Under the pieces are notes generated by a model. It was not told where the DNA came from and did not search any database. It worked only from the letters and a program-made list of their open reading frames with translations. The position numbers and the translations under genes were made by a program. Of a stretch of DNA of 64,000 bases, positions 1 to 64,000 are shown one piece after another. The DNA is from Liolophura sinensis (Eukaryota > Mollusca > Polyplacophora > Chitonida > Chitonidae). Position 1 is the first letter of the stretch. Every line of letters begins with the position of its first letter. The DNA lies in NCBI RefSeq assembly GCF_032854445.1, contig NC_088295.1, positions 55,843,249 to 55,907,248 on the forward strand. Direction: 5' to 3'.

Positions 1-229
1 AAATTAACCACAGTCTGATAAATGTAAAATTCTTGTTTATGGTTTTAAGTTTCCCTTAGCAACAGTCAAATAAATAAACAAATGACTAAAATGCTAAACA
101 ACTAAATGAAACTTGATTGCTATTAGCGTACATGTGTAATTGTGTGTCAACGTGTTGTTGTAGAATATGTGTCCTGAATTATGATACCATTGTGATAAAA
201 AGTGTTATTTTAAGCTTTATTGTTGCCAA

Positions 230-434
230 GCACAATGACCCACGAACCTCTCACCAATGCGGTCGTTGTGAGTTCAAGCCCAGCTGACGCTGTTTTCCTC
301 TCGGAAAGGTCGTGCTCCGCCTGCAACCTGTAGGTGGTCTTGGGCTTTTCCCAGGCTTTGCCCGGTTTCCTCCCACCATAATACTCGCCGCTGTCGTATA
401 AGTGAAATGTTCTAATAAGTAACCAAATAAATGA
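230..434 (+). mobile_element. SINE-1 (V-SINE/RUDI-like), 5' truncated
   Basis: This is a diverged copy of the SINE seen most completely at 42916-43192. It keeps the B-box region (GTGAGTTCAAGCCC), the central block (CCCGGTTTCCTCCCACC) and the tail (GTCGTATAAGTGAAAT) followed by AAATAAATGA. The A-box part of the tRNA-like head is missing. The RUDI/V-SINE name is from memory of molluscan repeats and unverified; tRNA-derived SINE is the safer call. Confidence 0.75.
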
Positions 435-649
435 TTGAATTTATTGTTACTAGTGTAGAAGAACGCCTAGAGGTTTGTTCCCTGAGCATGCAACCATAAT
501 AAATATATTGTGTGTTACATTCGTATTCCTTCAGATACTTACTTGTGTCCTGTCTGATACTGTTGTGTACTTAAAAGTTATAAATCAGGCGATGATTATT
601 TAAGAATATCTGTAAATGGCTATCATGTCTCAAAATATGGATAAACCCT

Positions 650-992
650 TCCACAGCCTAATGGTTTGAGCTTCCGTCTTGAAGCCGGGTGACCTGGGAT
701 CAAACACAGTTGGAGTCTTACCAAGATTTTAAAAATGGTACTTGTTGCTGCCTCGATTGGCACTCAGCACTCAGATGCCAGAGCAAGGAAACAAGATTGG
801 CTGTCCTGGTGTCAGTATAACGTGACTGTGTGGGGTGTCTTTTCCGGTGACTTCGGTATAGTGCTTTAGTGGCTGCGGTTGTTTGGCGACATGGACTCAT
901 TCTGCCAAAAGAAGATACTCTGTATACATACACACACCGAATGACTGCTGGTCATTATATGGCCGAAAAATTGCTAAGTACGACGTACCCCG
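650..992 (+). mobile_element. SINE-2, nearly complete, tRNA-derived
   Basis: The tRNA-like head has an A-box-like TAATGGTTTGAGC and a B-box-like GGGATCAAAC. The body (TGCTGCCTCGATTGGCACTC, then a run with GACTTCGGTATAGTGC) and the tail (GGCCGAAAAATTGCTAAGTACGACGTA) match the other SINE-2 copies at 1577, 38600 and 59772. It is diverged from all of them, so it is old. Confidence 0.7.
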
Positions 993-1110
993 CCCCCTCC
1001 CACCTCCCAAGCAGACATACATTGTAAATGTATATACGGTTATAAGCACTAACTGCAAAAATGTATACAAACAACAGAGGACACAAAAAGCACCCTCTGA
1101 CTCGATGTTG

Positions 1111-1166
1111 ATTTGAACACGAGACTTGTACCAAAAGCGAAAATCATACCTCTAGATCAACGAGCC
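1111..1166 (-). pseudogene. tRNA-Pro relic (TGG-type), decayed
   Basis: Read on the minus strand it matches the 5' two thirds of the TGG tRNA (GGCTCGTTGATCTAGAGGTA), with many substitutions in the anticodon stem and T arm and no acceptor 3' half. The rightward flank (AATGTCTGCAAGTTTATAC) still resembles the TGG upstream flank of the array. It is an old relative of the array unit. Confidence 0.75.
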
Positions 1167-1576
1167 CGTTCGTTAACACGAAAAATGTCTGCAAGTTTAT
1201 ACAAGGTATGACAAGGCATACATTTTCCTCCGAATTTCCATACAAATACATCTTTCGCAATATAATCGATTACTGTTCTACATTGTTACGTGTTACTGTA
1301 TAGCCTTGTCACTCAAAGAATCTCCCATGACACCTATACGTCCATGGTTAGTATTTGATTTCACATAAAGTATTGATTTCCTATATCGATAACGTTGCGT
1401 GTCAGACTTGGTTTTTAGGTATTTGTAAATGAGTGCAGATTTTAAAAAAATATATACACGCTCAAAAAAAGAGGCCAGGTATGAGCACCTCTAATTAGGT
1501 GTAATACAGTCAGGACATAAAACAATATTTAAAATCAGTGCCATGCAGTTTTTATTCGCTCAACTTACATCCACAG

Positions 1577-1807
1577 TCAGCATGAAGGGGATAGTACGAC
1601 TGGTTGACCCGTATCAGTATAATGGCTCGGGCGGGGCGGCTTACATGCCTTCGGTAAGTCGTCTCAGTGAAGCAGCACTAGATAAAAGAGCGGTGGAAAT
1701 CCGTCCTGCGACAAAGACAAGGCACATTACATACACCATAAGGATTCCTTCGTCGTCATATGACTGAAAAATTGTTGAGTACGATGTTAAACCCCAAGCA
1801 CTCACTC
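1577..1807 (+). mobile_element. SINE-2, 5' truncated
   Basis: It is collinear with the reverse complement of the copy at 38600-38954, from CAGCATGAAGGGG to the tail TTGAGTACGATGTTAAACCC. The tRNA-like head is missing, so this is a 5'-truncated or later-deleted copy. Confidence 0.8.
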
Positions 1808-1829
1808 ACCTCTACATCAACAGATCCAA

Positions 1830-1883
1830 GCTACATGTGTCTAGAACAGGAAACAAGTTACATGTGTCTAGAGCAGGAAACAA
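1830..1883. repeat. 27-bp direct duplication
   Basis: Two copies of a 27-bp word containing TACATGTGTCTAGA and CAGGAAACAA stand head to tail with two differences. No function is evident. Confidence 0.8.
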
Positions 1884-2435
1884 AACAGTTTATACAACTG
1901 CTGATTAACAAACTACATATACTACACATAATGTTTCCTAAGTAAGCATAAATATTTTATTTGCAACTGTATACTTCAAAGTAAATATAGCCAGATCGAG
2001 TATTGTGTAAGCAGTTTGACTTCAATTCTATCTCCCCATTGGGACTAATATAACAGCTGCCACATAAACAAAGACACAGGCCCCTCTTAACACTTCCAAT
2101 GCGTGTTTTGAAATAAATAACAAAGTAGCAATGCCAATCTATGTAAGCGGCATGTTAATCCGTGGCATATGTTATATACATATATACATCTAGGCCGGTG
2201 TAGACATATGATAGGCTACAATGCACTAATGCTGATGCTTGTGTCATATAGAATTACTTACGTTGGACCAGAGAGTGCTTGAAGTTTGAACAGATTAATC
2301 TAATGTGTTAAAAACACAGGGCGATACAGTTATTTTATAGCTCTTTCGACCTTTATGTTTGTAGATCACAGGGTGTTACGTACATCGGAATAAAAACGAT
2401 ACATAAACCGGAACTATCATTTGTTGAACATCTGA

Positions 2436-2507
2436 GGCTTGTTGGTCTAGTGGTATGATTCTCGCTTAGGGTGCGAGAGGTCCCGGGTTCAATTCCCGGA
2501 CAAGCCC
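2436..2507 (+). tRNA. tRNA-Pro(AGG)
   Basis: The gene is 72 nt without intron. Acceptor GGCTTGT pairs fully with ACAAGCC and the discriminator is C. The anticodon loop TTAGGGT places AGG at 2468-2470. A box TGGTCTAGTGG and B box GGTTCAATTCC are perfect. It matches the array AGG genes base for base, although its flanks are strongly diverged, which implies selection on the gene or gene conversion. A34 is expected to be edited to inosine, reading CCU, CCC and CCA. Confidence 0.97.
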
Positions 2508-4185
2508 GTCAGCATCTTTTCTTTATAGCATACAACCTTTTTCTTGTACGAAGAGACTCCATTGGATTTCAAGATGTTTCTCATCTAGGATACCTCTCAA
2601 CCAACATGATATATCATAGGTTTGTATATTACTATGTTGTTGTGGAAGCGATAGATTGAAGTATTTAGTCGATTAAATATAAAGTTTACATATATTACAT
2701 ACATTTACCCAAGGTTTTAAGCTCTATGACAAGAGTGGGCTGCAGCATAGATCAATCACGTCTATAACCTAGTTAGAGAGCCTTGACAAAATCAATACAC
2801 AAACCTGTGGTCCACGTGCACAAGAAAATCAAACAGCAGATGTTAAAGTTTATGTCCCATGAGATTACACAAGAGACTAAATCCCATTTCTGATCAGTTA
2901 AATTCAGGTGTGCAGTACAACCTGAAAAGTAATTTACTCTTGATTGATATTATTTTAATTTCCTTGTGAAATTTCTCAAAAAAGAAATCCGTCTCACCAA
3001 TGAGGTGTGGCGATAGCGTACCAGGTGTCAACAGCTTTTATGTTAAGCCCTCCTGTGCACTGACATTTATTTCCAAATATAGTATGCATAAATGGATTTT
3101 TTGCGTTCAGTTCAGATCAAAGTTAAACTAACAGGGCATATATATCAGCTAGTGTCGGCACTTACCGATCAAATACATATATAACGGTGTGACAGAAGTA
3201 TACGACGTAAATTCTCCTGCATGAATACATATATAAAACAAAGCAACACATATAATGTCAGACACCCAGGAAAGTCCTATAACATACAGAACACAATAAT
3301 GATATTAATCCTTTTGGTAACGATTATGTGACGATTTAGTGTTCTTGGACACTCAGTATCCTAGCCTACATGATATGATAGGTCACACTGCACTTATCTT
3401 CTGACGGTTTTCATATAGAATTACTTACACAGGAACAGCGTCTGGTTGAGGCTTAAAAGGCTTAGTATGATCAGCCCATTCACTTCATTAAAAATACACG
3501 AGGGTGTAATCGCGATTATATCGTGATTTTAAATCGTTATCTTTCTAGATCTTTATAGCTCATACTGACAAGCCCTTAACCTTTTTCTTTATGGCATTCT
3601 TTTTCACATGCCAGAGGTTTGCCTATACAAACCTGACTTTCTACTGAATGTCAACAGGTTTTTCATCTATCATACGTCCCAACCAACATGATATATTATA
3701 TGCCATATATTACCATGTTGTTGAGGCGATAGATTAAAGCATTTCGCCGGTTAAATACCGATTTTTCGAACTCTTGCGCAACTTGGTCTGGAAATTTCGT
3801 ATGTTTCTCTACTGAAACTATAACTGACAATAATTAGCTAATTACTTACTGTTACATTAGTTTACCAAGGTTTTAAGCTCTGTAACAAGAGTAGGGTGCA
3901 GCTTAGGTCTATCATGTCTGTAACATAGTGAGCCTCGACAAATGAACAAATGAACAATGAACAAACCCGACAGGTAACTGTTGCACTCGGCGTCTACGTA
4001 CACAAGAAAATCAAACAGCAGCTGTTGAAATAAATTTATATATGCGTTGAGATTACACAAGAGACTAAATCCCATTTCTGATTAGTTAAATTCAGTAATG
4101 CAGTAAAACCCGAAAAACAAATTTACTCTTGATTGGCATTATTCTAATTTCCCTCTAAGAATTTAAATAAAGAGACACAAAAATT

Positions 4186-4257
4186 AGGCTTGTCCGTGAA
4201 TTGCACCCGCGACCTCTCGCACCCGGAGGCAGAATCATACTCCTGGCTCAACAATCT
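4186..4257 (-). pseudogene. tRNA-Pro(CGG) pseudogene
   Basis: The 72-nt frame of a CGG tRNA is recognisable. The T loop, anticodon stem (CGAGGCAGAAT-like on the plus strand) and 5' acceptor (AACAATCT instead of AACAAGCC) are all substituted, so the cloverleaf cannot form. It sits where CGG lies in the compact unit at 51690. Confidence 0.8.
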
Positions 4258-4651
4258 GTGATGAAGCCGTGGGTCAAATATTTGTGTATTAAACAGTGCA
4301 TTTGTGTATTAAACACTGAAGTGTGTTGATAGCGTACCACATGTCAACGCACTCATGTGAATGCCAAGTATTCCTGTATACTGACACTTATTGTCAAATA
4401 GTGTTGTATGTAAATAGATTGGAGTGCATTGTGTTCAGTTCAAATCAAAGTTCAATGAACAGGACATATATATCAGCTAGTGTCAGCACAGCCTCATTAA
4501 CTGAAGTGCACGATGTAAAATCCCAAGAATAAACACATATACACACCCATACATACATACATGCATAAAACATAAAAGAACAGCTATAAAGTCAGACAGG
4601 CAGTTAAAAAGTACATTTCTGTCGGTCCTGTCACAAATAAAATAGCCTATA

Positions 4652-4821
4652 CTGGCTTCCTCTCCGGCCGTACGTGGGAAGGTCCTTCAGGAACCTGCGG
4701 ATGGTCGTGGGTTTCCCCCGTGTTCTGCCCGGTTTCCACCCACCATAATGCTGACCGCCGTCGTATAAGTGAAATATTCTTGAGTACGGCGTAAAACAAC
4801 AATCATAAAAAAAAAAAAAAA
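4652..4821 (+). mobile_element. SINE-1, 5' truncated, with poly(A)
   Basis: It runs from CTGGCTTCCTCTCCGGCCGT through GCCGCCGTCGTATAAGTGAA to TTGAGTACGGCGTAAAAC and an A-rich tail. The tRNA-like head is absent. It is close to the SINE-1 consensus, so younger than the copy at 230. Confidence 0.85.
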
Positions 4822-5735
4822 TCAAATCAAATAAAATATTAATCCTTTCGGTAAAATTCATGTGACACTCTAAGTTTTCCTTGTTTAATCATTACCCTAC
4901 TACATGATACAGACAACTATACAATACTACGAGTCAATGGAGGTATCTGTGCTCAGCCCGAACAAGTTTACATTGTTAGCGTGAACCAAGTTAACTTAGA
5001 AGTCTCGACCTTTTCGGAAAAAAGTTCCTAGGGATAAGAATGTCATACTATTGGGTCCACTGATGCGCATGACGTAAGATTGTAGAGACTTAACTCTCAA
5101 AAAAAGGTTTTCGTGTTAGTAGACCTGTAATACCAACGTTCATACACATATAAATTTAAGCCATCGTTAGAAAATCCGGGGCACACTTCAGACAATTTAT
5201 ACCAAGCAGCCTATACAGGCTGAGCAGAGTTGGCTAACATTACAGCCGTAAATAGACAGAGACAAAGAGTGTACCGAGCTGTCTGAATAAAGGTAATTCC
5301 TACCTGACCCTTGTGCCATGTTTCAAACTGGGTGAGTAACGCCTTATAAACGGAGCCTACTACAGTCAAGGGCTCAGTTTTAAAGGTTTGTATTATATCA
5401 TGTTACCAGATTTATTTTATTTGCTTGCATTTTTCATGGGCCTACATTTATGAAAGACGTTATGGCTGTTTGGTTGTCAAAAGTTGACCTTCAGATTATT
5501 GATTTTGAGCGTTTTCCTCCGCTGAGCTTGAGCATCTCTGCAAGTGGGTTGTTTTGTCTGTTTTCCTGTCTGTCGGTAAATTTTTTAACATCCTATCTTT
5601 AACATGGGTGGTTTGCGCAACGAGATTCCTGAGTGCAAGACGACAAGTATCTACGCCAAATGTGCAGCAGTATTGAATATACGATCGTTTTCCAGACATC
5701 TGTAATGACAAAGGAATGTTGACATCGACTCAAGA
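4822..5735. other. Stretch without recognisable genes
   Basis: No tRNA, SINE or credible coding region is visible. Short pieces near 4880-4950 (CTACATGATAC) faintly recall the array upstream flank, but not enough to call. Confidence 0.5.
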
Positions 5736-5825
5736 AGACGGCATGAGCTGGACGTGAACTCACAACGATCGCATTGGTGAGAGAATCAATGTGCTAAGCG
5801 AGAACGCTAACCAATAGGGCCCCAC
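5736..5825 (-). mobile_element. SINE-1 head fragment
   Basis: On the minus strand it holds the tRNA-like 5' part: TTGGTTAGCG-like A box, CTCACCAATGCGATCGTTGT and B-box GTGAGTTCACGTCC. The body and tail are missing, the reverse of the usual 5' truncation, so this is a post-insertion deletion remnant. Confidence 0.7.
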
Positions 5826-5908
5826 CCCACCAATTTAATCTGTTTTGTCCATAACAGTTTTAATTCTGGTATATATATAACGAAAAAATAAAAACGATAT
5901 GAGGATTT

Positions 5909-6499
5909 AAAGGTAGAGAAAACATTAAAAATGACATAAAGTTCAGATGAAAGAGTGCGAAAAGTTATTCCTAAATGTGGACTTCACTATTTTTTCCGAT
6001 TTTTCCTTCAGGAGAAAAAGACACTTGAAAATAATTTTTGTATGGTGGGTATTTGGGACCGCCTTTTGGTATTTATAGTGTTCGTTTAATAATGTCATAA
6101 ATGAGTATGTAACACAGGTTTAAAAAAAATTTTTGCACTAGAATCTGCTCTTTTCAACTAACAAATGTATTAAAACTCAATTTGGATCATATTTAAATTT
6201 TAATGTGTTCATAAATATTACCATAAATTAGGTTAAATGCATATGTTTTGATATCAACAACAAATTTACATTCAAATAAATTTATTAGACAAGCATCACA
6301 TCCTTATTTAGAACATTATTATGCAACAACGATAAATACCAAAAATTGGTCTCAAATAACCACCATACCAAAATATTTTATAATACCCCTTTCTATTAGA
6401 AAAAAAATCTAAAAAAATACTAAAAATCCTATTTGCAAATACGTTTAAACGCTCTTTCATCTGATTTTGGCATCATTTTTATGTTTTCTTCTCCTTTAA
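5909..6499. repeat. Decayed inverted repeat (foldback-like), arms about 205 bp
   Basis: The left arm is 5909-6115 and the right arm 6294-6499, in reverse complement. Shared words include TCAGATGAAAGAG, TATGGTGG, TATTTG-GACC and TTGGTATTTAT, interrupted by small indels. The AT-rich spacer is about 180 bp. The outer edge of the right arm (CTTCTCCTTTAA) runs into the segment found in every array unit, so the element may be the source of that part of the unit. No transposase is seen. Confidence 0.65.
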
Positions 6500-7340
6500 C
6501 AGTCTGCGCTTGACAAATAATCATTCCAAACATTTCGCCCAGGTGCAAAATCCTCATCAAGATAGAACTTCTCTTTGGTTATTCGTAAAGACCATATGTT
6601 TGTGTCCAATCCTGTGATAATTCCAGCCTACGCACTATCAACTTACGTTGTTTTGTTTCAGACAATTACATTCCCCGGCACAGTCGCGACAGGCTTGGGG
6701 CATGAAGAAAACTATCAGCCCATTGACGTGTGAGGCAGTTGTCAGCTCTTCACACATGAATATAGGCTACAGAAAACATGTAGAGTGATGTAAATGTAGG
6801 CTCTGAGCTCTAAATAATCCACGCATTAGCAATTTCTCGCGTGTCTAGTTAGGTGTGGTAGTCTGAAGGAATAGTTGAGCCATAAACTGGCATAAACTGG
6901 AAAGGTGAAAAACACCTTATGTCACCCGAATGTTATGTTTTCACTGAAAATGCAGCCGTGGAGTAAGCTACAATATGTAAAGCAAGGAACAAGCCTATCT
7001 ATAACTGGTAACAAACTACATACAATACGGTCCGTTTGTTAAACATAATTGTTTTATTCACGGCTATATACTTCCAAGTAAATATAACTAGCACCTAGAG
7101 TAAGCAGTCTTACTTCAGTTCTGTTTCCCATAGAACTATCTATTGTAGAGAGCAGTAGATCTCTTACCAGTTTTAGTGGTTTCTTTATGCTATTAGCCTT
7201 TCAGGATTGCCTATAGGACTCATTTAACATATGCAACAGCGATATTGAGATAATTCCCTGAGTTTTCATATATTTAATGACCAGTTGGCTGATTACCCAC
7301 ATTTGCATTATTTTACGAAGGCTTATGTTTTTATTTGCTT

Positions 7341-7450
7341 GGGTTTTTACGCCATACTCAAGAATATTTTACTTATACGCCGGCCGCCAGCATTATGGTG
7401 GGGGGAAACCGGGCAGAACCCAAGTGAAACCCACAACCATCCACAGGCTG
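7341..7450 (-). mobile_element. SINE-1 fragment inside unit U0 (second position)
   Basis: Minus-strand 3' half of SINE-1 (TATACGCCGGCCGCCAGCAT, then GGAAACCGGGCAGAACCC). It occupies the same place in U0-U5, so it inserted before the array expanded. Confidence 0.85.
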
Positions 7451-7757
7451 CAATCAGGCACACAGGCTTTCAATCTGCATAACATGGGCGGGATTGTGAT
7501 TAAAGCCTATTATAGAGAGACTTCACGAAATCAATAAACATTCCCGCGGCGGTCAGAGAAACAGCTGTTCAAATGTATGCGCAGAGATTATAAACTAACT
7601 AATTTTTGTAATCATTTCATTTCAGCGATAGTTAAAACTCAGAACTTACTCATGGCAGCCTTTTTCATTTTGGCTGTAAGACCTGACATTTATCCTCAAA
7701 ACTAAATTCAGTTTATCTCCATAGAATTCAAATAAAACAATATTGAAAATAATAACT

Positions 7758-7787
7758 GGTCTTGTCCGGGAATTGAACCCGGGACCT
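7758..7787 (-). pseudogene. tRNA-Pro(CGG) 3' stub, truncated by deletion
   Basis: Only the 3' acceptor strand and T arm remain (AATTGAACCCGGGACCT on the plus strand). The sequence then jumps to GAATTTAGACATGCC, which in other units lies about 600 bp beyond the gene. The junction has a 2-bp CT overlap. The anticodon and A box are gone. Confidence 0.92.
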
Positions 7788-8473
7788 GAATTTAGACATG
7801 CCTTTTAAATCATTTGAAAACTCCTGACTTCTTGTTTATGGTCTCTGTTATATTATTTCTTATTTCATATTCTTTCTTACCGGTGTTTGATGATAAAACC
7901 TAACTTTATGTTGGCTGTTCATTTTGTGAATAATGACGTAATGGACGTCCATTATCGTTGATGACTAGTATACCGGCACGTTTGTTTGTCACGATTTGCT
8001 ATCGTTCAGGGTTTTGAATTCGAAAAATGAAAAACATGATGGTATAATATTCAGCACTTGTTAAAGCTTACGGTGATTATTCTAAATTCTTAGGTGCAAT
8101 ATCCACCATGATACATCTGTTCCACTGGGCTTTGTAAAGACAATATGTTTATTTCCAACAGGGACTGGTGATTGTAACTCCTGTAACCCGACGAAGTATG
8201 TATGTTTGGGGTTTGAGGGTCGTACTTAACCATTTTCGTCACACGACGACGACCTCGGGCAGAGTATCTATGTATGTATTACACTTGGGGTTTGACGATC
8301 CCTGACAGTGTAAGCTTGTTTTCACAGAATGGCTTTCCCAAGCCCAGTACTCAGATTTGGAATATAAAGAATATATTCATGTTGGAGTCAAAATGTGAAT
8401 GTAAATTAAGCACAATTTACATATGGCGGTGTTGTTGAAATAATTTTACCAGTAAATAATTCAAAATCTTGTC

Positions 8474-8545
8474 GGGCTCGTCCGGGAATTGAACCCGGGA
8501 CCTCTCGCACCCAAAGCGAGAATCATACCTCTAGACCAACGAGCC
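8474..8545 (-). tRNA. tRNA-Pro(TGG)
   Basis: 72 nt. Acceptor GGCTCGT pairs with ACGAGCC. The anticodon loop TTTGGGT gives TGG, which reads CCA and CCG. A box TGGTCTAGAGG and B box GGTTCAATTCC are intact. A TATATAATTAC-like element lies about 30 bp upstream on the minus strand. This is the consensus copy of the TGG isoacceptor. Confidence 0.97.
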
Positions 8546-9492
8546 ACCATAAACGGCCAGTTAATGTCTGTAATTATATACAGAAAATTAATAGTCACTA
8601 GTGTTCACTAAGTTACATGTCCCAGAAACACATTTATCGCAATACCAAGCGTCACACATGAACATTGTTATACGTCACTTTACAGTGTACATCATATATA
8701 AAATTACTCATTTTACACAACCATGGCTATCCCTGGTTTTAACATTAAATATTGGTTTTCTATATCGATCTAGTGATATGTCAGACTTTTTACACATCCG
8801 TACATGAATATAGATTAAAGACAAGATATAACCCGATATAGGTATAACACTCAAGTTAGGCACCAAGTATGATGTTCTTCATGAAACTAATTAGGGTAGT
8901 CACGAGATACAAGTAGTTGAAAGCAGTGCCAGTATTATTCGAGGAACATATAACATTGTGTGTGGGGCAAATGACAAGCCGATCTATAAATGTTGGTGAA
9001 CATATTGTACATGTAATGCACATAAAGTTCAACGATTTATCGATAATTCTTTATTTACCGGTATTTACTTGCGAGAGTAAATATTGTCAGAACTAAGACT
9101 AAAGAATCTGGCTTCTATCTTGTCCACCATATAAATAGCAATTCAACAGATTTCTTTTATTATTACTTACTTTATTAAATACTTAACACTGCCAACGTAT
9201 CAAGAGTCTCATGTTAATCACTGACATATAAGATACATGTACATTTATATACAGACCGGTGTTGACATATGATAGGTTTCTCCTCATGGCTGCGTCGTAT
9301 AAAATGACTTACGTAGGAACGTAGTGTACTTAGGTTTTGATGGGATTAATAAGACTAGTCAACTTTATTAAGTTGACACACTCGTGTAGAAATGGAGATT
9401 GTACAGTGACTTTATGGTTCTTTCCATCTTTATAGATATTTATAGTTCATACTGAATTGTGCTCCAGTTAGACCTATATCGGAATAAAAACG

Positions 9493-9500
9493 ATAAATAA
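9493..9500 (+). promoter_or_regulatory. A/T-rich TATA-like element upstream of tRNA-Pro(AGG)
   Basis: ATAAATAA lies about 28-35 bp before the AGG gene, inside a block (TATATCGGAATAAAAACGAT) conserved upstream of all AGG genes, including the palindromic pair. TATA-like upstream elements assist Pol III on tRNA genes in several invertebrates; its role here is inferred. Some copies read ATGAATAA. Confidence 0.4.
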
Positions 9501-9527
9501 CGGGCAAATTCAGCCTCTAACAAGTGT

Positions 9528-9599
9528 GGCTTGTTGGTCTAGTGGTATGATTCTCGCTTAGGGTGCGAGAGGTCCCGGGTTCAATTCCCGGACAAGCCC
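9528..9599 (+). tRNA. tRNA-Pro(AGG)
   Basis: 72 nt, identical to the AGG gene at 2436, with full acceptor, anticodon and T stems and AGG at 9560-9562. It opens unit U1. Confidence 0.97.
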
Positions 9600-9604
9600 G
9601 AATA

Positions 9605-9608
9605 TTTT
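9605..9608 (+). terminator. Pol III T-run terminator
   Basis: TTTT six bases after the AGG gene end, in the conserved CCCGAATATTTTCTTTAC. The same run follows the other array AGG genes. Confidence 0.6.
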
Positions 9609-9660
9609 CTTTACTTTACACATACAGAACAGTTTCTATTCGAACTGGGCACCTAAATGT

Positions 9661-9715
9661 GGCAGTTGTCGTATAAGTGAAATGTCTTTGAGTACGGAGT
9701 AAAACACCAATCAAA
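9661..9715 (+). mobile_element. SINE-1 tail fragment downstream of AGG (U1)
   Basis: Only the last 55 bp of SINE-1 (GTCGTATAAGTGAAAT to AAAACACCAATCAAA) lie about 60 bp after the tRNA. The same piece sits at 15003-15058, 19762-19815, 25196-25250, 30346-30400 and 42407-42460. At 35775 it is cut short by LINE A. Confidence 0.85.
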
Positions 9716-11052
9716 CTGAATCAAAAAACGAAGGGCGCCTTTCATGAAGCATACTTTGAGATAAATAACCCTAGGTGCACTTCATATGTCTACAACATAT
9801 ACTGTCATGGTACTTAAGTGCTTACTTCTAGCTTGGAGCAGGTTAATAAGCTAGCTGTACAACAAAAATTGGTCTGTGCGTATATATCCTAGCTACAGAG
9901 GTATGTCACAATCAATAAGCAAATCTACGTCAACCTGACAGGTAACTGACGGTCTCACCGGGTCAACGTGCACAGATCGGGATAGAACAACAGCTGTTGA
10001 AATATTACATGTATGTACAGAAATACCAGCATATATTTCTCATGTTTTTATTTTATGAATTATTTTGGCATCATTTTTATGTTTTCTTCTCCTTTAACAG
10101 TCTGCGCTTGACAATTAATCATTCCAAACATTTCGCCCAGATGCAAAATCCTCATCAAGATAGAACTTCTCTTTGGTTATTCGTAAAGACCATATGTTTG
10201 TGTCCAATCCTGTGATAATTCCAGCCTACGCAATATCAACTTACGTTGCTTTGTTTCAGACAATTACATTCCACTGCACACTCGCTACAGGCTTGGGATA
10301 TAAAGAAAACAATCAGACCAGTGACGTGTGAGGCAGTTGTCAGCTCTTCACACATGAATACAGGCTACAGAAAACATGTAGAGTGATGTAAATGTAGGCT
10401 CTGAGCTCTAAATAATCCACGCATTAGCTTTTTCTCGTGTGTCTAATTAGGTGTGGTAGTCTGGAGGAATAGTTGAGCCATAAACTAGCATAAACTGGAA
10501 AGGTGAAAAACACCTTATGTCACCCGAATGTTATGTTTTCACTGAAAATGCAGCCGTGGAGTAAGCTTCAATATGTAGAGCAAGGAACAAGCCTATCTAT
10601 GACTGGTAACAAACTACATACAATACGGTCCGTTTCTTAAACATAATTGTTTTATTCACGGCTATATACTTCCAAGTAAATATAGCTAGCACCTAGAGTA
10701 AGCAGTCTTACTTCAGTTCTGTTTCCCATAGAACTATCTATTGTAGAGAGCAGTAGATCTCTTACCAGTTTTAGTCTCATATAGAGTTACATGTTAATCT
10801 GTGTGATATTGCACTAATCTTCTAATACTTGCATCATATTACTAACAAAGGATCAACGTGGGGTTGAGGTTTGAACGGATTAATGGCATCAGATCATTCA
10901 ATTTATCAGAAACATACCTTCGTGGAATCGCAATTATGTCATGATTTTAGATCGTTATCTTTATAGGTGTTTAAAGCTCACATTTTATTGTGGTCCATTG
11001 ATATTCTTGACTGCAATAAAAGCGATAATAACGGAGAAAGTAATTTGATAAA

Positions 11053-11094
11053 CGCTTTCGGTGCGAGAGATCCCGAGTTCAATTCCCGGCCAAC
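11053..11094 (+). pseudogene. Second AGG-type tRNA relic of the unit (U1)
   Basis: It matches the 3' 42 bases of the AGG gene (GGTGCGAGAGATCCCGAGTT, then CAATTCCCGG) without the 5' half. Upstream is a diverged copy of the AGG 5' flank (GCAATAAAAGCGATAATAAC). The unit therefore once held two AGG genes. Confidence 0.85.
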
Positions 11095-11640
11095 CTTATC
11101 CGTTTTTGTTTTACAGCCTGCATTTTTGTGAGGCGTTTACACATACAGAACAGTTTCTACTGTACGAGAAGAGGTTTCTATCCTAGGAAAGATCACATCC
11201 AACATAGTATACATCTTTCATATAAACCAAACATTTTCCTGTATCGCTGAGACGAAAGATTGAGGGTTTTAGTCTCATATCTCTTATGTGAGCTCAATGT
11301 CGATTTAAAATAGCTCCCCCGACCTGGTCTTAAGATCTTGAGATTAATTTTCGCTTTATAGTATATGTATTTTTTGTAAGATGTTTACCAATGCCGGAAG
11401 CCTTTCTCTTAAGTGGCTAGGGGTTTCTATCCTATAGGGCACGTCACTGACAACTTGGTATGAATCATATTTTATAGACCACATATTTTACCATGTCATT
11501 GGGACGTTACACTCAAAAACTTAATCTGTTAACTTTAACAGAAATTCTGTTGCCTGAATAATGCTAGAATGTATTCTGGTATCTTTACATAATATTTTGT
11601 CATAACCAACATAAAATCCTGTTGGTCATATAGAATCGTT

Positions 11641-11790
11641 ATTTATTTATTTGATTGTTGTTTTAGGCCGTACTCAGGAATTATTCATTTATACGACGGC
11701 GGCAAGGATTATGATGGGAGGAAACCGGACACAGCCCGGATGAAACCCACGACGATCCGCTGGTTGCTGCTAAACCTTCCTCCGTCGACC
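11641..11790 (-). mobile_element. SINE-1 fragment, first position (U1)
   Basis: Minus-strand SINE-1 tail and body with the ATTTATTTATTTGATTG tail; it ends in TCCGTCGACCG where the head should begin. Confidence 0.85.
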
Positions 11791-12144
11791 GAATAGAATC
11801 TTTATTTTAAATTATAGAATGTGTGTGTTATATTTAACAGAACAATCTGCAGCAATAGCTGAATACATTCTAGCATCACTCAGACAACAGACTTGCTATT
11901 AAAATTAAGAGATGAATTTTTTGAGTAGTTTGAGGATTTTCAACCCCACATCTCTTATGAGGGTTAAGTATTGATTTATGAAGGCTTCAACGACTTGGCC
12001 TTTCAGGATTGCCTATAGGACTCATTTAACGAATGCAACAGCAATATTGAAATAATTGCCTGGGCTTTCATATATTTAATGACCAGTTGGCTGATTACCC
12101 ACATTTGCATTATTTTACGAAGGCTTATGTTTTTATTTGCTTGT

Positions 12145-12252
12145 GTTTTTACGCCATACTCAAGAATATTTTACTTATACGCCGGCCGCTAGCATTATGG
12201 TGGGAGGAAACCGGGCAGAGCCCGGGTGAAATCCACGACCATCCGCAGGTTG
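12145..12252 (-). mobile_element. SINE-1 fragment, second position (U1)
   Basis: Ortholog of the piece at 7341, shared by all units. Confidence 0.85.
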
Positions 12253-12546
12253 CGGCCAGGCACAAAGGCTTACATTCTGCATAGCATGGGCGGGATTGTG
12301 CTTAAAGCCTATTATAGAGAGACTTCACGAAATCAATAAACATACCTGCGGTGGTCAGAGAAACAGCTGTTCAAATATATGCGCAGAGATTATAAACTAA
12401 ATGATTTTTGTAATCATTTCATTTCAGCGATAGTTAAAACTCAGAACTTACTCATGACAGCCTTTTTCATTTTGGCTGTAAGACCTGACATTTCTTATCA
12501 AACCTAAATTCAGTTTATCTGCCTAGAATTCAAATAAAACAATATT

Positions 12547-12551
12547 AAAAA
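12547..12551 (-). terminator. Pol III terminator of CGG gene (U1)
   Basis: A five-A run on the plus strand (five T in the transcript) lies nine bases past the tRNA 3' end. Confidence 0.6.
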
Positions 12552-12559
12552 TAATAACT

Positions 12560-12631
12560 GGGCTTGTCCGGGAATTGAACCCGTGACCTCTCGCACCCGA
12601 AGCGAGAATCATACCCCTAGACCAACAAGCC
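12560..12631 (-). tRNA. tRNA-Pro(CGG), T-stem variant
   Basis: 72 nt. Acceptor GGCTTGT/ACAAGCC is complete and loop TTCGGGT gives CGG, which reads only CCG. A C-to-A change at base 48 makes an A-G mismatch in the first T-stem pair. The same variant is in the U2 copy at 17594, so it predates the U1/U2 duplication or was spread by conversion. Probably still foldable. Confidence 0.92.
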
Positions 12632-12652
12632 TCGGCGAACATACAGATGAAA

Positions 12653-12660
12653 GATATATT
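12653..12660 (-). promoter_or_regulatory. TATA-like element upstream of CGG gene
   Basis: GATATATT lies 22-29 bp beyond the 5' end of the minus-strand CGG gene and recurs before the CGG genes of U3, U4 and U7. Role inferred. Confidence 0.4.
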
Positions 12661-13549
12661 CATAAAAAAAGCGTTGACCAGTGAGATGTGGCGATATAGT
12701 ATCACGTGCTTCCTTCTGTACAAATGTTGTGATAGTATCATGACATTTATGTGCAGCTAGGCAGTCATGTATGTTGACGCTTGTCGTACTACTTACATAT
12801 TATATACCATGTCAAAAGACTGGAGTGTTTTGTATTGATCCGAAAAGAGCCTTAAACACACAGGAACAGCTTATCAGCCTGTTCCGACGTGAACGTATTA
12901 AATATTAAATAAAAATGTGATGTACTCGCACATGGTATAAGAATTACAGACCACATAAAACAAACTGCCAAAAATCATACGAAGGCATATATTTGTGAGA
13001 AATAAAATACTAATATCTAGGATGTTAATTATTTCTTTGAATTTGTAACCATTTACATGGTTTTTCTATCTCAGCAAACAGTGCACAGACAGCATTATCA
13101 CCTACACATGTCAATTGAGATACATTTTTATTTTTGATTCATGAAAATTTATAGCTAGCTTGGTAGGTATGGTTTAGATAGTGACTGAATTTAGACATGC
13201 TTTTTAATGATTTGAAAACTTTTGATTTCTTTTTTATGGTCTCTGTTATATTATTTCTTATTTCATATTCTTTCTTACCGGTGTTTGATGATAAAACCTA
13301 ACTTTATTTTGGCTATATATTTTGTGAATATTGACGTCTTGGACGTTCATTATCGTTGATGACTAGTATACTGGTACGAGTGTTTGTCACGATTTGCTAT
13401 CGTTCAGGGTTTTGAATTTGAAACCAGAAAAACATGATGGTATAATATTCAGCATTGTTCAGCTATATTCAGCTGTTCCACTGGGCTTTGTAAAGACAAT
13501 GTGTTTATTTCCAACAGGGACTGGTGATTGTAACTCCTGTAACCCGACG

Positions 13550-13665
13550 AAGTATGTATGTTTGGTGTTTGAGGGTCGTACTTAACAATTTTCCTCACAC
13601 GACGACGGCCTCGGGCAGAGTATCTATGTATGTATTATACTTGGGGTTTGACGATACCTGACAGT
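13550..13665 (-). mobile_element. SINE-2-like tail pair (U1)
   Basis: Two head-to-tail stretches resembling the SINE-2 3' end on the minus strand (GGTGTTTGAGGGTCGTACTT with ACACGACGAC, then CTTGGGGTTTGACG). The same pair is at about 8195, 18633, 23708, 28894, 34288, 40945 and 49345. They are diverged and carry no head. Confidence 0.6.
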
Positions 13666-13813
13666 GTAAGCTTGTTTTCACAGAATGGCTTTCCAAAGCC
13701 CAGTAGTTAGATTTGGAATATAAAGAATATATTCAAGTGCCATATTTTGAGTCAAAATTAACCACAATTTACGTATGGCGGTGTTATTGGAAGAATTTTA
13801 CCAGTGAATAATC

Positions 13814-13817
13814 AAAA
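13814..13817 (-). terminator. Pol III terminator of TGG gene (U1)
   Basis: AAAA on the plus strand, eight bases past the TGG 3' end. Confidence 0.5.
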
Positions 13818-13825
13818 TGTTCATC

Positions 13826-13897
13826 GGGCTCGTCCGGGAATTGAACCCGGGACCTCTCGCACCCAAAGCGAGAATCATACCTCTAGACCAACGAGCC
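13826..13897 (-). tRNA. tRNA-Pro(TGG)
   Basis: Identical to the TGG gene at 8474, with full stems and boxes. Confidence 0.97.
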
Positions 13898-13924
13898 ACT
13901 ATAAACGGCTTGTTAATGTCTGTA

Positions 13925-13933
13925 ATTATATAC
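13925..13933 (-). promoter_or_regulatory. TATA-like element upstream of TGG gene
   Basis: ATTATATAC (GTATATAAT on the minus strand) lies 28-36 bp beyond the 5' end of TGG and is kept in all array copies. Role inferred. Confidence 0.45.
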
Positions 13934-14875
13934 AGAAAATAATTAGTCACTAGTGTTCACTAATTTCATTTGTCCCACAAACACACTTATCGCATTACCA
14001 AGTCCCACATGAACATTGTTATATGTCACTTTACAGCGTTACCATACGTAAGATTACTCATTTTACACAACCATGGCTGGCCCCTGGTTTCACATTAAAC
14101 ATTGATTTTCTATATCGATCTAGTGATGTGTCACTTTTTACACATCCGTACATGAATATAGATTAAAGACAAGATATAACCCGATATAAGTATAACACTC
14201 AAGTTAAGCACTAAGTAATATCTTCTTCATAGGGTAGTCACGAGATACAAGTAGTTGAATGCAGTGCGAGTGTTATTCGAGGAACATATAACATTGTGTG
14301 TGGGGCAAATAACAAGCCGATCTATAAATGTTGGTGAACATATTGTACATGTAATGCACATAAAGTTCAACGATTTATCGATAATTCTTTATTTACCGCT
14401 ATTTACTTGCGACAGTAAATTTTGTCAGAACTAAGACTGAAGAATCTGGCTTCTATCTTGTCCACCATATAAATAGCAATTCAACAGATTTCTTTTATTA
14501 ATACTTACTTTATTAAATACTTAACACTGCCAACGTATCAAGAGTCGCATGTTAATCACTGACATATAAGATACATGTACATTTATATACAGACCGGTGT
14601 TGACATATGATAGGTTACATAGGACTTTTCTCCTTGGTTGAGTCGTATAAAATGACTTACGTAGGAACGTAGTGTACTTAGGTTTTGATGGGATTAATAA
14701 GACTAGTTAACTTTATTAAGTTGACACACTCGTGTAGAAATTGAGATTGTACAGTGACTTTATGGTTCTTTCCATCTTTATAGATATTTATAGTTCATAC
14801 TGAATTGTGCTCCAGTTAGACCTATATTGGAATAAAAACGATGAATAACAGGCAAGTTCAGTCCTTAACAAGTGT

Positions 14876-14947
14876 GGCTTGTTGGTCTAGTGGTATGATT
14901 CTCGCTTAGGGTGCGAGAGGTCCCGGGTTCAATTCCCGGACAAGCCC
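14876..14947 (+). tRNA. tRNA-Pro(AGG)
   Basis: Identical to the gene at 9528; anticodon AGG at 14908-14910. Opens U2. Confidence 0.97.
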
Positions 14948-15404
14948 GAATATTTTCTTTACTTTACACATACAGAACAGTTCGAAATGGGCACCTTAAT
15001 GTGGCAGTTGTCGTATAAGTGAAATATTCTTGAGTACGGAGTAAAACACCAATCAAATTGAATCAAAATCAAACCAAGGGTGGCTTTCATGAAGCATACT
15101 TTGAGATAAATAACCCTAGGTGCACTTCATATGTCTACAACATATACTGTCATGGTACTTAAGTGCTTACTTATAGCTGGGAGCAGGTTAATAAGCTAGC
15201 TGTACAACAAAAATTGGTCTGTGCGTATATATCCTAGCTACAGAGGTATGTGACAATCAATAAACAAATCTACGGCAACCTGACAGGTAACTGACGGACT
15301 CACAGGGTCAACGTGCACAGATCGGGATAGAACAACAGCTGTTAAAATATTACATGTATGTACAGAAATACCAGCATTCACTTCTCGTGTTTTTATTTCA
15401 TGAA

Positions 15405-15608
15405 TTATTTTGGCATCATTTTTATGTTTTCTTCTCCTTTAACAGTCTGCGCTTGACAAATAATCATACCAAACATTTTGCCCAGGTGCAAAATCCTCAT
15501 CAAGATAGAACTTCTCATTGGTGATTCGTAAAAACCATCTGTTTGCCTCCAATCATGTGATAATTCCAGCCTACGCAATATCAACTTACGTTGCTTTGTT
15601 TCAGACAA
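15405..15608 (-). other. Conserved unit segment with 67-codon open frame
   Basis: The minus strand reads without stop, with words ETKQRKLILRRLELS and GKMFGMIICQAQTVKGEEN. A similar frame is open at 25598-25801, but indels break it in other units. I do not recognise a family. The segment continues into the right arm of the inverted repeat at 6294-6499, so it is more likely a transposon remnant than a gene. Confidence 0.3.
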
Positions 15609-16690
15609 TTACATTCCCCGGTACAGTCGAGACAGGCTTGGGATATAAAGAAAACTATCAGACCATTGACGTGTGAGGCAGTTGTCAGCTCTTCACACAT
15701 GAATACAGCCTACAGAAAACATGTAGAATGATATAAATGTAGGCTCTGAGCTCTAAATAATCCACGCATTAGCTTTTTCTCGTGTGTGTAGTTAGGTGTG
15801 GTAGTCTGGAGGAATAGTTGAGGCATAAACTGGCATAAACTGGAAAGGTGAAAAACACCTTATGTCACCCGAATGTTATGTTTTCACTGAAAATGCAGCC
15901 GTGGAGTAAGCTACAATATGTAGAGCAAGAGGTAAGCCTATCTATAACTGGTAACAAACTACATACAATACGGTCCGTTTGTTAAACATAATTGTTTTAT
16001 TCACGGCTATATACTTCCAAGTAAATATGGGTAGCACTTAGAGTAAGCAGTCTTACTTCAGTTCTGTCTCTCAAGAGAACTATCTATTGTAGAGAGCAAT
16101 AGATCTCTTACCAGTTTTAGTGGTATCTTTATGTTATTAGCAATGTCTCATATAGAGTTACATGTTAATCTGTGTGATATTGCACTAATCTTCTGATGCT
16201 TGCATCATATTACTAACATAGGATCAGCGTGAGGTTGAGGTTTGAACGGATTAATGCCATCAGCCCATTTATTTTATCAGAAACATGCCTTCGTGGAATC
16301 GTAATTATGTCATGGTTTTAGATCTCATATCTCTTATGCGAGCTCAATGTCGATTTACGATAGATCCCCCTACCTGGTCTTAAGATCTTGGAATTGATTA
16401 TCGCTTTATAGCATATGTATTTTGTGTGAGATGTTTACCCATGTAAGAAGCATTTCTCTTGAGTGGCTAGGGGTTTTTATCCTATAGGGCACGTCACTGA
16501 CAACTTGGTATGTATCATATTTTTAGACCACATATTTTACCATGTCATTGGGACGTTACACTCATAAACTTAATCTGTTAACTTTAACACACAGTCTGTT
16601 GTCTGAATGATGCTACACTGTATTCTGGTATCTTTACATAGTATTTTGTCATATCCAACATAAAATCCTGTTGATCATATAGAATCGTTA

Positions 16691-16840
16691 TTCATTTATT
16701 TGATTGTTGTTTTAGGCCATACTCAGGAATTATTCACTTATACGGCGGCGGCCAGGATTATGATGGGAGGAAACCGGACACAGCCCGGATAAAACCTACG
16801 ACTATCCGTAGGTTGCCGCAAAACCTTCCTCCGTCGACCG
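16691..16840 (-). mobile_element. SINE-1 fragment, first position (U2)
   Basis: Ortholog of 11641-11790. Confidence 0.85.
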
Positions 16841-17194
16841 AATAGAATCTTTATGTTGAATTAATGGAATGTGTGTGTTATATTTGACAGAACAATCCGC
16901 AGCAATAGCTGAATACATTCTAGCGTCACTCAGACAACAGACTTGCTATTAAAATTAAGAGATGAATTTTTGAGTAGTGTGAGGGATTTATAGTCTCACA
17001 TCTCTTATGAGGGTCAAGTATCGATTTACGAAGGCTTCAACGACTTGGCCTTTCAGGATTGCCTATAGGACTCATTTAACGAATACAACAGCGATATTGA
17101 GATAATTGCCTGGGTTTTCATATATTTAATGACCAATTGGCTGATTACCCACATTTGCATTATTTTACGAAGGCTTATGTTTTTAATTGATTGG

Positions 17195-17296
17195 GTTTTT
17201 ACGCCATACTCAAGAATATTTTACTTATACGCCGGCCGCCAGCATTATCGTGGGAGGAAACAAGGTAGAACCTGGTTAAAAACCCACGACCATCCG
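17195..17296 (-). mobile_element. SINE-1 fragment, second position (U2)
   Basis: Ortholog of 12145-12252 with a short internal deletion (CCTGGTTAAAAACCC) shared with U5 at 32850. Confidence 0.85.
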
Positions 17297-17593
17297 AGAA
17301 GGCTTACATTCTGCATAACATGGGAGGGATTGTGCTTAAAGCCTATTGTATAGAGACTTCACGAAATCAATAAACATACCTGCGGTGGTCAGAGAAACAG
17401 CTGTTCAAATATATGCGCAGAGATTATAAACTAACTGATTTTTGTAATCATTTCATTTCAGTAATAGTTAAAACTCAGAACTTACTCATGACAGCCTTTT
17501 TCATTTTGGCTGTAAGACCTGGCATTTATTATTAAAACTAAATTCAGTTTATCTGCCTAGAATTCAAATAAAACAATATTGAAAATAAAGTCT

Positions 17594-17665
17594 GGGCTTG
17601 TCCGGGAATTGAACCCGTGACCTCTCGCACCCGAAGCGAGAATCATACCCCCAGACCAACAAGCC
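17594..17665 (-). tRNA. tRNA-Pro(CGG), probably impaired
   Basis: It carries the T-stem A-G mismatch seen at 12560 and also A14 to G (plus-strand CCCCCAGACC instead of CCCCTAGACC). A14 normally makes the reverse-Hoogsteen pair with U8, so the tertiary core and the A box are both affected. The rest is intact. Confidence 0.85.
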
Positions 17666-18914
17666 TCAATGAAGATAATAATGAGAGACATGTTCATAAA
17701 AGTGTGTTGAACAGTTAGGTGTGGCGATATAGTATTACGTGATTGCTTTTGTACAAATGTTTTGATAGTGTCATGACATTTATGTGCAGCTAGGCAGGCA
17801 TGTATGTTGACGCTTGTCGTACTATTTACATATTATATACCATGTCAAAAGACTGGAGTGTTTTGTATTGATCCGAAAAGAGCATTAAACACACAGGAAC
17901 AGTTTATCAGACTGTTCCGCCTTAAAAATATTAAATATTAAACAAAAACGTGATGTACTCGCACACGATTATAAGAATTACAGGCCATATAAAACAAACC
18001 TGAAAATCACACATAGGCATATATTTGTGAGAACTAAAATACTAATACCTAGGATATTAATCCTTTCTTTGAATTTGTAACCATTTACATTTGTTTTAGT
18101 ATTTTCTATCTCAGCAAACAGTGCAAAGACACCATTATCATCTACACAGGTCAACTGAGATACATTTTTAATTTTGATTCATGAAAATTTATAGCTAGCT
18201 TGGTATATATGGTTTAGATAGTGACTGAATTTAGACATGCTTTTTTAATGATTTGAAAACTCCTGACTTCTTTTTTATGGTCTCTGTTATATTATTTCTT
18301 ATTTCATATTCTTTCTTACCAGTGTTTGATGATAAAACCTAACTTTATGTTGGCTGTTCATTTTGTGAATAATGACGTATTGGACGTCCATAATCGTTGA
18401 TGACTAGTATACCGGCACGTTTGTTTGTCACGATTTGCTATCGTTCAGGGTTTTGAATTTTAAATCAGAAAAACATGATGGTATAATATTCAGCACTTGT
18501 TGAAACTTTCGGTGATTATTCTAAATTGCTAGGTGCAATATCCACCATGATGAAACTATTCCACTGGGCTTTGCAAAGACAATATGTTTATTTCCAACAG
18601 GGACTTGTGATTGTAACTCCTGTAACCCGACGAAGTATGTATGTTTGGGGTTTGAGGGTCGTACTTCACAATTTTCGTCACACGACGACGACGACCTCGG
18701 GCAGAGTATCTATGTATGTATTACACTTGGGGTTTGACGATTCCTGACAGTGTAAGCTTGCTTTCACAGAATGGCTTTCCCAAGCCCAGTACTCAGATTT
18801 GGAATATAAAGAATATATTCATGTGCCATATTTTGAGTCAAAATGTGTATGTAAATTAACCACAATTTACATATAGAGGTGTTGTTAAAATAATTTAACC
18901 AGTAAAGAATCAAA

Positions 18915-18986
18915 AGCTTTGTCCGGGAATTGAACCCGGGACCTCTCGCACCCAAAGCGAGAATCATACCTCTAGACCAACGAGCC
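18915..18986 (-). pseudogene. tRNA-Pro(TGG) pseudogene
   Basis: The 3' acceptor strand reads ACAAAGC instead of ACGAGCC, giving mismatches at three of seven acceptor pairs, and the discriminator is T. The 5' half, anticodon and T arm are intact, so it might be transcribed but should not mature or be charged. Confidence 0.85.
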
Positions 18987-19629
18987 ATTATAAACGTCCT
19001 GTTAATGTCTGTAATTATATACAGCAAATTGATAGTGAATAGTGTTCACTAAGTTCATTGTCCCACAAACACATTTATCGCAATACCAAGCGCCACACAT
19101 GAACATTGTTATATGTCACTTTACAGCGTACATCATATATAAAATTACTCATTTTACACAACCATGGCTAGCCACTGATTTCACATTAAACCTTTGTTTT
19201 CTATATCGATCTAGTGATGTGTCAGACTTTTTACACATCCGTACATGAATATAGATTAAAGACAAGATAACCTGTTATAGGTATAACACTCAAGTTAAGC
19301 ACCAAATAAGACGGTCTTCATGTATTTAATTAGGACAGTCACGAGATACATGTATTTGAAAACAGTGGCTGTATTATTCGAGGAACATATAACATTACGT
19401 CTGGGGCAAATGACAAGCCGATCTATAAATGTTGGTGAACATATTGTACATGTAATGCACATAAGGTTCAACGATTTATCGATAATTCTTTATTTACCGC
19501 TATTTACTAACGAGAGTAAATTTTGTCAGAACTAAGACTAAAGAATCTGGCTTCTATCTTGTCCACCATATAAATAGCAACTGGAATAAAAACGATGAAT
19601 AACAGGCAAGTTCAGTCCTGAACACGTGT

Positions 19630-19700
19630 GGCTTGTTGGTCTAGTGGTATGATTCTCGCTTAGGTGCGAGAGGTCCCGGGTTCAATTCCCGGACAAGCCC
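19630..19700 (+). pseudogene. tRNA-Pro(AGG) with 6-nt anticodon loop
   Basis: One G is missing, so the loop reads TTAGGT (6 nt) and the gene is 71 nt. All stems and both boxes are perfect. It is the only AGG copy in the window that differs. Its upstream flank is also cut to about 50 bp by a deletion at 19579. Likely non-decoding, although a base-calling error in a G run is possible. Confidence 0.8.
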
Positions 19701-21182
19701 GAATATTTTCTCTACTTTACACATACAGAACAGTTTCTATTCGAAATGGGCACCTTAATGTGGCAGTTGTCGTATAAGTGAAATATTCTTGAGTACGGAG
19801 TAAAACACCAATCAAAATCAAACCAAGGGTGGCTTTCATGAAGCATACTTTGAGATAACTAACCCTAGGTGCACTTCATATGTCTACAACATATACTGTC
19901 ATGGTACTTAAGTGCTTACTTATAGCTGTGAGCAGGTTAATAAGCTAGCTGTACAACAAAAATTGGTCTGTGCGTATATATCCTAGCTACAGAGGTATGT
20001 CACAATCAATAAACAAATCTACGGCAACCTGACAGATAATAGACGGACTCATCAGGTCAACGTGCAAAGATCGGGATAGAACAACAGCTGAAATATTACA
20101 TGTATGTACAGAAATACCAACTTACATTTCTCATGTTTTTATTTCATGAATTATTTTGGCATCTTTTTTATGTTTTCTTCTCCTTTAAGAGTCTGCGCTT
20201 GAGAAATAATCATACCAAACATTTTGCCCAGGTGCAAAATCCTCATCAAGATAGAACTTCTCTTTGGTTATTTGTAAAAACCATATGTTTGACTCCAATC
20301 CTGTGATAATTCCAGCCTACTCAGTATCAACTTACAATGCTTTGTTTCAGACAATTACATTCCCCGGTACAGTCGCGACAGGCTTGGGATATAAAGAAAA
20401 CTATCAGACCATTGACGTGTGAGGCAGTTGTCAGCTCTTCACACATGAATACAGGCTACAGAAAACATGTAGAATGATGTAAATGTAGGCTCTGAGCTCT
20501 AAATAATCCACGCATTAGCTATTTCTCGTGTGTCTAGTTAGGTGTGGTGGTCTGGAGGAATAGTTGAGCCATAAACTGGCATAAACTGGAAAGGTGAAAA
20601 ACACCTTATGTCACCCGAATGTTATGTTTTCAGTAAAAATGCAGCCGTGGAGTAAGCTACAATATGTAAAGCAAGGGACAAGCCTATCTATAACTGGTAA
20701 CAAACTACATACAATACGGTCCGTTTGTTAAACATAATTGTTTTATTCACGGCTATATACATCCAAGTAAATATAGCTAGCACCTAGAGTAAGCAGTCTT
20801 ACTTCAATTCTGTCTCCCACAGAACTATCTACATGTATTGTAGAGAGCAATAAATCTCTTACCAGTTTTAGTGGTGTCTTTATGTTGTTAGCAATGCCAG
20901 CGTGTCTCATATAGAGTTACATGTTAATCTGTGTGATATTGCACTAATCTTCTGATGCTTGCATTATATTACTAACAAAGGATCAGCGTGAGGTTGAGGT
21001 TTGAACGGATTAATGTCATCAGCCCATTTATTTTATCAGAAACATACTTTCGTGGAATCGCAATTATGTCATGATTTTAGATTGTTATATTTATAGGTGT
21101 TTATAGCTCACATTTTATTGTGGTCCATTGATATTCTTTACTGCAATAAAAGCGATAATAACGGAGAAAGTAATTTGGTAAA

Positions 21183-21224
21183 CGCTTTCGCTGCGAGAGA
21201 TCTCGGGTTCAATTCCCGGCCAAC
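21183..21224 (+). pseudogene. AGG-type tRNA relic (U3)
   Basis: Ortholog of 11053-11094, with CTGCGAGAGATCTCGGGTTC; no 5' half. Confidence 0.85.
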
Positions 21225-21769
21225 TATATCCGCTTTTGTTTACAGCCTGCATTTTTGTGAGGCGTTTACACATACAGAACAGTTTCTATTGGACGAGAAG
21301 AGGTTCCTATCCTAGGAAAGATCACATCCAACATAGTATACATCTTTCATATAGACCAAACATTTTACTGTATCGCTGAGACGAAAGATTGAGGGTTTTA
21401 GTCTCATATCTCTTATGTGAGCTCAATGTCGATTTAAAATAGCTCACCCGACCTGGTCTTAAGATCTTGAGATCAATTATCGGTTTACAGCATTTGTATT
21501 TTTTGTAAGATGTTCACCCATAGAAGAAGCCTTTGTATTGGGTGGCTAGGGGTTTTTATCCTATAGGGCACGTCACAGACAAATTTTATTTATCATATTT
21601 TATAGACCACATATTTTACCATGTCATTGGGACGTTACACTCAAAAACTTAATATGTTAACTTTAACACAAAGTCTGTTGCCTGAATGATGCTAGAATGT
21701 ATTCTGGTATCTTACATAATATTTTGTCATATCCAACACAAAATCCTGTTGGTCAGATGGAATCGTTAT

Positions 21770-21918
21770 TTATTTATTTGATTGTTGTTTTAAGCCATAC
21801 TCAGGAATTATTCATTTATACGACGGCGGCCAGGATTATGATGGGAGGAAACCGGACATAGCCTGGATGAAACCCACGACCATCCGCAGGTTGCTGTAAG
21901 ACCTTTCTCCGTCGACCG
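21770..21918 (-). mobile_element. SINE-1 fragment, first position (U3)
   Basis: Ortholog of 11641-11790. Confidence 0.85.
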
Positions 21919-22271
21919 AATAGAATCTTTATTTTAAATTATAGAATGTGTGTGTTATATTTTACAGAACAATCTGGAGCAATAGCTGAATACATTCTAG
22001 CATCACTCAGACAACAGACTTGTTATTAAAATTAAAAGATTCATTTTTTGAGTAGTTTGAGGGATTTATAACCTCACATCTCTTACGAGGGTCAAGTATC
22101 GATTTACGAAGGCTTCAACGACTTGGCCTTTGAGGATGGCCTATAGGGCTCATTTAACGAATGCAACAGCGATACTGACATAATTGCCTGGGTTTTTATA
22201 TATTTAATGACCAATTGGCTGATTACCCACATTTGCATTAGTTTATAAAGGCTTATGTTTCTATTTGATTG

Positions 22272-22380
22272 GGTTTTTACGCCATACTCAAGAATATTTT
22301 ACTTATACGCCGGCCGCCAGCATTATGGTGGGAGGAAACCGGGCAGAACCCGGGGGAAACCCACGACCATCCGCAGGTTG
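22272..22380 (-). mobile_element. SINE-1 fragment, second position (U3)
   Basis: Ortholog of 12145-12252; closest of the set to the SINE-1 consensus (GGGCAGAACCCGGGGGAAAC). Confidence 0.85.
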
Positions 22381-22687
22381 TGGTCAGGCACAAAGGCTTA
22401 CATTCTGCATAACATGGGCGGGATTGTGCTTAAAGCCTATTATAGAGAGACTTCACGAAATCGATAAACATACCTGCGCCGGTCAGAGAAACAGCTGTTC
22501 AAATATATGCGCAGAGATTATAAACTAACTGATTTTTGTAATCATTTCATTTCAGCGATAGTTAAAACTCAGAACTTACTCATGACAGCCTTTTTCATTT
22601 TGGCTGTAAGACCTGGCATTTATTATCAAAACTAAATTCAGTTTATCTGCCTAGAATTCAAATAAAACAATATTGAAAATAAAAAGT

Positions 22688-22759
22688 GGGCTTGTCCGGG
22701 AATTGAACCCGGGACCTCTCGCACCCGAAGCGAGAATCATACCCCTAGACCAACAAGCC
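22688..22759 (-). tRNA. tRNA-Pro(CGG)
   Basis: Consensus CGG gene: all stems paired, C at base 48, A14 present, loop TTCGGGT. Confidence 0.97.
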
Positions 22760-23997
22760 TCGGTGAGAATAGGATGAAAGATATATTCATAAAAAAACGT
22801 TGGCTGGTGAGGTGTGGCGCTATGTTCATATATTATGTATTTATATGTTTATATTTATGTTCATATATTATGTGACATATATGCCTGCTAGGCAGTCATG
22901 TATCTTGACGCTTATCGTACTACTTACATATTATATACCATGTCAAAAGACTGGTGTGTTTTGTATTGATCCGAAAACAGCCTTAAACACATAGGGACAG
23001 TTTATCAGCCTGTTCCGTCTTGAATGTATTAAATGTTAAATAAAAATGTGGTGTACTCGCACACGGGATAAGAATTACAGACCTCATAAAACAAACTGCC
23101 AAAAATCACATATAGGCAAAATATTTGTGAGAAATAAAATTCTAATATCTAGGATGTTAATTCTTTCATTGACTGGTGTAACCATTTACATTTGTTTTGG
23201 TATTTTTTTATCTCAACAAACAGTGCACAGCATTATCACCTACACAGGTCAACTGAGATACACTTTTAATTTTGATTCATGAAAATTTATAGCTAGCTTG
23301 GTATACATGGTTTAGATAGTGACTGAATTCAGACATGCCTTTTAAATCATTTGAAAACCCTTGACTTCTTTTTTATGGTCTCTGTTATATTATTTCTTAT
23401 TTCATATTCTTACCGGTGTTTGATGATAAAACCTAACTTTATGTTGGCTATTCATTTTGTGAATATTGACGTACTGGACGTTTATTATCGTTGATGACTA
23501 GTATACAGGCACGTTTGTTTGTCAGGGTTTTGAATTCGAAAAATGAAAAACATGATGGTATAATATTCAGCACTTGTTAAAGCTTACGGGGAATATTCTA
23601 AATTCTTAGATGCAATATCCACCATGATGAAACTGTTCCACTGGGCTTTGCAAAGACAATATGTTTATTTCCAACAGGGACTTGTGATTGTAACTCCTGT
23701 AACCCGACGAAGTATGTATGTTTGGGGTTTGAGGGTCGTACGTCACAATTTTCGTCACACGACGACGACCTCGGGCAGAGTATCTATGTATGTATTATAC
23801 TTGGGGTTTGACGATCCCTGACAGTGTAAGCTTGCTTTCACAGAATGGCTTTACCAAGCCCAGTACTCAGATTTGGAATATAAAGAATATATTCATGTGC
23901 CATATTTGGAGTCAAAATGTGAATGTAAATTAACCACAATTTACATATGGAGGTGTTATTGAAAAAATTTTACCAGTGAATAATCAAAATGTTTATC

Positions 23998-24069
23998 GGG
24001 CTCGTCCGGGAATTGAACCCGGGACCTCTCGCACCCAAAGCGAGAATCATACCTCTAGACCAACGAGCC
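23998..24069 (-). tRNA. tRNA-Pro(TGG)
   Basis: Identical to the gene at 8474. Confidence 0.97.
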
Positions 24070-25062
24070 ACTATAAACGAGCTGTTAATGTCTGTAATTA
24101 TATACAGCAAATTAATAGTCACTAGTGTTCACTAATTTCATTTGTCCCACAAACATATTTTTCGCAATACCAAGCGTCACACATGAACATTGTTCTATGT
24201 CACTTTACAGCGTACATCATACATAAAATTACTCATTTTACACAACCATGGCTAGCCACTGATTTCACATTAAACCTTTGTTTTCTATATCGATCTAGTG
24301 ATGTGTCAGACTTTTTACACATCCGTACATGAATATAGATTAAAGACAAGATAACCTGATATAGGTATAATACTCAAGTTAAGCACCAAATAAGAAGGTC
24401 TTCATGTATTTAATTAGGACAGTCACGAGATACAAGTAGTTGAAAGCAGTGGCTGTATTATTCGATGAACATATAACATTACGTCTGGGACAATCGATTA
24501 GCCGATCTATAAATGTTGGTGAACATATTGTACATGTAATGCACATAAGGTTCAACGATTTATCGATAATTCTTTATTTACCGCTGTTTACTTTCGAGAG
24601 TAAATTTTGTCAGAACTAAGACTAAAGAATCTGGCTTCTATCTTGTCCACCATATAAATAGCAATTCAACAGATTTTTTTTATTGCTTCCACATGTGTCT
24701 TAAATACTTAACACTGCCAACGTATCAAGAGTCGTATGTTAATCACTGACATATAAGATACATGTACATTTATATACAGACCGGTGTTGACATATGATAG
24801 GTTACATAGCACTTTTCTCCTTGGTTGCGTCGTATAAAATGACTTACGTAGGAACGTAGTGTACTTAGGTTTTGATGGGCTTAATAAGACTAGTCAACTT
24901 TATTAAGTTGACACACTCGTGTAGAAATGGAAATTGTACAGTGACTTCATGGTTCTTTCCATCTTTATAGATATTTATAGTTCATACTGAATTGTGCTCC
25001 AGTTAGACCTATATTGGAATAAAAACGATGAATAACAGGCAAGTTCAGTCCTTAACAATTGT

Positions 25063-25134
25063 GGCTTGTTGGTCTAGTGGTATGATTCTCGCTTAGGGTG
25101 CGAGAGGTCCCGGGTTCAATTCCCGGACAAGCCC
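25063..25134 (+). tRNA. tRNA-Pro(AGG)
   Basis: Identical to the gene at 9528. Opens U4. Confidence 0.97.
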
Positions 25135-26950
25135 GAATATTTTCTTTACTTTACACATACAGAACAGCTTCTATTCGAACTGGGCACCTTAATGTGGCAG
25201 TTGTCGTATAAGTGAAATATTCTTGAGTACGGAGTAAAACACCTATCAACTTGAATGAAAATCAAACCAAGGGTGCCTTTCATGAAGCATACCTTGAGAT
25301 AAATAACCCTATGTGCACTTCATATGTCTACAACCTATACTGTCATGGTACTTAAGTGCTTACTTATAGCTGGGAGCAGGTTAATAAGCTAGCTGTACAA
25401 CAAAAATTGATCTGTACGTATATATCCTAGCTACAGAGGTATGTCACAATCAATAAACAAATCTACGGCAACCTGACAGGTAACTGACGGACTCACCGGG
25501 TCAACGTGCACAGATGGGGATAGAACAACAGCTGTTGAAATATTACATCTATGTGCAGAAATACCAGCATACATTTCTCATGTTTTTATTTCATGAATTA
25601 TTTTGGCATCATTTTTATGTTTTCTTCTCCTTTAACAGTCTGTGCTTGACAAATAATCATACCAAACATTTCGCCCAGATGTAAAATCCACATCAAGTTA
25701 GAACTGCTCATTGGTGATTCGTAAAAACCATCTGTTTGCCTCCAATCCTGTGATAATTCCAGCCTACTCAGTATCAACTTACAATGCTTTGTTTCAGACA
25801 ATTACATTCCCCCTCACAGTCGCGAAAGGCTTGGGATATGAAGAAAACTATCAGACCAGTGACGTGTGAGGCAGTTGTCAGCTCTTCACACATGAATACA
25901 GGCTACAGAAAACATGATGTAAATGTAGGCTCTGAGCTCTAAATAATCCACGCATTAGCTTTTTCTCGTGTGTGTAGTTAGGTGTGGTAGTCTGGAGGAA
26001 TAGTTGCGCAATAAACTGGCATAAACTGGAAAGGTGAAAAACACCTTATGTCACCCGAATGTTATGTTTTCACTAAAAATGCAGCCGTGGAGTAAGCTAC
26101 AATATGTAGAGCAAGAGGTAAGCCTATCTATAACTGGTAACAAACTACATACAATACGGTCCGTTTGTTAAACATAATTGTTTTATTCACGGCTATATAC
26201 TTCCAAGTAAATATGGCTAGCACTTAGAGTAAGCAGTCTTACTTCAGTTCTGTCTCTCAAGAGAACTATCTATTGTAGAGAGCAATAGATCTCTTACCAG
26301 TTTTAGTGGTGTCTTTATGTTATTAGCAATGCCAGCGTGTCTCATATAGAGTTACATGTTAATCTGTGTGATATTGCACTAATCTTCTGATGCTTGCATC
26401 ATATTACTAACAAAGGATCAGCGTGAGGTTGAGGTTTGAACGGATTAATGGCATCAGCCCATTCATTTCTATTGGACGAGAAGAGGTTCCTATCCTAGGA
26501 AAGATCACATCCAACATAGTATACATCTTTCATATAGACCAAACATTTTACTGTATCGCTGAGACGAAAGATTGAGGGTTTTAGTCTCATATCTCTTATG
26601 TGAGCTCAATGTCGATTTAAAATAGCTCACCCGACCTGGTCTTAATATCTTGAGATCAATTATCGCTTTACAGCATTTGTATTTTTTGTAAGATGTTCAC
26701 CCATAGAAGAAGCCTTTGTATTGGGTGGCTAGGGGTTTTTATCCTATAGGGCACCTCACAGACAACTTTTATGTATCATATTTTATAGACCACATATTTT
26801 ACCATGTCATTGGGACGTTACACTCAAAAACTTAATCTGTTAACTTTAACACAAAGTCTGTTGCCTGAATGATGCTAGAATGTATTCTGGTATCTTACAT
26901 AATATTTTGTCATATCCAACATAAAATCCTGTTGGTCAGATGGAATCGTT

Positions 26951-27100
26951 ATTTATTTATTTGATTGTTGTTTTAGGCCATACTCAGGAATTATTCATTT
27001 ATACGACGGCGGCCAGGATTATGATGGGAGGAAACTGGACATAGCCTGGATGAAACCCACGACCATCCGCAGGTTGCTGTAAGACCTTTCTCCGTCGACC
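26951..27100 (-). mobile_element. SINE-1 fragment, first position (U4)
   Basis: Ortholog of 11641-11790. Confidence 0.85.
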
Positions 27101-27454
27101 GAATAGAATCTATATTTTAAATTATAGAATGTGTGTGTTATATTTTACAGAACAATGTGGAGCAATAGCTGAATACATTCTAGCATCACTCAGGTCACAG
27201 ACTTGCTATTAAAATTAAAAGATTCATTTTTTGAGTAGTTTGAGGGATTTATAACCTCACATCTCTTACGAGGGTCAAGTATTGATTTACGAAGGCTTCA
27301 ACGACTTGGCCTTTCAGGATGGCCTATAGGGCTCATTTAACGAATGCAACAGCGATACTGACATAATTGCCTGGGTTTTCATATATTTAATGACCAATTG
27401 GCTGATTACCCACATTTGCATTAGTTTATGAAGGCTTATGTTTCTATTTGATTG

Positions 27455-27557
27455 GGTTTTTACGCCATACTCAAGAATATTTTACTTATACGCCAGCATT
27501 ATGGTGGGAGGAAACCGGGCAGAACCCGGGGGAAACCCACGACCATCTGCAGGTTGT
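27455..27557 (-). mobile_element. SINE-1 fragment, second position (U4)
   Basis: Ortholog of 12145-12252; lacks GGCCGC from the GCCGGCCGCCAGC block. Confidence 0.85.
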
Positions 27558-27863
27558 GGTCAGGAACAAAGGCTTACATTCTGTATAACATGGGCGGGAT
27601 TGTGCTTAAAGCCTATTATAGAGAGACTTCACGAAATCAATAAACATACCTGCGGCGGTCAGAGAAACAGCTGTTCAAATATATGCGCAGAGATTATAAA
27701 CTAACTGATTTTTGAAATCATTTCATTTCAGCGATAGATAAAACTCAGAACTTACTCATGACAGCCTTTTTCATTTTGGCTGTAAGACCAGGCATTTATT
27801 ATCAAAACTAAATTCAGTTTATCTGCCTAGAATTCAAATAAAACAATATTGAAAATAAAAACT

Positions 27864-27935
27864 GGGCTTGTCCGGGAATTGAACCCGGGACCTCTCGCAC
27901 CCGAAGCGAGAATCATACCCCTAGACCAACAAGCA
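27864..27935 (-). tRNA. tRNA-Pro(CGG), first acceptor pair broken
   Basis: The first base is T instead of G, so pair 1:72 becomes T-C. Everything else is consensus. Base 1 matters for 5' processing and for proline identity, so function is doubtful. Confidence 0.88.
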
Positions 27936-29151
27936 TCGGTGAGAATAGGATGAAATATATATTCATAAAAAAACGTTAGCTGGTGAGGTGTGGTGCTATG
28001 TTCATATATTATGTATTTATATGTTTATATATATGTTCATATATTATGTGACATATATGCCTGCTAGGCAGTCATGTATGTTGACGCTTATCGTACTACT
28101 TACATATTGTATACCATGTCAAAAGACTGGAGTGTTTTGTATTGATCCGAAAACAGCCTTAAACACATAGGGACAGTTTATCAGCCTGTTCCGTCCTGAA
28201 TGTATTAAATGTTAAATAAAAATGTGGTGTACTCGCACACGGTATAAGAGTTACAGACATCATAAAACAAACTGCCAAAAATCACATATAGGCAAAATAT
28301 TTGTGAGAAATAAAATTCTAATATCTAGGATGTTAATTATTTCATTGACTGGTGTAACCATTTACATTTGTTTTGGTATTTTTTTATCTCAACAAACAGT
28401 GCACAGCATTATCACCTACACAGGTCAACTGAGATACACTTTTAATTTTGATTCTTGAAACTTTATAGCTAGCTTGGTATACATGGTTTAGATAGTGACT
28501 GAATTTAGACATGCTTTTTTATCATTTCAAAACCCTTGATTTCTTTTTTTATGGTCTCTGTTATATTATTTCTTATTTCATATTCTTACCGGTGTTTGAT
28601 GATAAAACCTAACTTTATGTTGGCTATTCATTTTGTGAATATTGACGTAATGGACGTCCATTATCGTTGATGACTAGTATACCGCTAAGAGTGTTTGTCA
28701 CGATTTGCTATCGTTCAGGGTTTTGAATTCGAAAAATGAAAAACATGATGGTATAATATTCAGCTTACGGTGATTATTCTAAATTCTTAGGTGCAATATC
28801 CACCATGATGAAACTGCTCCACTGGGCTTTGTAAAGACAATATGTTTATTTCCAACAGGGACTTGTGATTGTAACTAATGTAACCCGACGAAGTATGTAT
28901 GTTTGGTGTTTGAGGGTCGTACTTAACAATTTTCCTCACACGACGACGACCTCGGGCAGAGTATCTATGTATGTACTATAATTGGGGTTTCATGACCCCT
29001 GACAGTGTAAGCTTGCTTTCACAGAATGGCTTTCCCAAGCCCAGTACTCAGATTTGGAATATAAAGAATATATTCATGTGCCATATTTGGAGTCAAAATG
29101 TGAAGGTGGAAGGTGGAATAATTTTACCAGTGAATAATCAAAATGTTTATC

Positions 29152-29223
29152 GGGCTCGTCCGGGAATTGAACCCGGGACCTCTCGCACCCAAAGCGAGAA
29201 TCATACCTCTAGACCAACGAGCC
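29152..29223 (-). tRNA. tRNA-Pro(TGG)
   Basis: Identical to the gene at 8474. The downstream flank before it (29100-29120) has a local deletion. Confidence 0.97.
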
Positions 29224-30212
29224 ACTATAAACGGCTTGTTAATGTCTGTAATTATATACAGAAAATTAATAGTCACTAGTGTTCACTAATTTCATTTGTC
29301 CAACAAACACATTTATCACATTACCAAGCGTTCCACAAGAACATTGTTATATGTCACTTTACAGCGTTATCATACGTAAAATTACTCATTTTACACAACC
29401 ATGTCTAGCCACTGGTTTCACATTAAATATTGATTTTCTATATCGATCTAGTGATGTGTCAGACTTTTTACACATCCGTACATGAATATAGATTAAAGAC
29501 AAGATATAACCCAATATAGGTATAACACTCAAGTTAAGCATTAAGTATGATGTTCTTCATGAAACTAATTAGGATAGTCACGAGATACAAGTAGTTGAAT
29601 GCAGTGGCTGTATTATTCGAGGAACATATAACATTGTGTGTGGGGCAAATGACAAGCCGATCTATAAATGTTGGTGAACATATTGTACATGTAATGCACA
29701 TAAGGTTCAACGATTTATCGATAATTCTTTATTTACCGCTGTTTACTTGCGACAGTAAATTTTGTCAGAACTAAGACTAAAGAATCTGGCTTCTATCTTG
29801 TCCACCATATAAATAGCAATTCAACAGATTTCTTTTATTAATACTTACTTTATTAAATACTTAACACTGCCAACGTATCAAGAGTCTCATGTTAATCGCT
29901 GACATATAAGATACATGTACATTTATATACAGACCGGTGTTGACATATGATAGGTTACATAGCACTTTTCTCCTCATGGCTGCGTCGTATAAAATGACTT
30001 ACGTAGGAACGTAGTGTACTTAGGTTTGATGGGCTTAATAAGACTAACTTTATTAAGTTGACACACTCGTGTAGAAATGGAGATTGTACAGTGACTTTAT
30101 GGTTTTTTCCATCTGTATAGATATTTATAGTTCATACTGAATTGTGCTCCAGTTAGACCTATATTGGAATAAAAACGATGAATAACAGGCAAGTTTAGTC
30201 CTTAACAAGTGT

Positions 30213-30284
30213 GGCTTGTTGGTCTAGTGGTATGATTCTCGCTTAGGGTGCGAGAGGTCCCGGGTTCAATTCCCGGACAAGCCC
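30213..30284 (+). tRNA. tRNA-Pro(AGG)
   Basis: Identical to the gene at 9528. Opens U5. Confidence 0.97.
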
Positions 30285-31770
30285 GAATATTTTCTTTACT
30301 TTACACATACAGAACAGTTTCTATTCGAAATGGGCACCTTAATGTTGCAGTTGTCGTATAAGTGAAATATTCTTGAGTACGGAGTAAAACACCAATTAAA
30401 TTCAATTAAAATCAAACCAAGGGTGGCTTTCATGAAGCATACTTTGAGATAACTAACCCTAGGTGCACTTCATATGTCTACAACATATACTGTCATGGTA
30501 CTTAAGTGCTTACTTATAGCTGGGAGCAGGTTAATAAGCTAGCTGTACAACAAAAATTGGTCTGTGCGTATATATCCTAGCTACAGAGGTATGTGACAAT
30601 CAATAAACAAATCTACGGCAACCTGACAGGTAACAAACGGACTCATCGGGTCAACGTGCACAGATCGGGATAGAACAACAGCTGTTGAAATATTACATGT
30701 ATGTACAGAAATACCAACTTACATTTCTCATGTTTTTATTTCATGAATTATTTTGGCATCTTTTTTATGTTTTCTTCCCCTTTAACAGTCTGCGCTTGAC
30801 AAATAATCATACCAAACATTTTGCCCAGGTGCAAAATCCTCATCAAGATAGAACTTGGTTATTCGTAAAGACCATCTGTTTGTGTCCAATCCTGTGATAA
30901 TCCCAGCCTACGCAGTATCAACTTACAATGCTTTGTTTCAGACAATTACATTCCCCGGTACAGTCGAGACAGGCTTGGGATATAAAGAAAACTATCAGAC
31001 CATTGACGTGTGAGGCAGTTGTCAGCTCTTCCCACATGAATACAGGCTACAGAAAACATGTAGAATGATATAAATGTAGGCTCTGAGCTCTAAATAATCC
31101 ACGCATTAGCTACTTCTCGTGTGTCTAATTAGGTGTGGTAGTCTGGAGGAATAGTTGAGGCATAAACTGGCATAAACTGGAAAGGTGAAAAAACACCTGA
31201 TGTCACCCGAATGTTATGTTTTCACTGAAAATGCAGCCGTGGAGTAAGCTACAATATGTAAAGCAAGGGACAAGCCTATCTATAACTGGTAACAAACTAC
31301 ATACAATACGGTCCGTTTGTTAAACATAATTGTTTTATTCACGGCTATATACTTCCAATTAAATATGGCTAGCACTTAGAGTAAGCAGTCTTACTTCAGT
31401 TCTGTCTCTCAAGAGAACTATCTATTGTAGAGAGCAATAGATCTCTTACCAGTTTTAGTGGTATCTTTATGTTATTAGCAATGCCAGAGTGTCTCATATA
31501 GAGTTACATGTTAATCTGTGTGATATTGCACTAATCTGCTGATGCTTGCATCATATTACTAACATAGGATCAGCGTGAGGTTGAGGTTTGAACGGATTAA
31601 TGCCATCAGCCCATTTATTTTATCAGAAACATGCTTTCGTGGAATCGTAATTATGTCATGGTTTTAGATTGTTATATTTATAGGTGTTTAAATCTCACAT
31701 TTTATTGTGGTCCATTGATATTCTTGACTGCAATAAAAGCGATAAATAACGAAGAAAGTAATTTGATAAA

Positions 31771-31801
31771 CGCTTTCGGTGAGTTCAATTCCCGGTCAAC
31801 C
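31771..31801 (+). pseudogene. AGG-type tRNA relic, shortened (U5)
   Basis: Ortholog of 11053 that lost the CGAGAGATCCC part; the T-loop word GAGTTCAATTCCCGG remains. Confidence 0.75.
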
Positions 31802-32345
31802 ATATCCGTTTTTGTTTACAGCCTGCATTTTTGTGAGGCGTTTACACATACAGAACAGTTTCTATTGGACGAGAAGAGGTTCCTATCCTAGGAAAGATCA
31901 CATCCAACATAGTATACATCTTTCATATAGACCAAACATTTTACTGTATCGCTGAGACGAAAGACTGAGGGTTTTAGTCTCATATCTCTTATGCGAGCTC
32001 AATGTCGATTTACGATAGATCCCCCGACCTGGTCTTAAGATCTTGGAATTGATTATCGCTTTATAGCATATGTATTTTTTGTGAGATGTTTACCAATGCA
32101 GGAAGCCTTTCTCTTGGATGGCTAGGGGTTTCTGTCCTTCAGGGCACGTCACAGACAACTTGGTATGTATCATATTTTATAGACCACATATTTTAGCATG
32201 TTGTTGGGACGTTACACTCAAAAACTTAATCTGTTAACTTTAACACACAGTCTGTTGTCTGAATGATGCTACAATGTATTCTGGTATCTTTACATAATAT
32301 TCTGTCATATCCAACATAAAATCCTGTTGATCATATAGAATCGTT

Positions 32346-32496
32346 ATTTATTTATTTGATTGTTGTTTTATTCCGTACTCAGGAATTATTCACTTATACG
32401 GCGGCGGCCAGGATTATGATGAGAGGAAACCGGACACAGCCCGGATAAAACCTACGACTATCCGTAGGTTGCTGCAAAACCTTCCTCCGTCGACCG
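32346..32496 (-). mobile_element. SINE-1 fragment, first position (U5)
   Basis: Ortholog of 11641-11790. Confidence 0.85.
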
Positions 32497-32849
32497 AATA
32501 GAGTCTTTATGTTGAATTAATAGAATGTGTGTGTTATATTTGACAGAACAATCTGCAGCAATAGCTGAATACATTCTAGCATCACTCAGACAACAGACTT
32601 GCTATTAAAATTAAGAGATGAATTTTTGAGTAGTGTGAGGGATTTATAGTCTCACATTTCTTATGAGGGTCAAGTATCGATTTACGAAGGCTTCAACGAC
32701 TTGGCCTTTCAGGATTGCCTAAAGGACTCATTTAACGAATGCAACAGCGATATTGACAGAATTGCTTGGGTTTTCATATATTTAATGACCAATTGGCTGA
32801 TTACCCACATTTGCATTATTTTACGAAGGCTTATGTTTTTGTTTGATTG

Positions 32850-32951
32850 GGTTTTTACGCCATGCTCAAGAATATTTTACTTATACGCCGGCCGCCAGCA
32901 TTATGGTGGGAGGAAACCGGGCAGAACCTGGTTAAAAACCCACGACCATCA
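32850..32951 (-). mobile_element. SINE-1 fragment, second position (U5)
   Basis: Ortholog of 17195-17296, sharing its deletion. Confidence 0.85.
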
Positions 32952-33248
32952 GAGAAGGCTTACATTCTGCATAACATGGGCGGGATTGTGCTTAAAGCCT
33001 ATTGTAGAGAGACTTCACGAAATCAATAAACATACCTGCGGTGGTCAGAGAAACAGCTGTTCAAATATATGCGCAGAGATTTTAAAATAACTGATTTTTG
33101 TAATCATTTCATTTCAGGGATAGTTAAAACTCAGAACTTACTCATGACAGCCTTTTTCATTTTCGCTGTAAGACCTGGCATTTATTATCAAAACTAAATT
33201 CAGTTTATCTGCCTAGAATTCAAATAAAACAATACTGAAATAAAAACT

Positions 33249-33320
33249 GGGCTTGTCCGGGAATTGAACCCGGGACCTCTCGCACCCGAAGCGAGAATCA
33301 TACCCCTAGACCAACAAGCC
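33249..33320 (-). tRNA. tRNA-Pro(CGG)
   Basis: Consensus CGG gene, identical to 22688. Confidence 0.97.
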
Positions 33321-34580
33321 TCGGTGAACATAATAATGAGAGACATGTTCATAAAAGTGTGTTGAACAGTGAGGTGTGGCGATATAGTATCACGTGCTGG
33401 CTTGTGTACAAATGTTTTGATAGTGTCATGACATTTATGTTCAGCTAGGCAGTCATGTATGTTGACGCTTATCGTACTACTTACATATTGTATACCATGT
33501 CAAAAGACTGGAGTGTTTTGTATTGATCTGAAAAGAGCCTTAAACACATAAGAACAGCTTATCAGCCTGTTCCGCCCAAAAAATATTAAATATTAAACAA
33601 AAACGTGATGTACTCGCACACGAGTATAAGAATTACAGACCACATAAAACAAACTGACAAAAATCATACGTAGGCATATATTTGGGAAAAATAAAATACT
33701 AATATCTAGGATGTTAAACCTTTCTTTGAATTTGTAACCATTTACATTTGTTTTAGTATTTTCTATCTCAGCAAACAGTGCACAGACAGCATTATCACCT
33801 ACAAAGGTCAACTGAGATACACTTTTAATTTTGATTCATGAAAATTTATAGCTAGCTTGGTATACATGGTTTATATAGTGACTGAATTTAGACATGCCTT
33901 TTAAATCATTTGAAAACTCCTGACTTCTTTTTTATGGTCACTGTTATATTATTTCTTATTTCATATTCTTTCTTACCAGTGTTTGATGATAAAACCTAAC
34001 TTTATGTTGGCTATTCATTTTGTGAATATTGACGTACTGGACGTCCATTATCGTTGATGACTAGTATACCGCTAAGAGTGTTTGTCACGATTTGCTATCG
34101 TTCAGGGTTTTGAATTCGAAAAATGAAAAACATGATGGTATAATATTCAGCACTTGTTAAAGCTTACGGTGATTATTCTAAATTCTTAGGTGCAATATCC
34201 ACCATGATGAAACTGTTCCACTGCGCTTTGTAAAGACAATATGTTTATTTCCAACAGGGACTTGTGATTGTAACTCCTGTAACCCGACGAAGTATGTATG
34301 TTTGGTGTTTGAGGGTTGTACTTAACAATTTTCCTCACACGACGACGACCTCGGGCAGAGTATCTATGTATGTATTACACTTGGGGTTTTGACGGTCCTT
34401 GACAGTGTAAGCTTGCTTTCACAGAATGGCTTTCCCAAGTCCAGTACTCAGATTTGGAATATATAAAGAATATATTCATGTGCCATATTTTGAGTCAAAA
34501 TGTGAATGTAAATTAACCACAATTTACATATGGAGGTGTTGTTGGAATAATTTTACCAGTGAATAATCAAAATGTTTATC

Positions 34581-34652
34581 GGGCTCGTCCGGGAATTGAA
34601 CCCGGGACCTCTCGCACCCAAAGCGAGAATCATACCTCTAGACCAACGAGCC
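34581..34652 (-). tRNA. tRNA-Pro(TGG)
   Basis: Identical to the gene at 8474. Confidence 0.97.
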
Positions 34653-35641
34653 ACTATAAACGGCTTGTTAATGTCTGTAATTATATACAGAAAATTAATA
34701 GTCACTAGTGTTCACTAATTTCATTTGTCCAACAAACACATTTATCACATTACCAAGAGTCCCACATGAACATTGTTATATGTCACTTTACGTTATCATA
34801 CGTAAAATTACTCATTTTACACAACCATGTCTAGCCCCTGGTTTCACATTAAACATTGATTTTCTATATCGATCTAGTGATGTGTCAGACTTTTTACACA
34901 TCCGTACATGAATATAGATTAAAGACAAGATATAACCCGATATAGGTATAACACTCAAGTTAAGCATTAAGTATGATGTTCTTCATGAATCTAATTAGAA
35001 TAATCACGAGATACAAGTAGTTGAATGCTGTGCCAGTGTTATTCGAGGAACATATAACATTGTGTGTGGGGCAAATGACAAGCCGATCTATAAATGTTGG
35101 TGAACATATTGTACATGTAATGCACATAAGGTTCAACGATTTATCGATAATTCTTTATTTACCGCTGTTTACTAACGAGAGTAAATTTTGTCAGAACTAA
35201 GACTAAAGAATCTGGCTTCTATCTTGTCCACCATATAAATAGCAATTCAACAGATTTCTTTTATTAATACTTACTTTATTAAATACTTAACACTGCCAAC
35301 GTATCAAGAGTCTCATGTTAATCACTGACATATAAGATACATGTACATTTATATACAGACCGGTGTTGACATATGATAGGTTACATAGCACTTTTCTCCT
35401 TGGTTGCGTCGTATAAAATTACTTACGTAGGAACGTAGTGTACTTAGGTTTTGATGGGCTTAATAAGACTAGTCAACTTGATTAAGTTGACACACTTGTG
35501 TAGAAATGGAGATTGTACAGTGACTTTATGGTTCTTTCCATCTTTATAAATATTTATAGTTCATACTGAATTGTGCTCCAGTTAGACCTATATCGGAATA
35601 AAAACGATAAATAACTGGCAAGTTCAGTCCCTAAAAAGTGT

Positions 35642-35713
35642 GGCTTGTTGGTCTAGTGGTATGATTCTCGCTTAGGGTGCGAGAGGTCCCGGGTTCAATT
35701 CCCGGACAAGCCC
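35642..35713 (+). tRNA. tRNA-Pro(AGG)
   Basis: Identical to the gene at 9528. LINE A begins about 93 bp downstream. Confidence 0.97.
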
Positions 35714-35806
35714 GAATATTTTCTTAACTTTACACATACAGAACAGTTTCTATTCGAACTGGGCACCTTAATGTGGCAGTTGTCCTATAAGTGAAAGCTA
35801 CTATAA

Positions 35807-37522
35807 ACGACTTTCAGGCAGAAGGTAAAAGGGGCTCAATAATTCGAGCTAAGGGAAGGTACTTTCCACAACGGGAATCTGATAAAATCTATGAAATGTC
35901 ATAGAGACGAATCATGTATACATGACCAACAAGCAGACATCTCTAAATGTGTGTGCAGTTATTATAAGAGTTTGTATTCTTCTCAAGGGGTTGACACAGA
36001 TGCCCAAAATAAATTTTTGTCCTCAAATTTTTTTGTCCCATGTAGGTCAAAAAGAATTGGATGCTTGCTTTATTAGCTTAGACCAAGAAAAAGCATTTGA
36101 TAGGGTTGAATGGTCTTTCTTATTTAATTGTTTAGAAAAGTATAATTTTGGCCCATCATTTTGCAGATGGGTGAGGTTATTATATACTGATAAAAATAGC
36201 TCTGTATTAGTTAATGGTTATGTTACTGAACAGTTTGCTCTAGAAAGAGGTGTTAGACAAGGATGTGCATTATCACCATTACTGCACATACTTACTTTAG
36301 AACCCTTTATAAAGGCTGTCAGGCAGTGTGAAAGAATTAGAGGTATACCTATGCCTGGTACAAGCAGACAGGCTAAGATTGCTGCACATGCTGACGACGC
36401 TACGATTATTGTGTCTGATGAAGAATCAGCTCATCATGTTATTAAATTGGTCCATGAATTTCGGAGAGCATCAGGGGCTAAACTTAATGTGGCTAAAAGT
36501 GTGGTACTTCCTATTGGTACATGGAAGGTCAGTGACGATACTGTAGCCGGCTTTAGGACTGTGGAAAACATTAAAATATGTGGTGTATATTTTGGTGAAA
36601 ACCAGGAAGATCTAAACATTGAACGTGTACTCAAGAAAGTAAAAAAAAAAAAATGTGTCATGTTGGGGTGACCGGTACCTTACAATGCAGGGCCGGGCTG
36701 TTACAATTAATACTGTTGCCTTGTCTGTTCTGTGGTATATTGGCCAATGTTTTATCTTAACACCAAAATGTATTTTACACGGTACTCAGCATGTCTTTAA
36801 GTTTCTTTGGAATGGCAAACCAGAAGCTATTAAGAGATCTGTTTTGTTTAATGCATATGATAACGGTGGGTTAAATATCCACAATATTTTTTGCAAACTG
36901 AAGGTATTTGCAGTCAAACATGTCTTAAAATTTTTGAACGACACTGGAGATATAGCGGATTGGAGATATTTTGCTATTTACTGGCTTGGAATTTCACTAA
37001 ACCAGGTTAAGCCAGAGTTTGCGAGGTCAAGCTTACCGCACTCGTTAATGCTCACAGCCTTTTATAGGTTTGTGTTGTCTGCCTGGAAAGAATTTTATCA
37101 TGGTCAACAGTTATCTCCAGCAGTGTTTCACAATAAATTTATATATAGTGCCTTTCTGTCCAAGATTTCTAAACCTCCGAGAGTTGTAGCTTCTCAACCA
37201 ATGTTACCGTGGCCTCGGATATGGCGTACAATGTTCAACGCCTTCCTGGATAACAATCTTTTAAATTTTTCATTTAAATTAGTTCATAATATTCTGCCTG
37301 TCAAGGAGATTCTCTTAAGAAGAAATATATGTACAGATGATTTGTGTAGCTTTTGTGGTAAATCCGAAACCAGGAATCATTTGTTTGTAGAAAGCAAACG
37401 TTACACAACAGGTACTGTTGAATTTTCAAAGGCTTTTTTGGATGTATGGAAGCTTTATCCCTGCATTTTCAGAGAAGGATCTAATACACAAATTGTTTGG
37501 TGTTCCGTTATCATAGGACGAG
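35807..37522 (+). mobile_element. LINE A: L1/Tx1-like fragment, truncated at both ends
   Basis: Plus-strand piece of ORF2 from the linker before the RT domain to just after the C-terminal zinc finger. There is no endonuclease, ORF1 or poly(A) tail. At about 36020 roughly 500 bp of the RT N-terminal part are deleted relative to LINE C. Sequence at both ends goes directly into unit DNA with a net loss of about 220 bp, so this is not a clean insertion. Confidence 0.85.
35922..37522 (+). pseudogene. LINE A ORF2 remnant (reverse transcriptase)
   Basis: The RT domain shows LDQEKAFDRVEWSFLF, RGVRQGCALSPLL and the catalytic box as HADDAT (normally FADD). Later come KICGVYFG and the finger CSFCGKSETRNHLF. 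The first open frame ends at 36671 just after a run of 12 A. The protein resumes in another frame at 36655, so the A run has slipped. It is dead: no endonuclease, shifted frame and missing RT N-terminus. Clade assignment (L1/Tx1) comes from motif pattern and from the ORF1 fingers of LINEs B and C. Confidence 0.85.
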
Positions 37523-37685
37523 AATTCAATAAACACATCTACGGCAACCTGACAGGTAACATGACAGACTAACCGGGTCAACGTGCACAGATCGAGATAG
37601 AACAACAGCTGTTGAAATATTACATGTATGTGCAGAAGTACCAACTTACATTTCTCATGTTTTTATTAAAAGGCTATCTTTTAAG

Positions 37686-37783
37686 AAAGTGCTCTGCTGC
37701 ACATACCTGAACCTGCCGTCCCTCAGAGCAGACAACACATAGGGTACCACATAAGAGTTCACCACGTCTGTTAATCTTGCCGA
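37686..37783 (-). pseudogene. Exon-like fragment resembling a 7TM receptor TM7/helix 8 (U6 copy)
   Basis: The minus strand reads DVVNSYVVPYVLSALRDGRF, which resembles the TM7 N-x4-P-Y motif and the start of helix 8 in rhodopsin-family receptors. The U7 copy (42810-42907) keeps the frame with mostly conservative changes. An upstream in-frame stop and an adjacent SINE cut it off. It is a fragment at best; family assignment is tentative. Confidence 0.35.
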
Positions 37784-37799
37784 GGTGTCATATTACAGT

Positions 37800-38068
37800 T
37801 GTTTTATTTATTTATTTGATTGTTATTTTACGCCGTACTCAAGAATATTTCACTTATACGACGTCGGCCAGCATTATTGGTGGGTGGAAATGGGGCAGAG
37901 TTCGAGGGAAACCCACGACCATCCGCAGGTTGCTTGAAGACCTTCCCACGTACGGCCGGAGAGGAAGCCAGCATGAGCTGGACTTGAACTCACAGCGACC
38001 ACATTGGTGAGAGACTCCTGGATCATTAAGCTGTGCTAGCGCGCTAACCAAATGAGCCCCGGAGGCCC
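37800..38068 (-). mobile_element. SINE-1, full length (U6)
   Basis: From the ATTTATTTATTT tail to the tRNA-like head ending GAGCCCCGGAGGCCCC. Minus-strand A-box region GGCTCATTTGGTTAGC and B box GTGAGTTCAAGTCC are both present. It is the same insertion as 42916-43192, copied with the unit. Confidence 0.9.
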
Positions 38069-38587
38069 CGGAATGGAGTTAAATCCAAAGAGTAATTTTC
38101 TCATGACTAGCCTTATTTCAATTTTCATCCTCGAAAAGAAATGTATGTAGTGTATCGATGGACAAAGGGAAAATTCAAATCATACAATGATCTGAAAACC
38201 CATTCTGTGACTTATTGATGATGACCTAATTTTACTTTCCTAGGTTTTTTTTTATTTTTTGCATGTCAATAGAATGGAGTGTCATGTGTTGATTTAAAAC
38301 CAAAGTTAAATAAAAAAACTCTCTATATAGTCTTAAATGCATGAGACATTTGAATCAGTCTGATAATAATGTAATCTATTATATTAGTCCCAGATTTAAT
38401 CGAGATAATTATTGCAAACATAGTTCTAGAATTCTAGTGTCGAATTCTTTTCTGTATGGACTTCATGCTTTTGGTCAGATATTTTTATAATGGCTTACAG
38501 GATATGAAACAAATTATGCATGACTGCTGTCGAACAACAGCAATAGGATGGCTTCGTTTCCGGCAATTATGTTTCCCAGTCCAGTCA
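38069..38587. other. Non-array segment shared with 43193 and 57486
   Basis: It contains GAAAAGAAATGTATGTAGTG and ATACAATGATCTGAAAACCC, found again at 43255-43340 and 57490-57560. The word CTTCGTTTCCGGCAATTATG recurs at 57646. No coding potential is seen. Confidence 0.6.
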
Positions 38588-38599
38588 TCAGCGTTATGA

Positions 38600-38954
38600 G
38601 TGAGTGAGTGCTTGGGGTTTAACGTCGTACTCAACAATTTCTCAGTCGTATGACGACGAAGGAATCCTTAAGGTGCATGTACGTGTAATGTGCCTCCTTG
38701 TTGCAGGACGGATTTCCACCGCTCTTTTATTTAGTGCTGTTTCACTGAGACGACTTACCGAAGGCAAGTAAGCCGCCCCCCCCCAGAGCCATTATACTGA
38801 TACGGGTCAACCAGTCGTTAGACTACCCCGCTTCATGCTGAACGCCAAGCGAGGAAGTTACAACCTCCTCTTTTAAAGTCTTAGGTGTGATTCGATCAAG
38901 GATTGATCCTGGATCTACCGGTCCCCGAAGCGGACGCTCTACCAACTGTGCTCG
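38600..38954 (-). mobile_element. SINE-2, full length, with target-site duplication
   Basis: Flanked by TCAGCGTTATGA at 38588-38599 and 38955-38966. The tail TTGAGTACGACGTTAAACCC is near 38610-38640 in reverse complement, and the head carries CAGTTGGTAGAGCGTCCGCT, a clear tRNA-like A-box region. The unoccupied site exists in this window at 57680-57691. Confidence 0.93.
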
Positions 38955-39074
38955 TCAGCGTTATGATTATTGCTAACAAAACACCTCATAAAATTGTACA
39001 TGTATTTGTGTGCAAGAATTATTACCATCACGCGACAACAACTGCCGCGACATCAACGTTTATCATAATGACCC

Positions 39075-39215
39075 TGTACTCCGGAGGAACATTTAAAAAA
39101 CAAACACTTGGACAACTACCGGTATTTAAAAACACTGGACTATTAGAAAAGAACACGGGAAGAACTGTTTGAAAAAAAAAAAACACTGGAGGAACTATAT
39201 AAAAAACTCGCTTTA
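39075..39215. repeat. Degenerate A-rich minisatellite
   Basis: Irregular repeats of about 22-30 bp around ACACTGGAGGAACTAT. A longer homologous stretch is at 57795-57960. Confidence 0.65.
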
Positions 39216-39271
39216 TTGTGGGATCGAGAAGCCGTACTACCAAATATTTATCTGATTTCTTAACCAAAGCA

Positions 39272-39355
39272 TTACAAAAAGTACTTTTTAAAAAGTAATG
39301 TTGTGCTATGCTGAAAAAGTAATGCTGTACCATGCTGAAAAAGTACTGCTGTGCA
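39272..39355. repeat. Short tandem repeat, about 24-27 bp period
   Basis: Three or so copies of GCTGAAAAAGTAATGCTGT with variation. Confidence 0.7.
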
Positions 39356-39559
39356 AATGCAAGCAATTCAAGCGTCAACTGCATGTGGATTCTTAAAATC
39401 TCTATACGTCTCACTGAAAGAACTAGGCACTCAGATACACATACAGTATAAGGATATCTCCACTTGGGATTTCTCCGTTCTCTATATTACTATTCCTCAC
39501 ACAGATTTAATCGATAGAATTTCATCACCAAGTATATCGGTGTTAATATATTTAATTGG

Positions 39560-39660
39560 CGTTTTACGCCGTACTCAAGAATATTTCACTTATACGCCAG
39601 CCGCCAGCATTATCGTGGGAGGAAACCGGGCACAGCCCGGGGGAAACCCACGACCATCCG
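39560..39660 (-). mobile_element. SINE-1 fragment, second position (U6)
   Basis: Ortholog of 12145-12252; array homology resumes here after the foreign block. Confidence 0.85.
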
Positions 39661-39960
39661 CAAAGGCTAACATTCTGCATAACATGGGCGGGATTGTGCT
39701 TAAAGCCTATTGTAGAGAGACTTCACGAAATCAATAAACATACCTGCGCCGGTCAGAGAAACAGCTGCTCATATATATGAGCGGAGATTATAAACTAACT
39801 GATTTTTTGTAATCATTTCATTTCAGGGATAGATAAAACTCAGAACTTGCTCATGACAGCCTTTTTCATTTTGGCTGTAAGACCTGGCATTTATTATCAA
39901 AACTAAATTCAGTTTATCTGCCTAGAATTCAAAAAAAAAAAAATATTGAAAATAAAAACT

Positions 39961-40032
39961 GGGCTTGTCCGGGAATTGAACCCGGGACCTCTCGCACCCG
40001 AAGCGAGAAACATACCCCTAGACCAACAAGCC
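39961..40032 (-). tRNA. tRNA-Pro(CGG), D-stem mutation
   Basis: A23 becomes T (plus-strand GAGAAACAT for GAGAATCAT), which breaks one pair of the short D stem. The rest is consensus. Function is doubtful. Confidence 0.88.
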
Positions 40033-41224
40033 TCAATGAACACAAAAAGGAGAGACATGTTCATAAAAGTGTGTTGAACAGTTAGGTGTGGCGATATAGT
40101 ATCACGTGCTTGCTTGTGTACAAATGTTTTGATAGTGTCTTGACATATATGCCTGCTAGGCAGTCATGTCAAAAGACTGGAGTGTTTTGTATTCATCCGA
40201 AAAGAGCCTTAAACACATAGGAACAGTTTATCAGCCTTTTCCGACCTGAACAAAAATCTGATGTACTCGCACACGGTATAAGAATTACAGGCCACATGAA
40301 ACAAACTGCCAAAATTCACACGTAGGCATATATTTATGAGAAATAAAATACTAATATCTAGGATATTAGTCCTTGCATTGACTTGTGTAACCGTTTACAT
40401 TTGTATTGGTATTTTTTATCTCCTCAAACAGTGCACAGACACCATTATCACCTACACAGGTCAACTGAGATACACTTTTAATTTTGATTCATGAAAATTT
40501 ATAGCTAGCTTGGAATACATGGTTTAGATAGTGACTGAATTTAGACATGCGTTTTTAATCATTTGAAATCCCTTGACCTTTTTTTCATTGCCTTTGTTAT
40601 ATTATTTCTTATTTCATATTCTTTCTTACCGGTGTTTGATGATAAAACCTAACTTCATTTTGGCTATTCATTTTGTGAATATTGACGTATTGGACGTCCA
40701 TTATCGTTGATGACTAGTATACCGACACGTTTGTTTGTCACGATTTGCCATCGTTCAGGGCTTTGAAATTAAAATCTGAAAAACATGATGGTATAATATT
40801 CAGCACTTGTTAAAGCTTTCGGTGATTATTCTAAATTCTTAGGTGCAACATCCACCATGATGAAGCTGTTCCACTGCGCTTTGTAAAGACAATATGTTTA
40901 TTTCCAACAGGGACTTGTGATTGTAACTCCTGTAACCCGACGAAGTATGTATGTTTGGTGTTTGAGGGTCGTTCTTAACAATTTTCGTCACACGACGACG
41001 ACCTAGGGCAGAGTATCTATGTATGTATTATACTTGGGGTTTCACGACCCCTGACAGTGTAAGGTTGCTTTCACAGAATGGCTTTCCCAAGCCCAGTACT
41101 CAGATTTGGAATATAAAGAATATATTCATGTGCCGTATTTGGAGTCAAAATGTGAATGTAAATTAACCGCAATTTACATATGGATGTGGAATAATTTTAC
41201 CAGTGAATAATCAAAATCTTTACC

Positions 41225-41296
41225 GGGCTCGTCCGGGAATTGAACCCGGGACCTCTCGCACCCAAAGCGAGAATCATACCTCTAGACCAACGAGCC
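41225..41296 (-). tRNA. tRNA-Pro(TGG)
   Basis: Identical to the gene at 8474. Confidence 0.97.
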
Positions 41297-42273
41297 AGTA
41301 TAAACGGCCAGTTAATGTCTGTAATTATATACAGCAAATTAATAGTCACTAGTGTTCACTAATTTCACTAATCGCTAAACACATTTATCACATTACCAAG
41401 AGTTCCACATGAACATTGTTATACGTCACTTTACAGCGTTATCATACGTAAAATTACTCATTTTACACAACCATGGCTAGCCCCTGATTTCACATTAAAT
41501 ATTGATTTTCTATATCGATCTAGTGATGTGTCAGACTTTTTACACATCCTTACATGAATATAGATTAAAGACAAGATATAACCCGATGTAGGTATAACAC
41601 TCAAGTTAAGCACCAAGTATCATGTTCTTCATGAATCTAATTATGGTAGTCACGAGATACAAGTAGTTGAAAGCAGTGCCAGTATTATTCGAGGAACATA
41701 TAACATTGTGTGTGGGGCAAATGACAAGCCGATCTATAAATGCTGGTGAACATATTGTACATGTAATGAACATAAGGTTCAACGATTTATCGATAATTCT
41801 TTATTTACCGCTGTTTGCTTGCGACAGTAAGACTAAAGAATCTGGCTTCTATCTTGTCCACCATATAAATAGCAAAACAACAGATTTCTTTTATTAATAC
41901 TTACTTTATTAAATACTTAACACTGCCAACGTATCAAGAGTCGCATGTTAATCACTGACATGTAAGATACATGTACATTTATATACAGACCGGTGTTGAC
42001 ATATGATAGGTTACATAGCACTTTTCTCCTCATGGCTGCGTCGTATAAAATGACTTACGTAGGAACGTAGTGTACTTAGGTTTTGATGGGCTTAATAAGA
42101 CTAGTCAACTTGATTAAGTTGACACACTTGTGTAGAAATTGAGATTGTACAGTGACTTTATGGTTCTTTGCATCTTTATAGATATTTATAGTTCATACTG
42201 AATTGTGCTCCAATTAGACATATATTGGAATAAAAACAATGAATAACAGACAAGTTCAGTCCTGAACAAGTGT

Positions 42274-42345
42274 GGCTTGTTGGTCTAGTGGTATGATTCT
42301 CGCTTAGGGTGCGAGAGGTCCCGGGTTCAATTCCCGGACAAGCCC
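42274..42345 (+). tRNA. tRNA-Pro(AGG)
   Basis: Identical to the gene at 9528. Opens U7. Confidence 0.97.
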
Positions 42346-42809
42346 GAATATTTTCTTTACTTTACACATACAGGACAGTTTCTATTCGAAATGGGCACCT
42401 TAATGTGGCAGTTGTCGTATAAGTGAAATATTCTTGAGTACGGAGTAAAACACCAATCAAAATCAAACCAAGGGTGGCTTTCATGAAGCATACTTTGAGA
42501 TAACTAACCCTAGGTGCACTTCATATGTCTACAACATATACTGTCATGGTACTTAAGTGCTTACTTAAAGCTGGGAGCAGGTTAATAAGCTAGCTGTTCA
42601 ACAAAAATTGGCCTGTGCGTGTATATCCTAGCTATAGAGGTATGTCACAGTAAATAAATAAATCTACGGCAACCTGACAGGTAACTGGCGGACTCACCGG
42701 GTGAACGTGCACAGATCGGGATAGAACAACAGCTGTTGAAATATTACATGTATGTGCAGAAATACCAACTTACATTTCTCATGTTTTTATTAAAAGGCTA
42801 TCTTTTAAG

Positions 42810-42907
42810 AAAGTGCTGTACTGCACATACCTGCACCTGCTGTCCCTCAGGCCAGACAGCACATAGGGTACCACATAAGCGTTCACCACGTCTATTAATC
42901 CTGCTGA
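42810..42907 (-). pseudogene. Exon-like fragment resembling a 7TM receptor TM7/helix 8 (U7 copy)
   Basis: The minus strand reads DVVNAYVVPYVLSGLRDSRC, then YVQYSTFLKD; the frame stays open into unit sequence. GTATGT after CAG could be a splice donor, and CCTCAG before CAGG an acceptor, giving an 82-bp exon alternative. Paralog of 37686-37783. Confidence 0.35.
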
Positions 42908-42915
42908 GGAACCAT

Positions 42916-43192
42916 ATTCCAGTTATTTTATTTATTTATTTGATTGTTGTTTTACGCCGTACTCAAGAATATTTCACTTATACAACGGCGGCTAGCATTA
43001 TTGGTGGGTGGAAACCGGGCAGAGTCCGGGGGAAACCCACGACCATCCGCAGGCTGCTTTCAGACCTTCACACGTACGGCCGGAGAGGAAGCCAGCATGA
43101 GCTGGACTTGAACTCACAGCGACCGCATTGGTGAGAGACTCCTGGGTCATTACGCTGCGCTAGCGCCCTAACCAAATGAGCCACGGAGGCCC
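42916..43192 (-). mobile_element. SINE-1, full length (U7; reference copy)
   Basis: Tail ATTTATTTATTTGATTG, then GTACTCAAGAATATTTCACT, the body, and a head ending GAGCCACGGAGGCCCC. A and B boxes are readable on the minus strand. It defines the SINE-1 structure used for the fragments. Confidence 0.92.
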
Positions 43193-43620
43193 CGGAATGT
43201 AGTTGAATCCAAAGAGTAATTTTCTCATGACTAGCCTTATTTCAATTTTCATCCTCGAAAAGAAATGCATATAGTGTATCGATGGGCAAAGGGAAAATTC
43301 CAATCATACAATGATCTGAAAACCCATTGTGTAACTTATTGATGATGACCTAATTTTACTTTCTTAGGTTTTTTTCATTATTTTTTTTTGAAAATAAAAT
43401 AATTCTTCACAGATCATAATTCGTATTCATATTAATCTTATTGGATCCGATGGGCAATGCTGCGGTGGATGGATATATACCGGATTTTACATTACCTTTT
43501 TTTTATTTATTTATTTTTTTTGAAAATTGTTGAATTTATTTTAAAGGTGGAATTGAATACCTTGTAAATTAATGTTTCCGAGTCCATATTTGGTAGGTAG
43601 TTCGCAAACAAAATAAATAT

Positions 43621-46600
43621 CCGGTTAAAGTCATTAAACACATCCTGAACGATCTTACATTATACAAACAGATGTTGCCGAGTTTCAGACAGGGAGCAAA
43701 AAACACACAAGCCATCGGTGGCTACATTCTCCTAAGAAGTTTTTCCTTAACAGCAAAATGTCATGAACAAACTTGTAACTGAAGTTGACCAAATTGTGAT
43801 CTAACAATTGATGAAAAACAGTTTTCCATATTCTAACCCAGTCCAAATGCGGCATAGACACCATTGCTCTTGGACAATGTACTATTTTTGTTACAAAATA
43901 TTCATAAATATACCTGCTTGAACACAATGTTACAGGTTGCTGTACACCTGTGGTAAATTCTCTCCAGGCGCTCAGGGCCAGTCTATAGAAAGGTGGAATG
44001 TTTTCAGAATGTGGAACATTGGAACGACAGAATTCACGACAAACATGCCTTAAGGGTAAACCCAACCAATAGATGGCAAAGTATTTCTATTCCGCTGTTG
44101 TTGCATGAATTAATTTTAAAACATGCCGAGTAACAAGTGCTTTTATTTTGCATTCTATATTATGTACGTTTAGGCTTCCATTCCCTATTTTATTATGTAC
44201 GACAACTCTCTTTCGGGCTTGTTATCCCACAAAAAATCTGAACACAGTTTGGGAACATTAATTGACACATTTAGGTGGCAACAGAGTACACTGTGCAGAA
44301 AACCATAAGACAGCTAAAGCAACTGTATTAATTAAGACAGACCTCCCCCGTAGGGTCAAATATCTTCCATTCCATGCTGATACATGTTTCTTTACCTTAC
44401 TTAAAACACGCTCAGAATTGAGTTCTGTTTGATCTTGTCCAAAAAATACCCCACAAATCTTTGAGTTTGTAGTGATGTTAAGCCCACCACTGTCCACGTT
44501 AGTTTCGTCCCAGTTACCAATAGGAAGAACCGTGCTTTTCAACAAGTTGAGTTTTGCTCCTGAGGCTTTTCCATAACTTTCTGCTATTTTAATTACATGC
44601 GGAACAGAACTCTCTTCAGATAAAATTGCAGTCGTATCATCTGCAAATGCCGACACTCTTGTTTCCTTATTTGTGCCGGGTAACCATACACCATTAATTT
44701 CGTCATTGTTTCTAATGGCCGCTATAAAGGGCTCTAAGGACAACACATACAATAATGGTGACAAAGAACAACCCTGTCGAACACCTCGACTCACTTTAAA
44801 TTCTTCCGTTATGTGCCCGTTCACAATAACATTACTTGTAATATCAGTTTATAATAATTGCACCCACTTACAAAAGTCGGGTCCGAAGTTAAATTTCTCC
44901 AAATATTTGAACAAAAATGACCAGTCTACTCTGTCAAAGGCTTTCTCCTGATCTAAGTTAAGAAAGCATCCTTTTAAATCTTTTTGTTCAAAATAATCAT
45001 ATGTATTTCGTAATAAGTGAACGTTGTCAAAAATACTTCGGCCTGGCATTCCACATGTCTGATTCTGAAGTACAATTGTATCGATCACATTTTTAACCGA
45101 TTGCACAAAGCTTTAGAAACAATCTTATAATCTACATTTAGTAAGCTAATTGGCCTCCAGTTTTTTATGCTTTCGGCATTGTCGGGGTCCTTACATAATA
45201 GTGTGATTAACCAAGAACGCTGCGAATTACTTAATCTACCCAAGTTAAAACAGTAATTAACTACATCGGTAAACACACCCGAAAACAGGGGCCAAAATTG
45301 TACATAAAACTCTGCTGACAAACCGTCGCATCCCGGCGAACGGTTTTTAGACATATTTTTTACTGCAAAAAACAACTCCTGTTCAGTCAAAAGGCCTTCG
45401 CAGGCAGTTTTACAATCGTCATTTAACATCGGAAGCGATGACAAGAACTCATCTTGAATGGAGGAGTCATTATCTTGTTCAGTATACAATTTCATATAAT
45501 ACGATCTTATACACTTAGCAATACCTTCCTGAGATTCATGGGATATTGAGGAATCACTATGACAAGTAATACTTTTGATCATCTTCTTTCTGCCCCTACC
45601 AACTTCTCGTCTAATGAAATATTTGGTTGCTTTTTCTCCCTGATCAAAATGAACAGCTTTAGCACGGATAACCGCTCCCGCATGATTCGACTTATAAAGG
45701 GCATTTAGAGTCTTTTTCACATTGTCAATACGCTCACAGTTAATGACTAGACTAGATTTTAACGCATTTAATTCTTGTTCAAGTTCCAACAAATCACGTT
45801 TTTTGTTCATAGATTTCTCCTTACGGTAACTCCGAATTCTGTCTTTACATTCCCTTTTAAATGTCTCCCATCTGTCTATTAGATCTGCATGACCAGTTGT
45901 TCAGACAGAGAAAATATCATGGAAGACAGATTTAATATTATCAACAAGCTCCGTGTCATTTAACACAGAAGTATTACACTTCCAGTAGAACGGCCCCCAT
46001 GAAATGGCATCTTCAAAAGAAATATCAAAAAACAAACACGAATGATCAGAAAAAGACACATGTACAGCATCACACTGGGTTACATACTTAAACACAGCGT
46101 TAGGGATATAAAACCTATCCAATCTACCGGCACACTGGCGCCTAGACCACGTGTAACAATTCTTATTCGGATGCAGTTTCCTAAAAATATCACAAATACC
46201 AAAATCTCTTTTCAAATTATTAATTTCGTCCACTCCATAATTCCTTCCATTAGTGGAATAGCCAGCTCTATCTAATTCAATGCTCTCGACACAATTAAAA
46301 TCCCCACCCATAATAACCAACTCACTGCCCTGCATCACATTATCTAGATTAGAAATAAACTCTTTTCTTTCCTTTGGATTATTAGGGGCATATACACAAA
46401 CAAGGTTTAAAGAAATGCTGTTGACTTCGACCCTAAGGCTTATGTACCGACGGTTAGGGCACCTCTGTATTTTCCGTATAAAGCAGTCTACCGTATACCT
46501 AATAATTATTCCCACCCCACAACGTCGATTTGACCCATACGCCCACCTTGCATCGCCCGGGATTTGCAAATATTTAGTGTCATTATAGTTTTCGAAGTGT

Positions 46601-46770
46601 GTTTCCTGTAAGAATAGTACATCAGTTCCTTTATCGAAAACAAATTGCTTGACATGTTCTTGTTTAGACGGATCCCGTAAACCATTAATGTTTAAAGTCC
46701 CAAAACGAATATTATTTAAGCTCATTATACAAATAAGTAAAGGTAGAGCGTACATACCCATTGTGGTCAA
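43621..46770 (-). pseudogene. LINE B ORF2 (endonuclease-reverse transcriptase), broken
   Basis: The N-terminal APE-type endonuclease is open for 289 residues (46770 to 45901), with RFGTLNINGLRD, LFLQETHF, GGDFNC and FSDHSC in order. A single TGA at 45901-45903 interrupts it. The same frame continues to 45085, with NWRPISLLNVDYKIVSKALC. A frameshift near 45095 follows, then PGRSIFDNVHLLRN, LDQEKAFDRVDWSFLFKYLE, a TAA at 44849-44851 and the RT core with RGVRQGCSLSPLLY and AFADDTTA. More lesions follow before the C-terminal part (44065-43685). The catalytic motifs survive, so inactivation is moderately recent. Confidence 0.88.
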
Positions 46771-46797
46771 ATAAGAAAGTCCTAATTACGCTACAAC

Positions 46798-48206
46798 TCA
46801 TTTGTCTCTTTTCATTCGCTGCCTCGCACGAGAAGCAAGCGATTTTCTTTTCCTGTATTCCAGAAGCATGGTGTCCCCCTCCTGAGATGGAGTCGGCGTC
46901 ATACGCTCTGACGACTGATCGGCATCAACATCATCATAATCAGTAGGATGGGAACTGGGCGGGATAGATGACGCTGCCTCTTCGGCTGTACTGCCATTGT
47001 CCAACTTAGCTCGCTTTTCCTCGACTGGGACTGGTGAACGCACGTCGGGAGCGTGCACGTCAGCCACCACCACATTCTTCACCCTCGGGATAGCTGATGA
47101 CGTTTCATTATCACCAACATCCACTTCTTCGGTGTTCTTAGTATTCTCCCGGACGTCCATCTCCTTATCAGACTCGCTGTCATCGCTGACGTCATCATCG
47201 GCGCTGTCGTCACCATTCCCGTCGATTTCGTCTTCGTTCTCTTCGCTGTCTTGAACCAGTTCCCTTGCAGGTGCGTTGAATGGGTCATCATCGTCGCTGA
47301 CGTCAACATCAACGTCATCTTGTTTTACGGCGTCTTCCTTATTATACTGGCGCATAGACGATAGGTTTCCCTTAACTCGCGTCGCGTACGATATTACTCT
47401 CGCACAACAGTCACTGACCGTATGAAGCCCTGAGTCACACATTCGGCATGGATCTGTACAGTCCTTCTCTGTATGAGGATTCTCATGGGGGGAGAAACCG
47501 TCGCAGTTAGAACACCACAGTGCCCTACACTCTGCCGCCTTGTGTGATTTTTGGCCACACTTCCGACATTCATAGGTTTGCCCGGGGTAGGTAAACATAA
47601 CAATGTCACCACCGAAATTAATAAAATTTGGTACATATCGAACTTTGTGACACCTAAATCTGTAAATCCGAATACCTGTCCGAACATGTGAGAGCTCCGG
47701 GTCTGAAAATCTGGGTTTCGTCACACCCAGGCATTCACCATAGGGTTTCAAAGCTGCCTCGATAGTGTCATCTGACATTTCATCCGGTGCCCAGTGGGCC
47801 GTCAGATTCAGGCATAATAGGCCACGTCGTTCCATTTATAACAACATTGGATTTACTCACTAGGACATTATGCCCAGCCACTGTAGACACGCGGAGATAA
47901 AAGTGTTTCTTTAAATAATTCTTCTGAAAACTTATTAGCTCTGTCTTGATATTTAACACACTTGACAGAAAAGGAATAAAGTCCTTCTGGACTGCCGTAG
48001 AAAATGCCGGGCTGTTTCGTGTAGAGATTGACACAGACAAAGTTCTGCATGGCCTGTTTACAGGCGAAAACGACACGGGCTTGGACATACCTGATCCAAC
48101 GGGGCACACGCCCTTCACCAAACAGTAACCACTGGCCAAACTCAAGCTCTGTGGGCACCCAGTTCACCAAATAAATCAGTCTCAAAAAAAAGCGTTGTTG
48201 TTGCAC
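46798..48206 (-). pseudogene. LINE B ORF1 (zinc-knuckle protein), frameshifted
   Basis: The N-terminal part lies in 48145-47780 and the C-terminal 345 residues in 47835-46798, one frame apart. The C-terminal part has three Cys/His fingers: CRKCGQKSHKAAEC, CSNCDGFSPHENPHTEKDC and CRMCDSGLHTVSDC. A long Asp/Glu-rich stretch and a basic end follow. RNA binding is the expected role. LINE C is broken at about the same point but by a different frame offset. Confidence 0.85.
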
Positions 48207-48323
48207 AAATGTGTAAACAGCAGAGAATAACCGACACGTCCGTTCACTTCGGCGTCTAGCACACTCCCTATTCAGTTTATCTGCCTAAAATTCAAATAAA
48301 ACAATACTGAAAATAAAAAAACT

Positions 48324-48395
48324 GGGCTTGTCCGGGAATTGAACCAGGTACCTCTCGCACCCGAAGCGAGAATCACACCCCTAGACCAACAAGCC
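48324..48395 (-). tRNA. tRNA-Pro(CGG), multiply mutated, probable pseudogene
   Basis: Three changes: base 47 C to A, base 50 G to T (a T-C mismatch inside the T stem and a damaged B box), and A at base 20 (canonical A21) to G. The anticodon and acceptor stems are intact. Confidence 0.85.
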
Positions 48396-49635
48396 TCGTT
48401 GAGCATAATAATGAAAGATATATTTATTAAAAAAGCGTTGACCAGTGATGTGTGGCGATATAGTATAGCGTGCTTGCTTTTGTACAAATGTTTTGATAGT
48501 GTCATGACATTTATGTGCAGCTAAGCAGTCATGTATGTTGACGCTTATCGTACTACTTACATATTATATACCATGTCAAAAGACTGGAGTGTTTTGTACT
48601 GATCCGAAAAGAGCCTTAAACACACAGGACCAGTTTATCAGACTGTTCCGACTTGAACAAAAATGTGATGTACTCGCACACGGTATAAGAATTACAGACC
48701 ACATAATACAAACTGCCAAAAATCACACGTAGGCATATATTTGTGAGAAATAACATACTAATATCTAGGATGTTAATCCTTTCTTTGAATTTGTAACCAT
48801 TTACATTTGTATTGGTATTTTTTATCTCAGCAAACAGTGCACAGACACCATTATCACCTACAAAGGTCAATTGAAATACACTTTTAATTTTGATTCATGA
48901 AAATTTATAGCTAGCTTGGTAGGTATGGTTTAGATAGTGACTGAATTTAGACATGCTTTTTTAATCATTTGAAAACCCTTGACTTTTTTCATGGCCTTTG
49001 TTATATTATTTCTTATTTCATATTCTTTCTTACCGGTGTTTGATGATAAAACCTAACTTTATGTTGGCTATATATTTTGTGAATATTGACGTATTGAACG
49101 TACTTTATCGTTGATGACTAGTATACCGGCACGTTTGTTTGTCACGATTTGCTGTCGTTCAGGGTTTTGAATTTGAAACCTGAAAAACATGATGGTATAA
49201 TTTTCAGCACTTGTTAAAGCTTACGGTGATTATTCTAAATTCTTAGGTGCAATATCCACCATGATGAAACTGTTCTACTGGGCTTTGTAAAGACAATATG
49301 TTTATTTCCAACAGGGACTTGTGATTGTAACTCCTGTAACCCGACGAAGTATGTATATTTGGTGTTTGAGGGTTGTACTTAACAATTTTCGTCACACGAC
49401 GACGACCTCGGGCAGAGTATCTATGTATGTATTACACTTGGGGTTTTGACGGTCCCTGACAGTGTAAGCTTGCTTTCACAGAATGGCTTTCCCAAGTCCA
49501 GTACTCAGATTTGGAATATAAAGAATATATTCATATGCCATATTTGGAGTCAAAATGTGAATGTAAATTAACTACAATTTACATATGGAGGTGAAGTTGG
49601 AATAATTTTACCGGTGAAGAATCAAAATGTTTATC

Positions 49636-49707
49636 GGGCTCGTCCGGGAATTGAACCCGGGACCTCTCGCACCCAAAGCGAGAATCATACCTCTAGACCA
49701 ACGATCC
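49636..49707 (-). tRNA. tRNA-Pro(TGG), acceptor mismatch
   Basis: C3 becomes A (plus-strand ACGATCC for ACGAGCC), breaking pair 3:70. Otherwise consensus; activity uncertain. Confidence 0.9.
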
Positions 49708-50464
49708 ACTATAAACGGCTTGTTAATGTCTGTAATTATATACAGAAAATTAATAGTCACTAGTGTTCACTAATTTCATTTGTCCAACAAACACATTTAT
49801 CACATTACAAAGATTTCCACATGAACATTGTTATTTGTCACTTTACGTTATCATACGTAAAATTACTCATTTTACACAACCATGGCTAGCCCCTGGTTTC
49901 ACATTAAATATTGATTTTCTGTATCGATCTAGTGATGTGTCAGACTTTTTACACATCCGTACATGAATATAGATTAAAGACAAGATATAACCCGATATAG
50001 GTATAACACTCAAGTTAGGCACCAAGTATGATGTTCTTCATGAAACTAATTAGGGTAGTCACGAGATACAAGTAGTTGAAAGTAGTGCCAGTATTATTCG
50101 AGGAACATATAACATTGTGTGTGGGGCAAATGACAAGCCGATCTATAAATGCTGGTGAACATATTGTACATAATGCACATAAGGTTCAACGATTTATCGA
50201 TAATTCTTTATTTACCGCTATTTACTTCCGAGAGTAAATTTTGTCAGAACTAAGACTAAAGAATCTGGCTTCTATCTTGTCCACCATATAAATAGCAATT
50301 CAACAGATTTCTTTTATTGCTTTCACATGTGTCTTAAATACTTAACACTGCCAACGTATCAAGAGTCGCATGTTAATCACTGACATATAAGATACATGTA
50401 CATGTGACCTGTTTCCCGTCCAATAGAAACTGTTCCGTATATGTAAAGAAAAAGAAAACCACTA

Positions 50465-50536
50465 GGGCTTGTCCGGGAATTGAACCCGGGACCTCTCGCA
50501 CCCTAAGCGAGAATCATACCACTAGACCAACAAGCC
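50465..50536 (-). tRNA. tRNA-Pro(AGG), inverted copy
   Basis: Consensus AGG gene on the minus strand, the only AGG gene in the window so oriented. It lies in the left palindrome arm, head-to-head with 51033. Confidence 0.97.
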
Positions 50537-50730
50537 ACACTTGCATAGAACTGAACTTGCCCGTTATTTGTCGTTTTTATTCCGATATAGGCCAAACTGG
50601 AGTACAATTCAGTATGAACTATAAATATCTGTAAAGATGGAAAGAACCAGAAAATCACTGTACAGTCGCGATTTCAAAACTAGTGTGTTATTAATAGTTA
50701 TATATATATCTTTAATATATCTTTAATAGT

Positions 50731-50735
50731 TGTTC

Positions 50736-50786
<51 letters not shown>
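50731..50786. repeat. (TA)n microsatellite at the palindrome centre
   Basis: A TA run of about 28 units occupies the loop of the palindrome. Confidence 0.95.
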
Positions 50787-50787
<1 letters not shown>

Positions 50788-50828
50788 CTATTAATAACAC
50801 ACTAGTTTTGAAATCGCGACTGTACAGT

Positions 50829-50996
50829 GATTTTATGGTTCTTTCCATCTTTACAGATATTTATAGTTCATACTGAATTGTACTCCAGTTTGGCCTATAT
50901 CGGAATAAAAACGATTTTATGGTTCTTTCCATCTTTACAGATATTTATAGTTCATACTGAATTGTACTCCAGTTTGGCCTATATCGGAATAAAAAC
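50829..50996. repeat. 84-bp tandem duplication of the AGG upstream block
   Basis: Two copies with an 84-bp period, each with ATGGTTCTTTCCATCTTTAC and GGCCTATATCGGAATAAAAA. Only the right palindrome arm has it. Confidence 0.95.
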
Positions 50997-51032
50997 GACA
51001 AATAACGGGCAAGTTCAGTTCTATGCAAGTGT

Positions 51033-51104
51033 GGCTTGTTGGTCTAGTGGTATGATTCTCGCTTAGGGTGCGAGAGGTCCCGGGTTCAATTCCCGGACAA
51101 GCCC
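51033..51104 (+). tRNA. tRNA-Pro(AGG), right palindrome arm
   Basis: Consensus AGG gene. The duplicated upstream block precedes it, and it is followed by TTTTCTTTTTC, a stronger terminator than in the array. It opens the compact unit ending in the CGG gene at 51690. Confidence 0.97.
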
Positions 51105-51689
51105 TAGTGTTTTCTTTTTCTTTACATATACGGAACAGTTTCTATTGGACGGGAAACAGGTCACATTCAACAGACAATAGTGTAAGGCATTTAGTCTAAT
51201 ATCTTTTGCGTGAGTAAAATATCGATTTATGATAGCTTTCACAACCTGGATTTAAGATTACCTAAAGGATTAAAGATTTTATTCATATAAGCAATGCCAC
51301 AACGACATGAACATAGTTGTTCAGATTTATATATTTAATGACTAACTGGCGGATTACTAACGTTGACCTAATTTTACCCAGGTTTATAACAAGAGTGGAT
51401 CTATAGTTTATAGTTATATACAGACTTGACAAAATCAATAAACACACCACCTGAAAGGCAGCTGATGGACTACCCACGTGCAGAGAAATCAAACTGATTT
51501 CAAATATACGCATGCGTTGAGATTTTAAACTGTATTAACTTACTTAATACATCTGGTTAATTAATTTTACGGATGTAGGAAGAGTAGCCTTATTTTACTT
51601 TACCCGCTGGAAGAATTCCTTTATCGTCCAGTTTATAAAGAAAAAAATATTCTTCCAGTTTATACAGAAATAGGGTTGAAAAGTAAACA

Positions 51690-51761
51690 GGGCTTGTCCG
51701 GGAATTGAACCCGGGACCTCTCGCACCCGAAGCGAGAATCATACCCCTAGACCAACAAGCC
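51690..51761 (-). tRNA. tRNA-Pro(CGG)
   Basis: Consensus CGG gene in the compact unit. LINE C lies 138-150 bp upstream of its 5' end. Confidence 0.97.
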
Positions 51762-52084
51762 TTGATAAAAATATTAATTAATTCATTTATTAATATAAAT
51801 GGAAATACAGTATCACATAAGTACTTAAATCACTTATCAGTCAAAACAGCATTAAGCAACAGAGCCAAATCATAAGTCAGTGAAAACCTAATCACGACTA
51901 ATATTTGAATTATGTTTTTTTTTTTTTTGATAAGAAAATTTATTCACCATAAGACATATTTACTTGAATGACAATACAGTGTACGAGACACGATCTGTAC
52001 AGCAATCAAATTTAAAAGAAAAGAAAATATATCGCAGAGACCTAGATTGCGTATTTCTGATGGAAGTATCAGTTTTTGAGGACG

Positions 52085-55000
52085 TTACCTCAGTAAGTAA
52101 ATAAGTTTACCGTTTACAACTTTACAGATCACGTTATTTTTACCCCATATACCTTTGAAACACCTTGGGCCGAGACGAACAAAATCAACATGAACCCGAG
52201 TTCTCACAATACCCTTTGCAGCAGAGACAGTATAACTGGCATCTCTTTGCTTACCATTAATGATTATGTCATTTCTGGTACACCACAACGAAAATTGAAG
52301 AACACTCAGTATATACAAACAAATTGATTCGTCTGCTTTGTTTACATTTTCAAACAATTTATGGATAAGGTGCTTTTCGTTAAAGGACGGTACAAAATTG
52401 GCATGTCTGATAATCACTCCAAGAAATTCATTAATTACATGTCTAATCATGTTACATTCCACAAATAAATGTGCCAGTGTTTCTGAGCCTTGACAGAACA
52501 CACGTGTCAGTGGCTATATTTCGCCGCAAAAGCCCCTCTTTAACAGGTAGGATGTCATGAACTAGTTTAAAACAAAAATTAATCAAGTTGTGATCTAAGA
52601 ATTTGTTAAATACAGTCTTCCATATAACTGGCCATTCTAATTGCGGCCGCTTCACAACAACACGTGGGGCTTCTATGACTTTTTTTAAGAATCTGGATAT
52701 AAATAGCCTTGCTAAAACAAATAAAAGGCAGAGTCTGCCCTGTATACAATTCCCTCCAAGCATCGAGGGCGTACTTGTAAAACCTAGGCACATACTCTGA
52801 ATGAGGAATACTAGATCTACCAAAATCAGGTCTAACATTACGTAGTCATAATCCGATTCAGTGAATGGCAAAGTGTGTCCAATCAGCGGTGGACCGGTGT
52901 AACAATTTCAAAATGTGCTTTATACCAAACATTTCAAGCTTGCAATAAATATTTTGAACATTAAGACCGCCAGCCGCAAATGAATTGCATACAACAGTTC
53001 TTTTTAGACACTCTGGTTTGTTATCCCATAGAAATCTCTGAACAGTCTGATTACAAAGTGTAACGCATTCAGTGGGCAAGTAAACGCATTGGGCAGTAAA
53101 CCACAAGACGGCTAAGGCCACTGAATTGATCAACACAAATTTCCCCCTGAGAGTTAGAAACATTCCTGACCAGGAAGATACATTTCTTTTAACCTTGGTG
53201 AGAATACGATCAGAGTTCAAATCTTCTGCATCAGGACCAAAGTACACACCACATATCTTAGCATTTTTGACTGTCTGCAGGCCAATGTCAGCAACATTAT
53301 TAGAGTCCCATTTGCCTATGGGAAGTGCGGCACTTTTCGACAAGTTCAACATTGCTCCTGATGCTTTACAGTACCTCTGTGCTACTTCTACAACATGATC
53401 AACAGAGCTCTCTTGAGAAACAATGACAGTTGAATCGTCCTCAAAGGCGGACACATTCGCCTATTTGTCAGTTTCAGGCATGCTTACTCCCTTAATTGGC
53501 AAATCATTTCGAACAGCCGCAATAAATGGCTCGAGAGACAATACATACAATAACGGAGAAAGAGCACAGCCTTGGCGGACACCTCGATATAAGTTGAAGG
53601 AGTCCGGCAAATGCCCATTTACAATCACTTTGCTAGATACATGTATATCTGTGTATAACATTTTCCCCCATCTACAAAAGTCGGGACCAAAATTGTACTT
53701 TTCCAAACATTTAAATAAAAACGACCAATCTACTCGATCGAAGGCTTTTTCCTGGTCCAAAATGATAAAATAAGCCTTAAGGTCTTTTTGTTCGACAAAA
53801 TCATACGTATTCCTTAGCAAGTGTAAATTGTCAAATATACTCCTACCCGGGATCCCACTGGTTTGGTTCTGTGCAACAATGGTATCGATGACAGATTTCA
53901 GTCCATTACACAAGGCTTTGGAGACAATTTTGTAGTCAACATTCAACAAGTTTATTGGTCTACAGTTTTTAATATTGTCTGAATTGTCAGGGTCCTTACA
54001 AAGAAGAGTAATTAAACCAGATCGCTGAGATGACGTAAGTGATCCAGAACGAAAACAACAATTGACAACAGACATATAAATTTTTCCAAAGATGGACCAA
54101 AACTGAACATAAAATTCCGCCGGAAGGCCATCACTACCATCACTACAGAAAAATATAATTCTTCTTCAGTTAGTATACCTTCACAGGAATCTCTGGAATT
54201 CTTTGACAACTCCGGTAATTCGGACAAAAAGACATCTTGCAACTGTGTGTCAGTACTTCCTTTTGAACACAAATCTTTGTAATAAGAGCCAATACAATCA
54301 GCAATATTACCTTGACCTGTATGGACTTTTGAGCCTTCCTTATAACATCTGATATTTTTAATCATTTTTGGCTCTGTCGACCTCTCACTTCACAAAGTAT
54401 CACGTCGGCTTTTCACCCTGGTCAAAATACACAGCCTTGGATCTAATTACCACCCCATCACGGGCTGTCTTGTGCAGAGCATTTATTGCTTTCTTTACGT
54501 TTTCGATTTCCTCAGCCTTATTAACAGGGTTTTCTTTTAAAACATTCAGTTCCTTCTCCAAATCCGCTAATTTACCCTCCTTACATTTACACTTAAATTG
54601 ATCCCAGTTATTAATTAAATCCGTCTCGTTTACATTATTCATATTAGCAAAAAGACTATTAAACACATCCCGGATTTTAACAATCAAATCCGGGTCTCCT
54701 AGAGCAGGCACATTACATTTCCAGTAAAAAGGACCCCAGGTAATTACATGTTTAAAGTACACATCAAAATATACACACGAGTGGTCAGAGAAAGACACAT
54801 GCAAAAGATCAGATGATGTTACATAATTTTGAAAAGCTGTAGGTAAATAAAATCGATCAATTCGGCTAGCTGTCTGGCCTCTCGACCAAGAATAACATTT
54901 CTCATCAGGGCTAATTTTCCTAAATACGTCACCAACACCAAAATCTTTGTTTTAAACATTAATTTCATCAAGACCATCGGTTCTAGCAATTGCGTTACTG

Positions 55001-55484
55001 CCACATTTATCCAATACATTATTCTCAACAAAATTGAAGTCCCCCCCCCCCCCAATAAAAGTACCTCACTACCACACAGCAAGGGGTCTAAATTGGTGAT
55101 AAAGTCCTTTCTTTCTTCACAACGGTTAGGAGCGTACACACACACACACACACACAAGATTGAGGACAGTGTTATTGGTTTCCACTTTCATGGTTATATA
55201 ACGACCGTACGGACACCTAGTTACCTTCCGTATGTTATAGTCCACGGTGTACCCTATAATGGATCCCCACCCCACAGCTCCTGTTTGTCCCATACGCCCA
55301 CCGTGCATCACCGGGGACGTTTACACCTTTTGTGTCATTATAATTGGCAAAATGGGTTTCTTGCAAAAACAGGATATCAATATTATTATCAAGTACAAAT
55401 TTTTTTTACCTGCTCTTGCTTGTTAACATCACGCAGACCATTTACATTCAAAGGTCCAAATCGAATTAAGCTGTGAACTGACAT
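52085..55484 (-). pseudogene. LINE C ORF2 (endonuclease-reverse transcriptase), multiply frameshifted
   Basis: Open pieces in order: endonuclease from 55484 with LFLQETHFANYNDTKG; RT linker 54804-54400 and 54365-54012; RT 54075-53461 with PGRSIFDNLHLLRNTYDF, LDQEKAFDRVDWSFLF and RGVRQGCALSPLLY; the catalytic box as FEDDST (Ala to Glu) in 53454-52858; C-terminal finger FCQGSETLAHLFVEC near 52500. Lesions cluster at simple tracts: a CA run expands CVYAPN to CVCVCVYAPN near 55140, and an 11-base G run (plus-strand C) follows LLLGG near 55040. Non-functional. Confidence 0.88.
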
Positions 55485-55599
55485 TATAGAGAGTAAAAAC
55501 AGAAGTCCGTACATACCCATTGTTCATGATTAATTGTGCACATCTTTCTGTCCAATCAGTCCAAATAATCCATTTTCTTTTTCTCTAACCACCTTCTAG

Positions 55600-56950
55600 C
55601 GCGGGAGGTCAATTTTCGTTTCCTATATTCCAGTAACACGGTGTCGTTGTCTTAGGACGAAGTAGGGGTCATCTCCAATGGTGAATCCTCTATGCCTTCA
55701 TGAACGACGTCATCTGACGTAACCGTGCAAATGCTGTCCTCCATATCAGCTGAGCTCACCTCTTCGTCAGGAACACTGGTCTTTTCCAGTTTCGCCTTTT
55801 TGAGCTATCCTGGCGCTGAAGAGCATACCTCGTGAACTTCGGCCTGCACTTCAACCTTGTTCTCTGATTACACACAGGTTCGCCATTAACAGATATACTG
55901 GACACCTCCTCACACACGTTGGCTTTCCCCTGTGTGACGTCATCTTCCAGCATGTCGTCATCAGTAACTTCTTGGTCATCATCACTCATAGACTGGTTGA
56001 CATCCGCGTCTTCAGAATCAGTGACGTCGGACACCGAATTGACGTCAACGTCTACACCATCAACGTCGACGTCAACGTCCTCAGCTTCATCCACGATAAC
56101 GCTGTTCACAAGTGATATGTTCTGGGTGACGTTTTGAACTCTCGCGGCGTAGGACCACTCACGTGAACAACATTCATCAATGGCGTATTCCAATGACCCA
56201 CAGGCACGGCAGGCCCGGGTACACTTACGTTCGGTATGGGGCTTTTCATAAGGTGAAAACCCGTTACAGTTATTACACCACGTTGCTTGGCACTGGGCCA
56301 GCTTGTGTTTTTTTTTTTTTTTTTTTGGCCACATTTCCTGCATTCATACAATTTCCCTTGGTATGTAAACATCACAACGTCACCCCCAAAGTTAATGAAA
56401 TTCGGCACGTAACGTGTCTTGTGGCACCGAAACCTCAACACTCGTATACCTGTCCTGACGTGTGACAAGTCCGCAACAGAAAAGTTGGGTTTGACAACGC
56501 TAAGGCACTCTCCGTACGGCTTTAACGCCTCCCCAATGGTCTTGTCTGGCATTTCGTCCGGCGACCAGTGTACTGTTAAATTTAAGTAGGCTAAACAGAA
56601 CTGGCCGGCGTAATCGACCATGCCGTGTCACCCACAATAATACTTTCCTTTGCCACTAGCTTATTGTGTGCTCCTAACGTAGAAACACGAACACAGAACA
56701 TTTTCTTGAAATAGTTCTTTTGAAAACACAAGAGTTCAGACTTAATGTCACTCAGTTCAGACAGGGAGTCAATGAAGTCCCTCTGGACAGCCGTAGAAAA
56801 GGCGGCATGACTTCGCGTTGAAATGGCAACAGACAGTGTCCTTTCCGGCCTCCTCGCAGGGCCAAACGACACAGGCATTTTCCAACTGCCCGGGCCGCAG
56901 CCCAACACGCAGAACACTTGTTGTATGTCACTTGTCCAGTAAGAGTTCAA
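55600..56950 (-). pseudogene. LINE C ORF1 (zinc-knuckle protein), frameshifted
   Basis: The N-terminal part is 56950-56591, the middle 56621-56106 (with YVPNFINFGGDVVMFTY) and the C-terminal part 56343-55756. An 18-base A run (plus-strand T, 56311-56328) sits inside the first zinc knuckle and turns CGQK-H into a lysine string, shifting the frame. The later fingers (CNNCNGFSPYEKPHTERKC) and an acidic stretch remain. Confidence 0.85.
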
Positions 56951-57183
56951 AAATCAGAGAAATATACACATTACACTCACGTTGTTGTTGTAGTCACTGT
57001 AAACAGAGCTCTAAACAACACGTCTTCACTCGACGAATGTCAGAAGCAACTCTTAATATTTGAATTTAATTGTGGAGCGTAATATAATAACAAACTGCTA
57101 AAACGGTTAAATATCACACATACAAGCCTATTGTGAGCAACATAACAATATTAGGATATTCATTTTTAAGTGACAAATTTTTA

Positions 57184-57249
57184 GATTTGAACCCGGCATC
57201 TCTGGCACCCGAAGCGAGAGTCATATCCCTGGGCCTACACCAACGAACC
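57184..57249 (-). pseudogene. tRNA-Pro relic beyond LINE C
   Basis: The minus strand keeps GGTTCGTTGGTG, an anticodon-loop word CTTCGGGTGCC and a T-loop CCGGGTTCAAATC. It has an insertion in the D arm and no acceptor 3' strand. The rightward flank (AATGTCTGTAATTATAT) is that of the TGG gene although the anticodon reads CGG, so it is a mixed or ancestral copy at the array edge. Confidence 0.8.
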
Positions 57250-57485
57250 AACTTATTCTTTTCGATAATGTCTGTAATTATATTCAAGAAATTATTCAGT
57301 ATTTTCACCAAATTGTCTCACATATCCGTTTTCATAGCAACACGTGAACTGTGTTGTTCTACAATTGTATCACACATAAAACCCCTCATTTCCTCATTTC
57401 ACATAATTATTGATTTTTCTATATAATGACCTCGGGACGTGTTCGGCATTTTTTTTTTACATCTTCATACATGAAATCGGACTCT

Positions 57486-57794
57486 CCTCGAAAAGAAATG
57501 TATATGGTGTATCGATCGGTATAGGGAAAATTCAAATCATACAATGATGTGAAAACCCAGTGTGTAACTTAGTGATAATGACCTATTTACTTTCCTTTTT
57601 TTTTTGGATAATAAAATAATCTTTCTCAGACCATACAATGTGGCTTCGTTTCCGGCAATTACGTTTCCCAGTCCAGTCGTCAGCGTTATGGATATTGCCG
57701 ACAAAACACCTAATACTGAGCATGTATTTGTGTGCAAGAATTATTACTATCACGACAACAACTGCCGCAACATCAACGTTTTCCATAACGACCT
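57486..57794. other. Third copy of the U6/U7 foreign-block segment, with empty SINE site
   Basis: It matches 38130-38599 and 38955-39075 in order but lacks the SINE-2; the uninterrupted target reads GTCAGCGTTATGGATATTG at 57680-57691. It is probably the source, or an older sister, of the block in U6. Confidence 0.75.
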
Positions 57795-57960
57795 GTACTC
57801 TGGAGGAACGATATAAAAAACACTGGAGGAACTACCGGTATTTTAAAAAAAAACGCTGGAATAACTATCAGAAAAAAAAGAAAAACACTGGAAGAACTAT
57901 TTAAAAAATGATGGAGGAACTATATAAAAATCACCGGAGGAACTATCTAAAACAACAGGA
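57795..57960. repeat. Degenerate A-rich minisatellite
   Basis: About six irregular copies around ACACTGGAGGAACTAT separated by A runs, homologous to 39075-39215. Confidence 0.7.
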
Positions 57961-58008
57961 GTTTGTTCTCAAAGAGAGGAGTATGTCATACCTTCCCATA
58001 CATCTGAC

Positions 58009-58045
58009 ACACACGCACGCACGCACGCACGCACACATACACACA
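58009..58045. repeat. (ACGC)n microsatellite
   Basis: Five ACGC units followed by CA-rich sequence. Confidence 0.9.
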
Positions 58046-58649
58046 AGATGTCTCGGTACCCAATTCCTGGAGAAGCTCTAAATATTATTTTCTGTTGCGT
58101 GTGTTGTAAGTTTATTCATTTATTTATTATTATATTACTTTTCTACTTTTATGCACCATTCACTTCCATCCAGCATGAGTCTGGGAACAAAGCGTCGATA
58201 CTACCACTGCTTGTGAGACCTTGGTGACGACACTCGTGTGGCCATGTGTGCAGCCGATCGTTAAAACACAAAACATGCCTCATCGGAAAGCATGGCACAG
58301 ATGTATATATATAGATATTCAGATTAGGTATAAGAATGACCGTCAACGTGTGAACAACAATCAAATAAATAAATATATCTTTGGTAAGAAGTATTTATTT
58401 AGCTGATATTTTCAGAAAGGAACAGGTGCATTGTGGTCGCTTAAGGTCAGTGTGTCCTGTTCTTTGAAGTCCATCACAATACGTATAATACGTTTTCAGT
58501 TGTGGCACAGAATTTTAAATAATACTTCTTATTTAATTACAATGGTACCTTGAAACAGAGAAAGGGTTATTAAATAACCTTGGAAAGCAGTAATAATGTT
58601 CCCGTGCATAACTTCCAGATGCAATCTTTTTCACTGTATCAGTTATGTC

Positions 58650-59440
58650 GAGGAACTTACCTTGCGATCATGTGTAGCCAGATACCAACTATCACACTGT
58701 CACGTTCCCTAACTTAACATCGGTCAAGTGTGACCAGATACCAACTATCACACTGTCACGTTCCCTAACTTAACATCGGTCAAGTGTGACCAGATACCAA
58801 ATATCACTCTGTCGTGTCGCCCAACTTCCACGTCGTCATGTGTAACCCAGAGACAATTATAACCGTCAAATCATCGAACTTCTCTGCGGCTAAGTGTGAC
58901 CAGATACCAGATACCAAAGACCACACTGTCAAGTCGCCGAACTTCCCTTCAGTCAGGTATGAACAGATACAAAATATCGCACTTTCAAGTCGCCAAACTT
59001 TCCTTCGGTCAGGTGTAACCAGATACCAAATATCACATTGTCAAGTCGCCAAACTTTCCTTCCGTCAGATGTGACCAGGTACCAAATATCACATTGTCAA
59101 GTCGTCCAACTTTCCTTCGGTCAGGTGTGACNNNNNNNNNNNNNNNNNNNNNNNNNNNNNNNNNNNNNNNNNNNNNNNNNNNNNNNNNNNNNNNNNNNNN
59201 NNNNNNNNNNNNNNNNNNNNNNNNNNNNNNNNNNNNNNNNNNNNNNNNNNNNNNNNNNNNNNNNNNNNNNNNNNNNNNNNNNNNNNNNNNNNNNNNNNNN
59301 NNNNNNNNNNNNNNNNNNNNNNNNNNNNNNNTCGGTCAGGTGTGACCAGGTACTAAATATCACATTGTCCAACCGTCGAACTTTCCTTCGGTCAGGTGTG
59401 ACCAGATACCAAATATCACACTGTCAAGATGGCCAATTTC
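58650..59440. repeat. 56-bp minisatellite, interrupted by gap
   Basis: Units begin TCAAGTCGCCAAACTTTCCT and contain GTGACCAGATACCAAATATC. Starts at 58929, 58985, 59041 and 59097 are exactly 56 bp apart. Units to the left are more diverged, with a higher-order duplicate near 58690-58800. Copy number across the gap is unknown. Confidence 0.95.
59132..59331. other. Assembly gap, 200 N
   Basis: The round size indicates a nominal gap inside the minisatellite. Any reading frame through it is meaningless. Confidence 0.99.
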
Positions 59441-59771
59441 CCCGCGGTTATATTTATATCCAAACGTTTCAGCGGCTACATCTACATCTTGCTATACATT
59501 GCCAGGCCAGAGCTTGGCAAATCCACCAGAAATTCGTTAAAATTGCACGGAATTATTCAATTTTTTCCGAAACTATTGGGTCATGCTCATCTCTTTATTT
59601 TCAGCTTATAGGCTCTTCTTAAATCTTGGCGTTGTGTGTACCAATTGTCAGGAGTTACCAACGGACGTTCCAGATTTATTGTAGCCAAACCAACGTTCAA
59701 AACTAAACACAAATCAAACGAGAACTAATAAAAGTATATAAAGGGCATTACAGGAATTAGGATGGAATGAT

Positions 59772-60140
59772 TGAATGAATGAATGCTTGGGGTTCAACGT
59801 TGCACTCAACGATTTTTCAGCCATATGACGACGAGGAATCATTACGTGTGAGTACATATACTGTATCTTCTTGTGGCTTGGTGAGCCGATGCCGTAAAAG
59901 TGTTGCCACCAATGAAGTATCATGCTAAAGATACCAGACATGACACCCCATCCAGTCACATTAAACGGACCAACCAGTCCTGTTTCCTTGCTATAACCTC
60001 TCAGTGCTTAGCACCAAGCGAGGCAGCAACAATAACCATATTTAAAGTATTTGAAGTCTTTGGTAAGACCTGACCTTGGTTTGATTCCCGCGTCTAACGA
60101 CTTCGAGGCTGACGGTCTAACCGTGAGGCCACGGCAACGG
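59772..60140 (-). mobile_element. SINE-2, full length but diverged
   Basis: Tail GAATGCTTGGGGTTCAACGT at the left, body with GCCGTAAAAGTGTTG and CCAAGCGAGGCAGCAAC, and a tRNA-like head at the right (minus-strand GGCCTCACGGTTAGACC with box-B-like GGGAATCAAACC). Older than 38600-38954. Confidence 0.8.
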
Positions 60141-63100
60141 CTGAATTAGCATGGAGTCACGAGAAACAAAGCTGGAATCTTTGTACAGAATCACTCATTA
60201 TCCTTAGTGACTAGACATACATTTGTAAACATATGTATTTTCAAAAAAACATCACCTCCAGTTTGGTACATTATATATAATAAAGAATTTATTGGGTATA
60301 TTTGGTTTACACAAGTAACGCATTGGTTTTGTTCACATAATATGGAATGTCGTGTACACAGCTTAAGAAATGGGAGACAAAAATGTACATTTGTAAAATA
60401 CCTGTACTGTATAGAAATTATAAATTAATTCTGGTCATATAATTACGTGGTGAGAACAATATTTCGTATTCTAGCTTACTAAATTACTAATCATTTACAA
60501 TGGCAGAGAACTGGTTGCGATATACATAAATGCATACTTCTCAACCTTAAGTATCCGTTATCATGATCAAAGCCCTATATCAAAACACACTTAAGAATTA
60601 TTATGAAATGCTTTTCAGGATTTTTTTCTCTCATTAAATGCTGGAAAGTGTGGTATCGGACATTCATAAAAAAAACTGTACCACATGCCATATTGTTTGA
60701 AGTACATGTAACTGCGACTCATTTGTCATCCTTTACGGTCAGTCATAGTATGGCAAGGATTATGTGTTGCTAGTGGCCAAGATGTTCAAACACCACAATA
60801 ATGTATTTATACTTTCTTAACCATGCATTTCAAACCCATCAGGATTTTCTAAAGTCGCCATCATTGTGACAATTTATAGTGGAGAGGAGGGGGGGGGGGA
60901 TTTATAGAGAAAACAAAACAAGTAAAATGTGGGGGTGGTGACTTACTAAAATAACCCAGGACAATCCATCAAAAGCGTTCCCTCCCCCCCAGCATTCCAT
61001 AACCTAATAAGAGGGCACAATGTGGTATTTTTCCAAATAAGGCTAACAGATGATGCATTGAAAGCTTCCAGAAAAGTTTTCATATTAACATTGCATGCCA
61101 TGAACAAAATGTGAGGCAACTCATGTAACAAAGGAGATGTAAACAAACACCTTAAAAAACCTAATACCGGTACTTCATGTGCACTATTGCATAATAGAAA
61201 AAAAACAAAAAAAGACCGAGTTACCAGCAGTGATGGATAGTATTAAACATGCTTAACAAGTTTAACAAAAACATTCTATTGCAGGAGGCTGTTAAACTAA
61301 CATTCCATTCTCAGCTGAATATTCATCTAGAATAATAATAATAAAAAAAAAATGTACCGGCATCTACCCCACATCACATACATCATGTACATGTGGCACC
61401 AATGGGTAGAGAATTGGAAGTATCCCAGAATTCCCATCGGATTTTCTTTCCTGCACCATTTTACTAGTCCTTAAGCCATTCCTAGAAGCTGGCATGGCAG
61501 GTCACTGGCTCCAAGAAAGGTATATTTGAGAGTCAACAGAGTTCTTATCAGGAATTATGCGATATAATTGTATATACAATTGTCCAGAGTTTTGTGGTGT
61601 ATTCTGAGACAGTGTCTTGTCACTGCTGAAGCAGCAGTACACATGTATGAAGTGTACATCAAACTGGTTTCTTAAAGCATGCTGATCACAAATAGGCAGT
61701 TGGAATCTGAAGCATTCATTCAGAGCCAAAAAGCTGGCACACTGACATTATGGAGACATACCAGCAGCCATGCAAGTGGACCGTTAGTCACAATCAAAGC
61801 ATCCTTACATTTCTTTCAAGCATATAACAATGTACAACAACAACAACAACAAAAATTCATACTGCAGGTCTCTTTTAGACACAACCATGTGTTAGCATAG
61901 ATGGAATGGGTATATATATATACGTGTACAGGATATATAATGATATACAAGCCAAACAGTAGTTGTAATTGTTTCTCCCAGCATATTATCATGCACTCGA
62001 CCACACAATGCATTTCATTGTGCATGGACAACCTTATGCACAGCTTTATTACGATAAATTCACATATATACAAATACATATATTTCCATTCCTCCCAGAT
62101 GATTCAACTCAATGTTGTTTTATACTCTGCCAGACTCAAAAGCCGAGTCTTTAACTCAGACTGTATACTTTGAGTGTACCACATTTGCAGTAAACCCTTG
62201 GCTTGCAAGGGCGCATCAATTTTTACCGTATTTCATGTAGAGTTTGGAATGTGAAAATTCACTTTCAGAAGCACACAGACATCAAAAGGATGCTTTTGAT
62301 ACCAACATGTAGGTTTTTCTGATAAGAAATTGTCAAACTTCACAAAAAACCCCCAAAGTTGCTCTATAAGGTGGATAATCAGAATCATGCAAAATGTGGC
62401 GCTTGAAATATGCTTAACTTTAGATTGGTATACAGTATCCATTGTATATGTTGGACAAACACATATATATTTGTCATCCTTGAGGATGGGAAGAAAAAAG
62501 AAATTAAGACCAGAAAAGCACAATTTGGACCACTAACAAAGAGACAAATGCACAATACAATTCACCATTTAGTCTCTATCAATTGCACTTCATTGCCAAT
62601 GTGAAGGCCATACCCTAGCAGACATGAAACACGGCATCATAGATGGTAGAGATCGGATCTATGTTATAAGTGACATCTTCAGTCTAGAGCATTGTTTGCA
62701 TACAATTCCCATCTTCAGTTATAGCCTAACAAAATAATATAGATTTTGTATTAAAACTGCTTTATGCTCAAAAGTCCACTTGTTATCTTTGAGTAATATA
62801 CATGTCCATCATTTTAATGAGATCTTGACCTGAAAAGTCCCATTAATCTTGAAGGAAAAAGATTTACAATCATGGCAATGGAAAAACAATATAGGCAATA
62901 TATACATGTAGTTTTGTCAAATGCATTGGCAAGAAATTTGTATTTATATGTAACTCCCCTTTTGAGTGATATTGCCTTAATCGTAAATTTTCCTTCTGTA
63001 CAATAGTATTTCTTCTTTGCACTTTGAAAAATTTAGCTTGAACTTCAAAACTTAAATCTGGTACTAAAACGCCACAGGGATAAGAGACAGAAGAAATAAC

Positions 63101-64000
63101 CTAGCATATACCTGACTCAAGATGGAGCAGTCGGAGACTGATGATCAAAATGATCAAAGAACTTAGGAGACAAATGATAGGTACATGTAGCATTAAGTAC
63201 CAAGTTCAGTCTATAAAACATTTCACAACACCTTGCTTAAAGCTGATAAAGCTGTCAAAAATGGCTTATTATCAGCTAAAATTTAGCCAAGATACTGCAG
63301 GACCGCCATCATGTATAAAAATGTGAAGAGAACCAAGGCGGAGGATCACGTAGCTTAGACTTAAGTCACTCTTCACTTGTGCTCTTAATCCTGAACTTTC
63401 AATTTAACATAAATACCATACTAATTTTCAATTCTGTCATGAAAGTTTTAGGACAACTCTAAGTAATAAATAATTCTCAGGTCAGATTCTCAAGTCTCAA
63501 CTTTATCTAACTTAAGTCTAAGACAACATTATGATCCTCAAGCCAGATATCTACCATTTTGTATACAAAAGAATAACAAATTATCAAATAATAAAACACA
63601 ACATCCCAGTATATTTTTAAAAGCTGAATTTGCAGAGTTATACCTGATGTAGGAAAAATTTTGAAGGACTGCGTGAATATTCAATGTTGTTCAGAGACAT
63701 ACAGTTTTGGTAAATTTAGCACAATTGATGTCACTTCCAAACACTTTTATATAGCACCATGATTCTCAAAATATGTGCCCCAAATATTCTCACACAGAAG
63801 GATTTTTATTTTCAACACACATGACAGGACACACTTCCCAGATCTGAATTTCTCTAAGAATTCTTCCCTTTAAGGTTTTCATGATTTCGTATGTGTAATT
63901 TGAAAACTTTGTGGCTTGGCACTGAATGGTTAGAGACAAGTCTACACTCAACTAAAAAGGGCCCCACACATACATGTTTGTTAAGGACATGTGGACACTT
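60141..64000. other. Unassigned AT-rich sequence
   Basis: No tRNA, SINE, LINE or credible coding region seen. Minor tracts: G10 at about 60888, (CAA)n at about 61836-61852, TA run at about 61912. The even composition and lack of repeats contrast with the rest of the window and would fit an intron or long 3' UTR, but nothing proves that. Confidence 0.4.

Follow-up and report, generated by a model that had tools for sequence, protein, structure and literature searches.

Tandem proline tRNA genes of the mollusc Liolophura sinensis and an L1-like LINE family positioned downstream of RNA polymerase III genes

The human 1q23.3 variable-number tandem repeat is built of kilobase-scale units (7.3 kb, 98% identical, 9–43 copies) that each carry several tRNA genes on both strands, for a mixture of Leu, Gly, Glu and Asp (PMC4041453). 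Tandem tRNA arrays occur genome-wide in the protist Entamoeba, with mixed tRNAs and short tandem repeats within the units (PMC2652664). Arrays devoted to one amino acid, proline, are found in the plant Arabidopsis, in which a Ser-Tyr-Tyr (SYY) cluster has also been connected with a Ser/Tyr/Pro-rich glycoprotein of the root-tip cells; the cited accounts describe tandem tRNA-Pro repeats, and not a unit of three isoacceptors (PMC11700998, PMC12308677). Among mobile elements, Dictyostelium TRE3, an L1-clade LINE with ORF1 and ORF2 (APE, reverse transcriptase and zinc finger), inserts 40–150 bp downstream of tRNA genes in the same orientation, and its hosts are social amoebae with compact genomes (PMC5911963, PMC5006619). 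Multicopy small RNA genes are likewise targeted by tRNA-gene LINEs and Dada DNA transposons, at fixed sites inside the gene rather than in a downstream window (PMC4640811, PMC8869645). A 2018 review lists downstream insertion at tRNA genes for dictyostelids only (PMC5911963). In the open-licence literature we found no metazoan LINE or other non-LTR element that inserts downstream of tRNA genes; an earlier description elsewhere is possible.

Here we analysed a window of 64,000 nucleotides (the whole stretch of DNA under study) from the 609-Mb assembly of Liolophura sinensis. The locus is very probably an RNA polymerase III (Pol III) proline tRNA array that evolves by birth and death and acts as a landing ground for an L1-like LINE family that inserts downstream of its genes.

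ARAGORN identified 26 tRNA-Pro genes in the window (10 AGG, 8 CGG and 8 TGG), arranged in homologous head-to-tail units that each carry tRNA genes. The order, the strands and the seven AGG–CGG–TGG units are as the initial annotation described them, and a large proline-dedicated array with the full set of AGG, CGG and TGG in one unit is borne out. Its tally of 9 AGG, 9 CGG and 8 TGG loci, with a tenth AGG gene, holds for the AGG and TGG totals; the ninth CGG locus is a 30-nt 3′ remnant (7758–7787, minus strand), inside which the partial first unit, U0 (6464–7787), ends, and 8 CGG genes are complete. Both ARAGORN and Rfam report AGG genes on the plus strand at 2436–2507, 9528–9599, 14876–14947, 25063–25134, 30213–30284, 35642–35713, 42274–42345 and 51033–51104 and on the minus strand at 50465–50536, and minus-strand TGG genes at 8474–8545, 13826–13897, 23998–24069, 29152–29223, 34581–34652 and 41225–41296. 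ARAGORN also calls a damaged AGG gene with an anticodon loop that is one base short (19630–19700, plus strand) and two further minus-strand TGG genes, one with a damaged acceptor end (18915–18986) and one with a single change (49636–49707). The CGG genes, all on the minus strand, were called by ARAGORN; comparison with the CGG consensus shows that those at 22688–22759, 33249–33320 and 51690–51761 match it, those at 12560–12631, 27864–27935 and 39961–40032 carry one change and that at 17594–17665 carries two. The remaining CGG gene (48324–48395) carries three, and is absent from the 25 tRNA-Pro matches at or above the Rfam gathering score in the window and from a looser scan of the window.

Pairwise identity among units U0–U7 is 91.4–95.2%. 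The units therefore differ by 5–9%, too much for assembly stutter, which we ruled out as the origin of the array; the only run of Ns in the window (200 N at around 59.1 kb) lies to the right of the array. Six-frame translation of one unit (28000–32900) gave no Pfam match at an E value of 0.01, and Rfam found in the unit, besides tRNAs, only one sub-threshold match, which overlaps the TGG gene. Viral contigs scanned with the AGG gene gave no match. Like the human repeat, the array consists of kilobase-scale units in which both strands carry tRNA genes, several per unit, and it differs from that repeat in its unit identity and in serving a single amino acid.

The edges of the array are eroded. 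The AGG gene at 2436 had been placed outside the array, but it sits within a decayed unit: a TGG relic (the 5′ part, 1110–1166, 94% over 33 nt) and a CGG relic (4187–4254) lie on either side, both on the minus strand and in the order of the unit, and the surrounding DNA aligns with an array unit at around 64%. A minus-strand relic (57184–57255) lies past the right end given earlier (51761); its gene part is nearest to CGG, its flank aligns with the TGG flank and we class it as TGG-type. Near this end, an inverted duplication (50402–51166) contains two AGG genes arranged head to head, with an (AT)n tract between them. Mosaic units, relics at both edges and damaged genes occur together in one array.

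Gene bodies differ far less than their surroundings. Counted against the column majority in 7 of 10 AGG, 8 of 8 TGG and 7 of 8 CGG genes, substitutions numbered 0/503 in AGG genes against 112/1606 in their flanks (Fisher P = 3e-14), 4/575 against 112/1823 for TGG (P = 1e-9) and 8/504 against 166/1601 for CGG (P = 2e-12). These counts support selection on the gene bodies. The array might instead be a neutral by-product of recombination that grows and shrinks arrays, with intact genes present only because broken copies are tolerated until lost. The damaged genes, the relics on both sides and the mosaic units are what such a process would leave; however, TGG and CGG bodies are 4–9-fold less different than their flanks and AGG bodies have no substitutions at all, and we consider a purely neutral origin unlikely. 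Under the birth-and-death reading that we favour, a cassette of around 5 kb, TGG(−)/AGG(+)/CGG(−), would have multiplied locally, presumably by unequal crossing-over, and selection would now keep the gene bodies while the spacers diverge by 5–9%. CGG copies would decay most in this array and its left edge would be eroding to relics. The excess decay of CGG over the other two isoacceptors is weakly marked (P = 0.02 for substitutions and P = 0.06 for intact genes).

The window is one of several proline arrays. We found three more in the assembly, one with TGG only (C10) and two with AGG and CGG (C12a and C12b), together with five dispersed Pro genes. All three isoacceptors occur together only in the window array. 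The locus is therefore not the singular proline locus that it had seemed: of the 70 exact Pro anticodon arms in the genome it holds 25, and of the 47 consensus-intact genes 18 (9/19 AGG, 6/22 TGG and 3/6 CGG), a minority in each case. AGG genes decay in the C12a array, where 4 of 12 arms are consensus-intact, so the order of conservation AGG > TGG > CGG is local to the window. A TATA-like element upstream of the TGG genes is conserved within the window array. A shared upstream promoter was rejected, as no resemblance is apparent in the 60 bases that precede the genes of the C10 and C12 arrays. The array genes are probably transcribed by Pol III.

Arrays for a single amino acid were also found for Asp (73 Asp-type arms in one array) and Gly, and short stretches beside LINE copies hold at least two tandem Leu, Glu, Gln, Cys, Trp or 5S genes. 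tRNA genes are commonly packed in tandem arrays in this genome, and the large Asp and Gly arrays show that such arrays are not peculiar to proline. This bears on a possible dosage role, in which a need for ample proline decoding, for instance to make proline-rich secreted proteins, would have built the array by selection and would still preserve it. Nine of the 10 AGG genes share one sequence although their flanks differ by 7%, and 65 of the 70 exact Pro arms sit in arrays, both of which would fit such a role; the existence of large arrays for other amino acids and the changes in 5 of the 8 window CGG genes speak against it, and we regard it as rather doubtful.

The window also contains three LINEs, each of which starts on the same strand as a tRNA-Pro gene or gene relic that lies 54–130 bp upstream. 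TE1 (35797–37525, plus strand) is a piece that includes reverse transcriptase and zf-RVT domains; 83 bp separate its start from AGG 35642 upstream, and no poly-A was seen for it. TE2 (43541–48269, minus strand) encodes ORF1 with CCHC-like motifs, an endonuclease and a reverse transcriptase; its start lies 54 bp past CGG 48324, and it is without the final 0.4 kb or so that the copies in C10 and C12b possess. TE3 (51915–57053, minus strand), which represents a second LINE family, begins 130 bp downstream of the relic at 57184 and has a poly-A tract (51915–51928) and a 13-nt target-site duplication; target-site duplications also flank the C10 and C12b copies. The copy in C12a is 5′-truncated and starts around 1 kb past the nearest tRNA. 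A LINE piece inside each of units U6 and U7 explains their length, and the three insertions together account for both the extended units and the way the array ends on the right. The LINEs were overlooked in the initial annotation, and we consider them the most unusual feature of the locus.

Pfam EEP and RVT_1 domains, a poly-A tail and variable target-site duplications identify the elements as L1-like, APE-type non-LTR retrotransposons, and, among named PDB matches, LINE-1 ORF2p ranks first for the endonuclease and reverse transcriptase domains alike. Tx1 would be a candidate clade for them. L1-Tx1 elements are listed as common in molluscs (PMC10294476).

For further copies of one family, we scored 40 of 67 candidate places with a 701-bp query and set aside the window and two Pro-array copies, leaving 37, for all of which 5′ flanks were fetched. 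Identity over the query is 93–98%, and the copies are therefore young. The LINE 5′ end was located in 31 of the 37, and around 1 kb upstream was examined. A same-strand Pol III gene lies upstream in 29 of 31 (27 tRNA genes of many isotypes and two 5S genes) and an antisense one in 7 of 31; the nearest Pol III gene is on the same strand in 28 of 30 (P = 4e-7). From gene to LINE start the median gap is 115 bp, with 24 of 31 copies within 250 bp and 25 of 31 between 34 and 276 bp. Gaps exceed 400 bp in four copies (476, 476, 675 and 860 bp), one copy (L083) has an antisense gene only and another (L061) has no Pol III gene within the fetched flank. Six copies had no usable 5′ end, and in five of these the fetched sequence still contains a tRNA on the same strand. 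In a small control, no tRNA was found in 26.2 kb of loci chosen without regard to tRNAs (L007, L008, L050 and L051). Among 20 of the 31 copies for which 3′ ends were examined, all 20 have the family tail and an A run; a clean duplication (a word of at least 8 nt adjoining both ends) is present in 9, and 11 have no clean short one.

The association could arise without targeting, if insertions elsewhere were removed or if LINEs were copied along with the arrays. Co-duplication does occur, as L056 and L057 have one junction in common and the events thus number at most 30. Yet the copies are young, adjoin many different genes, have distinct flanks and carry their own target-site duplications; a 609-Mb genome offers ample harmless space, and neither the one-strand bias nor the 115-bp median gap is predicted by survival. 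We judge this account very unlikely. The reading that we favour is targeting, in which the family inserts in the same orientation and mostly around 50–150 bp downstream of Pol III genes, both tRNA and 5S rRNA. Its endonuclease might read a short DNA word there, such as a T-rich terminator, given that the enzyme is L1-like and that T runs end Pol III genes. The target-site duplications show no evident common word, however, and gaps that vary from 34 to 276 bp do not suit a fixed motif; this seems improbable. Components of the Pol III machinery, namely TFIIIC, TFIIIB or the terminating polymerase itself, may instead guide the element to its site.

Such behaviour resembles that of TRE3 in its downstream position and in sharing the transcriptional direction of the tRNA gene, with a wider spread than the 40–150 bp of TRE3. 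The host differs, with a 609-Mb genome and tandem arrays, and 5S genes appear also to be targeted. The likeness is one of behaviour only, and we do not claim membership of the TRE family. An L1-like lineage with several subfamilies probably evolved TRE3-like targeting independently, by way of the assembled Pol III machinery, with tandem tDNA arrays as a safe niche; the size of the arrays and the load of LINEs in them may evolve together.

Same-strand targeting downstream of Pol III genes has so far been tied to compact genomes in which safe sites are scarce, according to the 2018 review. If it holds in a 609-Mb genome, compactness would be unnecessary and the habit would have evolved more than once in LINEs. 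A LINE would then be available in which to study site-directed insertion into redundant loci, and the eight diverged cassettes would allow a copy-by-copy comparison of selection on three isoacceptors in an array-rich genome.

The window contains 26 tRNA-Pro genes according to ARAGORN and 25 according to Rfam, and both bear out the seven AGG–CGG–TGG units (isoacceptors are named by anticodon) of the initial annotation, with an incomplete unit at the start and a compact, partly inverted one at the end. Complete genes comprise 10 AGG (one of which lacks an anticodon-loop base), 8 CGG and 8 TGG; the earlier count of eight TGG genes holds, whereas its ninth CGG gene is a 30-nt remnant. Four full units measure 5,034–5,385 bp from CGG to CGG, the next two are around 6.7 and 8.4 kb in length between CGG genes and each carry a LINE piece, and pairwise identity between units is 91.4–95.2%. 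A near-perfect inverted duplication around an (AT)n tract (window 50402–51166) holds two AGG genes in head-to-head orientation; upstream of the one on the right is an exact tandem duplication of 84 bp. A 56-bp tandem repeat at 58654–59131 runs into a 200-N assembly gap. Dispersed short repeats (37799–38070, 42923–43194, 4649–4837 and elsewhere), which presumably resemble molluscan SINEs, also occur at loci on other chromosomes.

The AGG gene at 2436, previously described as lying outside the array, is flanked by a TGG relic on the left and a CGG relic on the right in the order and strands of a unit, and the surrounding DNA aligns to the array unit at around 64% identity. Although it lies in an eroded unit, this gene is still identical to other AGG genes. 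At around 57.2 kb lies a further relic, alignable to the flank of the TGG gene. Relics score 58–96 and the 30-nt CGG remnant scores 56, compared with a best score of 30 among 2,000 tRNA-free stretches of the window. Inside the unit, a short tRNA-Pro-like relic between AGG and CGG (11053–11089 and 21183–21219) suggests a lost fourth gene.

Gene bodies differ from the majority base at 0 of 503 positions for AGG, 4 of 575 for TGG and 8 of 504 for CGG (7, 8 and 7 genes, respectively; AGG 2436, 50465 and 51033 and CGG 51690 were omitted), compared with 6–10% in the flanks. Proline gene bodies are thus under constraint. CGG bodies are more changed than AGG and TGG pooled (p = 0.024); intact genes number 9 of 10 AGG, 6 of 8 TGG and 3 of 8 CGG, a difference that reaches only p = 0.06. 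The isoacceptor order differs in other arrays (AGG is consensus-intact in 4 of 12 arms of C12a, one of two arrays on contig C12), and a fixed isoacceptor ranking is not shown.

Across the 609-Mb, 632-contig assembly, exact searches found the proline anticodon arm at 70 places: the window (C1:55,843,249–55,907,248) accounts for 25, a TGG array on C10 for 17 and the two AGG and CGG arrays on C12 for 15 and 8, and 5 are dispersed. ARAGORN agrees on the fetched arrays and adds genes with altered arms; C12b, the other array on C12, may extend past the fetched stretch. The window holds 18 of the 47 consensus-intact proline genes in the genome. CGG genes on C12 (loci L043–L049) match the AGG sequence except at a single anticodon base, and a D-loop base sets them apart from the C1 CGG genes, which suggests that the two arose by separate anticodon switches. 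A search for Asp/Gly arms found 109 places; among the 100 listed, at least 73 Asp-type arms, one with a Gly-type anticodon, form an array at C2:25,514,060–25,578,693 with a spacing of mostly 351 bp, and more Gly arrays lie on C3. The C2 array has five gaps of 5.5–8.3 kb, one of which contains a LINE copy (L076).

LINEs are the longest matches between proline arrays (short matches were classified only in part). The copies in the window encode endonuclease and reverse transcriptase domains, for which the closest named PDB chains are LINE-1 ORF2p. All three start downstream of a proline gene or relic: TE1 (35797–37525, plus strand) 83 bp from AGG 35642, TE2 (43541–48269, minus strand) 54 bp from CGG 48324 and TE3 (51915–57053, minus strand) 130 bp from a TGG-type relic. 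The TE2 family recurs in the three other proline arrays at 92–98% identity, with breaks. A genome search with 701 bases of TE2 gave 67 candidates, 40 of which were scored; three were the window copy and the known C12a and C12b copies, and 5′ flanks of 0.7–1.1 kb were fetched for the other 37. Among the 31 with a placeable 5′ end, 29 have a same-strand Pol III gene upstream (27 tRNA and two 5S rRNA), at a median gap of 115 bp (≤250 bp in 24); 7 have an antisense gene. The chance of a Pol III gene is 0.8% per flank, even assuming 10,000 such genes, and a small control of 26.2 kb contained no tRNA. ARAGORN identifies upstream tRNAs for Asp, Phe, Leu, Met, Ser, Ile, Gly, His, Glu, Cys and Thr, giving twelve isotypes with Pro, plus 5S; on C6 (around 20.47–20.49 Mb), copies L059 and L079 lie 82 and 132 bp downstream of tandem 5S genes. 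In C10 and C12b, copies of another LINE subfamily likewise lie downstream and on the same strand (gaps of around 20, 65 and 345 bp, by eye).

Some copies depart from this placement. L061 has no gene in its fetched 5′ flank and sits in the Gly array, with a Gly arm around 1.3 kb before it; the sole gene in the flank of L083 is antisense. The C12a copy is 5′-truncated and starts around 1 kb beyond the nearest tRNA. Two copies with a 476-bp gap share a junction and were counted as one event, the flank of a copy with a gap of 675 bp is partly masked, and a truncated Ile relic lies nearer (by eye) to a copy with an intact gene at 860 bp. For six copies the 5′ end could not be placed; the fetched stretch contains a tRNA on the same strand in five of them and no such gene in the sixth.

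Each of the 20 fetched 3′ ends (from the 31 copies) carries the family tail together with an A run. Nine of the 20 carry a clean duplication of at least 8 nt at both ends; the remaining 11 have seemingly longer duplications or deletions, or none visible. Clean duplications also flank the C10 and C12b copies, and that of TE3 is 13 nt.

Tandem tRNA arrays are known in human 1q23.3, Arabidopsis and Entamoeba, and tRNA-Pro clusters in plants. The all-three-isoacceptor proline unit is a variant of these arrays, and such a unit was not found in the accessible portions of the literature on them. According to a 2018 review, the Dictyostelium retrotransposon TRE3 inserts 40–150 bp downstream of tRNA genes in the same orientation, a behaviour that the review ascribes, for TRE3 together with Skipper-2, to dictyostelids only (PMC5911963). 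The L. sinensis LINE is TRE3-like in its insertion behaviour, with no claim to TRE membership. Because its targets have gene class and strand in common and no evident DNA word, the LINE most likely reads the Pol III complex; TFIIIB binding and B box dependence are reported for Dictyostelium TRE5-A (PMC5911963). By analogy, target-primed reverse transcription would then leave a poly-A copy directed away from the Pol III gene.
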